From the NCBI GenBank assembly GCA_029964075.1, contig CM057149.1:32570900-32634899 (forward strand): a stretch of DNA of 64,000 nucleotides, in the 5' to 3' direction. The stretch comes from Patiria pectinifera. Its lineage: Eukaryota > Echinodermata > Asteroidea > Valvatida > Asterinidae. Below the pieces are notes generated by a model. The model was not told the origin of the DNA. It searched no databases and saw only the letters and a program-made list of their open reading frames with translations. A program made the translations under genes and the position numbers. Shown here piece after piece: positions 1 through 64,000 of the stretch. The stretch's first letter is position 1, and each line of letters begins with the position of its first letter.

Positions 1-339
1 TCAGCTCCTAACCCCATCCCACGTACTCAAACACCCCACCCCAAACCACCCCCAAACCACCCCCAAACCACCCCATCCTAAACCACTAAGCTACACCAAA
101 AACGTGTGCGGTCACTCGCACTACATCCTTAACATCGCTGTACTGCAACGTCAAGAGCAAAATCCGGCAATTGGCACTTCTGTACACTATTGGTCATTTT
201 CTACAAATATACTGATTTAATAAGAAAAAAGGATGGCTTAGGCCACACAAAAAAAGTTTCCGGTTTCTGGTATGCGCGCGCGTCGCCGTAGCCATGCGCG
301 TCGGCAAAATGAAAAAGGTATTTTTTTCAATGAAAGATG

Positions 340-475
340 ATGTCTCAAAACCGCCAAACTCACTGGTTTGACTGGAATCCTGCTGCTGCACAATTTTAAC
401 GTGTTTTTAGATTGGGTTATGGTCGAGAATAAGCTTTATGTGGCCTCTCTGGACTCCCATATATTTGCACTAAGT
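340..475. repeat. Dispersed repeat, copy 1
   Basis: Runs from TCTCAAAACCGCCAAACTCA to CTCCCATATATTTGCAC. It recurs at 6165-6300 and, mirrored, at 61375-61510, with a few differences. Confidence 0.75.
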
Positions 476-603
476 TTAGTCGGCCACCATTTGCAGTCAT
501 CAGCCGACATTTTAAGCAAAAAAATCAGTAAAAAATAAAAGCCGCGTCGCCGCACCACTTTTTGGGCAAGCTCCATACCAGAAACCGGATACCTTTTTTG
601 TGG

Positions 604-985
604 CCTTACCAATAATAACAATAATAATAATAATAGTTGGTATTTATAAAGCGCACGAATTCACCAGGACTGGCGCTCAAGGCGCTACATCATTATTACC
701 CCTGCTCATTGGGCCCATGAAACATTCCAAATACCATTTCAGCTCCCCAGCTCGATGATGCCTGTTAGGCGCAAGGAAGCTATTAACCATCGCTGCCCTC
801 ACAGGTACCCATGTACTCCTGGGTTGTTGGAGAGAAGCAAAGAGTGACAAATTAAGTGCCTTGCCCAAGGGCACACGCACCATGACCCGGCCCCAGGCTG
901 GACTCGAACCCACAACCTGCTGCAGCTTTACCCGCAGACCACGAATCCAATGCCTTTAACCACGAGGCCACAGCATTCCACTCAA
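604..985 (-). mobile_element. tRNA-derived SINE, family B
   Basis: On the minus strand a tRNA-like head near 985 carries a B-box (GGGTTCGAGTCC), followed by the body CTTGGGCAAGGCACTTAA and a tail running into AAT-type repeats at 604-634. A relative is at 32745-33028. The GCGCTT and 'tgcccaag' blocks are typical of SINEs widespread in marine invertebrates. Confidence 0.7.
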
Positions 986-1170
986 GCTAGACGAACGTAT
1001 TCCTCACCTGTTTCATGTATTCATTTGGACCAATATTCATAATGACATATGAGTGAGTGTTTATGAATGGAAAATCAGATGAAGCCACGTACTACATGCA
1101 TGTGCAAGCAAGCTTTTGACGGGACGGTGTTATATTCGAATCAATAACAAGTCATCTCAAGCCGAAAGCT

Positions 1171-1352
1171 GTTCAAATGAACTTGAGACAAAACTTCACA
1201 GCAACATTCCATTGTCATTATTGTTCATCCTGTTTCTCAGGGGCGGATCTAATTTTCAGGCTGTTCAAATGAACTTTGACAAAACTTCACAGAAACATTC
1301 CATTGTCATTATTGTTTATCCCGTTTCTCAGGGGCGGATCTAATTTTCAGGA
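1171..1352. repeat. Direct duplication, two ~90-bp units
   Basis: Two adjacent copies, each running from GTTCAAATGAACTT to TCTAATTTTCAGG. They precede a G-rich tract (1360-1440). Confidence 0.85.
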
Positions 1353-1587
1353 AACGGGAAGGGGGGGGGGGGTCGAGCGAAGGCTTGCCAGAGGCAGGTG
1401 GACACGCAACACAAACACCTCGGGGGGGGGGGGGTCGGGGGTTGCCTCCGGGAAAATGTTGAACTCAACGATGCTTTATCATATCCTTCTTTCTAAGGCG
1501 ATTTGAGAACATATTTAGGAAATTTAGCACTCCATTTATTTTTTGTGGCCCCATTTTACTAGTTTACTAATTTAGTCAGCGGGTGAA

Positions 1588-1612
1588 CCCCCCCCCCCCC
1601 CCCCCCCCCCCG
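1588..1612. repeat. Poly-C tract
   Basis: A run of more than 20 C. Short proline- or glycine-rich frames across it are not genes. Confidence 0.9.
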
Positions 1613-1797
1613 GATCAGCTACTGTTTCTTGTGACTGGACTTGTGAAAGGACTTGTGATATATATTCTTGACTGGACTTGTGATGGACTTTTGGCAGTGG
1701 ACCCGGCTCGACTAAAACAGTTTCTGTCATGTGAGAAAAGCTCCAATACCAAGTTCTTTGATTTTTTCCCCGTAGCAATTACCCAATTCCTTGCCAG

Positions 1798-2680
1798 CTG
1801 AGAGCACGATGGGAGACCAGGATGACGTCACGAGAGAGCCGGGTACCAGGCAAATTCTGACCCCTGTGGTCAGTGCTGCCATGAGTCCACCTGACACATT
1901 GAATCTGGCTCCTGGGAACCACCTCAAAGTATGTCAAGACCTTGTTTAATGCAGTTTGGTCGATGGCCGCAATTTTCTTTCTTATGTCTATGGCTAAGGA
2001 CTTTTAACGGTGCTGTTAGCCATACTCGAAGACAATGATTAGCCACAGAAAATAGCTTCATGTATGCGGCTATTTGCTTGTACGTGGGTAAAGAGAGCCA
2101 GTCTAGTATCCTCTTTAATTGTACCTTTCTTGATGACTGCCTCCTGTGCAGTGAACAAGACAGTGCTATTGTATAGGATTACCTGAACTGCTAAAGAATG
2201 AGCTTAAACCGATCCATCAAGTAGACCAGACGCATGAAAAGACTTCAAGTGTGCTCTGGCACCAGCTTCATTTGGCTGTGTGCACAAGACAAAGACGTTC
2301 GACTCAATTTGGACACTACGCCTATGCGGTAGCCCTGAAAGGACATGCAATGTCGTCAATGTGTTATACATTGGTATGTCGCTAAAACGGTAACCAGGCG
2401 AAAAAAATGATCCAAAAATGGTGACGTTAATTTTTGTGCAAAAAAAAATCCAAATGTCTTAAGGAAAAGAAAAGACTTTAAATTGTGCGCTCTTTTCCCT
2501 GCTCTCTCTGTTCGAGCGATCTTTTCCGGCCAAAATATGGAAATTATAAAAATTGATCTCCATCTGTTCTTCGGGTAGGTTCGCCTGGTGGAATTCGCCG
2601 ACAAGGAGGTGCAGACGGATCCCGTTCTTATCTTGCCGATCAGACGATACAACTGTTCGCAACGCAACAGGGTGTCATAG
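1798..2680 (+). CDS. Last two exons of an unrecognised gene (5' part outside window)
   Basis: Two exon-like blocks join in frame. Exon A, 1798-1928, follows a TTGCCAG acceptor, reads through in one phase only (E-S-T-M-G-D-Q-D-D...) and ends ...N-H-L-K before a GTATGT donor. Exon B, 2579-2680, follows a GGGTAG acceptor, starts V-R-L-V-E-F-A-D-K-E-V-Q-T-D and stops at TAG 2678-2680 after R-N-R-V-S. The junction is phase 0. Exon A needs a preceding exon ending in phase 1; I see none between 1 and 1797, so the rest probably lies upstream of the window. I do not recognise the family; there is no obvious domain or membrane segment. It is convergent with TBC1D22 (minus), with about 3.2 kb between stops. 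The mirror region falls outside the window, so no second copy is available for comparison. Confidence 0.5.
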
Positions 2681-3327
2681 GTCAAGGGTCAAAGGGTGAA
2701 ATGGAATCCATAGTAACACCAAATCCATAAGACTGGAATTAGGTACAAATCAACGCATTCTCATCATAAGATGTTCTTTGCTTTAATTTATGTACAAAAT
2801 ATCTTACATAGTTATACTCCGCCAAAAAAAAAAATAATGTTGACTTCACATTGTGCAATTTGTTTTTGAAATGTATTTCTTGATAACATTCAAATATTCC
2901 CGTTGCTGTAAAATTCAAATATCTGCCTATATAATAGCCTGTGAAATTTCTAATAATTGGGCAACAATTGTACTTAATAAGAGTAAATAATTCCATTCTA
3001 TTCCATCAGCCGTTACTATTTTTAGACATTGATCAATCAGATACAAAATAGCACCTCATTTGTTTGCTGCTAATTTTCTCCCCAGTGCCTGGCATTTTTC
3101 CCCCAGTTAAGATTAAAGGCAAAACAGTGAAGTGGCCACATTTGAACACTAATATATATCCCAATATTGACTTCTGTGCACATTACAACTCTGAACCTGG
3201 TACCATTTCCTATCCACCCTAGCATATCAAGTAATTCAATATGTCATCGTCTCTTCTAATATACTGCAAGTAAAACAAACCAAGTATAATGTGCCAGAAA
3301 GTAAAATCAAAGATGCATTTTCACAAC

Positions 3328-3710
3328 TAAAAGGTAATATACAACATTTTCTTTTGCTGTAATTTTCACGGATGGATTTAGAGGTTAGTGTTTTACAGCA
3401 AATATTGTAACACTGACCTGTTTAAAGGTTTGTGTTCATAGATGCTGGAAAAAAAACAAGAAAAAAAAATGCTGTTCTTGTAGTCTGGTTCCCTGACCCT
3501 ACTTTGACGAAACGGAGCAATTTATAGACGTTGCGAAATTGTCATGTCATTGGAAATTGATACAAAAATTCCACTTTTCTTGAAAATGCAGCACACCAGG
3601 TGCCATGATTTCACAGGATGCTTGAGGCTATTATTCACTTACATTCACTTCATAATAAGTTGGTAATTTTGTTTTTTTGATGTTTGCAAATGTTGTATTA
3701 TTACCTTTAA
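3328..3710. mobile_element. TTAA-family 2 MITE, internally deleted
   Basis: The left end (AAAGGTAATATACAACATTTTC...) and right end (GCAAATGTTGTATTATTACCTTTAA) match the termini of the 514-bp elements at 19520-20033 and 37231-37744. The middle is shorter. The mirror copy starts at about 63917 and is cut by the window end. Confidence 0.65.
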
Positions 3711-4071
3711 GCGTCAAACTGACATATTTATCCAAAATTTGAAATTCCACAATCGTCATCTGACAAGACATCCGTACTTCACCATCAATGATTCTAACAT
3801 CCCAGAACCTGATTTTTGTGACATTTTGCCCACTTTAAGGGAGATTCTAAATCACAAACTTTTGTACACAATTCGTTTCTCGTGCAGTTGAATATAAATG
3901 TGTGTGGCAGTACAATTACAAAATGAATCTGTATTGATGATTTCTTTGAAATGTAATAAAATAGAAAATGCTGATAAGTATAAACAAAGTAGCTGTTGTT
4001 AACTGTTGATATATTGTTTGTTCCTTTTCTTCTGCTTTTTTTTTGGGTGGGGGTGGAATTCTGGCGATTCA

Positions 4072-4404
4072 CAATGCAGTGCGCCACCAAGAGTTTGCCA
4101 TGGAGAGTCCATTTTTCAAGTTTACGGTCGACAAAACATGGCCCATTTGAATGAGTGTCAGTAGACAACTTGAGCTAATTTGTCATAGATTGGGGCATAG
4201 CGTTCTGCCACCTTACAAAAAACACCATATTGATAACAGGAAAAGAAAAGAACAAACAGATACTTGAATCATACGCTTACGAAACTACTGGCCGGAAAAA
4301 CTTACAATTTCAAATGTCCCGCGCTGAGAATTTGTCAACCATTTCCCACAATGCACTGGGAAAAATTACTATCCGTGGCAAACTATTGGTGGCGCACTAC
4401 ATTG
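4072..4404. mobile_element. MITE with ~35-bp inverted ends (left copy)
   Basis: CAATGCAGTGCGCCACCAAG at the left is mirrored by a near match ending CGCACTACATTG at the right, continuing imperfectly through TTTGCCATGG / CCGTGGCAAA. The interior has no credible gene. Shared with the right arm. Confidence 0.7.
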
Positions 4405-5089
4405 TCAATTCAAGCGTCTTCAATTGCAAGCATGTTTTTCCATTTGAGCCATGTATCTACTGGGCAAATAAGCAAAAGAAAAATTGTTGGAACTAACTGA
4501 ACTCTGCCCAGACCTGCGGTAGCTACTGACCAGAAAATCTTAATTTTCAAACAATTAATGCAGGCTTTCAAGCAAACCCAGGTGAATAAGTACAAGAACA
4601 GTAGGATTAGGACTTTGGAGAACAAACTCAGGAGAAAAGTAGGACTTTTGCGGCCTTCCAGGAGTAGTTTTCGTTGATGCTCACCCACGTCCACGGCATC
4701 ATAAGCCTCGTTTGGCATGTTCTGTACTCACAATGAAGATATATGCCTTTGACACTCCTACAATGCACAAACATTGTGACGGTGGCAAATTTACGTGCCC
4801 ATTTTTTTTTTTGAATACCAAAAATACAATAAAAAGAAGACTACCAACTGTGCATCACCGAATTTTTCGAAAATATGAAAATGAAAAAAAATGTAAGCAA
4901 AGTCAGTGCATCCGGACATTTTGAATCAGTTGCTGTTATTGACAAAGTGTACAGAATGTTTGCTTTGCTTTAATGCATTATTCCCAGTACTGCCCAAAAC
5001 GGTGTTGCCTGTTACTCCCTGTACTGCCCTAAACTGCCCATGCACTCCATGGTTTTACGGATTCACCAGGGAATGAATGCAATGTAGTA

Positions 5090-5797
5090 CAGGGTCCAAT
5101 TTCATTGCACTGCTAAGCGCACAATTTTCTGCTAACAGAGCCTCTGTCTATTTCATGGAGACTGTAAGCAGCACGCAAAGCAAAAGACACGCTTACCTCA
5201 GGGGAAAAATTTGCTTATTAGTGACATAACAACAGATATCTCCATGCGCGCTACCGTTAGCACACACACGCCGTGAAGTAGTGCTTCAGGATAGCACATT
5301 TGTGACCTACTGAGGCAAAATGAGGAATGTCCCCCAAAATCTTGTTTCGCGTAATCTACGCCTGAACTCGGATATACTAGGAAAATCAAGACAAAATCGA
5401 TATTGATTGTTTTGTATTTTTGAGTAGCCAAGGTATCCAAGATTCCAAATTTGCATTTTTGTTGGGGAAAAAATACCCACAAAAGTGGACCAACAGAAGA
5501 ACATTTTTCAGTGCCGGTGGTGGCGCAATGCATGTCTTTTTTTCAAAATGACAGTAGCGAAGCTTGGCAGGACATTGTTGAAGTTCCTGCGTCATATCTT
5601 TGGAATAAATTAAGCTACAGAAATAAATTTGGTATCATTGGAAAGCCAATGATTTGCCCTGAAACATGATGTACATAACGTGAAAAGTCAAAGGTGGGAG
5701 TTATTCCTCATTATGCTATGGCAGGTCACATTTGTCTGCTATGCTAAGCACAACTTTTCTGCTAACTGTTAAGTAGTGCTATGAAATTGGGCCCCCG
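5090..5797. mobile_element. GGGCCCAATTTCA-family element, ~0.7 kb (left copy)
   Basis: The left end CAGGGTCCAATTTCATTGCA and right end GTGCTATGAAATTGGGCCCC are inverted repeats that extend inward through GCTAAGC...TTTTCTGCTAAC. It looks like the longer parent of the 22136-22406 element. Interior frames up to 111 aa resemble nothing I know. Just downstream of the TBC1D22 stop, in both arms. Confidence 0.7.
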
Positions 5798-5907
5798 CCC
5801 TAACGGGTAAACTTGTGTAGTTCTATGTCCGTCTGTGAGCAGTTGCTGGTACACAGTACCTTCGCTCGTGTCTCGGTGGATGGGCTGAGGGCTACGGCCG
5901 ACAGACC

Positions 5908-8900
5908 TCATTTCTTGGCCTGTTGGCTCAAGTGCCGGGGTGCGTCTGCAAACATGTACTTGAGGCTATAGGCTTCGGCTAGCAGCAGGCTGATGTCTTG
6001 GTTGGTCCAGCTGGCTGTTGGCAGGTTTTGAAGCAACAGCATGATACCCTAAACGCAGGATTAAAACAGTTTTTGGATTTATTTTCCAAACTCCTTGGTC
6101 GGCCTAGTTAGTTCTGCACTACAGGGTTCCCAGCACTTTATGAAAACAAAATTCCCTGAGTTTTCTCAAAACCGCCACACTCACTGGTTTGATTGGAATC
6201 CTGCTGCTGCACAATTTTAACTTGTTTTTGGGTGGGGTTACGATCGAGTATAAGCTTTATGTGGCCTCTCTAGGCTCCCATATATTTTGCACAATATATA
6301 AGGGAGCAGACTAATGACTAGCCTGGCAGCACATGCACGATGTCGATGTCGCTGTATGGTCTGTCGATACCGTTTTCCCTGATTTTTGTCTTGACTAGTT
6401 CCCAAAGAATGTTCGTGTCGGAAGTGGGCTATTCATAATCACTCTTGGAGGCTGTCTGCATGCACGAGTGCATCTAGAATTATAAAATCCTAGGTGACGG
6501 ATGTAATGCACCTATCAATTGTTTCCAAAATCTAATCGATTTGTACTTGTACCAAGGACCACACTTTAAAAGTTTCTTTTATGAAAATCTGTCGAGAACT
6601 TTTTGAGTTACCCTGTTCACAGACAAACACACTAACCAACCACGACACAAACCAACGCCGGTGTAAACGTAAACCTCCTTGGCGGAGGTAGTATAATAAG
6701 TTGTTCGTTTTTTGCACCATACGCACACAAACCAGTATGAACACGCAGTGTGTTCCTCCCCAAGGGGCTCACCAAAGTGGTTACAAAGCCCCATCTACTA
6801 ATCCTGCACGGAATCCGACAGGCCACAACCTTCACTGTAAGCTGAGAGACTATAGACTGCACGAACATACCTGGAAGTCTTTCTCTTTCATGGCGGCGTC
6901 GGCAAACTTGATGAGGAAGGCAGCACAGACGTAGAGATGGAACACGGCAAAACCCTCGGGTTCACTCTGAAAGGGGAAACAGAAATAACGATGATGAATA
7001 ATTGAAGATGATTATCTCTTTATTTCCTTAACCCTAACCTCACCTAAAGCTACAAAATACTACTGAGAGTAAACTGTAGTATGCAGTACTTTGCCATATA
7101 AGTGGGCAAAGCACTCATAGTATTTTCTGGTATTTGCTACCTGCATACATCATTTTTGTAGTACTATGCAGTGTGTGGTACTTTACTCCAAATTAACTCT
7201 TAGGGGGTTAGGGTTAATAATGACAGTTCTTTTATTAACCCTACTGCTGTCTGAACAGTCACAGACAGTCAAACAAATCAATCCATGGATGGCAAGATTA
7301 CCATATGCGAAGTTCACTAATTTTCCTCTGTATTGACTAACAAGCCCCCAGATAGCAATTTCATGTCATCAAAGTCAATTTGAGCAGTGAGAAAATACAG
7401 GCATTTTCTTAGAAAACACTTAGAATTTTTCAGTCCAATCTCATAGGGTTTGTACACAGGGTGTTGAGTGAACTTCGTATATGGAAATCTTTCCCCACTG
7501 ATCCCCTGCCATGCCTTTATACACAGGCTAGTCAACAGATCATCTTTCTTGTAGACATTGTGACAAATCACATTTTACCAACAGACAAAAGCAAGTAACT
7601 GATAGGCACAGCTGGCTTATCAATCTCGTACAGTCAAAACAAAGCTGTATCAAGTTGCATAACAGTCACAGACAGTCAATCCTGCTTTGTGTAGGCAGGG
7701 GGAACTCAGATAAGAACTGAAATGGGCCCTTAGGGTTGTGGAAATCGCAAAGTGGGTCTCAGTAGGGTTAAAGAAAAAGAAAAACAAGTCAGGTGTGTTT
7801 ACAAACACAAATGCCCTGCAACCGTGACTGTTTCCATGACATACATATACCACCACTCTTTTAACATCAACATACATTTACCTTGGTCACATGGAACATT
7901 CATTGACAGCATTAGTGTCTTCTGTAGGTTTTATATGAATTAATCCCTAATCCCTATGATCTCAGAATAAATACTAGATTTCTATTGTTTTAGCCACGGT
8001 GACCTTGACCTTTGACCTTTTGACCCCAATGCGATAGGCCTATTTGGATTACCAAGAACGATCCACAAACCAAATTTGAAGTTCACATGTAAAGTATATC
8101 TCAAGTTATCACGCTGACAATATTTCTATTGTTTTTGCCACTGTGACCTTGACCCTTGACCTTTTGGCCCCAAATGCAAAGGCTTCTTAGGATTGCCAAG
8201 GACAATCCACAAACCAAATTTGAAGGTTCATATGTAAAGCATTTCTCAAGTTATCGCGCTAACAAAATTTCTATTGTTTCAGCCACTGTGACCTTGACCC
8301 TTGACCTTTCGGCCCCAAATGCAATAGGCTTCTTAGGATTACTAAGAACAATACACAAACCAAATTTGAAGTTCATATGTAAAGTATTTCTCAAGTTATC
8401 GCGCTGACAAAATTTCTTTTGTTTTAGTCACTGTGACCTTGACCCTTGACCTTTTGGCCCCAAATGCGAAAGGCTTCTTAGGATTGCCAAGGACAATCCA
8501 CAAACCAAATTTGAAGTTCATATGTAAAGTATTTCTCAAGTTATCGCGCTGACAAAATTTCTATTGTTTCAGCCACTGTGACCTTGACCCTTGACCTTTC
8601 GGCCCAAAATGCAAAAGGCTTCTTAGGATTACCAAGGACAATCCACAAACCAAATTTGAAGTTCAAGGACAATCCACAAACCAAATTTGAAGTTCATATG
8701 TAAAGTATTTCTCAAGTTATCGCGCTGACAAAATTTCTATTGTTTCAGCCACTGTGACCTTGACCCTTGACCTTTCGGCCCAAAATGCAGAAGGGCTTCT
8801 TAGGATTACCAAGGACAATCCACAAACCAAATTTGAAGTTCATATGTAAAGTATTTCTCAAGCAATCGCGCTGACAAGATTTGTCCGGACACACACACAC

Positions 8901-11900
8901 ACCCACACCCCCACCCACGGAAGGACAAGGCGGAAACAGTATGCCCCTTCGGCTTCGCCGTGGGGCATAAAAAAAGGTACAAATGTATGAAGGCAAATCA
9001 TGAACTCACGCAAAATTTATACTTCCAACAGAATGGGGATTCTGAGGGAACTAACAACTTCAAAAGCATGCATGTACATGTACATTAGGGTGTAGTGAAT
9101 TTCAAGAAAGTAAAGGTTAAATTTAAATAAAAGTTAAGCCCAATGTATACTTCCAACACACTGTGAATTCTTAGGAAACTACCAATTTCACATGCAGAAT
9201 TTGCATTTTGCAGTTTGTAAAGCCTGAAAACACATTTAAACTTTGCCGAAAAATGATTCGCAGCATCCCTTTTGCTTTACACGTATTGGGCATGTGTCAC
9301 ACAGAGTTCAGCTGCTCACCTAGTCTTGGGCCAAGACTGGACTATTTTTCTGTTCCCCTGATGCAGTCGGCCCTATCCTCAGTTAGGGGAACAAAAATCT
9401 AAATCCAGTCTGGGAACAAGACCAATGCTCACCATGTACGTGTCCCAGAGGCGTATTGTTCCTTTCAACGGCAGTTCCCTCATCAGCAAGTTGTTCATCC
9501 ATCGGAAGGCGAACTGAAGATACTCTACTTGGTGGCTGAGTAGATGGTGGTGTAGGGGAGCTGTGGTAAAGGTATGCAAACGCATTACAGGGCGAGTAAA
9601 CAAAAAAGGAAACCCAAATGTCGCCCCCTATTTTTTTTTGTTCTAAAGAAGTTCTGCATGTAGCACTTTACAGATCTCGGATGTGAAAGCCCAATTAATA
9701 AGCTTTCTTTTGGTACAAGAATCATTCATATCGCATATATACTTTTCGAATTATGGACTTCTTAACACAGTTTCAAAATTTTGGCCACGAATCACAATAA
9801 GTGATATTTCAGCAAAACGAAAACCATTTGCATATAAATAACACATCAGAACACTCTCATAACAATGATAACTGGCTCTTATCATAACATTTATTTAAAC
9901 ACACATTGCTTCCAATGTTAGAACAACATGCTTTATAATGTCAAGAGTTAAAAGTCCTGCCCCGCCTTGTACTTGGCCACCCTGGAGACTTATGGGATTA
10001 TTCTGGTATCATTTTCATGATACGAATGGTCACATTTTACTGGAAATCCCATATCTTAAATGTGATGCCGTGGACAAAATTTTAAAAAATGTCTTTGTGT
10101 TGAAAAATTCCTTCAACTAGTTAGGTTTTGAAAGATGCTTCTTTTGATTTTGAGTGGTGTTATTATTGGAAACGAACGTTATGCATGAAAAGCAAATGAT
10201 CCTAATACGCCTCTAACCCCCGACTACGCTTCCTACCGTTGACTCTTTGCACGAGTTCTTTGAGTGAGTTGATTTTGGCCTGAATGCCTGGCTGGGCAAA
10301 GGTGTAGTTGTCCTGGATGCCGTCCAGCAGCTTGCTCATACACCAGAACGTGTCCGCCTCCACCTTGCGTATCTTGTCTGTCGGTAACGTCGTGATGTCA
10401 AAGTTATCTGTAACATCTACATTTTCAGCTGGGAAAAATGTATAAAATAACAACATGTTATACATTTTTGACTGTAAGTTTCCACTCTGGTTGTTTTTCT
10501 AGACTAATGTGGCCCTGGCGTGATTTCTGCCAGCAATGGCTGAGTAGAATTTTAACCCTAACACCCTAGGCCTTTTTGCTAGGATGTAGTCTCAATCCTG
10601 CAAAGTTCTCCAATTGGCCTCGTGGAAAAATAGCATATAGCATCAATCCTGCAAGTTCCTCCATTATTTCTTGAATATGGTCCGTGGAGGGGTGACCACT
10701 GCCTGGATCCTGCCAAATCCTGCCGTAGTGACTGTCAATATGTTAAGGCTCGGCCAGTGACATCCTGGAGCAGTACCGAGGATTTCCAAGCATAATCCAG
10801 GCCTATATTTATGCATGGCTGAGCAAAAACAACACAAGGTCCAGCTCAAGACCTTGACTAAGTGCATCCCACGAAATCAGTAATGCACTTTTGCCATATG
10901 TAACCGCAATCCTCCAAATTCCTCCACCTTGGCAAAGAGGATTTTGAAGGATTCAGGGCGGTTAGGATTAAACAAATGGTTTTAAAAGTAGTTACAGACT
11001 ACTTCGGCGACAGTCATTTTGTGAATTGGCACCAAGCTAGCGCGAGTCGCGCTCAGAAAATACGCACACACTGCGGACTCCTTCAACAAATAGGGTTACC
11101 AAAATACGAGCGCACTTCGTTTTTTAGAACGCGTGCAGCATTCATGTGAGCGTGGTACCACCGCAATAACGGCTTCTAATTCTGGTCGCCAGATTCCGTT
11201 ACACATTTTTGGACAGCCTTCAGCAACCAACCATTCTACAGGTATTAACCCTAGCCCCCCTAGGGTATTTTGGTTAGAAAGCCTGCTAAACACAGCAACA
11301 TGCAATACTTGTCAAAATGACAAGCCTGCCATGTGTAGCAAGATCCATCAGCTCAAAAATCTCAAGGCCAAACTGCCTCAGAGTCTGTAGTTGCCGAACG
11401 CAGCAAGATACAACTGTGGCATTGCTCAATGGCACTAGCTCTCACATTACAAAATTAGCAGTTTATGCACTGGTGTTGATGGCTCAATGCAGCAAGGTCC
11501 CAAAGTCTTTTTACACATGATGCACTGTGCTGCGTCTGGCCAGCTTAGGGTTAATCAACACTGTAACTACAAAATGATCAATTAATCAATCAAGAAATTA
11601 CATATTAACATCCGGCTCTGACAACAGCCTGTCAGGGCACTGTGACACTGATAAAAAAAAACAATGAAATGTGCATTTAAGAATTACCTGTATGTTCGGT
11701 AAGGAATACTACAAAGAAGGGAGTGACTAGATCGTTGATGCCTTGGACATAACCACTGGCTGGATGCCGGATGGCCCAGATGTACAAAATTCGTTCAAAA
11801 ATCTATAAAACAGAATGCAATTGCAGTTGGGCAAAGCACATTTCAATTGGAAATGCCAACGGGGACTTTAACTATTACATATCTGGATTACAAAATTCAA

Positions 11901-14900
11901 TGCAGGAATTAACTAATAAATTGTGGAAAGCAAATTTAAATGAGGTGAAACTCAATTAACCCTAACTCCCTAGGCCTTGTTGCTAGGATGTAGCCTCAAT
12001 CCTGCAAAATCCTCAAATTGGCCTCATGGAAAAATAGCATATAGCCTCAATCCTGCAAATTCCTCCGTTGTTTCTTGAATATGGTCCATGGAGGGGTGAC
12101 CACTGCCTAAATCCTGCAAAATCCTCTGGCTATGACTGTCAATAGGCTGAGGCAGAGGCAGTGACATCCTGGAGCAAATGCGGAGGATGTCAAGTATAAT
12201 CAAGGACTAAATTTATGCACGGCTGAGCATAAACAACACAAGGTCCGGCCCAAGACCTTGACACAGTGCGTACTCCGAAATCAGCAACGCACTTTGGCTA
12301 TGTAACCTCAATCCTGCAAATTCCACCAATTTGCAAAAAGGATTTTGGAGGATTCAGGGCGGTTAGGGTTAAAGGCAACACCTCTTTATAAATTAACTAT
12401 CAAAAATTATTTCCGGGATATAAACAACAAACTCTAGGGTTTAGGGTTTTCAGCAAAACTCAAGCAAGTTTGAATCCTCCAAAATGGCAAAGTCATAGTG
12501 GTGCTATCTTCCTCTGTCCTGCAAAAATTCCTGAACGGATTCTGTTGGATTTTAAAGGGATGTTTTGAGGGTAAGAAGGGTCATTCCGTGTCGATTCATT
12601 ACAATTTTTGACCAAACCCTCACATATTTAAAAGATATTTGGTGTGATGATTGGCCTATATAAGAATCTCCCACAACTAATTTTTTTTGGTGTAAAAATT
12701 TATTACTAAAAAACTTTTAGAGCGCCTATTACAAAATTTTCAAAGATTGATGCTTACATCATAAACTAACAAGTGAAAAAAAAATTACGACATTTGATTA
12801 CTTAATTTTGTAATTCACTGTCAAAAGGCATTTCGTAATGCACTTTCGCTGTACTTCATGCTGCGATTTTTGGTTTTATTTTATGCATTGGAGGCCAATC
12901 AAGAGCTTTTAAAATGACATAAAAGTTGGCTTTGTAGGGGCTTTACTTTTGGAGATAGAAGTATTTAAAGTTCGGAGGTCATGCTAATTAGTCAAAATTT
13001 GTTGACCCGTATCTCAAATACTACTGAGCCACATTACCAAAAAAAAAAAAAAAAATCGGTTCTGGGGGTTTCTCACATCCCTAACCTAGTCTAGAGGCTA
13101 GACGTTTTTATTGTTTGTACGCGATAACCGGCCACGCCGCCGCGATAACCGGCTGCCGCACGAGGGCGCTATCACGACCAACCAATATCGCCCGCGAACC
13201 CGTCAGAACAACGTCTAGATCACTTGCTATTGGTTGTGTAATGCGCGCACCTGTTTGGCCTAATATATGCAGCCTGCAATTTAAAAAATTCATAGTAGTA
13301 CCGAAGCAAACTCTCAAATTTCTTTCAGTAGGTTAAAAGCTGCAGCAAGAGTTCTGTGCAATTTCACTGGTCAGCTCTTTTGTTGTGCGTAGTATGTATG
13401 GGGCTGAAAATGCACCGTAATTGCCTGCAGAAGTCCCGCATGCACAATAATTTCCCCCATTTTTCAGGGGGAGATTTTAGCAAGTGATCTAGAAGTTGTT
13501 AAAATGGATTCACGGGCGATATTGGTTATCGATATTGGCCGGTATCGCTGCGGCGCGGGGGCTATCGCGTACAAACAATAACAACGTCTAGCCTCTAGAC
13601 TATTCCTAACCCTGCTAACGCAACAGACTGCAACAGTGGTAAAAAGTTGTTGCAAGTGGTTGCATTTAGCAGCCAGCTCCAGTCCCCATGCTTTGTTGCA
13701 TCTTGTTGCATTTAGCAGGGTAACTGCTCATAGTGCCAAGGCCAAACAAGAGTATCCACTGTTGCAGTTTGTTGCATTTAGCAGGGTAACTGCTTGGTGC
13801 CAAGGCTGGTATGCACTGGGTTCACAGCGCAATGCAACAGAATCAACTGTTGCAATTTGTTGCGATTTAGCAGGGCACTAATTTGGGTTGAGTTCAAGAA
13901 TACCCTAAGGGGTTAGGTTTGAAGGCCAATCATCACACCAAATATCGTTTCAATCTGTGAGGGTCGGGTGACAAATCATGTTGAATTGACAGGAATTGCC
14001 CAGAGTTATAATAAAATCACAACAGCTCACCTCTTGAACTTTTGGTTGTTGAAACAGTGGTACTAGGGGGTTGGTTCTAGGGATGTCTATGTGAATCTGT
14101 AAACAGGAGTAAACAAATGACATCATTTTCTATTTATAGAAACCTGGACGTTAACATGTTGTAAAATTCTTGCACGTAACTACACAAAAGAAAAAATAAG
14201 AACAGTACATGTACATTTGTACATGCATACGGGAGACAGTCCTAAAGAACATGTACATCCGGAAAATATATGGACTTGGTTAAGTGATTTATACACAATA
14301 CGTGCTTTGAATTATGAGGAAAAATGATGACACAAAGCACTGAGAAAGCATTTTTAAAAGATTTCACTCTAAAATTGTATGGAAACTAAAGGTAGCAAAT
14401 GAAAGCATACTAAAAAGCAATTCCATAGAGAAGTGGACAAGGCTGAAAAATGGAAATGTATTATATCTTCAGATCAACAAGCATTACAACAACAAATGTG
14501 GTATCAAATTAAAGGGGACAATAAGATCTTTCATTTGAGTGGTATGCCAATGTAGTGGAATGAAATGTAGTTAAGTATGTTTTTGGGTCGGGGAAAAAAA
14601 TTGGGTAAAATCACGGATTTTGAGTAGTCATTTTGGCACCTTGTTTTAACATGCAAAATACGAGTGTAACTATGGGTTTCTGTTTTCAAGTCAGAGAGAA
14701 GGGTTCAAATTCTATGCCAAAAGACTTTTTTAAAATTGATTATTACCTTCTTAAATGTTTAAACGTGTACTAAAGATCAGCGGACAAACTGTAACATAAG
14801 TTACTGTAGCGAAAGTTACCACCACTTTACAGCATGTGGCTAAAATCGGCAATGAGATTTCCTGTATTACCCTAGTTACATTGTACCAACAAATATATGG

Positions 14901-17900
14901 TATATATTTCTTTTATCAATGCATTGTCCAGTATAAGGAGACTTTTGAATAAAGACCTCCAAGAGATAAATGCATGTCCTTTTCATGTAACGAAAGTTAC
15001 CAAAGGATAAACTGTTGCCACCCCCTCCCAACAAAAATAATAAGTTGTCCACTTTGTATTCATAAATATGTTCAAACAGTAAAGTGTTCAAATAAACAAA
15101 CTTCTGACATTTGAAACCAATGCATTAAGTTGTGAGACTCTTTTGTGCATGTCAAAGTGCCTAAAACTGTAATGAAAGTTACCGTGGAATTGCCCGAAAG
15201 TAAACAGGTGAAGCTAAAAAATGAAGCTAGCATAGAAAATGAAAATAGAACTGACCTGTCTAAACATATCTTTGTGTAATGAATCAGTCCTCGTGCCGTA
15301 GTACTGATCTACAAAACCAAAATATTCCTCTTGTTTCCGCTCTAACGTCAGTTCCCGTCGGTCCGTGTTGGCCGGTAAATAACCCTGGTGGGAACAATGA
15401 AAGTAAGGAATCATTTGATGGACAACTACGAGTATTAATAATTTCTGGTAATGAAACCAAGGATTCCTCAAAAGTGCCCTAGTCACTGTAGCTCGCAAGC
15501 CTGAAGAAATCTGTAGAGAGAAGACAATGAGAAGAAGTTACAGTTTAAGTGGTGGGAGGAAAAGCCCAGAGTTTATTCTGGGGAAACCCACGGAATCAGG
15601 TAGGGACTGAAGTCCCCAATCCACATATTGGCCCATGCGGGATTCGAACCCGGTGTAGCGTGAATATCCGACTCCATGAAATGTGGACTCATTGGTAGTA
15701 GTGCGCACGCGTGAGTACGATACTACGCTATTTTTAGGATCGTTTGGGGAGAGTGACCTGTCACGTGCGAGGGATTAACCAATAAAAGGGAAAAAGGGGT
15801 CCGATTTTCAGAGGAGTCGGATTTTCATGTGACACCGGGTCACGGCGGTGGAAGGCGAGGAAAGTACCGCTACGCCAACCTGACTCCTCATCTGCGGCAC
15901 TAGCTGAGTCAGTCCACACCAATTTCACAGTTATCAATTCAACGTACAAAAAAAGCAAGTAATGTTTCCATTTGCAACCGGACCTAGGATGAGGTTTAAT
16001 GGAATTGCTGGAATGTTAGATTTTGTTTTGTGACCACTTCATAAAAAAGATTCGTAATTAAAAAACAACAAAAGTAAGAGTTTACCAATAGAAGTTTCCA
16101 GGCTGTTGGACGGACCGCCCCTGAAATTCCTGACCAGCTAAGCTTTCTAAGGTCATCTGGAAATCAATCAATAAAAAAAACAAAGTTGGTAAAAGCTTTT
16201 ATGGATAAACAGTCAGAAAATGCTTTGCTGGAACTTCCAATTTTTTACAGTAACTGACCTTACTTCATTGTGTCCCAATAAACATTGTGCATGATGCAAT
16301 AGCTGATTTTCTCAAAAGTTGGTCAAACTAGCTCGAATTTTACAGCATTTTTAAGCCTATGGTCTTGTTTACAATTGGTGAAAAAAATCAAGAAAATCCA
16401 ACGATGCAAACCAGAGATATATCTTTGATTTGGCAAGGCTATGTATTTTTCGACCTGCATAATGTAATTTCCACACTTAGTATTAGCATTTATATAACAA
16501 TTATTAGGTTATTGGTATGTGTTACGCAGTGCTTGAAATATTGCACGGCCTTGATGTTGCATTTGGATAAGGGTTTTCACAGATAACATTTTGGGTAGAT
16601 AACATTATGTAATCAGATCTAATACAACTTCCAATGCCTAATATCAGGTGTTTAGTCTTTGAAAAAAAAAGAGCTGAAATCAGCTTTAAAGCTGAGATTT
16701 CACACCCCTGTACTTATGCATGGCTGAGCAAAAACAACACAAGGTCCGGCCCAAGACCTTGGAAATGTGCATCCTATGAAATCAGTAATGCACTTTTGCC
16801 ATGTAACCTCAATCCTCAAAATTCCTCCACTTTAGCAAAGAGGATTTTTAAGGATTCAGGGTTGTTAGGGTTAATAGGGTTAAAAAAAAGTTGTGTAGAA
16901 TTTATAGAGCTGCTCTGCATTCTATAAATATGAATTTCTTTACAAATGCCACACTTACCTAGTTCTGTATTAAGGCCACTCAGTAGCTGCTTAAACTTGG
17001 CCAGCTTGCCGACTTCCCTGTCGGGCATGGGCATGGGGCTGGTTCGGATGGGGGAGGAAGGAACAGGAGGCTCCAGGTCCGAGTTCTGCCTAACTGTGAG
17101 GCCTGGAACGCCGGACCGCAATGAGGGGGAGGGTGGAGGGGTTTCCTGAGGATCTGAAAGAGAGAACATGGAGAAGATGCAGCTCAAAATAAAGGCAGAG
17201 AATTAGGTCCTTGCTTCCTGACAAAAAAAATGAACAACAGTCTTGATTTTCGTCATTATCGTCATCAAACTAGATTATCCCTAACTCCCTACTGTCTTTT
17301 ACTAAGTACTGGACCAAGTCCACCAAAATCCATCAATCATACTGCTTCCAATGCAGGCTTTGCTTTAGGCCTCCAGGTTTAAGTCCATCATACTCCATCA
17401 ATGTTTAGTCAAACCAGGCCTGCAGGACCAAGTCCCCCAAAATCCACCAAAATGGGAGGATTGATTTTGATGGAGTTGGGGAGGTTAGGGTTAAAGGGGC
17501 ACTAGGTCCTGAAATCCCCGAAAAATTTTATGTTGCGGATTGTTTACTTATCCTATTTCAAACATCTGGTTGAAAGGAAACTAACCTAATGTCTTACCGT
17601 TCCCGAGAAAAGACGAAAAAACCCTGCTTGTTAACATCGGACACGACCGAGTACAAATACGTTTTTCGTGTCGTTCTCAGTGTACGATATACACGTTGTG
17701 TGCCTCGGGAACAGCGGTGACCAATCACCAATGCAAAAAAAGTGGTTTCTTCAACGTCTGCAAAAAGTGAATTCTTTACGAATGAAATCACAACTAGCAT
17801 CCAAACAGCTCGAATTTATGGGGTCGCAAAAGTGGACCCCGAAATTCGTTCTCACACGTATAATACAGGAATAACACAAAAACGCCCAGTTTTGAAAAGA

Positions 17901-20900
17901 TAGTTGTGTGGATGTTTATATCCTACTTTTAAATGTTATTTCCGATTAATATCATCTTGTTCAAAGCGTGTTTTGTAGCCCAATTGGGCTGTTCCAGGAC
18001 CTAGTGTCCCTTTAATGTATGTACCTACATGTACAATGTACAAAATGTAAGTATTTATTTTCTTGTGTGCCAGGGTAAGTCATTCCTGTATGGGCTCCTG
18101 AGTTGTAACATTGCCACTAGGAGTCGTAACATTTTAACGCGTCACCGCCGGGGCTAGTCCAAAAATTTGGGACTCTCAATACTGTGTATGAGAGTCCCAA
18201 AACTTAAGGTATTGAAAACATGCAATACAAGAAAATAGACTGGCACCTGAAATAACCAGTCCAACAAACCTTCAGTGCTGCGTCATTCAACTGTGCTAAA
18301 AGAAACATCTGGCATGTCTGGTACTAGTCTCTAATTCTACACATTTCTCCATGGTCAGCCACCAGACTAATGGCAATGAATGAGTGGGTCAGACTTTTCA
18401 AACAGCTGGACCATGGTTGGACATGTACCAGTCTAGTCTTTAGCCTCATTTAAAAAAAAATGAGTTGAGTTTTCAAACTTGGCTGGTGAAATACAGAGGA
18501 CCTTTTCTTTGCCCAATGAAAGTGTGTCTCACCCCCCGCCCCCGCCCCCATGGGGCATTCGTAGACTTATGATAACAATCCCATTGTAGTCGTTAACCGT
18601 TTCGTTAGTGTGACGTCATCTCAACTTAACAATGAGTTCTTCACACGGTGCAAGCATAGCACAAATGGAACCGGAAGTTAACGGAACTCGAGGGTTTATC
18701 CAATGGGTGCTAGTTACCAGTGGTGCGCGCGCTTGTATGACGTTTTTACTAACGAACTGGATACTGGCAGTGAAGGTTTACACAAAAATAATTTTGATCG
18801 AAGAGAAATCTGTTTTACCTTCCCTCCGTTCTGACACATCTCTGCTGGGCGACCCCAACTCAGTGTCTTCGGACCTGATTCTTGCCTCCAGCATCTGCGC
18901 CTGCTGAGCGGCCCTCTCGGCCTGCTCACTCCTCTGCTTCTCCAGGGACAGCTGTCTGGCTTTCAGCATTAACAGTTCCTCGTCATTTACTTCCCAGGCG
19001 TCACTGGTCTTGCTGTCAAAGGCGGCGAAAGCATCCTTTTGTTTGGGGCGGGGTCTGACCCCAGTCTGGTCCCTCATTTGTGTCTGGTTCAGAATTTCAC
19101 TGGGTGGATACTTGGCACTGTACACAGGCTTAATGCTGCAGTTGACAGAACAAAACAGAGGTTTTGATTATGATCACAGCTACATGTGGGCCTAGCCCCA
19201 CTTGTGTGGCCCGAATATTGCTGCGCTGTATCCTTCCGTTTACACACTGAGACTGAGAGACGGTTTCAAGATAACAGACGGTCAAAATTGTAGGGGGCCT
19301 ACCGCCTTTTGAAAGTATTGGATGTATTCTATGAATGACCTCACAGCCTTTGCTGCTCCGGGCTGATTATGTAATCTTACCTCCAATTCTTCGAGAAATC
19401 CAAATGAATGCAAAGTTCTGAATTAATTCTTTGGATAATACATGTTCAACTAGGAGTCAGTATTCCTCTTTAAGTCAGAACACTTGTTTTATTTTTAGAG
19501 CCATGCTAATACTTGTTAAAGGGAAAATACAACATTTGCAAACATCAAAAAATAAAACTACCAAATCATTTTGAAATACCTTGCTGGACTGTTAGTGAAT
19601 GACAGTGTAAAGCATCCTGTAAAATCATGGCACCTGGTATACTGTCATTTTCAAGAAAAGTGGTATTTTTGTATCAATTTCCAACGCTGATCGGCCGATC
19701 AGCGTTGGAAAAAACTGGCTTTTTTTCAAATGCTGGCCCCAATTGACCATCGCACTTGTTTGCAATCGATTACAAACCTATGAACGGGTACGAGCCAGCT
19801 AGACTGGTTCCCTGACCTTACAATTCCCCAATGTATGTAAACTGCTCTGTTTCTTCTTATATGGAGTCAGGGAACCAGACTACAGGAAAATGATTGTTTT
19901 TCTTGGTTTTCATAGCATTTTCGAACCCAAAACCACAATAAAGTCAGTGTAACTATATTTGCTATATATTTCCAACCCCCCAATTCCATCCATTTCTGAA
20001 AATTACAGCAAAAGCAAATGATGTATATTCCCTTTAATATTATATTTATAAGTATTAGCACTGATTGAAAAAGACTTATTTTGCATGGGTTGCTGACTGA
20101 GTGAGATACACGGCCCAAAACCATTGGATTCCCTAAACCATTTTTGTGGCGATCATGTAGTGTAGGGCCCGGTTTAAGGGAACAAAATCCACTTTAAAAT
20201 TATTAGACTGACCAAACTAGTTGGTGACATTCTCAATAAACAGGTACATGTATGTCATAGATAGAGGGCAGGGTTTTCATTTTTGGAGGGAAATTTGGGG
20301 GTAAAATGAGGATGACATAGCTTGAGTAACTCCAGCTGACATGCTCCATATTCATTCACATGTAACGCTGGAGGCATAACCTGTTCGTTAGAATGTAGCA
20401 GGAGACCCTAAAAAAATGGCCTCTCAAAAATTGTTCATTTTCACCTCTAATATCCCACCCCAGAGTTCATTTACATACCTCATACATTCAGCAGTCATTT
20501 ACGAAGCCTAATGATCGACTTGAAACAGACCACAAAAAAAAAAAATGTGAAAAATCTTGACGATTTTGGTGGCTTGTCCGTAAAAAAACGCCAGTTCCAA
20601 CGGCGGCCGTCCATTTTGTTTTGCTAATTATGTAAATGTATGCATCACGTCATGACATCAAAAAAAATCTGCGCGCGCGATGTATGTGGGTACCACATCG
20701 CTTTCAGGCGCCGCAAGTGAGTTCAATTTTCGTCTGGTGCGTTGTCGTGGAGAGCATTCTCATTTTTTTTCTGTGGTCCGTTACAAGTCGATCATTAGGC
20801 TTCGTAAATGACTGCTGAATGTATGAGGTATGTAAATGAACTCTGGGGTGGGATATTAGAGGTGAAAATGAACAATTTTTGAGAGGCCATTTTTTTAGGG

Positions 20901-21619
20901 TCTCTTGCTACCACATTAAACGAACTGGTTATGCCTCCAGCGTTACATGTGAATGAATATGGAGCATGTCAGCTGGAATTACTCAAGCTAAGGATGACAG
21001 CACGGCGACAACACGCGACCCAAAAATAAAGATGGCGAAACACCGCACGATGTACCATAAGCATGCACGGCGCGCCGAATTAATCGCAAGGCACAAACAT
21101 GACAAACCGCGCAGGAAAATCGCGATTTCTACCCAAAAAAACTGTTCAAAATTGCAAAACGGGTGAATTAGAATTGAGAAAAGTTTGCTTTTGATTGTAG
21201 GCCTAAAGGTGATTTTTGAGCAATAACAAACATTTGTTGACTCTAATTTGATCAAAACAAAACAGGGGCCCTTCACTACACGATCGCCATTTTTGTAAAC
21301 ATTGTGAAATGTTTTGGTTTCGTAAAACTCATCAGAAAAGACCAAAAGTGGGCAAAATCCCTGAAAACAATAAAATAGTGAGCACTTAATATGCCTATCA
21401 CAGTATCAGTATCAAGTATCATTGTATCAATTGTATCCCCCCTCCGCCTTGTACTCGGGTTTTAATACGCCCGCACGCACTGTTTTAATACCGTGTTTAC
21501 CTTCCGGGCAGGCGCTCCGAGTTTTTCTTCCAGTGCGTGGCTTTTTTCCCTGTCCCTTTACTGCCAAATCCCGAACTTACGCCCGTTGGAACTCGCACGT
21601 TTTCATTGGCAGATGCCAT
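5908..21619 (-). CDS. TBC1D22: TBC1 domain family member 22 (Rab GTPase-activating protein), left copy
   Basis: Eleven coding exons on the minus strand, in transcript order: 21501-21619, 18819-19135, 16959-17153, 16086-16156, 15256-15384, 14031-14096, 11688-11802, 10237-10428, 9433-9560, 6871-6966, 5908-6048. All borders are GT/AG, the phases agree and every exon has the same length as in the right copy, giving 522 aa (human TBC1D22A and B are about 505-517). The TBC domain carries both catalytic fingers: IHIDIPR (residues 278-284, Arg284) and SGYVQGIND (315-323, Gln319). The two copies differ at very few residues, e.g. R versus K in exon 2 (GVRPRPK) and T versus A in exon 3 (PGLTVRQ). No stop or frameshift. 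Introns carry left-arm-only MITEs. Probably the other allele of 47398-61767, not a second gene. Confidence 0.93.
6165..6300. repeat. Dispersed repeat, copy 2 (downstream of TBC1D22 exon 10)
   Basis: Relative of 340-475, located in the intron between TBC1D22 exons 10 and 11. Also present in the right arm at 61375-61510. Confidence 0.75.
6545..6725. repeat. Dispersed intronic repeat with ACCTCC..GGAGGT hairpin (left copy)
   Basis: Carries AGTTACCCTGTTCACAGACA and the hairpin AACCTCCTTGGCGGAGGT. The theme (AACTCAAAAAGTT... plus an aggaggt stem) is a common repeat type in marine animal genomes. The right copy is at 60965-61140. Confidence 0.55.
7032..7213. mobile_element. TTAA-flanked 182-bp MITE, left arm only
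   Basis: TTAA at 7028-7031 and again at 7214-7217 bracket an element beginning CCCTAACC and ending GGTTAGGG. The right arm has one TTAA at the mirror site (60650-60653) and nothing else. Target choice and CCC...GGG ends fit piggyBac-type transposition. It lies in TBC1D22 intron 9. Confidence 0.85.
7990..8970. mobile_element. Tandem ~145-bp repeat element ending in a GC-rich hairpin (left copy)
   Basis: Six units begin near 7994, 8139, 8281, 8427, 8571 and 8748. Each contains TGACCTTGACCCTTGACCTT, AAACCAAATTTGAAGTTCAT and CTCAAGTTATCGCGCTGACA. The fifth unit has a 32-bp internal duplication (8632-8696). The array ends in a CA run and the hairpin ATGCCCC..GGGGCAT at about 8940-8969. Short tandem cores with a terminal hairpin recall the bivalve 'pearl' elements and non-autonomous Helitron-like elements. 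It lies in TBC1D22 intron 9. Confidence 0.75.
10120..10210 (-). repeat. Donor-proximal intronic repeat, TBC1D22 intron 8 (left copy)
   Basis: In gene orientation, about 30 bp after the exon 8 donor, the intron reads TAGGATCATTTGCTTTTCAT, then CGTTTCCAATAATAAC and CACTCAAAATC to CCTAAC. The same block follows CERK exon 3 at 32270-32360. Confidence 0.7.
10556..10967. mobile_element. TTAA-family 1 MITE, shared (left copy)
   Basis: Flanked by TTAA at 10552-10555 and 10968-10971. Starts CCCTAACACCCTAGGCC, ends GATTCAGGGCGGTTAGG. The interior holds repeated 'tcctgcaaa' blocks. It lies in TBC1D22 intron 7 and is present in both arms. Confidence 0.85.
11960..12368. mobile_element. TTAA-family 1 MITE, left arm only
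   Basis: 409 bp between TTAA 11956-11959 and TTAA 12369-12372, with CCCTAACTCCC..GGTTAGGG ends. The right arm keeps the single empty TTAA at 55664-55667 with the same flanks. It lies in TBC1D22 intron 6. Confidence 0.9.
13090..13599. mobile_element. Foldback element, TCTAGAGGCTAGACGTT ends (left copy)
   Basis: The left end TCTAGAGGCTAGACGTT, then TTATTGTTTGTACGCGATA, is exactly mirrored at the right end, and GC-rich subterminal blocks (CGATAACCGGC, CCAATATCG) also repeat inverted. It is nested in the composite at 12579-14003. Confidence 0.8.
13612..13885. repeat. Minisatellite, ~88-bp unit (left allele, short)
   Basis: About three units built on ACTGTTGCAGTTTGTTGCAT, TTAGCAGGGTAACTGCT and CCAAGGCTGGTATGCACTGG. 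Confidence 0.8.
15491..15887 (-). mobile_element. tRNA-derived SINE, family A, interrupted (left copy)
   Basis: On the minus strand the head GGAGTCAGGTTGGCGTAGCG and the B-box are split by an extra block at 15654-15834, after which the SINE body resumes (CCCATGCGGGATTCGAACC on the plus strand). The right-arm copy is uninterrupted. Confidence 0.8.
15654..15834. mobile_element. ~181-bp insertion with inverted ends inside SINE A, left arm only
   Basis: TGTAGCGTGAATATCCGACT at one end and AGTCGGATTTTCATGTGACA at the other form imperfect inverted ends. The empty sequence is in the right arm, where CCCGG runs straight into ATCACGGCGG. Flanks ACCCGG / ACCGGG hint at a short duplication in CCGG, not certain. 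Confidence 0.7.
16695..16875. mobile_element. Partial TTAA-family 1 MITE (left copy; mirror 50679-50845)
   Basis: Contains the family's CCATG-TAACCTCAATCCT and GATTCAGGG..GTTAGGGTTAA end and the 'caagaccttg' block. The other end is truncated at a CACACCCCTG sequence. Present in both arms. Confidence 0.75.
17279..17490. mobile_element. TTAA-type MITE, CCCTAACTCCCTACTG subfamily (left arm; truncated in right)
   Basis: Starts CCCTAACTCCCTACTGTC and ends GGAGGTTAGGG next to TTAA 17491-17494, with 'caagtcc..ccaaaatcca' blocks inside. The right arm keeps only the first ~80 bp (mirror about 50200-50280), so most of it, together with the next element, is absent there. Confidence 0.65.
17495..18011. 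mobile_element. TTAA-family 3 element, 517 bp, left arm only
   Basis: AGGGGCACTAGGTCCTG at the left and CAGGACCTAGTGTCCCT at the right are near-perfect inverted ends flanked by TTAA 17491-17494 and 18012-18015. No coding capacity. It lies in TBC1D22 intron 2, within an ~819-bp block missing from the right arm. Confidence 0.85.
19520..20033. mobile_element. TTAA-family 2 element, 514 bp, left arm only
   Basis: The ends AGGGAAAATACAACATTTGC and GCAAATGATGTATATTCCCT are inverted repeats, flanked by TTAA 19516-19519 and 20034-20037. The right arm has the empty TTAA at 48852-48855. The core holds the perfect palindrome CAACGCTGATC|GGCC|GATCAGCGTTG and a hairpin based on GGTTCCCTGAC / GTCAGGGAACC. 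Same length as 37231-37744. Confidence 0.9.
20318..20990. mobile_element. Long-TIR foldback element, 673 bp, left arm only
   Basis: The terminal repeat starting TAGCTTGAGTAACTCCAGCT extends more than 200 bp and is mirrored at 20770-20990. The middle is about 200 bp and contains CGCGCGCG. AGGATGAC flanks both sides (20309-20316, 20991-20998); the right arm has a single ACGATGAC near 48380. An 8-bp duplication fits hAT-like or foldback elements. It lies in TBC1D22 intron 1. Confidence 0.9.
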
Positions 21620-21748
21620 TGCGTCAAATTGGTCAATTTATACGGCAAGAATGGGGCACGGAGGAGGAAGGAACGCGTCGGAAATGTTCAGCTATCAAGT
21701 GAAACACGGAAATGTACACACACTACACGGCTGCCATATTGGAAGTGT

Positions 21749-21756
21749 TGACGTCA
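21749..21756. promoter_or_regulatory. CRE-type palindrome upstream of TBC1D22 (left copy)
   Basis: The same TGACGTCA palindrome as 47260-47267, at the mirror position about 130 bp upstream of the left TBC1D22 ATG (21619). Confidence 0.5.
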
Positions 21757-22135
21757 ACATTTCAATGAAACATTTGCCTCCCTTTTTTTACGAATGGAAG
21801 ATCTCAAGCACTGGTCCCTTACGAAAAGACGCATACTAAAAGCCACAGTCATCGTAAGAAGTACCAGTTATAACCCTCTAAGCTTCTAAATAAAACGTGC
21901 CTAAATTTCTTGATGTGGTGGCCTCTAAAGGCCACAACATTCCACCATACCTGCAAAATGTGTTATTCAAGTACATTATCGTGAGAATTTAACGACACCG
22001 GGTTTTTTGTTTTTGTAATGACTGCCGCAAGTCAAACTAATGATATCACTTTTAGAATAATTTTAAAATGTTTTTTGACAGATTTGCTAAAAGAGCTGAA
22101 GTGGCAATATTTAACTAGATTCGCTGCAGTGCACA

Positions 22136-22406
22136 CAGGGCCAAATTTCACGGCGCTGCTAAGCACACGGCGATTTTCTGCTAACAGAGCCTCCGTCTAT
22201 TTAATGGAGACTGTAAGCATAAGCACAGCAAAAGGCATGCTTACTTCAAATGAAAAATTTGTGACGTACATAGAAATCTCCATGCACGCGCGACCATTTT
22301 AGCACGTCCACGCCGCGCGTGTAAATAGTGCTAAAGGTCAATTTTTCTGATGCTAAGTACAACTTTTCTACTAACTGTTAAGCAGCGCCGTGAAATTGGG
22401 CCCAGA
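22136..22406. mobile_element. GGGCCCAATTTCA-family MITE, left arm only
   Basis: The left end GGGCCAAATTTCACGGCGCT and right end AGCGCCGTGAAATTGGGCCC are inverted repeats; the interior matches parts of 5090-5797. The right arm lacks it and carries unrelated sequence from the same point. Confidence 0.8.
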
Positions 22407-22624
22407 TGAGTAGAGTACGTCATATCGCCAAAAAATCGCCCCAGCCCCAACCGACTGGAAAATAAATAATCATTATTTTTAGTCGAAAACCCTTTCTTTT
22501 TCGCCGATTTGCAGGTGATTTGAACGTCACGTGGATCGCGTATAACGATACATATTGTCTGACAATGACTTTCGGTTTTTAACAGCGCCCCCAGTGAAAT
22601 GTGGTGGTCAGGCCCCCCCCCCCC

Positions 22625-22680
22625 AACACCACCACCACCACCACCATCACCACCATCACCACCACCACAACCACCACCCT
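22625..22680. repeat. CAC microsatellite, left arm only
   Basis: Runs of CAC/CAT after a poly-C stretch. Apparent poly-His and poly-Gly frames here are products of the repeat. Confidence 0.9.
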
Positions 22681-23287
22681 CCACTTTTTGAATTTATCGA
22701 CTGGCCGGGTGGGTGTAGTGTGAATTTCGGACTATGATATCCTAGTTCCGGCTAGCAAACACCATTCAGGCTGCTTTCAGCTCAAGTTGAGCTGCTCAAC
22801 TACTCCACGAATTCAAGTGACATTGATTAAAAAGTTTACCTTGAGTGATGGAGAGACCACGAAATAATTTTCAAAATTTAAGCTCTTTTTATTTTGATTT
22901 TACGACGTCAAAAGTACCGATGTCACTTTTCCTAGTTCCGGATCGGTTCAATCAGTTCCGAATCGATCAAAACTGCTTCACGCGAAAAAAAAAAATCATG
23001 CGAGAAATTCTCTTTTTTTAGCCAGAACCAACCGAATCAAGCATATTTTCTGATAAAGTATTATTTCATTTCCCAAAAATAGTATTCAAGAGAATTCCAG
23101 CAAATTTTAAAAAGAGAAAAAACGTAAATGATTTTGAAACTTTTGTCTGCAGCGCAACGGTTCGAACTCACGCACGGACCAAAAATCTTTGACCCAGCAC
23201 AGAATTGAATACGTCACACAAAATCAATTATAAACGCGCGTGTTATTATGTAGTTGGGTCGTAAGTGCACGCGCTATCCGGAACTAG

Positions 23288-23458
23288 CCAAAAGCATACG
23301 GTCATTCGTTAGCGAATTTTCAAAAATTAGAGACTTTACAACTTATTTTGATTCAACAAGCATTCGATGGAAGAGTTTATACGACTATAGTGCATGAACA
23401 AAATATTCGAAATCACACGGTACAAGTGATAATTTGTTGTGATTTAGTTGGTGCATAA
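23288..23458 (+). pseudogene. Coding-like fragment of unknown family (left copy)
   Basis: Mirror of 45657-45848. A 12-bp difference brings a TAG at 23285-23287 directly upstream, leaving 57 codons to the TAA at 23456-23458. The downstream part stays in frame, with I to V and C to R changes between copies. Confidence 0.3.
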
Positions 23459-23499
23459 AGGTCCAAGCTGGAGAGAATAAATATCAGTTACTTTAAGAG

Positions 23500-23910
23500 A
23501 ATTATAATTATAAAAAGAGGATTGCTATATTCCAGGTACAAAGCAGAGTTAATTATTCGCAAAATCTTTTTCTGTAGTTTAAGTATTCTGTTGATTTGTC
23601 CGACACCGGAATTACCCCATGCTAAATCCCATATATAAGTAAGGTAAAATTAAAGTATTGTAAAGTTTAAATAATATATCTTGAGGGGAAAAACCTTCAA
23701 TTTACATATGACACCAATGTTTCTGGAAATAATTGCGCATGTATCATTAATTTGATTTTTCCATGAAAGACTCTCATCGATATACAAACCTAAAAATTTC
23801 ACACAATCAGTTTTTATGTATGTCGTCGATAAAGATTTCAGACAACGAACGCCTTGACCAAGCCAAGTAGTTGGTATTTTGTTTATAGTTAAGGGCATGG
23901 CTAATCGCGG
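23500..23910 (-). mobile_element. Fragment of a non-LTR retrotransposon (LINE), left arm only
   Basis: On the minus strand, 23898-23650 reads through the end of a LINE reverse transcriptase: V-K-F-L-G-L-Y-I-D-E-S-L-S-W-K, then S-R-N-I-G-V-I-C-K-L. After a frameshift near 23630 it continues W-G-N-S-G-V-G and L-Q-K-K-I-L-R-I-I to about 23520, a typical tail. No catalytic block, endonuclease or full frame remains. It lies in an ~0.85-kb segment (about 23484-24340) missing from the right arm near 45630. Probably a 5'-truncated dead copy. Confidence 0.75.
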
Positions 23911-26160
23911 TAGAAATATTGTCCGATTACATTATCATATACAAACGGACGAGGAACGCGCAAAATCTGAGACAAAACTCAACGTACAAAAGTTCCTTAG
24001 GGTTGTCTAAGGGGCGTGGCTAACGGCGATAGGTCAATTATGATGCCCAACCCATTAGTAGTCTGAGTATCACCCGTTCTCCACGGAGCCTTATCTATCT
24101 CCGGTCGAACGTCTGACAACTCCTGACATGCACATTTTATGCAAGCCGCGCGCCAGCCAATCGGAGTCGACTTTACTAAATCGTGACGTCATTTCACCCC
24201 CAAATCAGGACTAACGCTTTGTCTAATGCCGGCAAGTTTAATAAGCCACGATGGGCTTGGCGAAAGGCTAGGAGGCCGTTCTCAGAACATCAAACTTGGC
24301 GTTGGAGGTTCGAACCCCAGGTTGTTACCACCGACGTTTTTTATCTCTTTTTTTCGTGAGAGCGGAGGGGTGGGGAGGGATGGGGGAGGGCTGACGACGA
24401 CACGTGACTTTGACGGCACCACCCTTTATACGACCGGAAGGAAACACGTTTTCTCAGTTTTCTCATAAAATTGGTAAAGGCTCGTTTTGTCTTTGTTTTT
24501 TAAATTAATGTAGGATCAACTGAGGCTGACACCTCAACAAATACACCCTTCTTGTGATTTTGATCAATGTTGTCCCACGAAAAAAAACACACACAAAGGC
24601 ATTACTATTACTACTATTGTTTACAGCTTGGCGTAGGGGTGGGTCCTGAGCAAGGGCGGATCCAGAACACAATTTTTTGCGGGTTGCATTCTAGATGCTC
24701 GGTCTCGGTGTAGCGATCTCAGGCAATTTCTGTCCACTTTATCCAAATTGTTTTGAGGAAAAGATGGTAGTGTACGCAGTCGCTGCCTTTTTTTGCGACG
24801 TCACTTAAAAAAACCCATATTTTCGGAGTGTTTTTTTTGGGGGGGGGGGCATGGCCCCCGTTGGCCCCCCGGATCCACCGTTGAGTATAGAGGGAAACTT
24901 CACCCATGAGTTACGTAGCTATGTGGAAGGAAATGAACTACACCTCTCAACCGACACTTAATCCCCAAAACAAAATTAAATTGGGCCACTTTCTCAGAAA
25001 TATTACCGTCTCAGTAGCTTATAAGCAAATGCCGCCATTTTGTGAACTAGATCAGTAAAAAAAAATTCGTTATAGGAATATCCAACGATATCTGCGTTGC
25101 TTCAAATTTGTTTGGATATTTATTTGGATATCTTTTTCAACGGAAACGCGATTCTAGGAAGTTACATTACAAACAAGTTGCCGTACTTTTCCAGCAAATT
25201 TTGCCACATTGAAAATTGTCATCTTACATTTAAGGCATTGTATCGTTATTTGATAAAAAAAATCAAGGACTTGTCTGAAATTTTCAGTCCAAAAAAATCT
25301 CATGCCAACACGAAATCTCGGAAAGTACGCGCAACGCGTCATTTCAGATTAAGACTCAAAAACCTGATGACACTTCGGCCACCCCCATGCGTTCTTTGCC
25401 TAACCAATAGATATCACGTTTTCATACTATCTATCAACTGACATGTTAGGTGCCAAATTAACACAAGACACTGATTAGTACAAAGTCCAATTTCTGTAGC
25501 TGATAAATGGGTTGAAGTCCTTCGCAAAATTGAACTCGTGCAAGATTTTATTATACTATTCACTAATACAAAAAAAATCACAATTTTGTGATGCGTGTAT
25601 TCAGGTTACATACAATGTCATGTGCTCGCCATTATGTAGAACTTCACTTTGTCTAAATTTATATTTCATTTTCTCCTGATCCAATCAGTGTTTGCAGAGC
25701 TGAATCAACAATATGAAGATAAAAACCTAAACGATACATCACTTAAATCAAAATGAAAACAGATATTCAATGCACATACAGATTCAAGTAAAGCAGAACC
25801 CTAAACTTCGGCTAGCATGATTTAGGAGCCATACCCATCCTGTTAAATTCCAACACCGTATGGGAAACTGCACACACACAATATATATTTCTGACTTTGT
25901 TTTTGGAGGTGCGCTCACCTAATGTAAAAGACTGTTAGTTTAGGGGTACTGTGTATACCATCCTGACAAATTCCAACAAAACATGCCATTGGGGCTTGAT
26001 GGATTGGGGTTTGATGGATTGGGTTTTTTTTAATGTCCGCTTTAATTAAGTTGCTATTTCTAGGACAATCCCCGGCATTATGAATCATGTCCACGAGAAT
26101 GATCCCATATTGAAAATCTATCGGTTTTTGATTATCCATTTTGGGTCCGTACGTATATTT

Positions 26161-27006
26161 TCAAAAAATAAACGGAATGAGAGCCTTTCGGCACGTGGGA
26201 TACAGCTCTCTGCCGTCCCGTCCGTCAAATTCCTCCTTGTACCGCCGGTGGTGCTTGGTGGAGTAAAATATCAAAGTTATGACTGTTGCAAGAAGAAACA
26301 GGGCACCATTCAGGGTCCAAGTTGCCAGGAAGAATCCTACCCACGAGATGATCTCACTGGTGTAGTGTGGGCAGGACACCAGGGAGAAGAGCACGCCCCT
26401 CGGGATCACGTGGCCACTGGGCGGAGCTTGCTGCCCCTCCCTCTTTTGGTCGCCGCCACGGAGCATTCTCAGCTGAATGTGGGCGGCGCAGTTCCCGACC
26501 TCCCCAACAATGAAGATGATGGCTCCGGTAACAAAGAGGGCCACGTGGGTGTTGATGTATCCCAGGTCGGGGCGTAAAGCCCACCCCGCCCAGAAACCAA
26601 AAGTCCAGTAGTAGACCGGAGCGCCCAGCGTTTCCCCGAGGGGCATTTTTCTCTTGTACCGGTGCACGAACAGGACCTCCGCGGTTCTTCGAACGAAGTG
26701 GCCCGCGTACAGGACCATCAAGATGACCTGGCCACCGGGCTGCCAGCGACCGAAGCTACCGGAGTTAGCGGTGACCATGCAGCCGATGACCGGGAAGGGT
26801 AGCTTGGGTAGGCCCGGGACAAGAGACGCGAGCAGGAAACTCACAATCGTACCGATGTAGAACCCGGAGTTGACGACGACTGCATTGAAACCCTTGGTTG
26901 TCTGCGCCGCGGCGCTCCGATTGACGTTGATTGGATCGGATTCCCGTCCTTCGTCACTGGATATGGCTGGTTCCGCCATTTTTCTTTTCCTGCGTTGTTT
27001 AGGCAT
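26161..27006 (-). CDS. TECR-like enoyl reductase, steroid 5-alpha-reductase C-terminal family, intronless (left copy)
   Basis: Single open frame of 281 aa from the ATG at 27006-27004 (M-P-K-Q-R-R-K). A second in-frame ATG at 26979-26977 (M-A-E-P) has a better start context and would give 272 aa. Several hydrophobic segments (about 48-64, 94-102, 131-146, 154-175, 205-212, 219-248) suggest a polytopic ER membrane protein. Family marks: H-F-V-R-R-T-A-E-V-L-F-V-H (103-115), S-C-P-H-Y-T-S-E-I-I-S-W (211-222) and the end R-K-A-L-I-P-F-I-F. TECR reduces trans-2-enoyl-CoA in very-long-chain fatty acid elongation. This protein is shorter than TECR (about 308 aa) because the N-terminal ubiquitin-like region is absent. 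Gln187 here is Arg in the right copy. Confidence 0.85.
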   Translation of the reverse strand: MPKQRRKRKMAEPAISSDEGRESDPINVNRSAAAQTTKGFNAVVVNSGFYIGTIVSFLLASLVPGLPKLPFPVIGCMVTANSGSFGRWQPGGQVILMVLYAGHFVRRTAEVLFVHRYKRKMPLGETLGAPVYYWTFGFWAGWALRPDLGYINTHVALFVTGAIIFIVGEVGNCAAHIQLRMLRGGDQKREGQQAPPSGHVIPRGVLFSLVSCPHYTSEIISWVGFFLATWTLNGALFLLATVITLIFYSTKHHRRYKEEFDGRDGRELYPTCRKALIPFIF

Positions 27007-27814
27007 GAGATTGACTCCTAGTCCAAAATGATCAGACTTTAGATTGTGAAACAACTCACCCCTCAGGTGACAATCACAGATATGCTGAGCAAGACCCGTG
27101 GCGCGAAATTGACACCAGCACTTGACCTTGAAAACAGCTGGCCTCGGAGTTAGCTGTAGGCCTAGCTGTTCAAATTCCAGAGGAATGTTCACTAACTTAA
27201 TTTAGAAATTAATGATTTCGTTATGTAAGAGGGAAAACAGCGGTTTAATTATTCTCTCAAATTAGAGGAAAAAATTAACGAAAAGAATAGTTGTAGCCAA
27301 GTGGTGTTTTGGAGAACTCATGCATTTTTAAATTTGTATTTTTGATATGTCAGCAAAGAGACACCGTACATTGACTCTGCATGCCGTAGACACTTTTCAA
27401 AGAGCTGTGGAGTACTAAACTTGCTAAGGTCCAATTTTTCCACATTCAACTTATTTCAATATTCTTTTATTGGATATACACATTGGATGATTTCTAGTTC
27501 AAATATTATCATTTTACCCGTGTACAATTTTGAAAAACTAATGGTATTACCGATTATTAAATGTTCTTTTCAGCAAACGGATGAAATAATAATGGACTTG
27601 CACAAGTTTATGTTTTTAAAACCAGGTCAACAAACTATCGATTGAGTTCAACACACTTTGTTCATACGTCAATTCGACATCAACACAATCACAACCAAAG
27701 ACTGCACAATTTTTGCGGGCACGTACTTGTAAATTATCATCAATATTTCGTGATTTGATCACGCAGGTCATGTTAAAATCACGCAGTATGTAACTGGCAG
27801 GATCGTGCGCGGCA
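27007..27814. promoter_or_regulatory. Head-to-head intergenic region, TECR-like / CERK (left copy)
   Basis: About 0.8 kb separates the two divergent start codons. It holds the GTG-initiated upstream extension of the TECR-like frame and AT-rich DNA. An arrangement this tight suggests shared upstream regulation. No TATA box could be assigned with confidence. Confidence 0.45.
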
Positions 27815-27935
27815 ATGGCAGAGGATGTGGTACTATTTTCCGTGTTGAAGTTGGCCGGAAAGCCTTTGGATGTGACCCTCTCGAGCCGGACGATTTCATG
27901 GGTTGCCAGCGCCTCATCCACGGCGGAGACCCGCG
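27815..27935 (+). CDS. CERK: Ceramide kinase exon 1, left copy (orphan)
   Basis: The same 40 codons plus one base as 41973-42093, with an identical protein, ending at a perfect CGCG|GTAAGT donor. It is divergent from the TECR-like gene (ATGs about 0.8 kb apart). Exons 2 and 3 should follow to the right, but the arm's homology stops at 29443, before their place, and the contig ends at 29500. In this arm the gene is therefore cut by the assembly, not by mutation. Confidence 0.75.
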
Positions 27936-29443
27936 GTAAGTCTGGTGGGGGTAACCGTATTGTGCGTGGTCATCGGTCGGCAAAACAACTGCTGCAGTTG
28001 GCGCACGCAGTAAATCGTGGAAAAAATGTTGCAACCTGACGCCACTTTTTTCTTCATACATGTATATCATCTCAATGAAGATCATTCATTAATGATGATA
28101 AGACATGAATCATATTTTAGCACACAACCAGAGCAGAGGGAAGGTCATTTACATGTTAAAGATTAAGATAGGGTAGATCATTTGTCATTTGTGCATTTTT
28201 TTCATTTGAAGCAACAAAAGTGCTCAAAATATAAAGACGAGTGCTTAACAATTGTATTTAACCTGATGAAGTTTACAAACCAACTTCTTGAGGAAATTTC
28301 CAAAAATTTCCATCTTTGGAAATGGCTTTCTTTTATTGTTTTCTTCCGTGAAAATAACAGCATGCCGGAAAGAATAATTTCACGGGGAGTTTAGTACCAT
28401 TAATACATGTATCTTCAAACTAAGTAAAGCTTTTATTCAATAATTGGGTAATTTTCTTTTGATAGCTGCAAAGTGCAAGTGATCTACTCTACCTTTAATG
28501 TTAATCTTGAATTTAATATGTAAAACTTGTGTCAACCTGTGCCACTGTCATTGTCTGTGTATTATATCGATCACCAAACCGTATTTTATTTTTAGCCGAT
28601 TACGCAGGAATGAGGCAGGTTGCCAGTGTGATGTTGCCGTATATTTACTATTTTTCAAATGAGACAACTGGAACCGGTGAAACAGCAGGTATTTTACCTG
28701 GATCACTTTTCTTATGCTGGACATTTCAAGGGATTCATCGCATTTCTCTCAAGCCAAGCCAAACATGCCAAATCAGGAAGATTTTACTATCATACATTCT
28801 ACCTCCACCATAAAAAAAGGTCAGGCAGGGGCGTAAATCCCGGTGGGGATGGGGGGTATATATCTCCCCCCCCCCCTCACCCAACTCAGCACAGATTTGC
28901 GCCTCTAAGGTCAGGAATAGAAAAGTCTGTGAAATCAACTTTTCACTCATGGAAATGCACGGGACAACTTATTTTCAAGACAAATTTTGGTTCTGTGTAC
29001 AAGAAGGCCTAAATGTATGAACAATCCATACATGTGTCGCTAATTTAACTGAAATATCTTGAACTAAAAAGTTGTGCCATTGTGTTGATGTGTTTCTGAT
29101 CAAGGAAAGTTGGATGCTTTTCCAGATATTTTTTCTTCCATTTCTGACCCATTCATGTTGAGGGATGATAGTGAAATCTTTCTGCTCAATCTTCTTTCCC
29201 GTCTGCTGTCATTTTATAAAATAATGACCCTTTTTTGGCATTTTGTTCTGGTAGCATTTTGCTTCTTACCTGCCTGCTGCACCTTGATTTTTAAGATAGT
29301 TGCCATAACTTATCTTCCTGGGTTTCCTTCTCTGGCGGGCAATTTCAGCTACACCATCATGGCAGTCAAAATCAATCGATTGACCATTTTGGACAGTTAA
29401 GAATTGAAGAAACATTTGACTGTCTGAGAATGATCAAACAATA

Positions 29444-29500
29444 GGGCGGCATGGGTGGCTTGTGCGTAAAGCGCTCGCCTCTCACCAAGGTGACCACGGT
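29444..29500 (+). mobile_element. Truncated SINE head at contig edge
   Basis: GGTGGCTTGTGCGTAAAGCG then CTCGCCTCTCACCAAGGTGA resembles the tRNA-like start of a SINE. It is absent at the mirror point 40393 and ends at the N gap. Confidence 0.6.
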
Positions 29501-30000
29501 NNNNNNNNNNNNNNNNNNNNNNNNNNNNNNNNNNNNNNNNNNNNNNNNNNNNNNNNNNNNNNNNNNNNNNNNNNNNNNNNNNNNNNNNNNNNNNNNNNNN
29601 NNNNNNNNNNNNNNNNNNNNNNNNNNNNNNNNNNNNNNNNNNNNNNNNNNNNNNNNNNNNNNNNNNNNNNNNNNNNNNNNNNNNNNNNNNNNNNNNNNNN
29701 NNNNNNNNNNNNNNNNNNNNNNNNNNNNNNNNNNNNNNNNNNNNNNNNNNNNNNNNNNNNNNNNNNNNNNNNNNNNNNNNNNNNNNNNNNNNNNNNNNNN
29801 NNNNNNNNNNNNNNNNNNNNNNNNNNNNNNNNNNNNNNNNNNNNNNNNNNNNNNNNNNNNNNNNNNNNNNNNNNNNNNNNNNNNNNNNNNNNNNNNNNNN
29901 NNNNNNNNNNNNNNNNNNNNNNNNNNNNNNNNNNNNNNNNNNNNNNNNNNNNNNNNNNNNNNNNNNNNNNNNNNNNNNNNNNNNNNNNNNNNNNNNNNNN
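29501..30000. other. Assembly gap of 500 N
   Basis: Exactly 500 unknown bases, a round number typical of a scaffolder's placeholder rather than a measured gap. It joins the end of the left arm to the unpaired segment of the right-hand contig. Open frames spanning it are artefacts of translating N. Confidence 0.98.
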
Positions 30001-30139
30001 AGAGCCGTTGATTGAGCTTGTAAAAACAATCGTGGACATGGGCAATACTGATGTCTGCAATTTCCTATATACAAAAGTACAGATTCTTCTGTTTCAATAT
30101 AGCCAAGAAAGTTTAATCCTGAAGACCTATCTTATAGTT

Positions 30140-30515
30140 TAGTTTGTGAACCTTGGTCCTTCAAAGGTCTCCAAATCTACCTGAAGGGATTGGGAAATGT
30201 TGTTCATTGCTTACATTTTGGGCCTTCAAAGGTTCTTCAAATCCACCACAAAGTTGTGGGAATTAAATTTTGTTCATTTCTTACCCAATAAAATTTCATC
30301 ATGAAGACCTATGCACTTGTTCAAATTGTGAATCTTGGTCCTTCAAAGGTCCTTGAAATCAACCTGAAGGGTTTGGAAATGCTGCTTAGAGCTTGTACAT
30401 TTGTCCTTCAAAGGTCCTTCAAATCCACCAGTAGGTTTCGTAAAATTTTGTTCAGTTCTTGAATCTTGGTCATTCAATGGTCCTTCAAATCCACAAGGAG
30501 GTTTTGGATCATTTG
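30140..30515. repeat. Degenerate tandem repeat rich in CCTTCAAAGGT
   Basis: About seven occurrences of CCTTCAAAGGT(C/T)C or close variants, spaced 40-80 bp, with TTCAAATCCACC and TTGTTCATT between them. Confidence 0.7.
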
Positions 30516-30596
30516 CCAAATTTATGAAAAATAAACCCTGCCATCTTGAGTTTTCGTACCTAGCTATAAACCTTAGAACAGGGTTCTTTCACAATG

Positions 30597-31964
30597 GTGA
30601 ACCAGTCCTTCATTTTTAAGGAGCGCGATCGCGCAGGCGCTCCTACTGCGCTCCTCGACTGTCTCGAAGGAGCGCCAAAAATAGCGCTCCTCAGAAATCC
30701 AAAAGAGGGCTCGTCAAACACGGGAAGTTTAAAAATAAGAAGTGATAAAAACGCAAAGAATTTTAAGTCTTAAGCTACACGTATTTTTCGTTGGTATAAT
30801 GCCCAAACTCACGTTAATATGCCGCTGGACATCGCTAAAAATGAACGAACACCGAGCTCGTACGTACTGTATAAGATCGTGTGTGTACAGCGGTTGTATA
30901 CTGTGCGTGCACAATCTGCATATCGCAAAGAGCTGCATGAAAACACGTGGGCCCGTACGTGCGAGTGCAGCAATGACTGGTTCCCGCTGCGCCGCGCACT
31001 AAATCCCAATGAAGGCATGATGAAAATGCGGTAACCAGTCAATGTAATAGTCGCGCACTACCTGCCGTACAGTTTTGCGTGCAGGCCGGACGGAATAGAC
31101 ATCGTAAAAATGCCAAGAAAACAACGATTGAGAAGGACGATCTTTGCAAGCTTATTCACAAAATTGATCTTTCTTGTCTGTGTATGTATTTCCCGTGTTC
31201 ATGAATTTATTTTGAGGAAGTTTTACTGGTATGTGAAGTGAAACGATGCAGCGTGTTTCACCGAAATCCTATACCGTGAAACGAGTCTCATTGCCGGCCC
31301 ACCACACACAGTGCATCACAAACGCTCGTACTAGTGCAAAGTTCAGACGTTGTTAGCCAGTTTCTCGTCGTGACTAGCATTGTGTATATGGCATACTTGA
31401 CCTGCATTTTCCATTATTTTTAAGATTATCGACGGCAGATAGTTTCGATAAAACTTAAGGCAAGTTTGTGTCATTTTGAGGCCCTTTTTGTATAGCTTTC
31501 GTAGAGCAATTGAAATAGTTCAGGCTGAACATTTCATATAATTTTAACGAATCTGAAAGCAAATTTTCAGTTGCTTTATGTGCCGTTTATTAACTCTCCA
31601 TTTTCCAAGTAAAATCAAGTGATGAACCAACTGACAACTGTATTAAAAAATGAAAGCCTAAGCAGTAGTCAAACCTTTTATTAATCTCCATTTAGTTAGT
31701 TTTTTAAAATAAATTTTACCTTGTCTAGTAACAAAAACGAAAAAAAGTAACGCAACTTGAGCATATGTTATTATGCAAAAACTAATAATAATGCAGCCCC
31801 TTGAATAAATCCTTATATTCAAAATAAAACAAAAACAATGGTAACCCGTCGTTTTACCGCTGTATATTCGTAGATTTTAAGGAGAGCGATTTGCTCTCCT
31901 CAAATATTTGAGGAGAGCGATTTATAGCTCTCCTGGATTTTCTTTAAATGAAGGACTGGTGAAC
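30597..31964. mobile_element. ~1.37-kb DNA element with GGAGCGC hairpin clusters at its ends
   Basis: GTGAACCAGTCCTTCATTTT at the left is mirrored by TTTAAATGAAGGACTGGTGA at the right. Next to the left end are stacked stems of GGAGCGC / GCGCTCC; next to the right end, GGAGAGC / GCTCTCC and CAAATATTTG. No transposase frame is seen in the interior. Confidence 0.65.
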
Positions 31965-32269
31965 TATGGAGGATTGTAGAAGGTTATCCAGCAGGATAAA
32001 AGTATCTACATTGAAGGATTATTTGCATTTATACCCAAAGTAGCCTACTGAATTCCCTAATAAAAAAGTGTACTTGGATTGAAGATAGTAATGGCACTAA
32101 ACACCCTGTGAGATTATTCCATCTGGCTTGTAGTTACTTAGAGGAAATCAAGAAATGTAGGTGATTTCCAATGAGCTATGGACGAAATCTTGTTTCGTGA
32201 TCAAAAAGTTGTGCACGGTTTTCCCCTTTTTTCTCTCTCAAAAAGTGTAATATCCACTGTTCTGAACCT

Positions 32270-32360
32270 TCAATAGGTTAGGATTTGAACATTCTTCTTT
32301 GGATTTTGAGTGATGTTATTATTGGAAACGAACAAAATGCATGAAAAGTAAATGATCCTA
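32270..32360 (-). repeat. Donor-proximal intronic repeat, CERK intron 3
   Basis: The same block as 57664-57755, in the same orientation relative to its gene, starting about 43 bp after the CERK exon 3 donor (32403). A few mismatches separate them, so it is not a recent copy. Confidence 0.7.
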
Positions 32361-32403
32361 TATGCCTTAGTTAACGTTGTGAATCCATTGTACCTTGTTT
32401 TAC

Positions 32404-35400
32404 AGTTCTTTCCTTGATCTGAGCCACCCATCGCCGGCATGTCTCCTGATCCGAACACTCAAATTTTAGTTCCCGCACTCTCCACTTGCCTTGGCTGTTC
32501 CTTCGAATGCAGTGTACTGGAAAAATCAAAACAAAAATTTACAATGAAATGATCAATGTAGAACATTTAGGATTTACTCCATCTACATTCAAATAACAAG
32601 AACAGCTACATCTCTACAAAAGAGTTATGACACAAAACTAGGTCAAGTGGGCTAATCACGTGAACAGAAAGACACGTTTTGTTGATTTTACATTTTTCCA
32701 TGTCTTGAAGACCCTAAACCTGTTGTACACTAACATGTAAATTCTAATAACAATATGGTGCTGATATAGCGCTTTATACCAAAGGTCTCAAAGCGCTTCA
32801 CAATTATTACCCCTGTTCATCAGGCCACGAGACCAGTTTTTGCAGCAGCTCGAGATCAGCGCATTCTGATCTCTTCCTTCACAGGTACCAGGGTCATGGT
32901 TGGAGAGGAAATTGTAGTAAAGTGTCTTGCCCAAGAACAAAAGCACCATGTTCCCCATCAGGGTTCGAACCCACGTACAACAGCACGCGAGTCGAACACC
33001 AGAACCATTTGACCACAGCCGCCCACACAACATGCAAGTTTTCGAGTGCTTGTATGCAATTAAAAAAAACAAAAAAACAGGAAAACAATTTCTGTCTACG
33101 CAGTCCTTCTGATTTGAAAATCACAGGTGTGTGGAAAAAGGCACACATGAATGTTTCTAGGCGTGTGATTTATCTAGGCGTGTGATTTTTCTAAGTGTGT
33201 GATTCTGTGGTCCGAGCTGGGACTGAACAATCTGGTATTTTTTTTCATAATATTCATCTTGGTTTACAATAAAGCCGTTTCTCTTCACAGACGTACTTTA
33301 TTTTTCACAAATTATGGAGTATAATTATGCCGTAAATGTATGCCGTGGTGTGCGGTACTGAGGGATTCAGGCATACGATTATTTGCACTTCTCAGGAAGC
33401 ATTTAGACGTGTAATGGCGTGGGGGTGTGATCGCAAACCTCAAAACAGACGGACTGTCTGCGTGTATTTTTTATTACTGAAAACTGAGTTTGTCTTATGA
33501 GTTGTGTGCATTTCAGTTTTAATAACATGTGTGTACTTATTGAAGGGAATTGGGAACATTTTGCAATACAACAGATCAGTTTCAAAGACAATAGAGGTAC
33601 ATACATGAATGTACATTGTATTACCATCTCACAATGTACATTTGTAAACATACCTATTTGAATACTACAATTTGTACCGTACATGTAGCCCATGAGTTGC
33701 CTGTTTCAATAATCCTATCATATTTCAATACTGGATCATTCTGTAATTTTTGTCTCTTTTCCTGTCCGTGTTACATTTGACATCTATGATTTTATAATTC
33801 CGTATGCATTCCTTACAGCAGTTGTCCTCCGAGAACTATTATACATGCGCCTGTAGCACGCTACATCTACCTACCCATGGCTAGTCATGGCCTAGCGGTT
33901 AAGAAACACCGGACTCATGTTCTGGTGTTTCAGAGGCAACAGTGACGTGGGTTCGAACCCGGGCGCGGACACTTGTGCCCTTAAGCAAGGCACTTAACCA
34001 TTCTTGCTTCGTCCTTCGGATGGGACGCAAAGCCGTAGGTCCCGTGTGTTGTATAAGGCCTAACACACGTAAAAGAATAACGCTTATCGCTAAAAAAAAG
34101 GAGTTCGCCCCGGTGTTTCTGGCAGGAAGGATGTGTATACATCAAGTTGGTGTGATGTCCCCCCCCCCCCCCGGATGCTTTGTCAACTATATGATACAGA
34201 TACAGATACAACTCCCCCCCCCAAAAAAAATTTCCTCCGAAGCCATTCTTAATGATTACAAAGTTCAGACGTAGCATGGGCAGGAAAACAAATGTCTCAC
34301 TTTGGACCCTAAATTTATAGAATGACTGTACTCCTACCTAAATTATTACTGTATGCTTGGTGGAATAACATTAACATTCATTGCTGCAATTACATTTTCA
34401 TGTACATACCACATATGTTTAGTGTTCAGTGCATAAATGTAAAATCCAATTAAACCACAAGGATATCGCATATGGAAAACTGGCAACCTGCAACATGTGT
34501 GGATGCTTAATTACTTGGATTCACGGCCACCTGGCTTATGAGCATCCACAGCAATGTGGCAATTTGGTTTTATAATTTTACCATCATGCGTCAGAATAAA
34601 TTGTCTTTATTTTGTGTGTGCTGCTTTCTGGATTTAACACAGCTTTGTGACAATCTGTATTAGATGAATCAAATCTAGACATGGGAATTTGGCTCTCTGA
34701 CCCGCGAACTTCCGAGTAAACCTCACACTGTCAACTGTACATGCATTAGGTCGAGTATGTATTGTGTGCGAGGTACCGTAATAGATGAATCAAATCTAGT
34801 CTTGGGAATCTGGCTCTCTGACCCACGAAATTCCGAGTGAACCTCATGCTGTACATGTATTGCATGCGAGGTACTGAATTAATCAAATCCAGTCTTGGGG
34901 AGTTGGCTCTCTGACCCACGAATTCCGAGTAAACCTCACGCTAATTAGCTTGCATATGTATTGCATGCGAGGTACTGGATGAACCAAATCCAGTCATGGG
35001 AATTTGGATCTCAGATCCACGAAATTCCGAGTAAACCTCATGCTAATTAGCTTGCATATGTATTGCATGCGAGGTACTGGATGAACCAAATCCAGTCATG
35101 GGAATTTGGCTCTCTGACCCACGAAATTCTGAGTAAACCTCATGCTAATTAGCTAGCGTATATATTGCATGCGAGGTACGTACTGGATGAATCAAATCCA
35201 GTCATGGGAATTTGGCTCTCAGACCCACGAAATTCCGAGTAAACCTCACGCTAATTAGCTTGCGTATGTATTGCATGCGAGGTACTGGTGGCTCTCAGAC
35301 CCACGAAATTCCGAGTAAACCTCACGCTGTACATGCTTGGGCAATGTGTGTGAGGTACATATTTATCGGTTATGAAACCAAGGATCGGATCGCTCAAAAT

Positions 35401-38400
35401 CTTGAAAGCCTGAGGAACCCTGTAGAGAGAAGATAATGAGAAGAAACTACAGTTTTAGAGGTGGGAGGAAAACCCCAGAAGAATATTCTGGGTAAAACCC
35501 ACGGAATCAGGTAGGGACTGAAAACCATATATGTGGTCAGGGCAGCTAGAATCGAACCCGGGCCATACCCTAGAGGTGGAAGGCGAGGAAAGTAACTACT
35601 GCGCCAACCTGACTCCCTACATGCCCTAGATACATGCTTTCAGAGTAGCTCGGGTTCGAGTGTCAAAGTTCCTAAGAATATAATTGATTCATCTTGGTGC
35701 CCTCTACTGCCACAGCGGTTTGAGTGTGCTTGTCAGGGACACGCGACATTAGGGGTACTTAATCCAAATCCAGTATTGGATCGAGACTAACACATGTAGG
35801 TTAAATGCCGTTCATACCTGTAAATGTCAAGTCGTCATGGTTGTCGAGTTTTCTTGGCTTGGCCGAGCCGGCGTTTTTGTCTCCTGCGTTCTCGCTGTCT
35901 ACAACCGCTGTGATGACCTCACTCAGCTTCACAAAGTGGTAGTGATGGACCTCTGCCATGGATCCAAACAGATCAGAATTTGTTATTTTATCGAAAGAAA
36001 AAAAAAAGAAATTAGAAAACTCATCCAAAAGAAATGAAAAATTGATGATTTCTGCGGCACATTTCAAAGAGTTGATGAGCAGGAAAAAAAAGCTTCATAT
36101 GTACATTTTGTAAGCAAAAAAAATTTGTTAGGGCTGTGTTGCATATATACCGAATATTCGAATATTCGATAATCAACCCGATGTATCGGAATAGCATTTT
36201 TTCAATTCAAATATTCGAAAAATGTTAGCAGTCTGGAGAAGATGATGAAAAAAGTCAAAATTTATTGCTTGTCAATTGAAAGCCATTTTCACGTACGATT
36301 TAAAAGTAACAAAGACAAATATAAGCTCAAATTTCTTCTATAAAATTGGCCAAATATCAGCCACGACCACCTGTTCTCTATATTATTTTAGTAAGCTCTT
36401 TGTCAATTTTTTGGAACAAGGCCAGTTGAGGCTGCCCTTGTCCAAAGGCAGCAAGTGGAGGCTTGCGCATGTTTAACTTGATTTGCATTTTGAAATCAAT
36501 ATTTGAAAATTGGATTAAGTCCAAATTAATTGAAAATGCATAGTCTTACGTAAATATTTGCTCAGCAAAAAATGGTTGCCAGTCCAAAACACCATGCATT
36601 GTGTATCGTTTGTAACAGGGGCCACTTTCATAGAGCTGCTCACGCACAAAGTTTGCTTATTTAAGCACAAAAAAGTCTTGCTGAATAAAATCAGGTTACC
36701 GGCCAAAACTCCACTCGATTATTATGTTAAGTAAACAACAGCTATATACCAGTCACAAGCAATGCACCTTACATGGAGTTTTGGCCGGTAACCTAATTTT
36801 ACTAAGAAATGCTTTTTTGTGCTTAAGCAGCTCTGTAAAATTGGGCCCTGGTTTCCAGCTGATTTCTGTTTTGCATTGTGCACAAATCTGCTTAGCTAAA
36901 ATTTTCTGCTAGACAGCTCTATGAAATTGGGAACCGGTGAAGGACAGTTCACACTTCAATTGAATTCTACTGCAAAGCGGCTTTGTTTGGGTATACAGCG
37001 ATCGCCGCGTTCTACAAAATGATTGATGCATGAAATTTGCAGTATTAACCCAACCTCAGGCTACAATATGTACTACATGTACGTTCCAAAAAAAAAAAAA
37101 CATGTCCTATTATTGACCCTAAAATAACTCTGCTGTTTATCAATGGAATTTCACCAAACTTTCAGATCATGTAAACAAGGCATGACACATTTTATTTTTC
37201 ATCAGCTTTGTGCAAGAGGGTGAGATTTAAAGGGAAAATACAACATTTGCAAACATCAAAAAATAAAACTACCAAATCATTTTGAAATACCTTGCTGGAC
37301 TGTTAGTGAATGACAGTGTAAAGCATCCTGTAAAATCATGGCACCTGGTATACTGTCGTTTTCAAGAAAAGTGGTATTTTTGTATCAATTTCCAACGCTG
37401 ATCGGCTGATCAGCGTTGGAAAAAACTGGGTTTTTTTCAAATACTGGCCCCAGTTGACCATCGCACTTGTTTGCAATCGATTACACCCCTATGAACGGGT
37501 ACAAGCCAGCTAGACTGGTTCCCTGACCTTACAATTCCCCAATATATGTAAACTGCTCCGTTTCTTCTTAAATGGAGTCAGGGAACCAGACTACAGGAAA
37601 ATGATTGTTTTTCTTGGTTTTTATAGCATTTTCAAACCCAAAACCTCAAAAAAGTCAGTGTAACTATATTTGCTATATATTTCCAACCCCCCAATTCCAT
37701 CCATTTCTGAAAATTACAGCAAAAGCAAATGATGTATATTCCCTTTAAACACTGGACATGAAAAAAATACTCACTTAGTTTCAGAATGTCCATACAAGGC
37801 TGGAGACGGTGGCAGAAGGCCCGTGCTGCTGCCAGAGCTTCTGAAGGAATGCAGGATCACCCCTGATGTCATTGCACACCTCCTCGATCATGTGTTGCGC
37901 CAGATGATCGAGGAGGTGTGCAATGACATCAGGGGTGATCCTGCATTCCTTCAGAAGCTTTCAGCCGCAGCACGCGCCTTCTGCCACCGTCTCCAGCGCT
38001 GTATCGACATTGGAGGACACCAAGGTGGAAGTGGCAGATTCTGAAAGTGAGTATTTTTTGTATAGCGTTTAAAGCTGACCTTCTTGCACAAAGCTGATGA
38101 AACTTGCCTATCCACAAAACAGGTTATTGTAATAATAGTTGCTATAAATCCATCCATTTCTGAAAATTACAGCAAAAGCAAATAACATACATATACACCT
38201 TTAAATAATGGGGGGCCGGGGGGAAGCTGTTCACATCATATTAAAGAACCTTCTGGAAAATGAATTGACTCTATTTCTGTACCTACTTTAATTATAGGTA
38301 TGGTTGTATGGTCTTCCAATAATCATTGAAAAATGGAAATGTCAAATGAAGAGAGCATGTACATGTATAATAGATTGATGTAAAAAGCAGATCTTTGCAT

Positions 38401-41400
38401 CAATGATGAAACACTGCAATACATGAACACGTGTATACACACGCATACAGACTTTGCAGAAATCAATGACGTACATTGTAGGCCTACATGTTAATTATAA
38501 ACATGTATTGAAGTTTTGTAGTGTTCTGTTTAACGAATGTGTACACGTAATTGAAATCAATACCACTCAAATGAGTGCTCAGCATTGTTTTAAAATCTGC
38601 CACTCCACTGAAGTGCTACTGAAATAGATATATAGGTCTACATGTATATGCATGATAACGATCATTGATCAGGAAACAATTAAATGAATGATGGAACAAT
38701 GTGAAGCATTGATGCCAGATGACTTTGCATTTCATACAAAAAACAACTGCTGTTTACCCAGTCAATCGACAATGGATCTAATTTTTTGACTTTTTTAATT
38801 TGCACTTTCAAAAGAAATCTTGCTCCATCAAGAAATGAATGGAAAAATCATTGCCTGTGTGATGTATGTATTATGGGCTCCATGCGCAAAGTTTAGCCGC
38901 AAACAAGAGAGGGTGCTTTTTCTACCACTTTTGAGAACCCACCGGACGACAGGACACACCGCGTACGCATATATGTACATGTACCATCATACGTACATGT
39001 GTACTGGTTCATATGTATGATGCAAAGGATGTGACGCACAACAAATTTTGTTTTAAAATGTGTAAAGCCTTCGCATGAGCATCAGGCGACATCGGCAATG
39101 CGTTTGAATTTCTAGCTCTCCCAGTGGTCTCCCCCAACTCTCCCTTTCTTACCGTTGAGGGGGTACCTGCGCATGAAGCCCATAGAACAATTTCTAGTTG
39201 CCTCCGTCTGTACCTACATGTACATGTAACATATTTAAAAGTACATGTACATACAAATACATGCTATCTTCTTTTTCCATGGATGCTGGTATTATGAATG
39301 ATGAACTTTATCTTTGTTAATTTTTAGATCCTGTATGCAGGTCATTTGAACTGTGCTGTTTGTTCCATGAAAACGAACAAAGAGGCAATACATGTACATG
39401 TACCGGTACCTGTGACCTTTAGTTTAGGTAATAAAAAGAAGAATCAATAGCCTATAAACTGACAGTGAAGTATACAATGTAGGCCTGATAAAAAAAATAT
39501 CTGAAAAAAAAGTTTTGTTTCCATACAGCCCTTCACCAACTTTCAAGGAGTTGGGGTTATAACGTGCGAAGGAAAGACTGGACGTTTTCCCCCAAAATAC
39601 CAAAGCCTTTAAATAAACCAAAGAAATAAGATGTACATTTTATGAAAAGAAGCATGTAAATGCCACATGGTTGAGCATTTACTCCCTGTTAGTAATTTAC
39701 ACATAAACAAAATTATTATTGAAGGAAAAAAATCAACAATGAAATTCAAGACTGCATAAACACTCAGGGGAAAAAAAATCATCAATTTCCAGAAGGATGA
39801 TTTTTTTTTTACCTTCAAAAGGAGGAGGATTCAAGATCTCTTTGCATACTCTTTTTCCTTTTTTTTAAAATTTGCTCCTAAAAGCTTTAAGTTTAAACAT
39901 GTTAGGGGGGGGGATTCCGCCCCCCCCTAAGATCTCGGCCATCGAGTGACGAAAAATTTTTGAAACTCGGCACATGCATAGAGCAACTCTTCCTAAACAT
40001 ACCCAAGAAATTTCATGACTATAGGTCAAAGGGTTTTGGAATTATGGCTAATTAATTATTCATATGTACGAATGGCAATTCTGCTCTGTGTACACGACGT
40101 ATATGCGAAAATTCAGTTTTCACGGCGCGTAGCGCCGGAAAATTTTTCGCTACGCGGCAACCCGTGGTCTGATTTTTATGTTTTTGGTATCAAAAGATGC
40201 GCAAAGCTCGAGGCTAAAAAGTCATAACAGCTCGGGTCGCGAAAAAAATTTTTTTAGAGGCTATCGCGGAAAATGTTGAGGGGGGGGGGCGGATTCCGCC
40301 CCCCCCCCCCGGCCCCTTTAGGGTTAAGTGTCAATCCTAACCCCATACATCTAAAAAGAGAAGTTTGGGGTTTGCCCTTTAAAACCCTCCTATTGTTCGA
40401 TCATTCTCAGACAATCAAATGTTTCTTCAATTCTGAACTGTCCAAAACGGTCAATTGATTGATTTTGACTGCCATGATGGCGTTGATGAAATTGCCCGCC
40501 AGAGAAGGAAACCCAGGAAGATAAGTTATGGTAACTATCTTAAAAATCAAGGTGCAGCAGGCAGGTAAGAAGCAAAATGCTACCAGAACAAAATGCCAAA
40601 AAAAAGAGGTCATTATTTTAGAAAATTATGACAGCAGAAGATTTAGCAGAAAAATTTCACTATCATCCCTCAACATGAATGGTCAGAAATGGAAGAAAAG
40701 AAAATCTGGAAAAGTAACCAACTTTCCTCGATCAGAACCACATCAACACAATGGCACAACTTTTTAGTTCAAGATATTTCAGTTAAATTCAGCGACACAT
40801 GTAGGCCTATGCGTCATAAAATGGATCGTTCATGTACTTTAGGCATTTTTGTACACCGAACCAAAATTTGTCTTAAAAATATGTTGTCCCGTGCATTTCC
40901 ATGAGTGAAAAGTTGATTTCACAAACTTTTCTATTCCTGACCTCAGAGGCGTAAATCTGTGCTGATGAGTGGGGCGAAGGGGATGGGGGATGACCAAAAT
41001 CCAAAAACTACCCTGTAGGGGTCAACAAGTGGGGGAGGGGGGGGGGGGAAGATATACACCCCCCATCCCTACCGGGATTTACGCCCCTGCCTGACCTTTT
41101 TTTATGGTGGAGGTAGAATGTATGATAGTAAAATCTTCCTGATTTGGCATGTTTGGCTTGGCTTGAGAGAAATGCGATGAATCCCTTGAAATGTCCAGCA
41201 TAAGAAAAGTGATCCAGGTAAAATACCTGCTGTTTCACCGGTTCCAGTTGTCTCATTTGAAAAATAGTAAATATAAGGCAACATCACACTGGCACCCTGC
41301 CTCATTCCTGCGTAATCGGCTAAAAATAAAATACGGTTTGGTGATCGATATAATACACAGACAATGACAGTGGCACAGGTTGACACAAGTTTTACATATT

Positions 41401-42093
41401 AAATTCAAGATTAACATTAAAGGTAGAGTAGATCATTTGCACTTTGCAGCTGTCAAAAAGAAAATTACCACATTATTGATTAAAAGCTTTACTTAGTTTG
41501 AAGATACATGTATTAATGGTACTAAACTCCCCGTGCAATCATTCTTTCCGGCATGCTGTTTTTTTGAAAAAAAAACAATAAAAGAAAGCCATTTCCAAAG
41601 ATGGAAATTTTTGGAAATTTCCTCAAGAAGTTGGTTTGTAAACTTCATCAGGTTAAATACAATTGTTAAGCACTCGTCTTTATATTTTGAGCACTTTTGT
41701 TGTTTCAAATGAAAAAAATGCACAAATGACAAATGATCTACCCTATCTTAATCTTTAACATGTAAATGACCTTCCCTCTGGTTGTGTGCTAAAATATGAT
41801 TATGTCTTATCATCATTAACGAATGATCTTCATTGAGATGATATACATGTATGAAGAACAAAGTGGCGTCAGGTTGCAACATTTTTTCCACGATTTACTG
41901 CGTGCGCCAACTGCAGCAGTTGTTTTGCCGACCGATGATCACGCACAATACGGTTACCCCCACCAGACTTACCGCGGGTCTCCGCCGTGGATGAGGCGCT
42001 GGCAACCCATGAAATCGTCCGGCTCGAGAGGGTCACATCCAAAGGCTTTCCGGCCAACTTCAACACGGAAAATAGTACCACATCCTCTGCCAT
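32404..42093 (-). CDS. CERK: Ceramide kinase, exons 1-3 (PH-like domain); 3' part missing at gap
   Basis: Three exons on the minus strand join in frame into 123 aa. Exon 1, 41973-42093: ATG, M-A-E-D-V-V-L-F-S-V-L-K, donor CGCG|GTAAGT, phase 1. Exon 2, 35818-35952: acceptor CATGGCAG, E-V-H-H-Y-H-F-V-K-L-S-E-V-I-T-A-V to L-T-F-T, donor GTATGA, phase 1. Exon 3, 32404-32516: acceptor TTTCCAG, V-H-C-I-R-R-N to C-R-R-W-V-A-Q-I-K-E-R-T, donor GTAAAA, phase 0. The pattern matches the N-terminal PH domain of ceramide kinase, including V-S-E-I-I-A-V, F-T-V-H-C and the tryptophan near its end. CERK phosphorylates ceramide to ceramide-1-phosphate. The kinase (DAGK-type) exons are not in 30001-32403 and must lie beyond the gap. 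CERK lies next to TBC1D22A in human, which favours CERK over CERKL. Confidence 0.77.
32745..33028 (-). mobile_element. tRNA-derived SINE, family B
   Basis: B-box GGGTTCGAACCC read at about 32965 (palindromic core), CTTGGGCAAGACACTTTAC body on the minus strand, and the end GCGCTTTATACCAAAGGTCTC. Related to 604-985. It lies in CERK intron 2. Confidence 0.7.
33885..34115 (+). mobile_element. tRNA-derived SINE, family C
   Basis: tRNA-like head ATGGCCTAGCGGTTAAGAAA with B-box GGGTTCGAACCCGGG, then CTTAAGCAAGGCACTTAACC and the block CGTCCTTCGGATGGGACGCA, a conserved core seen in SINEs of many animals. CERK intron 2. Confidence 0.75.
34660..35365. repeat. Minisatellite, ~100-bp unit, about seven copies
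   Basis: Each unit contains GAATCAAATCCAGTCATGGG, GGCTCTCTGACCCACGAAAT, TCCGAGTAAACCTCACGCTA and TATTGCATGCGAGGTACTG. Units vary by short deletions. CERK intron 2. Confidence 0.85.
35391..35620 (-). mobile_element. tRNA-derived SINE, family A
   Basis: The minus strand starts GGAGTCAGGTTGGCGCAGTA, B-box GGGTTCGATTC, then GTGGGTTTTACCCAGAATAT. It is directly next to the minisatellite and about 200 bp from CERK exon 2. Confidence 0.8.
36614..36848. mobile_element. GGGCCCAATTTCA-family MITE in CERK intron 1
   Basis: GGGGCCACTTTCATAGAGCT and AGCTCTGTAAAATTGGGCCC are the ends; the inner pairing AACTCCACTCGA / CATGGAGTTTTGGCC makes a long hairpin. A further partial end (CTCTATGAAATTGGG) follows at about 36920. 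Confidence 0.75.
37231..37744. mobile_element. TTAA-family 2 element, 514 bp, CERK intron 1
   Basis: The same length and ends as 19520-20033, flanked by TTAA 37227-37230 and 37745-37748. The core palindrome has one change (GGCTGATC). Confidence 0.9.
37802..37994. repeat. Near-perfect 193-bp palindrome with coding-like arms
   Basis: Arms of about 90 bp, GGAGACGGTGGCAGAAGGCC to CCTCCTCGATCAT, face each other across a ~14-bp loop. Pairing continues imperfectly outward to AAATACTCACTTTCAGAAT. One strand of an arm reads I-E-E-V-C-N-D-I-R-G-D-P-A-F-L-Q followed by A-A-A-R-A-F-C-H-R-L, unusually protein-like. A family-2 MITE end (38153-38204) follows. Confidence 0.85.
38210..39890. other. CERK intron 1, no gene seen
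   Basis: AT-rich DNA with many TACATGTA-type motifs and short A/T runs. I found no exon with paired splice sites and no clear element. Confidence 0.6.
39905..40316. mobile_element. Element bounded by GGGGGATTCCGCCCCC hairpins
   Basis: Both ends consist of a G run, ATTCCG and a C run (39905-39927 and 40279-40310). The interior has GCGTAGCGCC and CTACGCGG motifs. It lies directly left of the point where arm homology begins (40393). Confidence 0.5.
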
Positions 42094-42895
42094 TGCCGCG
42101 CACGATCCTGCCAGTTACATACTGCGTGATTTTAACATGACCTGCGTGATCAAATCACGAAATATTGATGATAATTTACAAGTACGTGCCCGTAAAAATT
42201 GTGCAGTCTTTGGTTGTGTTGATGTTGAATTGACGTATGAACAAAGTGTGTTGAACTCAATCGATAGTTTGTTGACCTGGTTTTAAAAACATAAACTTGT
42301 GCGTGTCCATTATTATTTCATCCGTTTGCTGAAAAGAACATTTAATAATCGGTAATACCATTAGTTTTTCAAAATTGTACACGGGTAAAATGATAATATT
42401 TGAACTAGAAATCATCCAATGTGTATATCCAATAAAAGAATATTGAAATAAGTTGAATGTGGAAAAATTGGACCTTAGCAAGTTTAGTACTCCACAGCTC
42501 TTTGAAAAGTGTCTACGGCATGCAGAGTCAATGTACGGTGTCTCTTTGCTGACATATCAAAAATACAAATTTAAAAATGCATGAGTTCTCCAAAACACCA
42601 CTTGGCTACAACTATTCTTTTCGTTAAAATTTTCCTCTAATTTGAGAGAATAATTAAACCGCTGTTTTCCCTCTTGCTTAACGAAATCATTAATTTCTAA
42701 ATTAAGTTAGTGAACATTCCTCTGGAATTTGAACAGCTAGGCCTACAGCTAGCTCCGAAGTCAGCTGTTTTCAAGGTCAAGTGCTGGTGTCAATGCCGCG
42801 CCACGGGTCTTGCTCAGCATATCTGTGATTGTCACCTGAGGGGTGAGTTGTTTCACAATCTAAAGTCTGATCATTTTGGACTAGGAGTCAATCTC
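42094..42895. promoter_or_regulatory. Head-to-head intergenic region, CERK / TECR-like (right copy)
   Basis: Mirror of 27007-27814 with scattered differences, including a 3-bp indel near 42216. Candidate bidirectional promoter for CERK (minus) and the TECR-like gene (plus). Confidence 0.45.
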
Positions 42896-43741
42896 ATGCC
42901 TAAACAACGCAGGAAAAGAAAAATGGCGGAACCAGCCATATCCAGTGACGAAGGACGGGAATCCGATCCAATCAACGTCAATCGGAGCGCCGCGGCGCAG
43001 ACAACCAAGGGTTTCAATGCAGTCGTCGTCAACTCCGGGTTCTACATAGGTACGATTGTGAGTTTCCTGCTCGCGTCTCTGGTCCCGGGCCTACCCAAGC
43101 TACCCTTCCCGGTCATCGGCTGCATGGTCACCGCTAACTCCGGTAGCTTCGGTCGCTGGCAGCCCGGTGGCCAGGTCATCTTGATGGTCCTGTACGCGGG
43201 CCACTTCGTTCGAAGAACCGCGGAGGTCCTGTTCGTGCACCGGTACAAGAGAAAAATGCCCCTCGGGGAAACGCTGGGCGCTCCGGTCTACTACTGGACT
43301 TTTGGTTTCTGGGCGGGGTGGGCCTTACGCCCCGACCTGGGATACATCAACACCCACGTGGCCCTCTTTGTTACAGGAGCCATCATCTTCATTGTTGGGG
43401 AGGTCGGGAACTGCGCCGCCCACATCCAGCTGAGAATGCTCCGCGGCGGTGACCGAAAGAGGGAGGGGCAGCAAGCTCCGCCCAGTGGCCACGTGATCCC
43501 GAGGGGCGTGCTTTTCTCCCTGGTGTCCTGCCCACACTACACTAGTGAGATCATCTCGTGGGTGGGATTCTTCCTGGCAACTTGGACCCTGAATGGTGCC
43601 CTGTTTCTTCTTGCAACAGTCATAACTTTGATATTTTACTCCACCAAGCACCACCGGCGGTACAAGGAGGAATTTGACGGACGGGACGGGAGAGAGCTGT
43701 ATCCCACGTGCCGAAAGGCTCTCATTCCGTTTATTTTTTGA
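42896..43741 (+). CDS. TECR-like enoyl reductase, steroid 5-alpha-reductase C-terminal family, intronless (right copy)
   Basis: Mirror of 26161-27006 with one amino-acid change (Arg187). The frame stays open upstream to a GTG at 42710, but I start at ATG 42896. Within the 62 upstream codons the two copies differ at four residues; within the 281 codons after the ATG they differ at one, so the extension behaves like untranslated DNA. The ATG at 42923 sits in AAAAATGGCGG, which also fits a YY1-type initiator. The frame is complete, TGA at 43739-43741. It has no intron, unlike its neighbours, and lacks the N-terminal ubiquitin-like part of TECR, so an old retrocopy or a distinct short TECR subfamily are both possible. 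Exact substrate is unknown. It is divergent from CERK exon 1 (ATGs about 0.8 kb apart) and upstream of TBC1D22 on the same strand. Confidence 0.86.
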   Translation: MPKQRRKRKMAEPAISSDEGRESDPINVNRSAAAQTTKGFNAVVVNSGFYIGTIVSFLLASLVPGLPKLPFPVIGCMVTANSGSFGRWQPGGQVILMVLYAGHFVRRTAEVLFVHRYKRKMPLGETLGAPVYYWTFGFWAGWALRPDLGYINTHVALFVTGAIIFIVGEVGNCAAHIQLRMLRGGDRKREGQQAPPSGHVIPRGVLFSLVSCPHYTSEIISWVGFFLATWTLNGALFLLATVITLIFYSTKHHRRYKEEFDGRDGRELYPTCRKALIPFIF

Positions 43742-45656
43742 AAATATACGTACGGACCCAAAATGGATAATCAAAAACCGATAGATTTTCAATATGGGAT
43801 CATTCTCGTGGACATGATTCATAATGCCGGGGATTGTCCTAGAAATAGCAACTTAATTAAAGCGGACATTAAAAAAACCCAATCCATCAAACCCAAAGCC
43901 ATCAATTAGCCCCAATGGCATGTTTTGTTGGAATTTGTCAGGATGGTATACACAGTACCCCTAAACTAACGGTCTTTTACATTAGGTGAGCGCACCTCCA
44001 AAAACAAAGTCAGAAATATATATTGTGTGTGTGCAGTTTCCCATACGGTGTTGGAATTTAACAGGATGGGTATGGCTCCGAAATCATGCTAGTCGAAGTT
44101 TAGGGTTCTGCTTTAATTGAATCTGTATGTGCATTGAATATCTGTTTTCATTTTGATTTAAGCGATGTATCGTTTAGTTTTTATCTTCATATTGTTGATT
44201 CAGCTCTGCAAACACTGATTGGATCAGGAGAAAATGAAATATAAATTTAGACAAAGTGAAGTTCTACATAATGGCGAGCACATGACATTGTATGTAACCT
44301 GAATACACGCATCACAAAATTGTGATTTTTTTGTATTAGTGAATAGTATAATAAAATCTTGCACGAGTTCAATTTTGCGAAGGACTTCAACCCGTTTAAC
44401 AGCTACAGAAATTGGACTTTGTACTAATCAGTGTCTTGTGTTAATGTGGCACCTAACATGTCAGTTGATAGATAGTATGAAAAAGTGATATCTATTGGTT
44501 AGGCAAAGAACGCATGGGGGTGGCCGTAGTGTCATCAGGTTTTTGAGTCTTAATCTGAAATGACGCGTTACGCGTACTTTCCGAGATTTCGTGTTGGCAT
44601 GAGATTTTTTTGGACTGAAAATTTCAGACAAGTCCTTGATTTTTTTTTATCAAATAACGATATAATGCCTTAAATGTAAGATGACAATTTTCAATGTGGC
44701 AAAATTTGCTGGAAAAGTACGGCAACTTGTTTGTAATGTAACTTCCTAGAATCGCGTTTCCGTTGAAAAAGATATCCAAATAAATATCCAAACAAACTTG
44801 AAGCAACGCAGATATCGTTGGATATTCCTATAACGATTTTTTTTACTGATCTAGTTCACAAAATGGCGGCATTTGCTTATAAGCTACTGAGATGGTGATA
44901 TTTCTGAGAAATTTAGTGGCCCAATTTAATTTTGTCTCGGGGATTATTACCGGTTGAGAGGTGTAGTTCATTTCTTTTCACATAGCTAGCTACGTAACTC
45001 ATGGGTGAAGTTTCCCTCTATACTCAACGGTGGATCAAGTGGGCCAACGGGGGCCATGCCCCCCCCCCCCCCAAAAAAAATTCCGAAAATATGGTTGGTT
45101 TTTTTTTCTAAGTGACGTCGCAAAAAAAGGCAGCCACTGCGTACACCACCATCTTTTCCTCAAAACATTTTGGATAAAGTGGACAGAAATTGCCTGAGAT
45201 CGCTACACCGAGCATCTAGAATGCAACCCGCACGCCGTCAATTTTTTGACCCACTTTTGGGGTGACCAACATTTTTGCCCCCCCCCCAAAAATTTTTTTT
45301 GGATCCGCCCCTGCTCAGGACCCACCCCTATGCCAAGCTGTAAACAATAGTAGTAATGTATGCTTTTGTGGGTTTTTTTTTAATGTATGCTTTTGTGTGT
45401 TTTTTTTCGTTTGACAACATTGATCAAAAGCTCAAGAAGGGTGTATTTGTTGAGGTTTCAGCCTCAGTTGAGGTTGATTCTACATTAAAAAATAAAATAG
45501 ACAAAACGAGCCTTTGCAAATTTTATGAGAAAACTGAGAAAACGTGTATCTATATTTCCTGCCGTTCGTGACGTCAAAGTCACGTGTCGTCGTCAGCCCC
45601 CCCCCCCCGCCCTCACGGAAAAAAACCGAGTATTTATTCTCTCCAGCTTGGAACCT

Positions 45657-45848
45657 TTATGCACCAACTAAATCACAACGAATTATCACTTGTACCGTGT
45701 GATTTCGAATATTTTGTTCATGCACTACAGTCGTATAAACTCTTCCATCGAATGCTTGTTGAATCAAAATAAGTTGTAAAGTCTCTAATTTTTGAAAATT
45801 CGCCAACGACTGACCGTAGTTCCGGATGGCGCGTGCACTTACGACCAA
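45657..45848 (-). pseudogene. Coding-like fragment of unknown family (right copy)
   Basis: Open frame of about 60 codons ending in a stop, with protein-like composition: R-N-Y-G-Q-S-L-A-N-F-Q-K-L-E-T-L-Q, then A-F-D-G-R-V-Y-T-T and an end C-D-L-V-G-A. No good start or upstream exon is visible. The left copy carries an in-frame TAG next to a 12-bp indel. It may be a terminal exon or a decayed fragment; I do not recognise the family. Confidence 0.3.
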
Positions 45849-46029
45849 TCGATTTTGTGTGACGTATTCTGTGCTGGGTCAAAGATTTTTGGTCCGTGCG
45901 TGAGTTCGAGCCGTTGCGCTGCAGATAGTCCAGCGGATATGTGACAAAATATCGATGAATTGTGCACTTTTGCATGAAAGCGTGAAACTTGGCACTGATG
46001 TTCATATTCATGCCAGAAAATGTTTGAGA

Positions 46030-46870
46030 TGTAGAGCCATCGCAAATTTACCTTTTTAGGGGCGTGGCATCCATTTAAAAAAAGGGGGCGGGACGTGTCG
46101 TGCCTGCAGTGAAAACGGTTGTTCCCACTTGTCACAAAAGCAGGAAACTTCACAAAGACATAATTATATAGATTATAAGTGTTTTCCAGATTTGGAGCCA
46201 CCACAAAAGTACCTTTTTGGGGGCGTGGCAGCCATTTTAAAATAAGGGGGTATATAATTATGATGTCCACCTTGGGAAAAATTGTGCCCATATTTCATGA
46301 ACGAATAAAACGTCCAACAGACGTTTATGTTCATGAGAAACAAAAATCCAGATGTGGAGCCATCTCGAACACACCCTTTTAGGGGCGTGGCAACCATATT
46401 AGGAAAAAAGGGGCGGGGTTTTCATTATGCCCACCATGGAAATATTGTTCCCACATTCACAGAGAAATGAAACTTTCCACAGACACTGACATTCATGAGA
46501 AAACAAATTCACTTGAAGATGTGGAGCCATCGCAAACACACCCTTTTAGGGGCGTGGCAGCCATATTGAAAAAGGGGGCGGGGTTCTCATTATGCCCACC
46601 ACGGCCAAATATGTGCCCACATCTCATAAACGAGTGAAGCTTATTCCCACTGACATTAATATTCACGAAAAAAAAAAAATCAGACGTGGAGCCATTGCAA
46701 ACACACCCTTTTAGGGGCGTGGCAGCCATAGTAAAATGGGGGGGGGGGTAGTCATGATGCCCCTATAAAAAAAGTTGTGCCTACCTTTCATAAACAGATT
46801 AAACTCCACACAGACAATACATTTATGAGAATCTTTCTTTTTTCGAAAGTGAAGCCAACACAAACTTACG
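46030..46870. repeat. Tandem array, ~160-bp unit, right arm only
   Basis: About five units share GGAGCCATCGCAAACACACC, CTTTTAGGGGCGTGGCAGCC and 'attatgcccacca'. The left arm has different DNA (about 22130-23150) between the same flanks, so the two alleles carry unrelated inserts of similar size. Confidence 0.8.
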
Positions 46871-47259
46871 TGAAATTAATTGGCCTGTGCACTGCAGCGA
46901 ATCTAGTTAAATATTGCCACTCCAGCTCTTTTAGCAAATCTTTTAAAGAAACATTTTAAAATTATTCTAAAAGTGATATCATTAGTTTGACTTGCGGCAG
47001 TCATTACAAAAACAAAAAAACCCGATGTAGTTAAATCCTCATGATAGATGTACTTGAATAACACATTTTGCAGGCATGGTGGAATGGCCTTTAGAGGCCA
47101 CCACATCAAGAAATTTAGGCACGTTTTATTAGAAGCTTAGAGGGTTATCACTGGTACTTCTTACGATGACTGTGGCTTTTAGTATGCGTCTTTTCGTAAG
47201 GGACCATTGCTTGAGATCTTCCATTCGTAAAAAGGGAGGCAAATGTTTCATTGAAATGT

Positions 47260-47267
47260 TGACGTCA
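47260..47267. promoter_or_regulatory. CRE-type palindrome upstream of TBC1D22 (right copy)
   Basis: TGACGTCA inside the longer palindrome GTTGACGTCAAC, about 130 bp before the TBC1D22 ATG, followed by CCAATATGGCAGCC, which resembles a CCAAT or YY1 site. The core is unchanged in the left copy (21749-21756), while other bases nearby differ. Confidence 0.5.
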
Positions 47268-47397
47268 ACACTTCCAATATGGCAGCCGTGTAGTGTGTGT
47301 ACATTTCCGTGTTTCACTTGATTGCTGAACAATTTCCGACGCGTTCCTTCCTCCTCCGTGCCCCATTCTTGCCGTATAAATTGGCCAATTTGACGCA

Positions 47398-50300
47398 ATG
47401 GCATCTGCCAATGAAAACGTGCGAGTTCCAACGGGTGTAAGCTCAGGATTTGGCAGTAAAGGGACAGGGAAAAAAGCCACGCACTGGAAGAAAAACTCAG
47501 AGCGCCTGCCCGGAAGGTAAACATGTATTTAAACAGTGCGTGCGGGCGTAAACCTGAGTACAAGGCAGAGGGGGATTGATACAATGATACTTGATACTGA
47601 TAGGCACATTATGTGCTCACTTTTTTTATGGTAATCCTTACTTTTAGGACCCCGAAGGGAAAGACTCACCAAAAGCGGTTGACTAAATGACACTCAAAAT
47701 TGACACATCTGAACAATTGAATTGGCAATGACACCTTCTTGAATATCAGCAGGTTTAATTTTGTGGAAAGAGGGCAGGGCTTTGATTTATGAGGGAAATT
47801 CAGGGGTAAAAGACGACGATGACAACCAGAAAACAGACTCAAAAACCAAGATGGCAAATGTGAAAAGCTCGATGCGATGAAAGCTCGATACTGATTGGCT
47901 GATAAAAAATAAACATCTTATTTCTTTTTAGTCTGGTTCCCAGACCAAAAGATTCAGGAATAGTCAGAATCTTTTGGTCTGAGAACCAGACTAACTTATT
48001 TATTTTTAGTCTGGTTCCCAGACCAAAAGATTCAGGAGTAATCAGAATCTTTTGGTCTGGGAACCAGACTAATTAATTCCACAATGTTTACAAATGAAAT
48101 AGGCGATCGTGTAGTGTAGGGCCCCTGTTTTGTTTTGATCAAATTAGAGTCAAAAAATGTTTTTTATTGCTCAAAAATCACCTTTCCAATCAAAAGCAAA
48201 CTTTTCTCAATTCTAACTCACCCGTTCTGCAATTTTGAACAGTTTCTTGGGGTAGAAATCGCGATTTTCCCGCGCCGTTTGTGCCTTGCGATTAATTCTG
48301 CGCGCCGTGCATGCTTACGGTGCATCGTGCGGTGTTTCGCCATCTTTATTTTTGGGTCGCGTGTTGTCGCCGTGCTGTCATCGTCATTTTACCCCCACAT
48401 TTCCCTCCAAAAATAAAAACCCTGCCCTCTATCTATGACATACCTGTTTATTGAGAATGTCACCAACTAGTTTGCAGGGGTGTGAAATTTCAGCTTTAAA
48501 GCTGATTTGAGCTTCTCTTTTTTTGGATTTCAGCTTTTTTTTCAGCTTTTTTCCTCACTTGCTGTGTACATAAGTATAGGAGATTTCCAAAGTTCAGCTT
48601 TTTTACACCTTTTTTCAGCTGTTTTCAGCTGTTTTCAGCTGTTTTTAACGGTGGTCACTCACACCCCTGAGTTTGGTCGGTCTAATAATTTTACAGTGGA
48701 TTTTGTTCCCTTAAACCGGGCCCTACATTGTACACTACACAATCGCCACAAAAATGGTTTAGGGAATCCAATGGTTTTGAGCCGTGTATCTCACTCAGTC
48801 AGCAACCCATGCAAAATAAGTCATTTTCAAACAGTGCTAATACTTATAATATTAACAAGTATTAGCATGGCTCTAAAAATAAAACAAGTGTCCTGACATA
48901 AAGAGGAATACTGACTCCTAGTTGAACATGTATTATCCAAAGAATTAATTCAGAACTTTGCATTCATTTGGATTTCTCGAAGAATTGGAGGTAAGATTAC
49001 ATAATCAGCCCGGAGCAGCAAAGGCTGGGAGGTCATTCATAGAATACATCCAATACTTTCAAAAGGCGGTAGGCCCCCTACAATTTTGACCGTCTGTTAT
49101 CTTGAAACCGTCTCTCAGTGTGTATACGGAAGGATACAGCGCAGCAACATTCGGGCCACACTAGTGGGCCTAGGCCTACATGTACATGTAGTTGTGATCA
49201 TAATCAAAACCTCTGTTTTGTTCTGTCAACTGCAGCATTAAACCTGTGTACAGTGCCAAGTATCCACCCAGTGAAATTCTGAACCAGACACAAATGAGGG
49301 ACCAGACTGGGGTCAAACCCCGCCCCAAACAAAAGGATGCTTTCGCCGCCTTTGACAGCAAGACCAGTGACGCCTGGGAAGTAAATGACGAGGAACTGTT
49401 AATGCTGAAAGCCAGACAGCTGTCCCTGGAGAAGCAGAGGAGTGAGCAGGCCGAGAGGGCCGCTCAGCAGGCGCAGATGCTGGAGGCAAGAATCAGGTCC
49501 GAAGACACTGAGTTGGGGTCGCCCAGCAGAGATGTGTCAGAACGGAGGGAAGGTAAAACAGATTTCTCCTCGGTCAGCCTAAGGGCCAAATTTTTGTGTG
49601 TGTAAACCTTCCTGCCAGTATCCGGTTCGTTAGTAAAAACGTCATACAAGCGCGCGCACCACTGGTAACTAGCACCCATTGGATAAACCCTCGAGTTCTG
49701 TTAACTTCCGGTTCCATTTGTGCTATGCTACACCGTGTGAAGAACTCATTGTTAAGTTGAGATGACGTCACACTAACGAACCGGTTAACGACCACAATGG
49801 GGTTGTTATCATAAGTCTACGAATGCCCCATTGGGGGAGGGGGGGGGGTTGGGCGGGGGTGAGACACACTTTCATTGGGCAAAGAAGAGGTCCTCTGTAT
49901 TTCACCAGCCAAGTTTGAAAACTCAACTCATTTTTTTTTAAATGAGGCTAAAGACTAGACTGGTACATGTCCAACCATGGTCCAACTGTTTGAAAAGACT
50001 GACCCACTCATTCATTGCTATTAGTCTGGTGGCTGACATTGGAGAAAAGTGTAGAAATGGAGACTAGTACCAGACATGCCAGATGTTACTTTTGGCACAG
50101 TTGAATGACGCAGTACTGAAGGTTTGTTGGACTGGTTATTTCAGGTGCCAGTCTATTTTCTTGTATTGCATTTTTTCAATACCTTAAGTTTTGGGACTTT
50201 CAATACTGGAAGCAGTATGATTGATGGATTTGGTGGACTTGGTCCTGTACTTAGTAAAAGACAGTAGGGAGTTAGGGATAATCTAGTTCATAATGACGAA

Positions 50301-53300
50301 AATCAAGAATGTTGTTCATTTTTTTGTTTGTCAGGAAGCAAGGAGCTAATTCTCTGCCTTTATTTTGAGCTGCATCTTCTCCATGTTCTCTCTTTCAGAT
50401 CCTCAGGAAACCCCTCCACCCTCCCCCTCATTGCGGTCCGGCGTTCCAGGCCTCGCAGTTAGGCAGAACTCGGACCTGGAGCCTCCTGTTCCTTCCTCCC
50501 CCATCCGAACCAGCCCCATGCCCATGCCCGACAGGGAAGTCGGCAAACTGGCCAAGTTTAAGCAGCTACTGAGTGGCCTTAATACAGAACTAGGTAAGTG
50601 TGGCATTTGTAAAGATATTGATATTTATAGAGTGCAGAGCAGCTCTATAAATTCTACCCAACTTTTTTTTTTAACCCTATTAACCCTAACAGCCCTGAAT
50701 CCTTCAAAATCCTCTTTGCTAAAGTGGAGGACTTTGGAGGTTTGAGGTTACATGTCAAAAGTGCATTACTGATTTCATAGGATGCACTTTTCCAAGGTCT
50801 TGGGCCGGACCTTGTGTTGTTTTTGCTCAGCCATGCATAAGTACAGGGGTGTGAAATCCCAGCTTTAACCCTAACCGCCCTGAATCCTCCAAAATCCTTT
50901 TTGCAAATTGGAGGAATTTGCAGGATTGAGGTTACATGGCAAAAGTGAGTTGCTGATTTCGGAGTACGCACTGTGTCAAGGTCTTGGGCCGAACCTTGTG
51001 TTGTTTATGCTCAGCCGTGCATAAATTTAGTCCTTGATTATACTTGACATCCTCCGCACTGCTCCAGGATGTCACTGCCTCTGCCTCAGCCTATTGACAG
51101 ACATAGCCGCAGGATTTTGCAGGATTCAGGCAGTGGTCATCCCTCCATGAACCATATTCAAGAAAAAGCGGAGCAATTTGCAGGATTGAGGCTATATGCT
51201 ATTTTTCCATGAGGCCAATTGGAGGATTTTGCAGGATTGAGGCTACATCCTAGCAAAAAGGCCTAGGGAGTTAGGGTTAAAGCTGATTTCAGCTCTTTTT
51301 TTTTCAAAGACTAAACACCTGATATTAGGCATTGGAAAATGTATTAGATTTGATTACATAATGTTATCTACCCAAAATGTTATCTGTGAACACCCTTATC
51401 CAAATGCAACATGAAGGCCATGCAATATTTCAAGCACTGCGTAACACATACCAATAACCCAATAATTGTTATATAAAAGCAAATATTAAGTGTGGAAATT
51501 ACATTGTGCAGGTCGAAAAATACATAGCCTTATCAAATCAAAGATATATCTCTGGTTTGCATCGTTGGATTTTTTTGATTTTTTTCACCAATTGTAAACA
51601 AGACCATAGGTTTGAAAATGCTATAAAATTTGATTAGCTAGTTTGACCAACTTGTGAGAAAAAGTCATTTCATCATGCACAATGTTTATTGGGACACAAT
51701 GTAGTAAGGTCAGTTACTGTAAAAATTGAAAGTTCCAGCAAAACGTTTTTTGACTGTTTATCCATAAAAGCTTTTTCCCAACTTTGTTTTTTTTATTGAT
51801 TGATTTCCAGATGACCTTAGAAAGCTTAGCTGGTCAGGAATTTCAGGGGCGGTCCGTCCAACAGCCTGGAAACTTCTATTGGTAAACTCTTACTTTTGTT
51901 GTTTTTTAATTACGAATCTTTTTTTTATGAAGTGGTCACAAAACAAAATCTAACATTCCAGCAATTCCATTAAACCTCATCCTAGGTCCGGGTACAAATG
52001 GAAACATTAGGCCCTACTTGCTTTTTTTGTACGTCGAATTGATAACTGTGAAATTGGTGTGGACTGACTCAGCTAGTGCTGCAGATGAGGAGTCAGGTTG
52101 GCGTAGCGGTACTTTCCTCGCCTTCCACCGCCGTGATCCGGGTTCGAATCCCGCCTGGGCCAATATGTGGATTGATTCCGTGGGTTTTCCCCAGAATATT
52201 CTTCTGGGCTTTTCCTCCCTCCTCTAAAACTGTAACTTCTTCTCGTTGTCTTCTCTCCACAGGTTTCTTCAGGCTTGCGAGCCACAGTGACTAGGGCACT
52301 TTCGAGGAATCCTTGGTTTCATTACCAGAAATTATTAATACTCGTAGTTGTCCATCAAATGATTCCTTACTTTCATTGTTCCCACCAGGGTTATTTACCG
52401 GCCAACACGGACCGACGGGAACTGACGTTAGAGCGGAAACAAGAGGAATATTTTGGTTTTGTTGATCAGTACTACGGCACGAGGACTGATTCATTACACA
52501 AAGATATGTTTAGACAGGTCAGTTCTATTTTCATTTTCTATGCTAGCTTCATTTTTTAGCTTCACCTGTTTACTTTCGGGCAATTCCACGGTAACTTTCA
52601 TTACAGTTTTAGGCACTTTGACATGCACAAAAGAGTCTCACAACTTAATGCATTGGTTTCAAATGTCAGAAGTTTGTTTATTTGAACACTTTACTGTTTG
52701 AACATATTTATGAATACAAAGTGGACAACTTATTATTTTTGTTGGGAGGGGGTGGCAACAGTTTATCCTTTGGTAACTTTCGTTACATGAAAAGGACATG
52801 CATTTATCTCTTGGAGGTCTTTATTCAAAAGTCTCCTTATACTGGACAATGCATTGATAAAAGAAATATATACCATATATTTGTTGGTACAATGTAACTA
52901 GGGTAATACAGGAAATCTCATTGCCGATTTTAGTCACATGCCGTAAAGTGGTGGTAACTTTCACTACAGTAACTTATGTTACAGTTTGTCCGCCGATCTT
53001 TAGTACACGTTTAAACATTTAAGAAGGTAATAATCAATTTTAAAAAAGTCTTTTGGCATAGAATTTGAACCCTTCTCTCTGACTTGAAAACAGAAACCCA
53101 TAGTTACACTCGTATTTTGCATGTTAAAACAAGGTGCCAAAATGACTACTCAAAATCCGTGATTTTACCCAATTTTTTTCCCCGACCCCAAAACATACTT
53201 AACTACATTTCATTCCACTGGCACACCACTCAAATGAAAGGTCTTATTGTCCCCTTTAATTTGATACCACATTAGTAGTTGTGATGCTTGTAGTTCTGAA

Positions 53301-56300
53301 GATATAGTACATTTCCATTTTTCAGCCTTGTCCACATCTCTGTGGAATTGCTTTTTTGTATGCTTCCATTTGCTACCATTAGCTTGTATACAATCTTAGA
53401 TTGAAATCTTTAAAAATGCGTCCTCGGTGCTTGTTTCATCATTTTTCCTCATAATTCAAATCACATATTGTGTCAAAATCACTTAACCAAGTCCATATAT
53501 TTTCCGGATGTACATGTACTTTAGGACTGTCTCCCGTATGCATGTACAAATGTACATGTACTGTTCTTATTTTTTCTTTTGTGTAGTTACGTGCAAGAAT
53601 TCTACAACATTTTTACGTCCAGGTTTCTGTAAATAGAAAATGATGTCATTTGTTTATTCCTGTTTACAGATTCACATAGACATCCCTAGAACCAACCCCC
53701 TAGTACCACTGTTTCAGCAACCAAAAGTTCAAGAGGTGAGCTGTTGTGATTTTATTACAACTCTGGGCCATTCCTGTCAATTCAACATGATTTGTCACCC
53801 GACCCTCACAGATTGAAACGATGTTTGGTGTGATGATTGGCCTTCAAACCTAACCCCTTCGGGTATTCTTGAACTCAACTCAAATGAGTGCCCTGCTAAA
53901 TTGCAACAAATTGCAACAGTTGATTCTGTTGCATTGTGCAGTGAACCCATTGCATACCAGCCTTGGCACCAAGCAGTTACCCTGCTAATGCAACCAAAAT
54001 GCAACAGCCTGGATTCTGTTGCATTGTGCAGTGAACCCAGTGCATACCAGCCTTGGCACCAAACAGTTACCCTGCTAAATGCAACAAACTGCAACAGTGG
54101 ATTCTGTTGCATTGTGCAGTGAACCCAGTGCATACCAGCCTTGGCACCAAACAGTTACCCTGCTAAATGCAACAAACTGCAACAGTGGATTCTGTTGCAT
54201 TGTGCAGTGAACCCAGTGCATACCAGCCTTGGCACTATGAGCATTTACCCTGCTAAATGTAACAAACTGCAACAGTGGATACTCTTGTACCGCCTTGACA
54301 CTATGAGCAGTTACCCTGCTAAATGCAACAAACTGCAACAAAGCATGGGGACTGGAGCTGGCTGCTAAATGCAACAACTTGCAACAACTTTTTACCGCTG
54401 TTGCATTCTGTTGCGTTAGCAGGGTTAGGGATAGTCTAGAGGCTAGACGTTGTTATTGTTTGTACGCGATAGCCCGCCGCACCGCCGCGATTACCGGCCA
54501 ATATCGATAACCAATATCGCCCACGAACCCATCAGAACAACGTCTAGATCGCTTGCTAAAATCTCCCTCTGAAAAATGGGGGAAATTATTGCGCATGCGG
54601 GACTTCTGCAGGCAATTACGGTGCATTTTCAATCCCAAACATACTCTACACAACAAAAGAGCTGACAAGTGAAATTGCACAAAAGTCTTGCTGCAGCTTT
54701 TAACCTACTGAAAGAAATTTGAGATTATGCTTCGGAACTACTATGAATTTTTTTAAATTGCGCGCTGCATATATTAGGCCAAACAGGTGCGCGCATTACA
54801 CAACCAATAGTGATCCAAAGTGATCTAGACGTTGTTCTGACGGGTTTGCAGGCTATATTGGTTGGTCGTGATAGCGCCCTCGTGCGGCGGCCAGTTATCG
54901 CGGCGGCGCAGCGGGTTATCGCGTACAAACAATAACAACGTCTAGCCTCTAGACTAGGTTAGGGATGTGAGAAACCCCCAGAACCGATTTTTTTTTTGGG
55001 TACTGTGGCTCAGTAGTATTTGAGATACGGGTCAACAAATTTTGACTAATTAGCATGACCTCCGAACTTTAAATACTTCTATCTCCAAAAGTAAAGCCCC
55101 TACAAAGCCAACTTTTATGTCATTTTAAAAGGTCTCGAATGGCCTCCAATGCATAAAATAAAACCAAAAATTGCAGCATGAAGTACAGCGAAAGTGCATT
55201 ACAAAATGCCTTTTGACAGTGAATTACAAAAATAAGTAATCAAATGTTGTAATTTTTTGTTCACTTGTTAGTTTATGATGTAAGCATCAATCTTTGAAAA
55301 TTTTGTGATAGGCGCTCTAACAGTTTGTTAGTAATGAATTTTTACACCAAAAAAAATTAGTTGTGGGAGATTCTCATATAGGCCAATCATCACACCAAAT
55401 ATCTTTTAAATATGTGAGGGTTTGGTCAAAATTGTAATGAATCGACACGGAATGACCCTTCTTACCCTCAAAACATCCCTTTAAAATCTAACAGAATCCG
55501 TTCAGGAATTTTTGCAGGACAGAGGAAGATAGCGCTACTATGACTTTGCCATTTTGGAGGATTCAAACTTGCTTGAGTTTTGCTGAAAACCCTAAACTCT
55601 AGAGTTTGTTGTTTATATCCCGGAAATAATTTTTGATAGTTAATTTATAAAGAGGTGTTGCCTTTAACTGAGTTTCACCTCATTTAAATTTGTTATCCAC
55701 AATTTATTATTTAATTCCTGCATTTAATTTTTGTAATCCAGATATATAATAGTTAAAGTCCCCGTTGACATTTCCAATTGAAATGTGCTTTGCCCAACTG
55801 AAATTGAATTCTGTTTTACAGATTTTTGAACGAATTTTGTACATCTGGGCCATCCGGCATCCAGCCAGTGGTTATGTCCAAGGCATCAACGATCTAGTTA
55901 CTCCCTTCTTTGTAGTATTCCTTACCGAACATACAGGTAATTTCTTAAATGCACATTTCGTTGTTTTTAATCAGTGTCACAGTGCCCTGACAGGCTGTTG
56001 TCAGAGCCGGATGTTAATATGTAATTTCTTGATTGATTAATTGATCATTTTGTAGTTACAGTGTTGATTAACTCTAACCTGGCCAGACGCAGCACAGTGC
56101 ATCATGTGTAAAAAGTCTGTGGGACCTTGCTGCATTGAGCCATCAACACCAGTGTATAAATTTGCCAGTGTTGAGACAATGAGAGCTAGTCCCATTGAAC
56201 AATACCACAGTTGTATCCTGCTGCGTTGGGGGACCACAGACTCTGAGGCAGTTTGGCCTCGAGACTTTTGGCCTGATGGATCTTGCTACACTGGGCAGGC

Positions 56301-59300
56301 TTGTCATTTTGACAAGTATTGCATGTTGCTGTGTTTAGCAGGCTTTCTAACCAAAATACCCTAGGGGGGCTAGGGTTAATACCAGGGCCCAATTTCACGG
56401 CGCTGCTAAGCACAAAAATTTGCTTAGCACAAAAAAAGTCTGGCTTGTGAAAGCAGGTTACCAGCCAAAACTCCACGTGATTTTCATGCTAAGCAAACAA
56501 CAGCTGAATACTAATCACGAGCAATATACATCATATGGAGTTTTGGCTGGTAACCTGCTTGTATAAGCCAGTCTTTGTTTGTGCTAAGCAAATTTTTGTG
56601 CTTAGCAGCGCCATGAAATTGGCCCCTGTAGAATGGTTGGTTGCTGAAGGCTGTCCAAAAACGTGTAATGGAATCTGGCGACCAGAATTAGAAGCCGTTA
56701 TTGCGGTGGTACCACGCTCACGGGAATGCTGCATGCGTTCTTAAAAACGAAGTGCGCTCGCATTTTGGTAATCCTATTGGTTGAAGGAGTCCGCAGTGTG
56801 TGCGTATTATCTGAGCGCAACTCCGCTAGCCTGGTGCCACTTCACAAAAAGACTGTCGCCGGAGTAGTCCATAACTACTTTTAAAAACCATTTCTTTAAC
56901 CCTAACCGCCCTGAATCCTTCAAAATCCTCTTTGCCAAGGTGGAGGAATTTGGAGGATTGCGGTTACATATGGCAAAAGTGCGTTACTGATTTTGTGGGA
57001 TGCACTTAGTCAAGGTCTTGAGCTGGACCTTGTGTTGTTTTTGCTCAGCCATGCATAAATATAGGCCTGGATTATGCTTGGAAATCCTCGGTACTGCTCC
57101 AGGATGTCACTGGCCGAGCCTTAACATATTGACAGTCACTACGGCAGGATTTTGCAGGATTCAGGCAGTGGTCACCCCTCCACAGACTATATTCAAGAAA
57201 TAATGGCGGAACTTGTAGGATTGATGCTATATGCTATTTTTCCACGAGGCCAATTGGAGAACTTTGCAGGATTGAGGCTACATCCTAGCAAAAAGGCCTA
57301 GGGTGTTAGGGTTAAAATTCTACTCAGCCGTTGCTGGCAGAAATCACGCCAGGGCCACATTAGTCTAGAAAAACAACCAGTGTGGAAACTTACAGTCAAA
57401 AATGTATAACATGTTGTTATTTTATACATTTTTTTCCCAGCTGAAAATGTAGATGTTACAGATAACTTTGACATCACGACGTTACCGACAGACAAGATAC
57501 GCAAGGTGGAGGCGGACACGTTCTGGTGTATGAGCAAGCTGCTGGACGGCATCCAGGACAACTACACCTTTGCCCAGCCAGGCATTCAGGCCAAAATCAA
57601 CTCACTCAAAGAACTCGTGCAAAGAGTCAACGGTAGGAAGCGTAGTCGGGGGTTAGAGGCGTATTAGGATCATTTGCTTTTCATGCATAACGTTCGTTTC
57701 CAATAATAACACCACTCAAAATCAAAAGAAGCATCTTTCAAAACCTAACTAGTTGAAGGAATTTTTCAACACAAAGACATTTTTTAAAATTTTGTCCACG
57801 GCATCACATTTAAGATATGGGATTTCCAGTAAAATGTGACCATTCGTATCATGAAAATGATACCAGAATAATCCCATAAGTCTCCAGGGTGGCCAAGTAC
57901 AAGGCGGGGCAGGACTTTTAACTCTTGACATTATAAAGCATGTTGTTCTAACATTGGAAGCAATGTGTGTTTAAATAAATGTTATGATAAGAGCCAGTTA
58001 TCATTGTTATGAGAGTGTTCTGATGTGTTATTTATATGCAAATGGTTTTCGTTTTGCTGAAATATCACTTATTGTGATTCGTGGCCAAAATTTTGAAACT
58101 GTGTTAAGAAGTCCATAATTCGAAAAGTATATATGCGATATGAATGATTCTTGTACCAAAAGAAAGCTTATTAATTGGGCTTTCACATCCGAGATCTGTA
58201 AAGTGCTACATGCAGAACTTCTTTAGAACAAAAAAAAAGGGGGCGACATTTGGGTTTCCTTTTTTGTTTACTCGCCCTGTAATGCGTTTGCATACCTTTA
58301 CCACAGCTCCCCTACACCACCATCTACTCAGCCACCAAGTAGAGTATCTTCAGTTCGCCTTCCGATGGATGAACAACTTGCTGATGAGGGAACTGCCGTT
58401 GAAAGGAACAATACGCCTCTGGGACACGTACATGGTGAGCATTGGTCTTGTTCCCAGACTGGATTTAGATTTTTGTTCCCCTAACTGAGGATAGGGCCGA
58501 CTGCATCAGGGGAACAGAAAAATAGTCCAGTCTTGGCCCAAGACTAGGTGAGCAGCTGAACTCTGTGTGACACATGCCCAATACGTGTAAAGCAAAAGGG
58601 ATGCTGCGAATCATTTTTCGGCAAAGTTTAAATGTGTTTTCAGGCTTTACAAACTGCAAAATGCAAATTCTGCATGTGAAATTGGTAGTTTCCTAAGAAT
58701 TCACAGTGTGTTGGAAGTATACATTGGGCTTAACTTTTATTTAAATTTAACCTTTACTTTCTTGAAATTCACTACACCCTAATGTACATGTACATGCATG
58801 CTTTTGAAGTTGTTAGTTCCTCAGAATCCCATTCTGTTGGAAGTATAAATTTTGCGTGAGTTCATGATTTGCCTTCATACATTTGTACCTTTTTTTATGC
58901 CCCACGGCGAAGCCGAAGGGGCATACTGTTTCCGCCTTGTCCTTCCGTGGGTGGGGGTGTGGGTGTGTGTGTGTGTCCGGACAAATCTTGTCAGCGCGAT
59001 TGCTTGAGAAATACTTTACATATGAACTTCAAATTTGGTTTGTGGATTGTCCTTGGTAATCCTAAGAAGCCCTTCTGCATTTTGGGCCGAAAGGTCAAGG
59101 GTCAAGGTCACAGTGGCTGAAACAATAGAAATTTTGTCAGCGCGATAACTTGAGAAATACTTTACATATGAACTTCAAATTTGGTTTGTGGATTGTCCTT
59201 GAACTTCAAATTTGGTTTGTGGATTGTCCTTGGTAATCCTAAGAAGCCTTTTGCATTTTGGGCCGAAAGGTCAAGGGTCAAGGTCACAGTGGCTGAAACA

Positions 59301-61767
59301 ATAGAAATTTTGTCAGCGCGATAACTTGAGAAATACTTTACATATGAACTTCAAATTTGGTTTGTGGATTGTCCTTGGCAATCCTAAGAAGCCTTTCGCA
59401 TTTGGGGCCAAAAGGTCAAGGGTCAAGGTCACAGTGACTAAAACAAAAGAAATTTTGTCAGCGCGATAACTTGAGAAATACTTTACATATGAACTTCAAA
59501 TTTGGTTTGTGTATTGTTCTTAGTAATCCTAAGAAGCCTATTGCATTTGGGGCCGAAAGGTCAAGGGTCAAGGTCACAGTGGCTGAAACAATAGAAATTT
59601 TGTTAGCGCGATAACTTGAGAAATGCTTTACATATGAACCTTCAAATTTGGTTTGTGGATTGTCCTTGGCAATCCTAAGAAGCCTTTTGCATTTGGGGCC
59701 AAAAGGTCAAGGGTCAAGGTCACAGTGGCAAAAACAATAGAAATATTGTCAGCGTGATAACTTGAGATATACTTTACATGTGAACTTCAAATTTGGTTTG
59801 TGGATCGTTCTTGGTAATCCAAATAGGCCTATCGCATTGGGGGTCGAAAGGTCAAGGGTCAAGGTCACAGTGGCTAAAACAATAGAAATCTAGTATTTAT
59901 TCTGAGATCATAGGGATTAGGGATTAATTCATATAAAACCTACAGAAGACACTAATGCTGTCAATGAATGTTCCATGTGACCAAGGTAAATGTATGTTGA
60001 TGTTAAAAGAGTGGTGGTATATGTATGTCATGGAAACAGTCACGGTTGCAGGGCATTTGTGTTTGTAAACACACCTGACTTGTTTTTCTTTTTCTTTAAC
60101 CCTACTGAGACCCACTTTGCGATTTCCACAACCCTAAGGGCCCATTTCAGTTCTTATCTGAGTTCCCCCTGCCTACACAAAGCAGGATTGACTGTCTGTG
60201 ACTGTTATGCAACTTGATACAGCTTTGTTTTGACTGTACGAGATTGATAAGCCAGCTGTGCCTATCAGTTACTTGCTTTTGTCTGTTGGTAAAATGTGAT
60301 TTGTCACAATGTCTACAAGAAAGATGATCTGTTGACTAGCCTGTGTATAAAGGCATGGCAGGGGATCAGTGGGGAAAGATTTCCATATACGAAGTTCACT
60401 CAACACCCTGTGTACAAACCCTATGAGATTGGACTGAAAAATTCTAAGTGTTTTCTAAGAAAATGCCTGTATTTTCTCACTGCTCAAATTGACTTTGATG
60501 ACATGAAATTGCTATCTGGGGGCTTGTTAGTCAATACAGAGGAAAATTAGTGAACTTCGCATATGGTAATCTTGCCATCAGTGGATTGATTTGTTTGACT
60601 GTTTGTGACTGTTCAGACAGCAGTAGGGTTAATAAAAGAACTGTCATTATTAAGGAAATAAAGAGATAATCATCTTCAATTACTCATCATTGTTGTTTCT
60701 GATTTCCCCTTTCAGAGCGAGCCGGAGGGTTTTGCCGTGTTCCATCTCTATGTCTGTGCTGCCTTCCTTATCAAGTTTGCCGACGCCGCCATGAAAGAGA
60801 AAGACTTCCAGGTATGTTCCTGCAGTCTATAGTCTCTCAGCTTACAGTGAAGGTTGTGGCCTATGGGGCTTTGTAGATGGGGCTTTGTAACCACTTTGGT
60901 GAGCCCCTTTGGGAGGAACACACCGCGTGTTCGTACTGGTTTGTGTGCGTATGGTGCAAAAAACAAACAACTTATTATACTACCTCCGCCTAGGAGGTTA
61001 TGTTTACACCGGCGTTGGTTTGTGTCGTGGTTGGTTGGTTAGTGTGTTTGTCTGTGAACAGGGTAACTCAAAAAGTTCTCGACAGATTTTCATAAAAGAA
61101 ACTTTTAAAGTGTGGTCCTTGGTACAAGTACAAATCGATTAGATTTTGGAAACAATTGATTCGTGCATTACATCCGTCACCTAGGATTTTATAATTCCAG
61201 ATGCACTCGTGCATGCAGACAGCCTCCAAGAGTGATTATGAATAGCCCACTACCGACACGAACATTCTTTGGGAACTAGTCAAGACAAAAATCAGAGAAA
61301 ACGGTATCGTCAGACCATACAGCGACATCGACATCGTGCATGTGCTGCCAGGCTGGTCATTAGTCTGCTCCCTTATATATTGTGCAAAATATATGGGAGC
61401 CTAGAGAGGCCACATAAAGCTTATACTCGATCGTAACCCCATCTCAAAACAAGTTAAAATTGTGCAGCAGCAGGATTCCAATCAAACCAGTGAGTGTGGC
61501 GGTTTTGAGAAAACTCAAGGAATTTTGTTTTTATAAAGTGCTGGGAACCCTGTAGTGCAGAACTAACTAGTGCCTACCAAGGAGTTTGGAAAATAAATCC
61601 AAAAACTGTTTTGTTCCTGCGTTTAGGGTATCATGCTGTTGCTTCAAAACCTACCAACAGCCAGCTGGACCAACCAAGACATCAGCCTGCTACTAGCCGA
61701 AGCCTATAGCCTCAAGTACATGTTTGCAGACGCACCCCGGCACTTGAGCCAACAGGCCAAGAAATGA
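47398..61767 (+). CDS. TBC1D22: TBC1 domain family member 22 (Rab GTPase-activating protein), right copy
   Basis: Exons: 47398-47516, 49236-49552, 50399-50593, 51811-51881, 52389-52517, 53670-53735, 55822-55936, 57441-57632, 58307-58434, 60716-60811, 61627-61767 (TGA). Total 1569 nt, 522 aa, all GT/AG. The family's N-terminal block W-K-K...L-P-G-S spans the exon 1/2 junction, which fixes exon 1; its ATG is the first in frame. Residues about 70-125 hold T-S-D-A-W, then a Glu/Gln-rich likely coiled coil; 145-200 are Pro/Ser-rich and variable. The TBC domain runs from about 225 to 470: G-Y-L-P-A-N-T (235-241), IxxDxxR finger (278-284), YxQ finger (317-319), F-W-C-M-S-K-L-L-D-G-I-Q-D-N-Y (about 361-375), R-L-W-D-T-Y near 440. 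Vertebrate TBC1D22 proteins are putative Rab-GAPs linked to the Golgi through ACBD3; that role here is inferred. Neighbours: TECR-like upstream on the same strand, CERK beyond. Confidence 0.95.
47929..48073. repeat. Tandem pair of ~65-bp perfect hairpins, right arm only
   Basis: Two successive inverted repeats, each with arms AGTCTGGTTCCCAGACCAAA... / ...TTTGGTCTGGGAACCAGACT and a short loop (CAGGAATAGTC, CAGGAGTAATC). The stem start is shared with the core hairpin of TTAA-family 2. Confidence 0.85.
48475..48669. mobile_element. CAGGGGTGTGA MITE, 195 bp, right arm only
   Basis: Ends CAGGGGTGTGA and TCACACCCCTG, flanked by AGTTTG on both sides (48469-48474, 48670-48675). The left arm has one AGTTTG (20213-20218, minus). 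The interior is built of 'cagctttaaagctg' and TTTTCAGCTG repeats. The end resembles hAT termini. The same end occurs at 16700-16711. Confidence 0.85.
50869..51276. mobile_element. TTAA-family 1 MITE, right arm only
   Basis: 408 bp between TTAA 50865-50868 and TTAA 51277-51280. The left arm shows the empty site TTAA 16686-16689 between the same flanks (AGCT / AGCTGA). It landed inside an older CAGGGGTGTGA element. TBC1D22 intron 3. Confidence 0.9.
52089..52283 (+). mobile_element. tRNA-derived SINE, family A, intact (right copy)
   Basis: Starts GGAGTCAGGTTGGCGTAGCG (A-box-like), B-box GGGTTCGAATCCCG, then GTGGGTTTTCCCCAGAATAT and a C/T-rich tail. It lies in TBC1D22 intron 4. A third copy is at 35391-35620. 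Confidence 0.8.
53885..54425. repeat. Minisatellite, ~88-bp unit (right allele, long)
   Basis: Five to six units of TTACCCTGCTAAATGCAACA, CAGTGGATTCTGTTGCATTG and CAGTGCATACCAGCCTTGGC. It accounts for most of the length difference between the arms in TBC1D22 intron 6. Confidence 0.8.
54435..54953. mobile_element. Foldback element, TCTAGAGGCTAGACGTT ends (right copy)
   Basis: Mirror of 13090-13599 with the same ends. Confidence 0.8.
56383..56628. mobile_element. GGGCCCAATTTCA-family MITE, 246 bp, right arm only
   Basis: CAGGGCCCAATTTCACGGCG and CGCCATGAAATTGGCCCCTG are the inverted ends. The subterminal TTTGCTTAGCAC and the GAGTTTTGGC / GCCAAAACTC pair make it nearly a full hairpin. The left arm has an empty site near 11241. 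TBC1D22 intron 7. Confidence 0.85.
56900..57311. mobile_element. TTAA-family 1 MITE, shared (right copy)
   Basis: Mirror of 10556-10967, with TTAA at 56896-56899 and 57312-57315. Starts CCCTAACCGCCCTGAATCC. Confidence 0.85.
57664..57755 (+). repeat. Donor-proximal intronic repeat, TBC1D22 intron 8 (right copy)
   Basis: Mirror of 10120-10210, starting 31 bp after the exon 8 donor at 57633. Confidence 0.7.
58900..59895. mobile_element. Tandem ~145-bp repeat element ending in a GC-rich hairpin (right copy)
   Basis: Mirror of 7990-8970 with the same unit number and the same internal duplication. The hairpin is at about 58901-58931. The two copies are nearly identical. Confidence 0.75.
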
Positions 61768-61879
61768 GGTCTGTCAGCCGTAGCCCTCAGCCCATCCACC
61801 GAGACACGAGCCAAGGTACCGTGTACCAGCATCTGCTCACAGACGGACATAAAACTACACAAGTTTACCTGTTAGGGCG

Positions 61880-62580
61880 GGGGCCCAATTTCATAGCCCT
61901 GCTTAACAGTTAGCAGAAAAGTTGTGCTTAGCATAGCAGACAAATGTGACCTGCCATAGCATAATGAGGAATAACCCCCACCTTTGACTTTTCACTTTAT
62001 GTACATCAAAGCGCAAATCATTGGCTTTCCAATGATACCCAATTTATTTCTGAAGCTTAATTTATTCCAAAGATATGACGCAGGAACTTCAACAGTGTCT
62101 TGCCAAGTTTCGCTAACCTCATTTCGAAAAAAAAGAGACTTGCATTCCGCCACCAGCGGCACTGAAAAATGTTCTTCTGTTTGTCCACTTTTGTAGGTAT
62201 TTTTTCCCCAACAAAAATGCAAATTTGGAATCTTGGATACCTTGGCTACTCAAAAATACAAAACAATCAATATCGATTTCGTTTTGATTTTTCTAGCATA
62301 TCCGATTTCAGGCGTCGATTACGTGAAACAAGATTTTGGGGGACATTCCTCATTTTGCCTCAGTAGGTCACAAATGTGCTATCCTTAAGCACTATTTCAT
62401 GGCTTGTGTGTGCTAACAGTAGCGCGCATGGAGATATCTGTTGTTATGTCACTAAGTTAATTTTTCCCCTGAGGTAAGCATGTCTTTTGCTTTGCGTGCT
62501 GCTTACAGTCTCAATGAAATAGACAGAGGCTGTTTTAGCAGAAATTTGTGCGCTTAGCAGTGCCATGAAATTGGACCCTG
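61880..62580. mobile_element. GGGCCCAATTTCA-family element, ~0.7 kb (right copy)
   Basis: Mirror of 5090-5797, starting about 110 bp after the TBC1D22 stop, so it may form part of the 3' UTR. Confidence 0.7.
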
Positions 62581-63270
62581 TACTTCATTGCATTCATTCC
62601 CTGCTGAATCTGTAAAACCATGGAGTGCGTGGGCGGTTTGGGGCGGTACAAGGTGTAACAGGCAGCACCGTTTTGGGCAGTACTAGGAATAATGCCATAA
62701 AGCAATTCATACATTCTGTACACTTTGTTAATAACAGCAACTGATACAAAAATGTCCGGATGCACTGACTTTGCTTGCATTTTTTTTTCATTTTCATATT
62801 TTCGAAAAATTCGGTGATACACAGTTGGTAGTCTTCTTTTTATTGTATTTTGGTATTCAAAAAAAAAAAAAAATGGGCACGTAAATTTGCCACTGTCACA
62901 ATGTTTGTGCATTGTAGGAGTGTCAAAGGCATATATCTTCATTGTGAGTACAGAACATGCCAAACGAGGCTTATGATGCCGTGGACGTGGGTGAGCATCA
63001 ACGAAAACTACTCCTGGAAGGCCGCAAAAGTCCTACTTTTCTCCTGAGTTTGTTCCCTAAAGTCCTAATCCTACTGTTCTTGTACTTATTCACCTGGGTT
63101 TGCTTGAAAGCCTGCATTAATTGTTTGAACAATTAAGATTTTCTGGTCAGTAGCTACCGCAGGTCTGGGCAGAGTTTTATAGTTCCAAAAATTTTTCTTT
63201 CGCTTATTTGCCCAGTAGATACATGGCTCAAATGGAAAAACATGCTTGCAATTGAAGACGCTTGAATTGA

Positions 63271-63596
63271 CAATGTAGTGCGCCACCAATAGTTTGCCAC
63301 GGATAGTCATTTTTCCCAGTGCATTGTGGGAAATGGTTGACAAATTCTCAGCGCGGGACATTTGAAATTGTAAGTTTTTCCGGCCAGTAGTTTCGTAAGC
63401 GTATGATTCAAGTATCTGTTTGTTCTTTTCTTTTCCTGTTATCAATATGGTGTTTTTTGTAAGGTGGCAGAATGCTATGCCCCAATCTATGACAAATTAG
63501 CTCAAGTTGTCTACAGACACTCATTCAAATGTTTTGTTGACCGTAAACTTGAAAAATGGACTCTCCATGGCAAACTCTTGGTGGCGCACTGCATTG
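63271..63596. mobile_element. MITE with ~35-bp inverted ends (right copy)
   Basis: Mirror of 4072-4404: CAATGTAGTGCGCCACC at one end and GGTGGCGCACTGCATTG at the other. Confidence 0.7.
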
Positions 63597-64000
63597 TGAA
63601 TCGCCCGAATTCCACCCCCCACCCAAAAAAAAAAGCAGAAGAAAAGGAACAAACAATATATCAACAGTTAACAACAGCTACTTTGTTTATACTTATCAGC
63701 ATTTTCTATTTTATTACATTTCAAAGAAATCATCAATACAGATTCATTTTGGAATTGTGTACAAAAGTTTGTGATTTAGAATCTCCCTTAAAGTGGGCAA
63801 AATGTCACAAAAATCAGGTTCTGGGATGGTAGAACCATTGATGGTGAAGTACGGATGTCTGGTCAGATGACGGTTGTGGAATTTCAAATTTTGGATAAAT
63901 ATGTCAGTTTGACGCTTAAAGGTAATAATACAACATTTGCTAACATCAAAAAACAAAATTACTAAATGAATGTAAGTCAATAATAGCCTCAAGCATACTG

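Follow-up and report, generated by a model that had tools for sequence, protein, structure and literature searches.

A mirror-image stretch at the CERK locus of the Patiria pectinifera assembly is very probably a false haplotype duplication

Genes and features of the locus

The window, meaning the whole stretch of 64,000 nucleotides analysed here, is C21:32570900-32634899 of Patiria pectinifera, in a genome of 613.5 Mb and 1,020 contigs. It holds two arms in opposite orientation on either side of an assembly gap, several coding pieces that occur in both arms, and part of a CERK gene. The features are collected in Table 1.

The left arm carries an intact open frame with a Pfam Steroid_dh match, and the right arm carries its counterpart. 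Over 843 bases, the two copies differ by 12 nucleotides and 1 amino acid, with 11 of the codon differences being synonymous and 1 nonsynonymous. Two further coding pieces, each with a copy in either arm, we take to be TBC1D22A-like; here, the synonymous and nonsynonymous codon differences between the arms stand at 1:1 and 2:1. Pfam reports no family above its cut-off on these pieces and a PDB search with one of them gave weak matches only (best nvWRAP-T, E 0.0018), which leaves the TBC1D22A name putative. An OATP-family piece is likewise present in two copies. An earlier note, made from the sequence alone, had stated that the arms carry intact genes, and the coding pieces compared are indeed open frames in both. 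It had also stated that every gene is present twice, which fails for CERK: the exon with the PH domain has one match in the genome.

Table 1. Features of the locus, in window coordinates
Feature	Position	Strand	Basis
Left arm, part within the window	1..29445	+	inverted blastn chain; partners in 40389-64000 and in the right flank past 64000
First TBC1D22A-like coding piece, left copy	16816..17202	-	open frame
Second TBC1D22A-like coding piece, left copy	18778..19167	-	open frame
Steroid_dh (PF02544) intact open frame, left copy	26161..27201	-	Pfam, open frame
Final 55 bases of the left contig	29446..29500	+	unmatched on the right arm; homology stops at 29445 / 40389
Assembly gap, 500 N, between two contigs	29501..30000	.	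sole N run in 284 kb
Right contig end, unpaired	30001..40388	.	outside the inverted chain
CERK exon, end of PH domain	32394..32516	-	PH_CERK match at 32428-32523
Upstream CERK exon (candidate)	35818..35959	-	open frame and GT donor, read by eye
Right arm, part within the window	40389..64000	-	inverted blastn chain
Steroid_dh open frame, right copy	42701..43741	+	open frame compared with left copy
Second TBC1D22A-like coding piece, right copy	49204..49605	+	open frame
First TBC1D22A-like coding piece, right copy	50350..50745	+	open frame

The mirror and its reach

Aligned to its reverse complement, the window shows long inverted matches that pair 3614-29445 with 40389-64000. Within the window, the inverted chain covers 20,623 of 25,832 bases on the left and 20,739 of 23,612 on the right, and the two highest-scoring blocks span 4,034 positions at 98.9% and 4,229 positions at 97.0% identity. 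With flanking sequence added to the window (left, 100 kb; right, 120 kb), we built a chain across the gap from inverted blastn matches of at least 150 bp. This chain consists of 42 collinear inverted blocks (the longest of 12,097 positions), which align 98,850 positions with an identity of 97.36%. It links -92907..29445 of the left side to 172018..40389 of the right and covers 98,018 of 122,353 left bases. As a control for chance matches, the same 284 kb was compared with a 25-kb contig (C342), where the longest match was 418 bp among the 40 best-scoring ones listed. The window contains a single N run of exactly 500 bases, and no further N runs occur in the 284 kb examined (window and both flanks).

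The mirror image around a 500-N gap that the earlier note described is therefore real as a feature of the assembly, with one N run of exactly 500 flanked by the inverted chain. Its arms are several times longer than the 24-26 kb given there, as the chain exceeds 120 kb per arm. The start that the note placed at 3617 holds for the pairing within the window, but is merely the point where the partner leaves the window: 2,380 of the 3,613 bases at 1-3613 pair with sequence beyond 63752, mostly outside the window, and pairing continues outward.

At the centre, the short unmatched end of the left contig may, by its look, be the start of a tRNA-derived SINE. For 30001-40388, where the right contig is unpaired, comparison with 129.5 kb of left sequence yields no partner. 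A genome-wide search with this segment gave a listing filled by one dispersed repeat, with the query's own locus absent among the matches listed, and is therefore not counted as evidence on copy number.

To follow the mirror outward, 15 samples were fetched and 9 of these searched, some after trimming (7 right, 2 left; those at C21:32830001, 32850001, 32875001, 32900001, 32960001 and 32150001 were left out). Two single-copy samples extend the mirror to ~365 kb on the left and ~211 kb on the right: right samples C21:32790001 and 32812001 have left partners in inverted order at ~32258k (99%) and ~32236k (100%), the latter sample with an extra match of 91% at 32455k. The sample at C21:32840001 finds a partner at 32205k (100%) in the same inverted order, and carries less weight, being repetitive (copies at 97-99% on C7). 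Samples 32930001 and 33000001 list only their own place and no mirror partner, and sample 32860001 is a repeat. Sample 32775001, taken from the interval that separates the inner from the outer paired stretch, is also a repeat, with no left partner among the matches listed. On the left, sample 32180001 (160 bases used) lists its own place and short, weak repeat matches only, and sample 32100001 only its own place. The mirror seems to end between ~32812k (or 32840k) and 32930k on the right, and between ~32180k and 32236k (or 32205k) on the left. From the inner to the outer paired stretch, the left side spans ~164-173 kb more than the right, so collinearity of the arms is incomplete. A smaller mirror axis with a suspected second gap near C21:32395.3k was also considered; the 2,300 bases at C21:32392951-32395250, a stretch that stops ~50-100 bases before the estimated axis, contain neither N nor an inverted repeat.

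Divergence between the arms

Within the aligned blocks, substitutions amount to 1.62% and gap openings to 4.7 per kb, giving a difference of 2.6% with gaps counted. The divergence is a mosaic that peaks in the 20 kb next to where the left contig ends: per 10-kb bin, substitutions range from 3.8% (10-20 kb from that end) down to 0.5% (90-100 kb). In 28 intervals, at least 150 bp stay unaligned on one side or both; 20 of these intervals are one-sided. One of the 28 holds a tandem array of ~1.67-kb units, which takes up 16.5 kb on the right arm against 466 unaligned bases on the left.

Natural chromosomal palindromes of the mammalian sex-chromosome type consist of a pair of long inverted copies with a short spacer in between, and gene conversion has homogenised their arms to ~99.9%. 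The present locus is like these in having two long inverted copies that flank a short spacer. It is unlike them in that the arms are 97.4% alike over 98,850 positions (99-100% in the outer samples) and least alike near the centre, and in that a 500-N scaffolding gap takes the place of continuous sequence there. The mosaic divergence fits alleles better than it fits a palindrome homogenised by gene conversion. The substitution and coding-difference figures fit alleles and an old duplication alike, and are not decisive between these two.

A CERK gene on two contigs

The PH_CERK profile has one match genome-wide (4 of 4 candidates scored), on the minus strand of the right contig. On the same strand, we take the candidate exon at 35818..35959 to be the upstream CERK exon. 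The later part of the gene is found elsewhere, on C342, a separate unplaced contig that is exactly 25,000 bases long. CERK_C has 2 matches genome-wide (5 of 5 candidates scored), one at C342:7170 and one in a second gene on C11, and DAGK_cat has 6, with one over the cut-off at C342:1619. The first 200 bases of C342 hold a candidate next exon that starts at about C342:70, where Pfam sees DAGK_cat weakly (16.3 bits, below cut-off). The reading phase is kept across the two contigs: the PH exon ends in ...ERTVKQ and a single base of the codon after it, and C342 takes up this phase with GNGRPQNLLVFINPYGGK... Going by the human protein, we take the PH exon and the C342 exons to be consecutive exons of CERK.

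C342 was also considered as an allele overlapping 30001-40388. Between the two, only short repeat-like matches appear among the best 40 listed, so C342 reads as a continuation of 30001-40388 and not as its allele. A second allele of C342 itself is absent among the matches listed for its positions 3001-9500 and 23601-25000, which are otherwise repeats. As the PH exon lies on the right contig and the next exon on C342, the expected neighbour of 30001 toward lower coordinates is C342. The join would then cut CERK, with the scaffold showing the other arm where C342 is expected.

Traces of the scaffolder

Of 38 small contigs besides C342 whose lengths were read (chosen by number, several of them beside C342, and so not a random sample), 16 are exactly 25,000 and 4 exactly 50,000 bases long. 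The misjoin editor of 3D-DNA probably has a default step of 25 kb, and contigs of 25,000 and 50,000 bases look like fragments cut by it. A published statement of the 25,000-base default was sought and not found; where PMC8389630 bears on it, the setting mentioned is one changed to 100,000. 3D-DNA is described as prone to aggressive contig splitting (PMC7957348).

According to its main text, the P. pectinifera assembly was made with NextDenovo on Nanopore reads (read N50 21 kb), followed by Juicer and 3D-DNA v180419 with Juicebox curation (PMC10511450). The same text gives a heterozygosity of 5.16%, a k-mer size of 426 Mb versus 615 Mb assembled, and BUSCO duplicates of 2.1%; 'purge' and 'haplotig' have 0 occurrences in it. 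Spacers of 500 bp are reported in another 3D-DNA assembly (PMC8926247), and the one gap seen here, in a 3D-DNA product, is of that size.

False duplications are marked by haploid depth, by one-copy k-mers, by linked reads that are discordant and by a gap that separates the copies within a scaffold, as the main text of Ko et al. 2022 sets out (PMC9516828). In the form called false heterotype duplication, which the present locus would share, divergent alleles are placed as paralogues on one scaffold with a gap between them; the gap is present here as the 500 N at 29501-30000. One-copy heterozygous k-mers would be expected on both arms from the 1.6% substitutions. Unlike the duplications described there, the copies at this locus are inverted and exceed 120 kb; 'inverted' is absent from that main text. 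A second precedent is the Aedes aegypti AaegL5 assembly, where extensive undercollapsed heterozygosity in the Hi-C scaffolds was countered by a merge step (PMC6421076, whose code note names 3D-DNA). Its initial Hi-C scaffolds resemble the present one, with intervals repeated with variations on unmerged contigs. In contrast to AaegL5, the methods in the P. pectinifera main text name no merge step (PMC10511450).

Interpretation

We consider it very probable that the mirror arose as a false haplotype ('heterotype') duplication, an assembly error rather than a natural palindrome. The observations at its base are the mirror, the 500-N join, the differences between the arms, the CERK gene split over two contigs, and the assembly history. 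Two alleles of the TBC1D22A-like / CERK locus would have diverged so far that each was assembled into a contig of its own, after which the Hi-C scaffolder would have set the two contigs on one chromosome, oppositely oriented and with a 500-N spacer between. The right contig would extend 10.4 kb deeper into CERK than the left contig. C342 would truly abut 30001 and may have been excised by the 3D-DNA misjoin editor, and each arm would be expected at half read depth.

The earlier note had already proposed two haplotypes of one locus scaffolded head to head, and the 500-N join, the broken CERK and a heterozygosity above the arm divergence uphold this. Its supporting arguments stand as well: scattered substitutions make up 1.6% of aligned bases, the round gap agrees with the 500-bp spacers known from another assembly by the program that built this one, and CERK is broken, with its PH exon present once on the right contig and its later exons on the unplaced 25,000-base contig. 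In favour of an artefact, we also count that the arms meet only across the 500-N gap, that every coding piece compared keeps an open frame in either arm, and that a heterozygosity of 5.16% and the excess of assembled over k-mer size go together with no purging named in the main text (PMC10511450). Against an artefact, BUSCO duplicates of only 2.1% mean that retained alleles are not widespread in genes. The 99-100% identity of the outer samples is odd for alleles at 5% heterozygosity, with the single-copy bases behind it numbering only 737, and the left surplus makes collinearity incomplete.

A true large inverted segmental duplication we regard as unlikely in either of two versions. In one, the right side would be the original, carrying CERK in full, and the left an inverted partial duplicate ending in CERK, with a reversed C342 lying in the gap; the split CERK alone is compatible with this, as 500 N need not equal the true gap size, and the 99-100% identity of the outer samples and the low BUSCO duplication speak for it. 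In the other, held to be just as improbable, a genuine inverted duplication of several hundred kb would have a centre that cuts one CERK copy and outer arms that are nearly identical. Against a duplication, the left contig would have to stop 55 bases past the breakpoint, by chance or through an assembly halted there, the copies adjoin only across a scaffolding gap, and the arm divergence (1.6% substitutions, 2.6% with gaps) lies below the published heterozygosity of the species (5.16%).

Two further explanations have almost no probability left. Fold-back Nanopore reads yield inverted copies in general, and one such read copied into a contig would be a sequencing artefact within one molecule. 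This is rejected on two grounds: the arms bear independent insertions, and the chain exceeds 120 kb per arm, against a read N50 of 21 kb. The 1.6% substitutions, the 28 large unaligned intervals including the 16.5-kb tandem array on one arm, and the gap separating the arms also speak against it. A haplotype duplication in an animal heterozygous for an inversion, with the orientation difference partly real, has in its favour that allelism alone does not account for the opposite orientation. Scaffolders can misorient contigs, and no data require the inversion, which makes it an extremely faint prospect.

Implications

On the reading as a false haplotype duplication, gene counts and duplication analyses based on this assembly are misled at the locus, where the Steroid_dh frame, the TBC1D22A-like pieces and the OATP-family piece are doubled and CERK is spread over two records. 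The locus is a concrete target for repair and calls for caution in structural-variant studies on this reference. Biologically, it is ordinary.

Differences between the two copies

On the left side of C21 (contig CM057149.1), at ~32258–32478 kb, the left sequence between paired stretches exceeds the right by ~164–173 kb, a surplus that could be either sequence absent on the right or an additional duplication on the left. In the inverted alignment of the arms, only 466 unaligned bases of the left copy lie opposite the tandem array of the right copy (see table). Relatives of the LTR retroelement in the left flank are carried by many chromosomes in a genome search, with none near the right partner among the matches listed.

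Features on C21 and a second CERK_C match
Feature	Position	Location	Details
Tandem array	C21:32671417-32687893 (window 100518-116994)	Right copy	~1.67-kb units, ~10 copies
Self inverted repeat (hairpin)	Window 37785-38011	Inside unpaired stretch 30001-40388	228 bp, 90%
LTR retroelement	C21:32470900-32477582	Left flank	Terminal repeats 99.9% identical
Second CERK_C match	C11:4566580-4566831	Family match in genome	

The repeated family matched by the query segment L030:4001-10000 clusters on C21 near 32.22–32.86, 25.2–25.8 and 34.7 Mb. Within these clusters lies a local mirror axis at ~32395.3 kb, with no N in the adjoining 2.3 kb.

CERK and small unplaced contigs

The second CERK_C match, on another contig (C11), is probably a CERK-like paralogue. 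Among 38 sampled small unplaced contigs of the assembly, not counting C342 (the 25,000-base contig with later CERK exons), 20 have a length of exactly 25,000 or 50,000 bases; therefore, genes in other places of the assembly may be split as CERK is.
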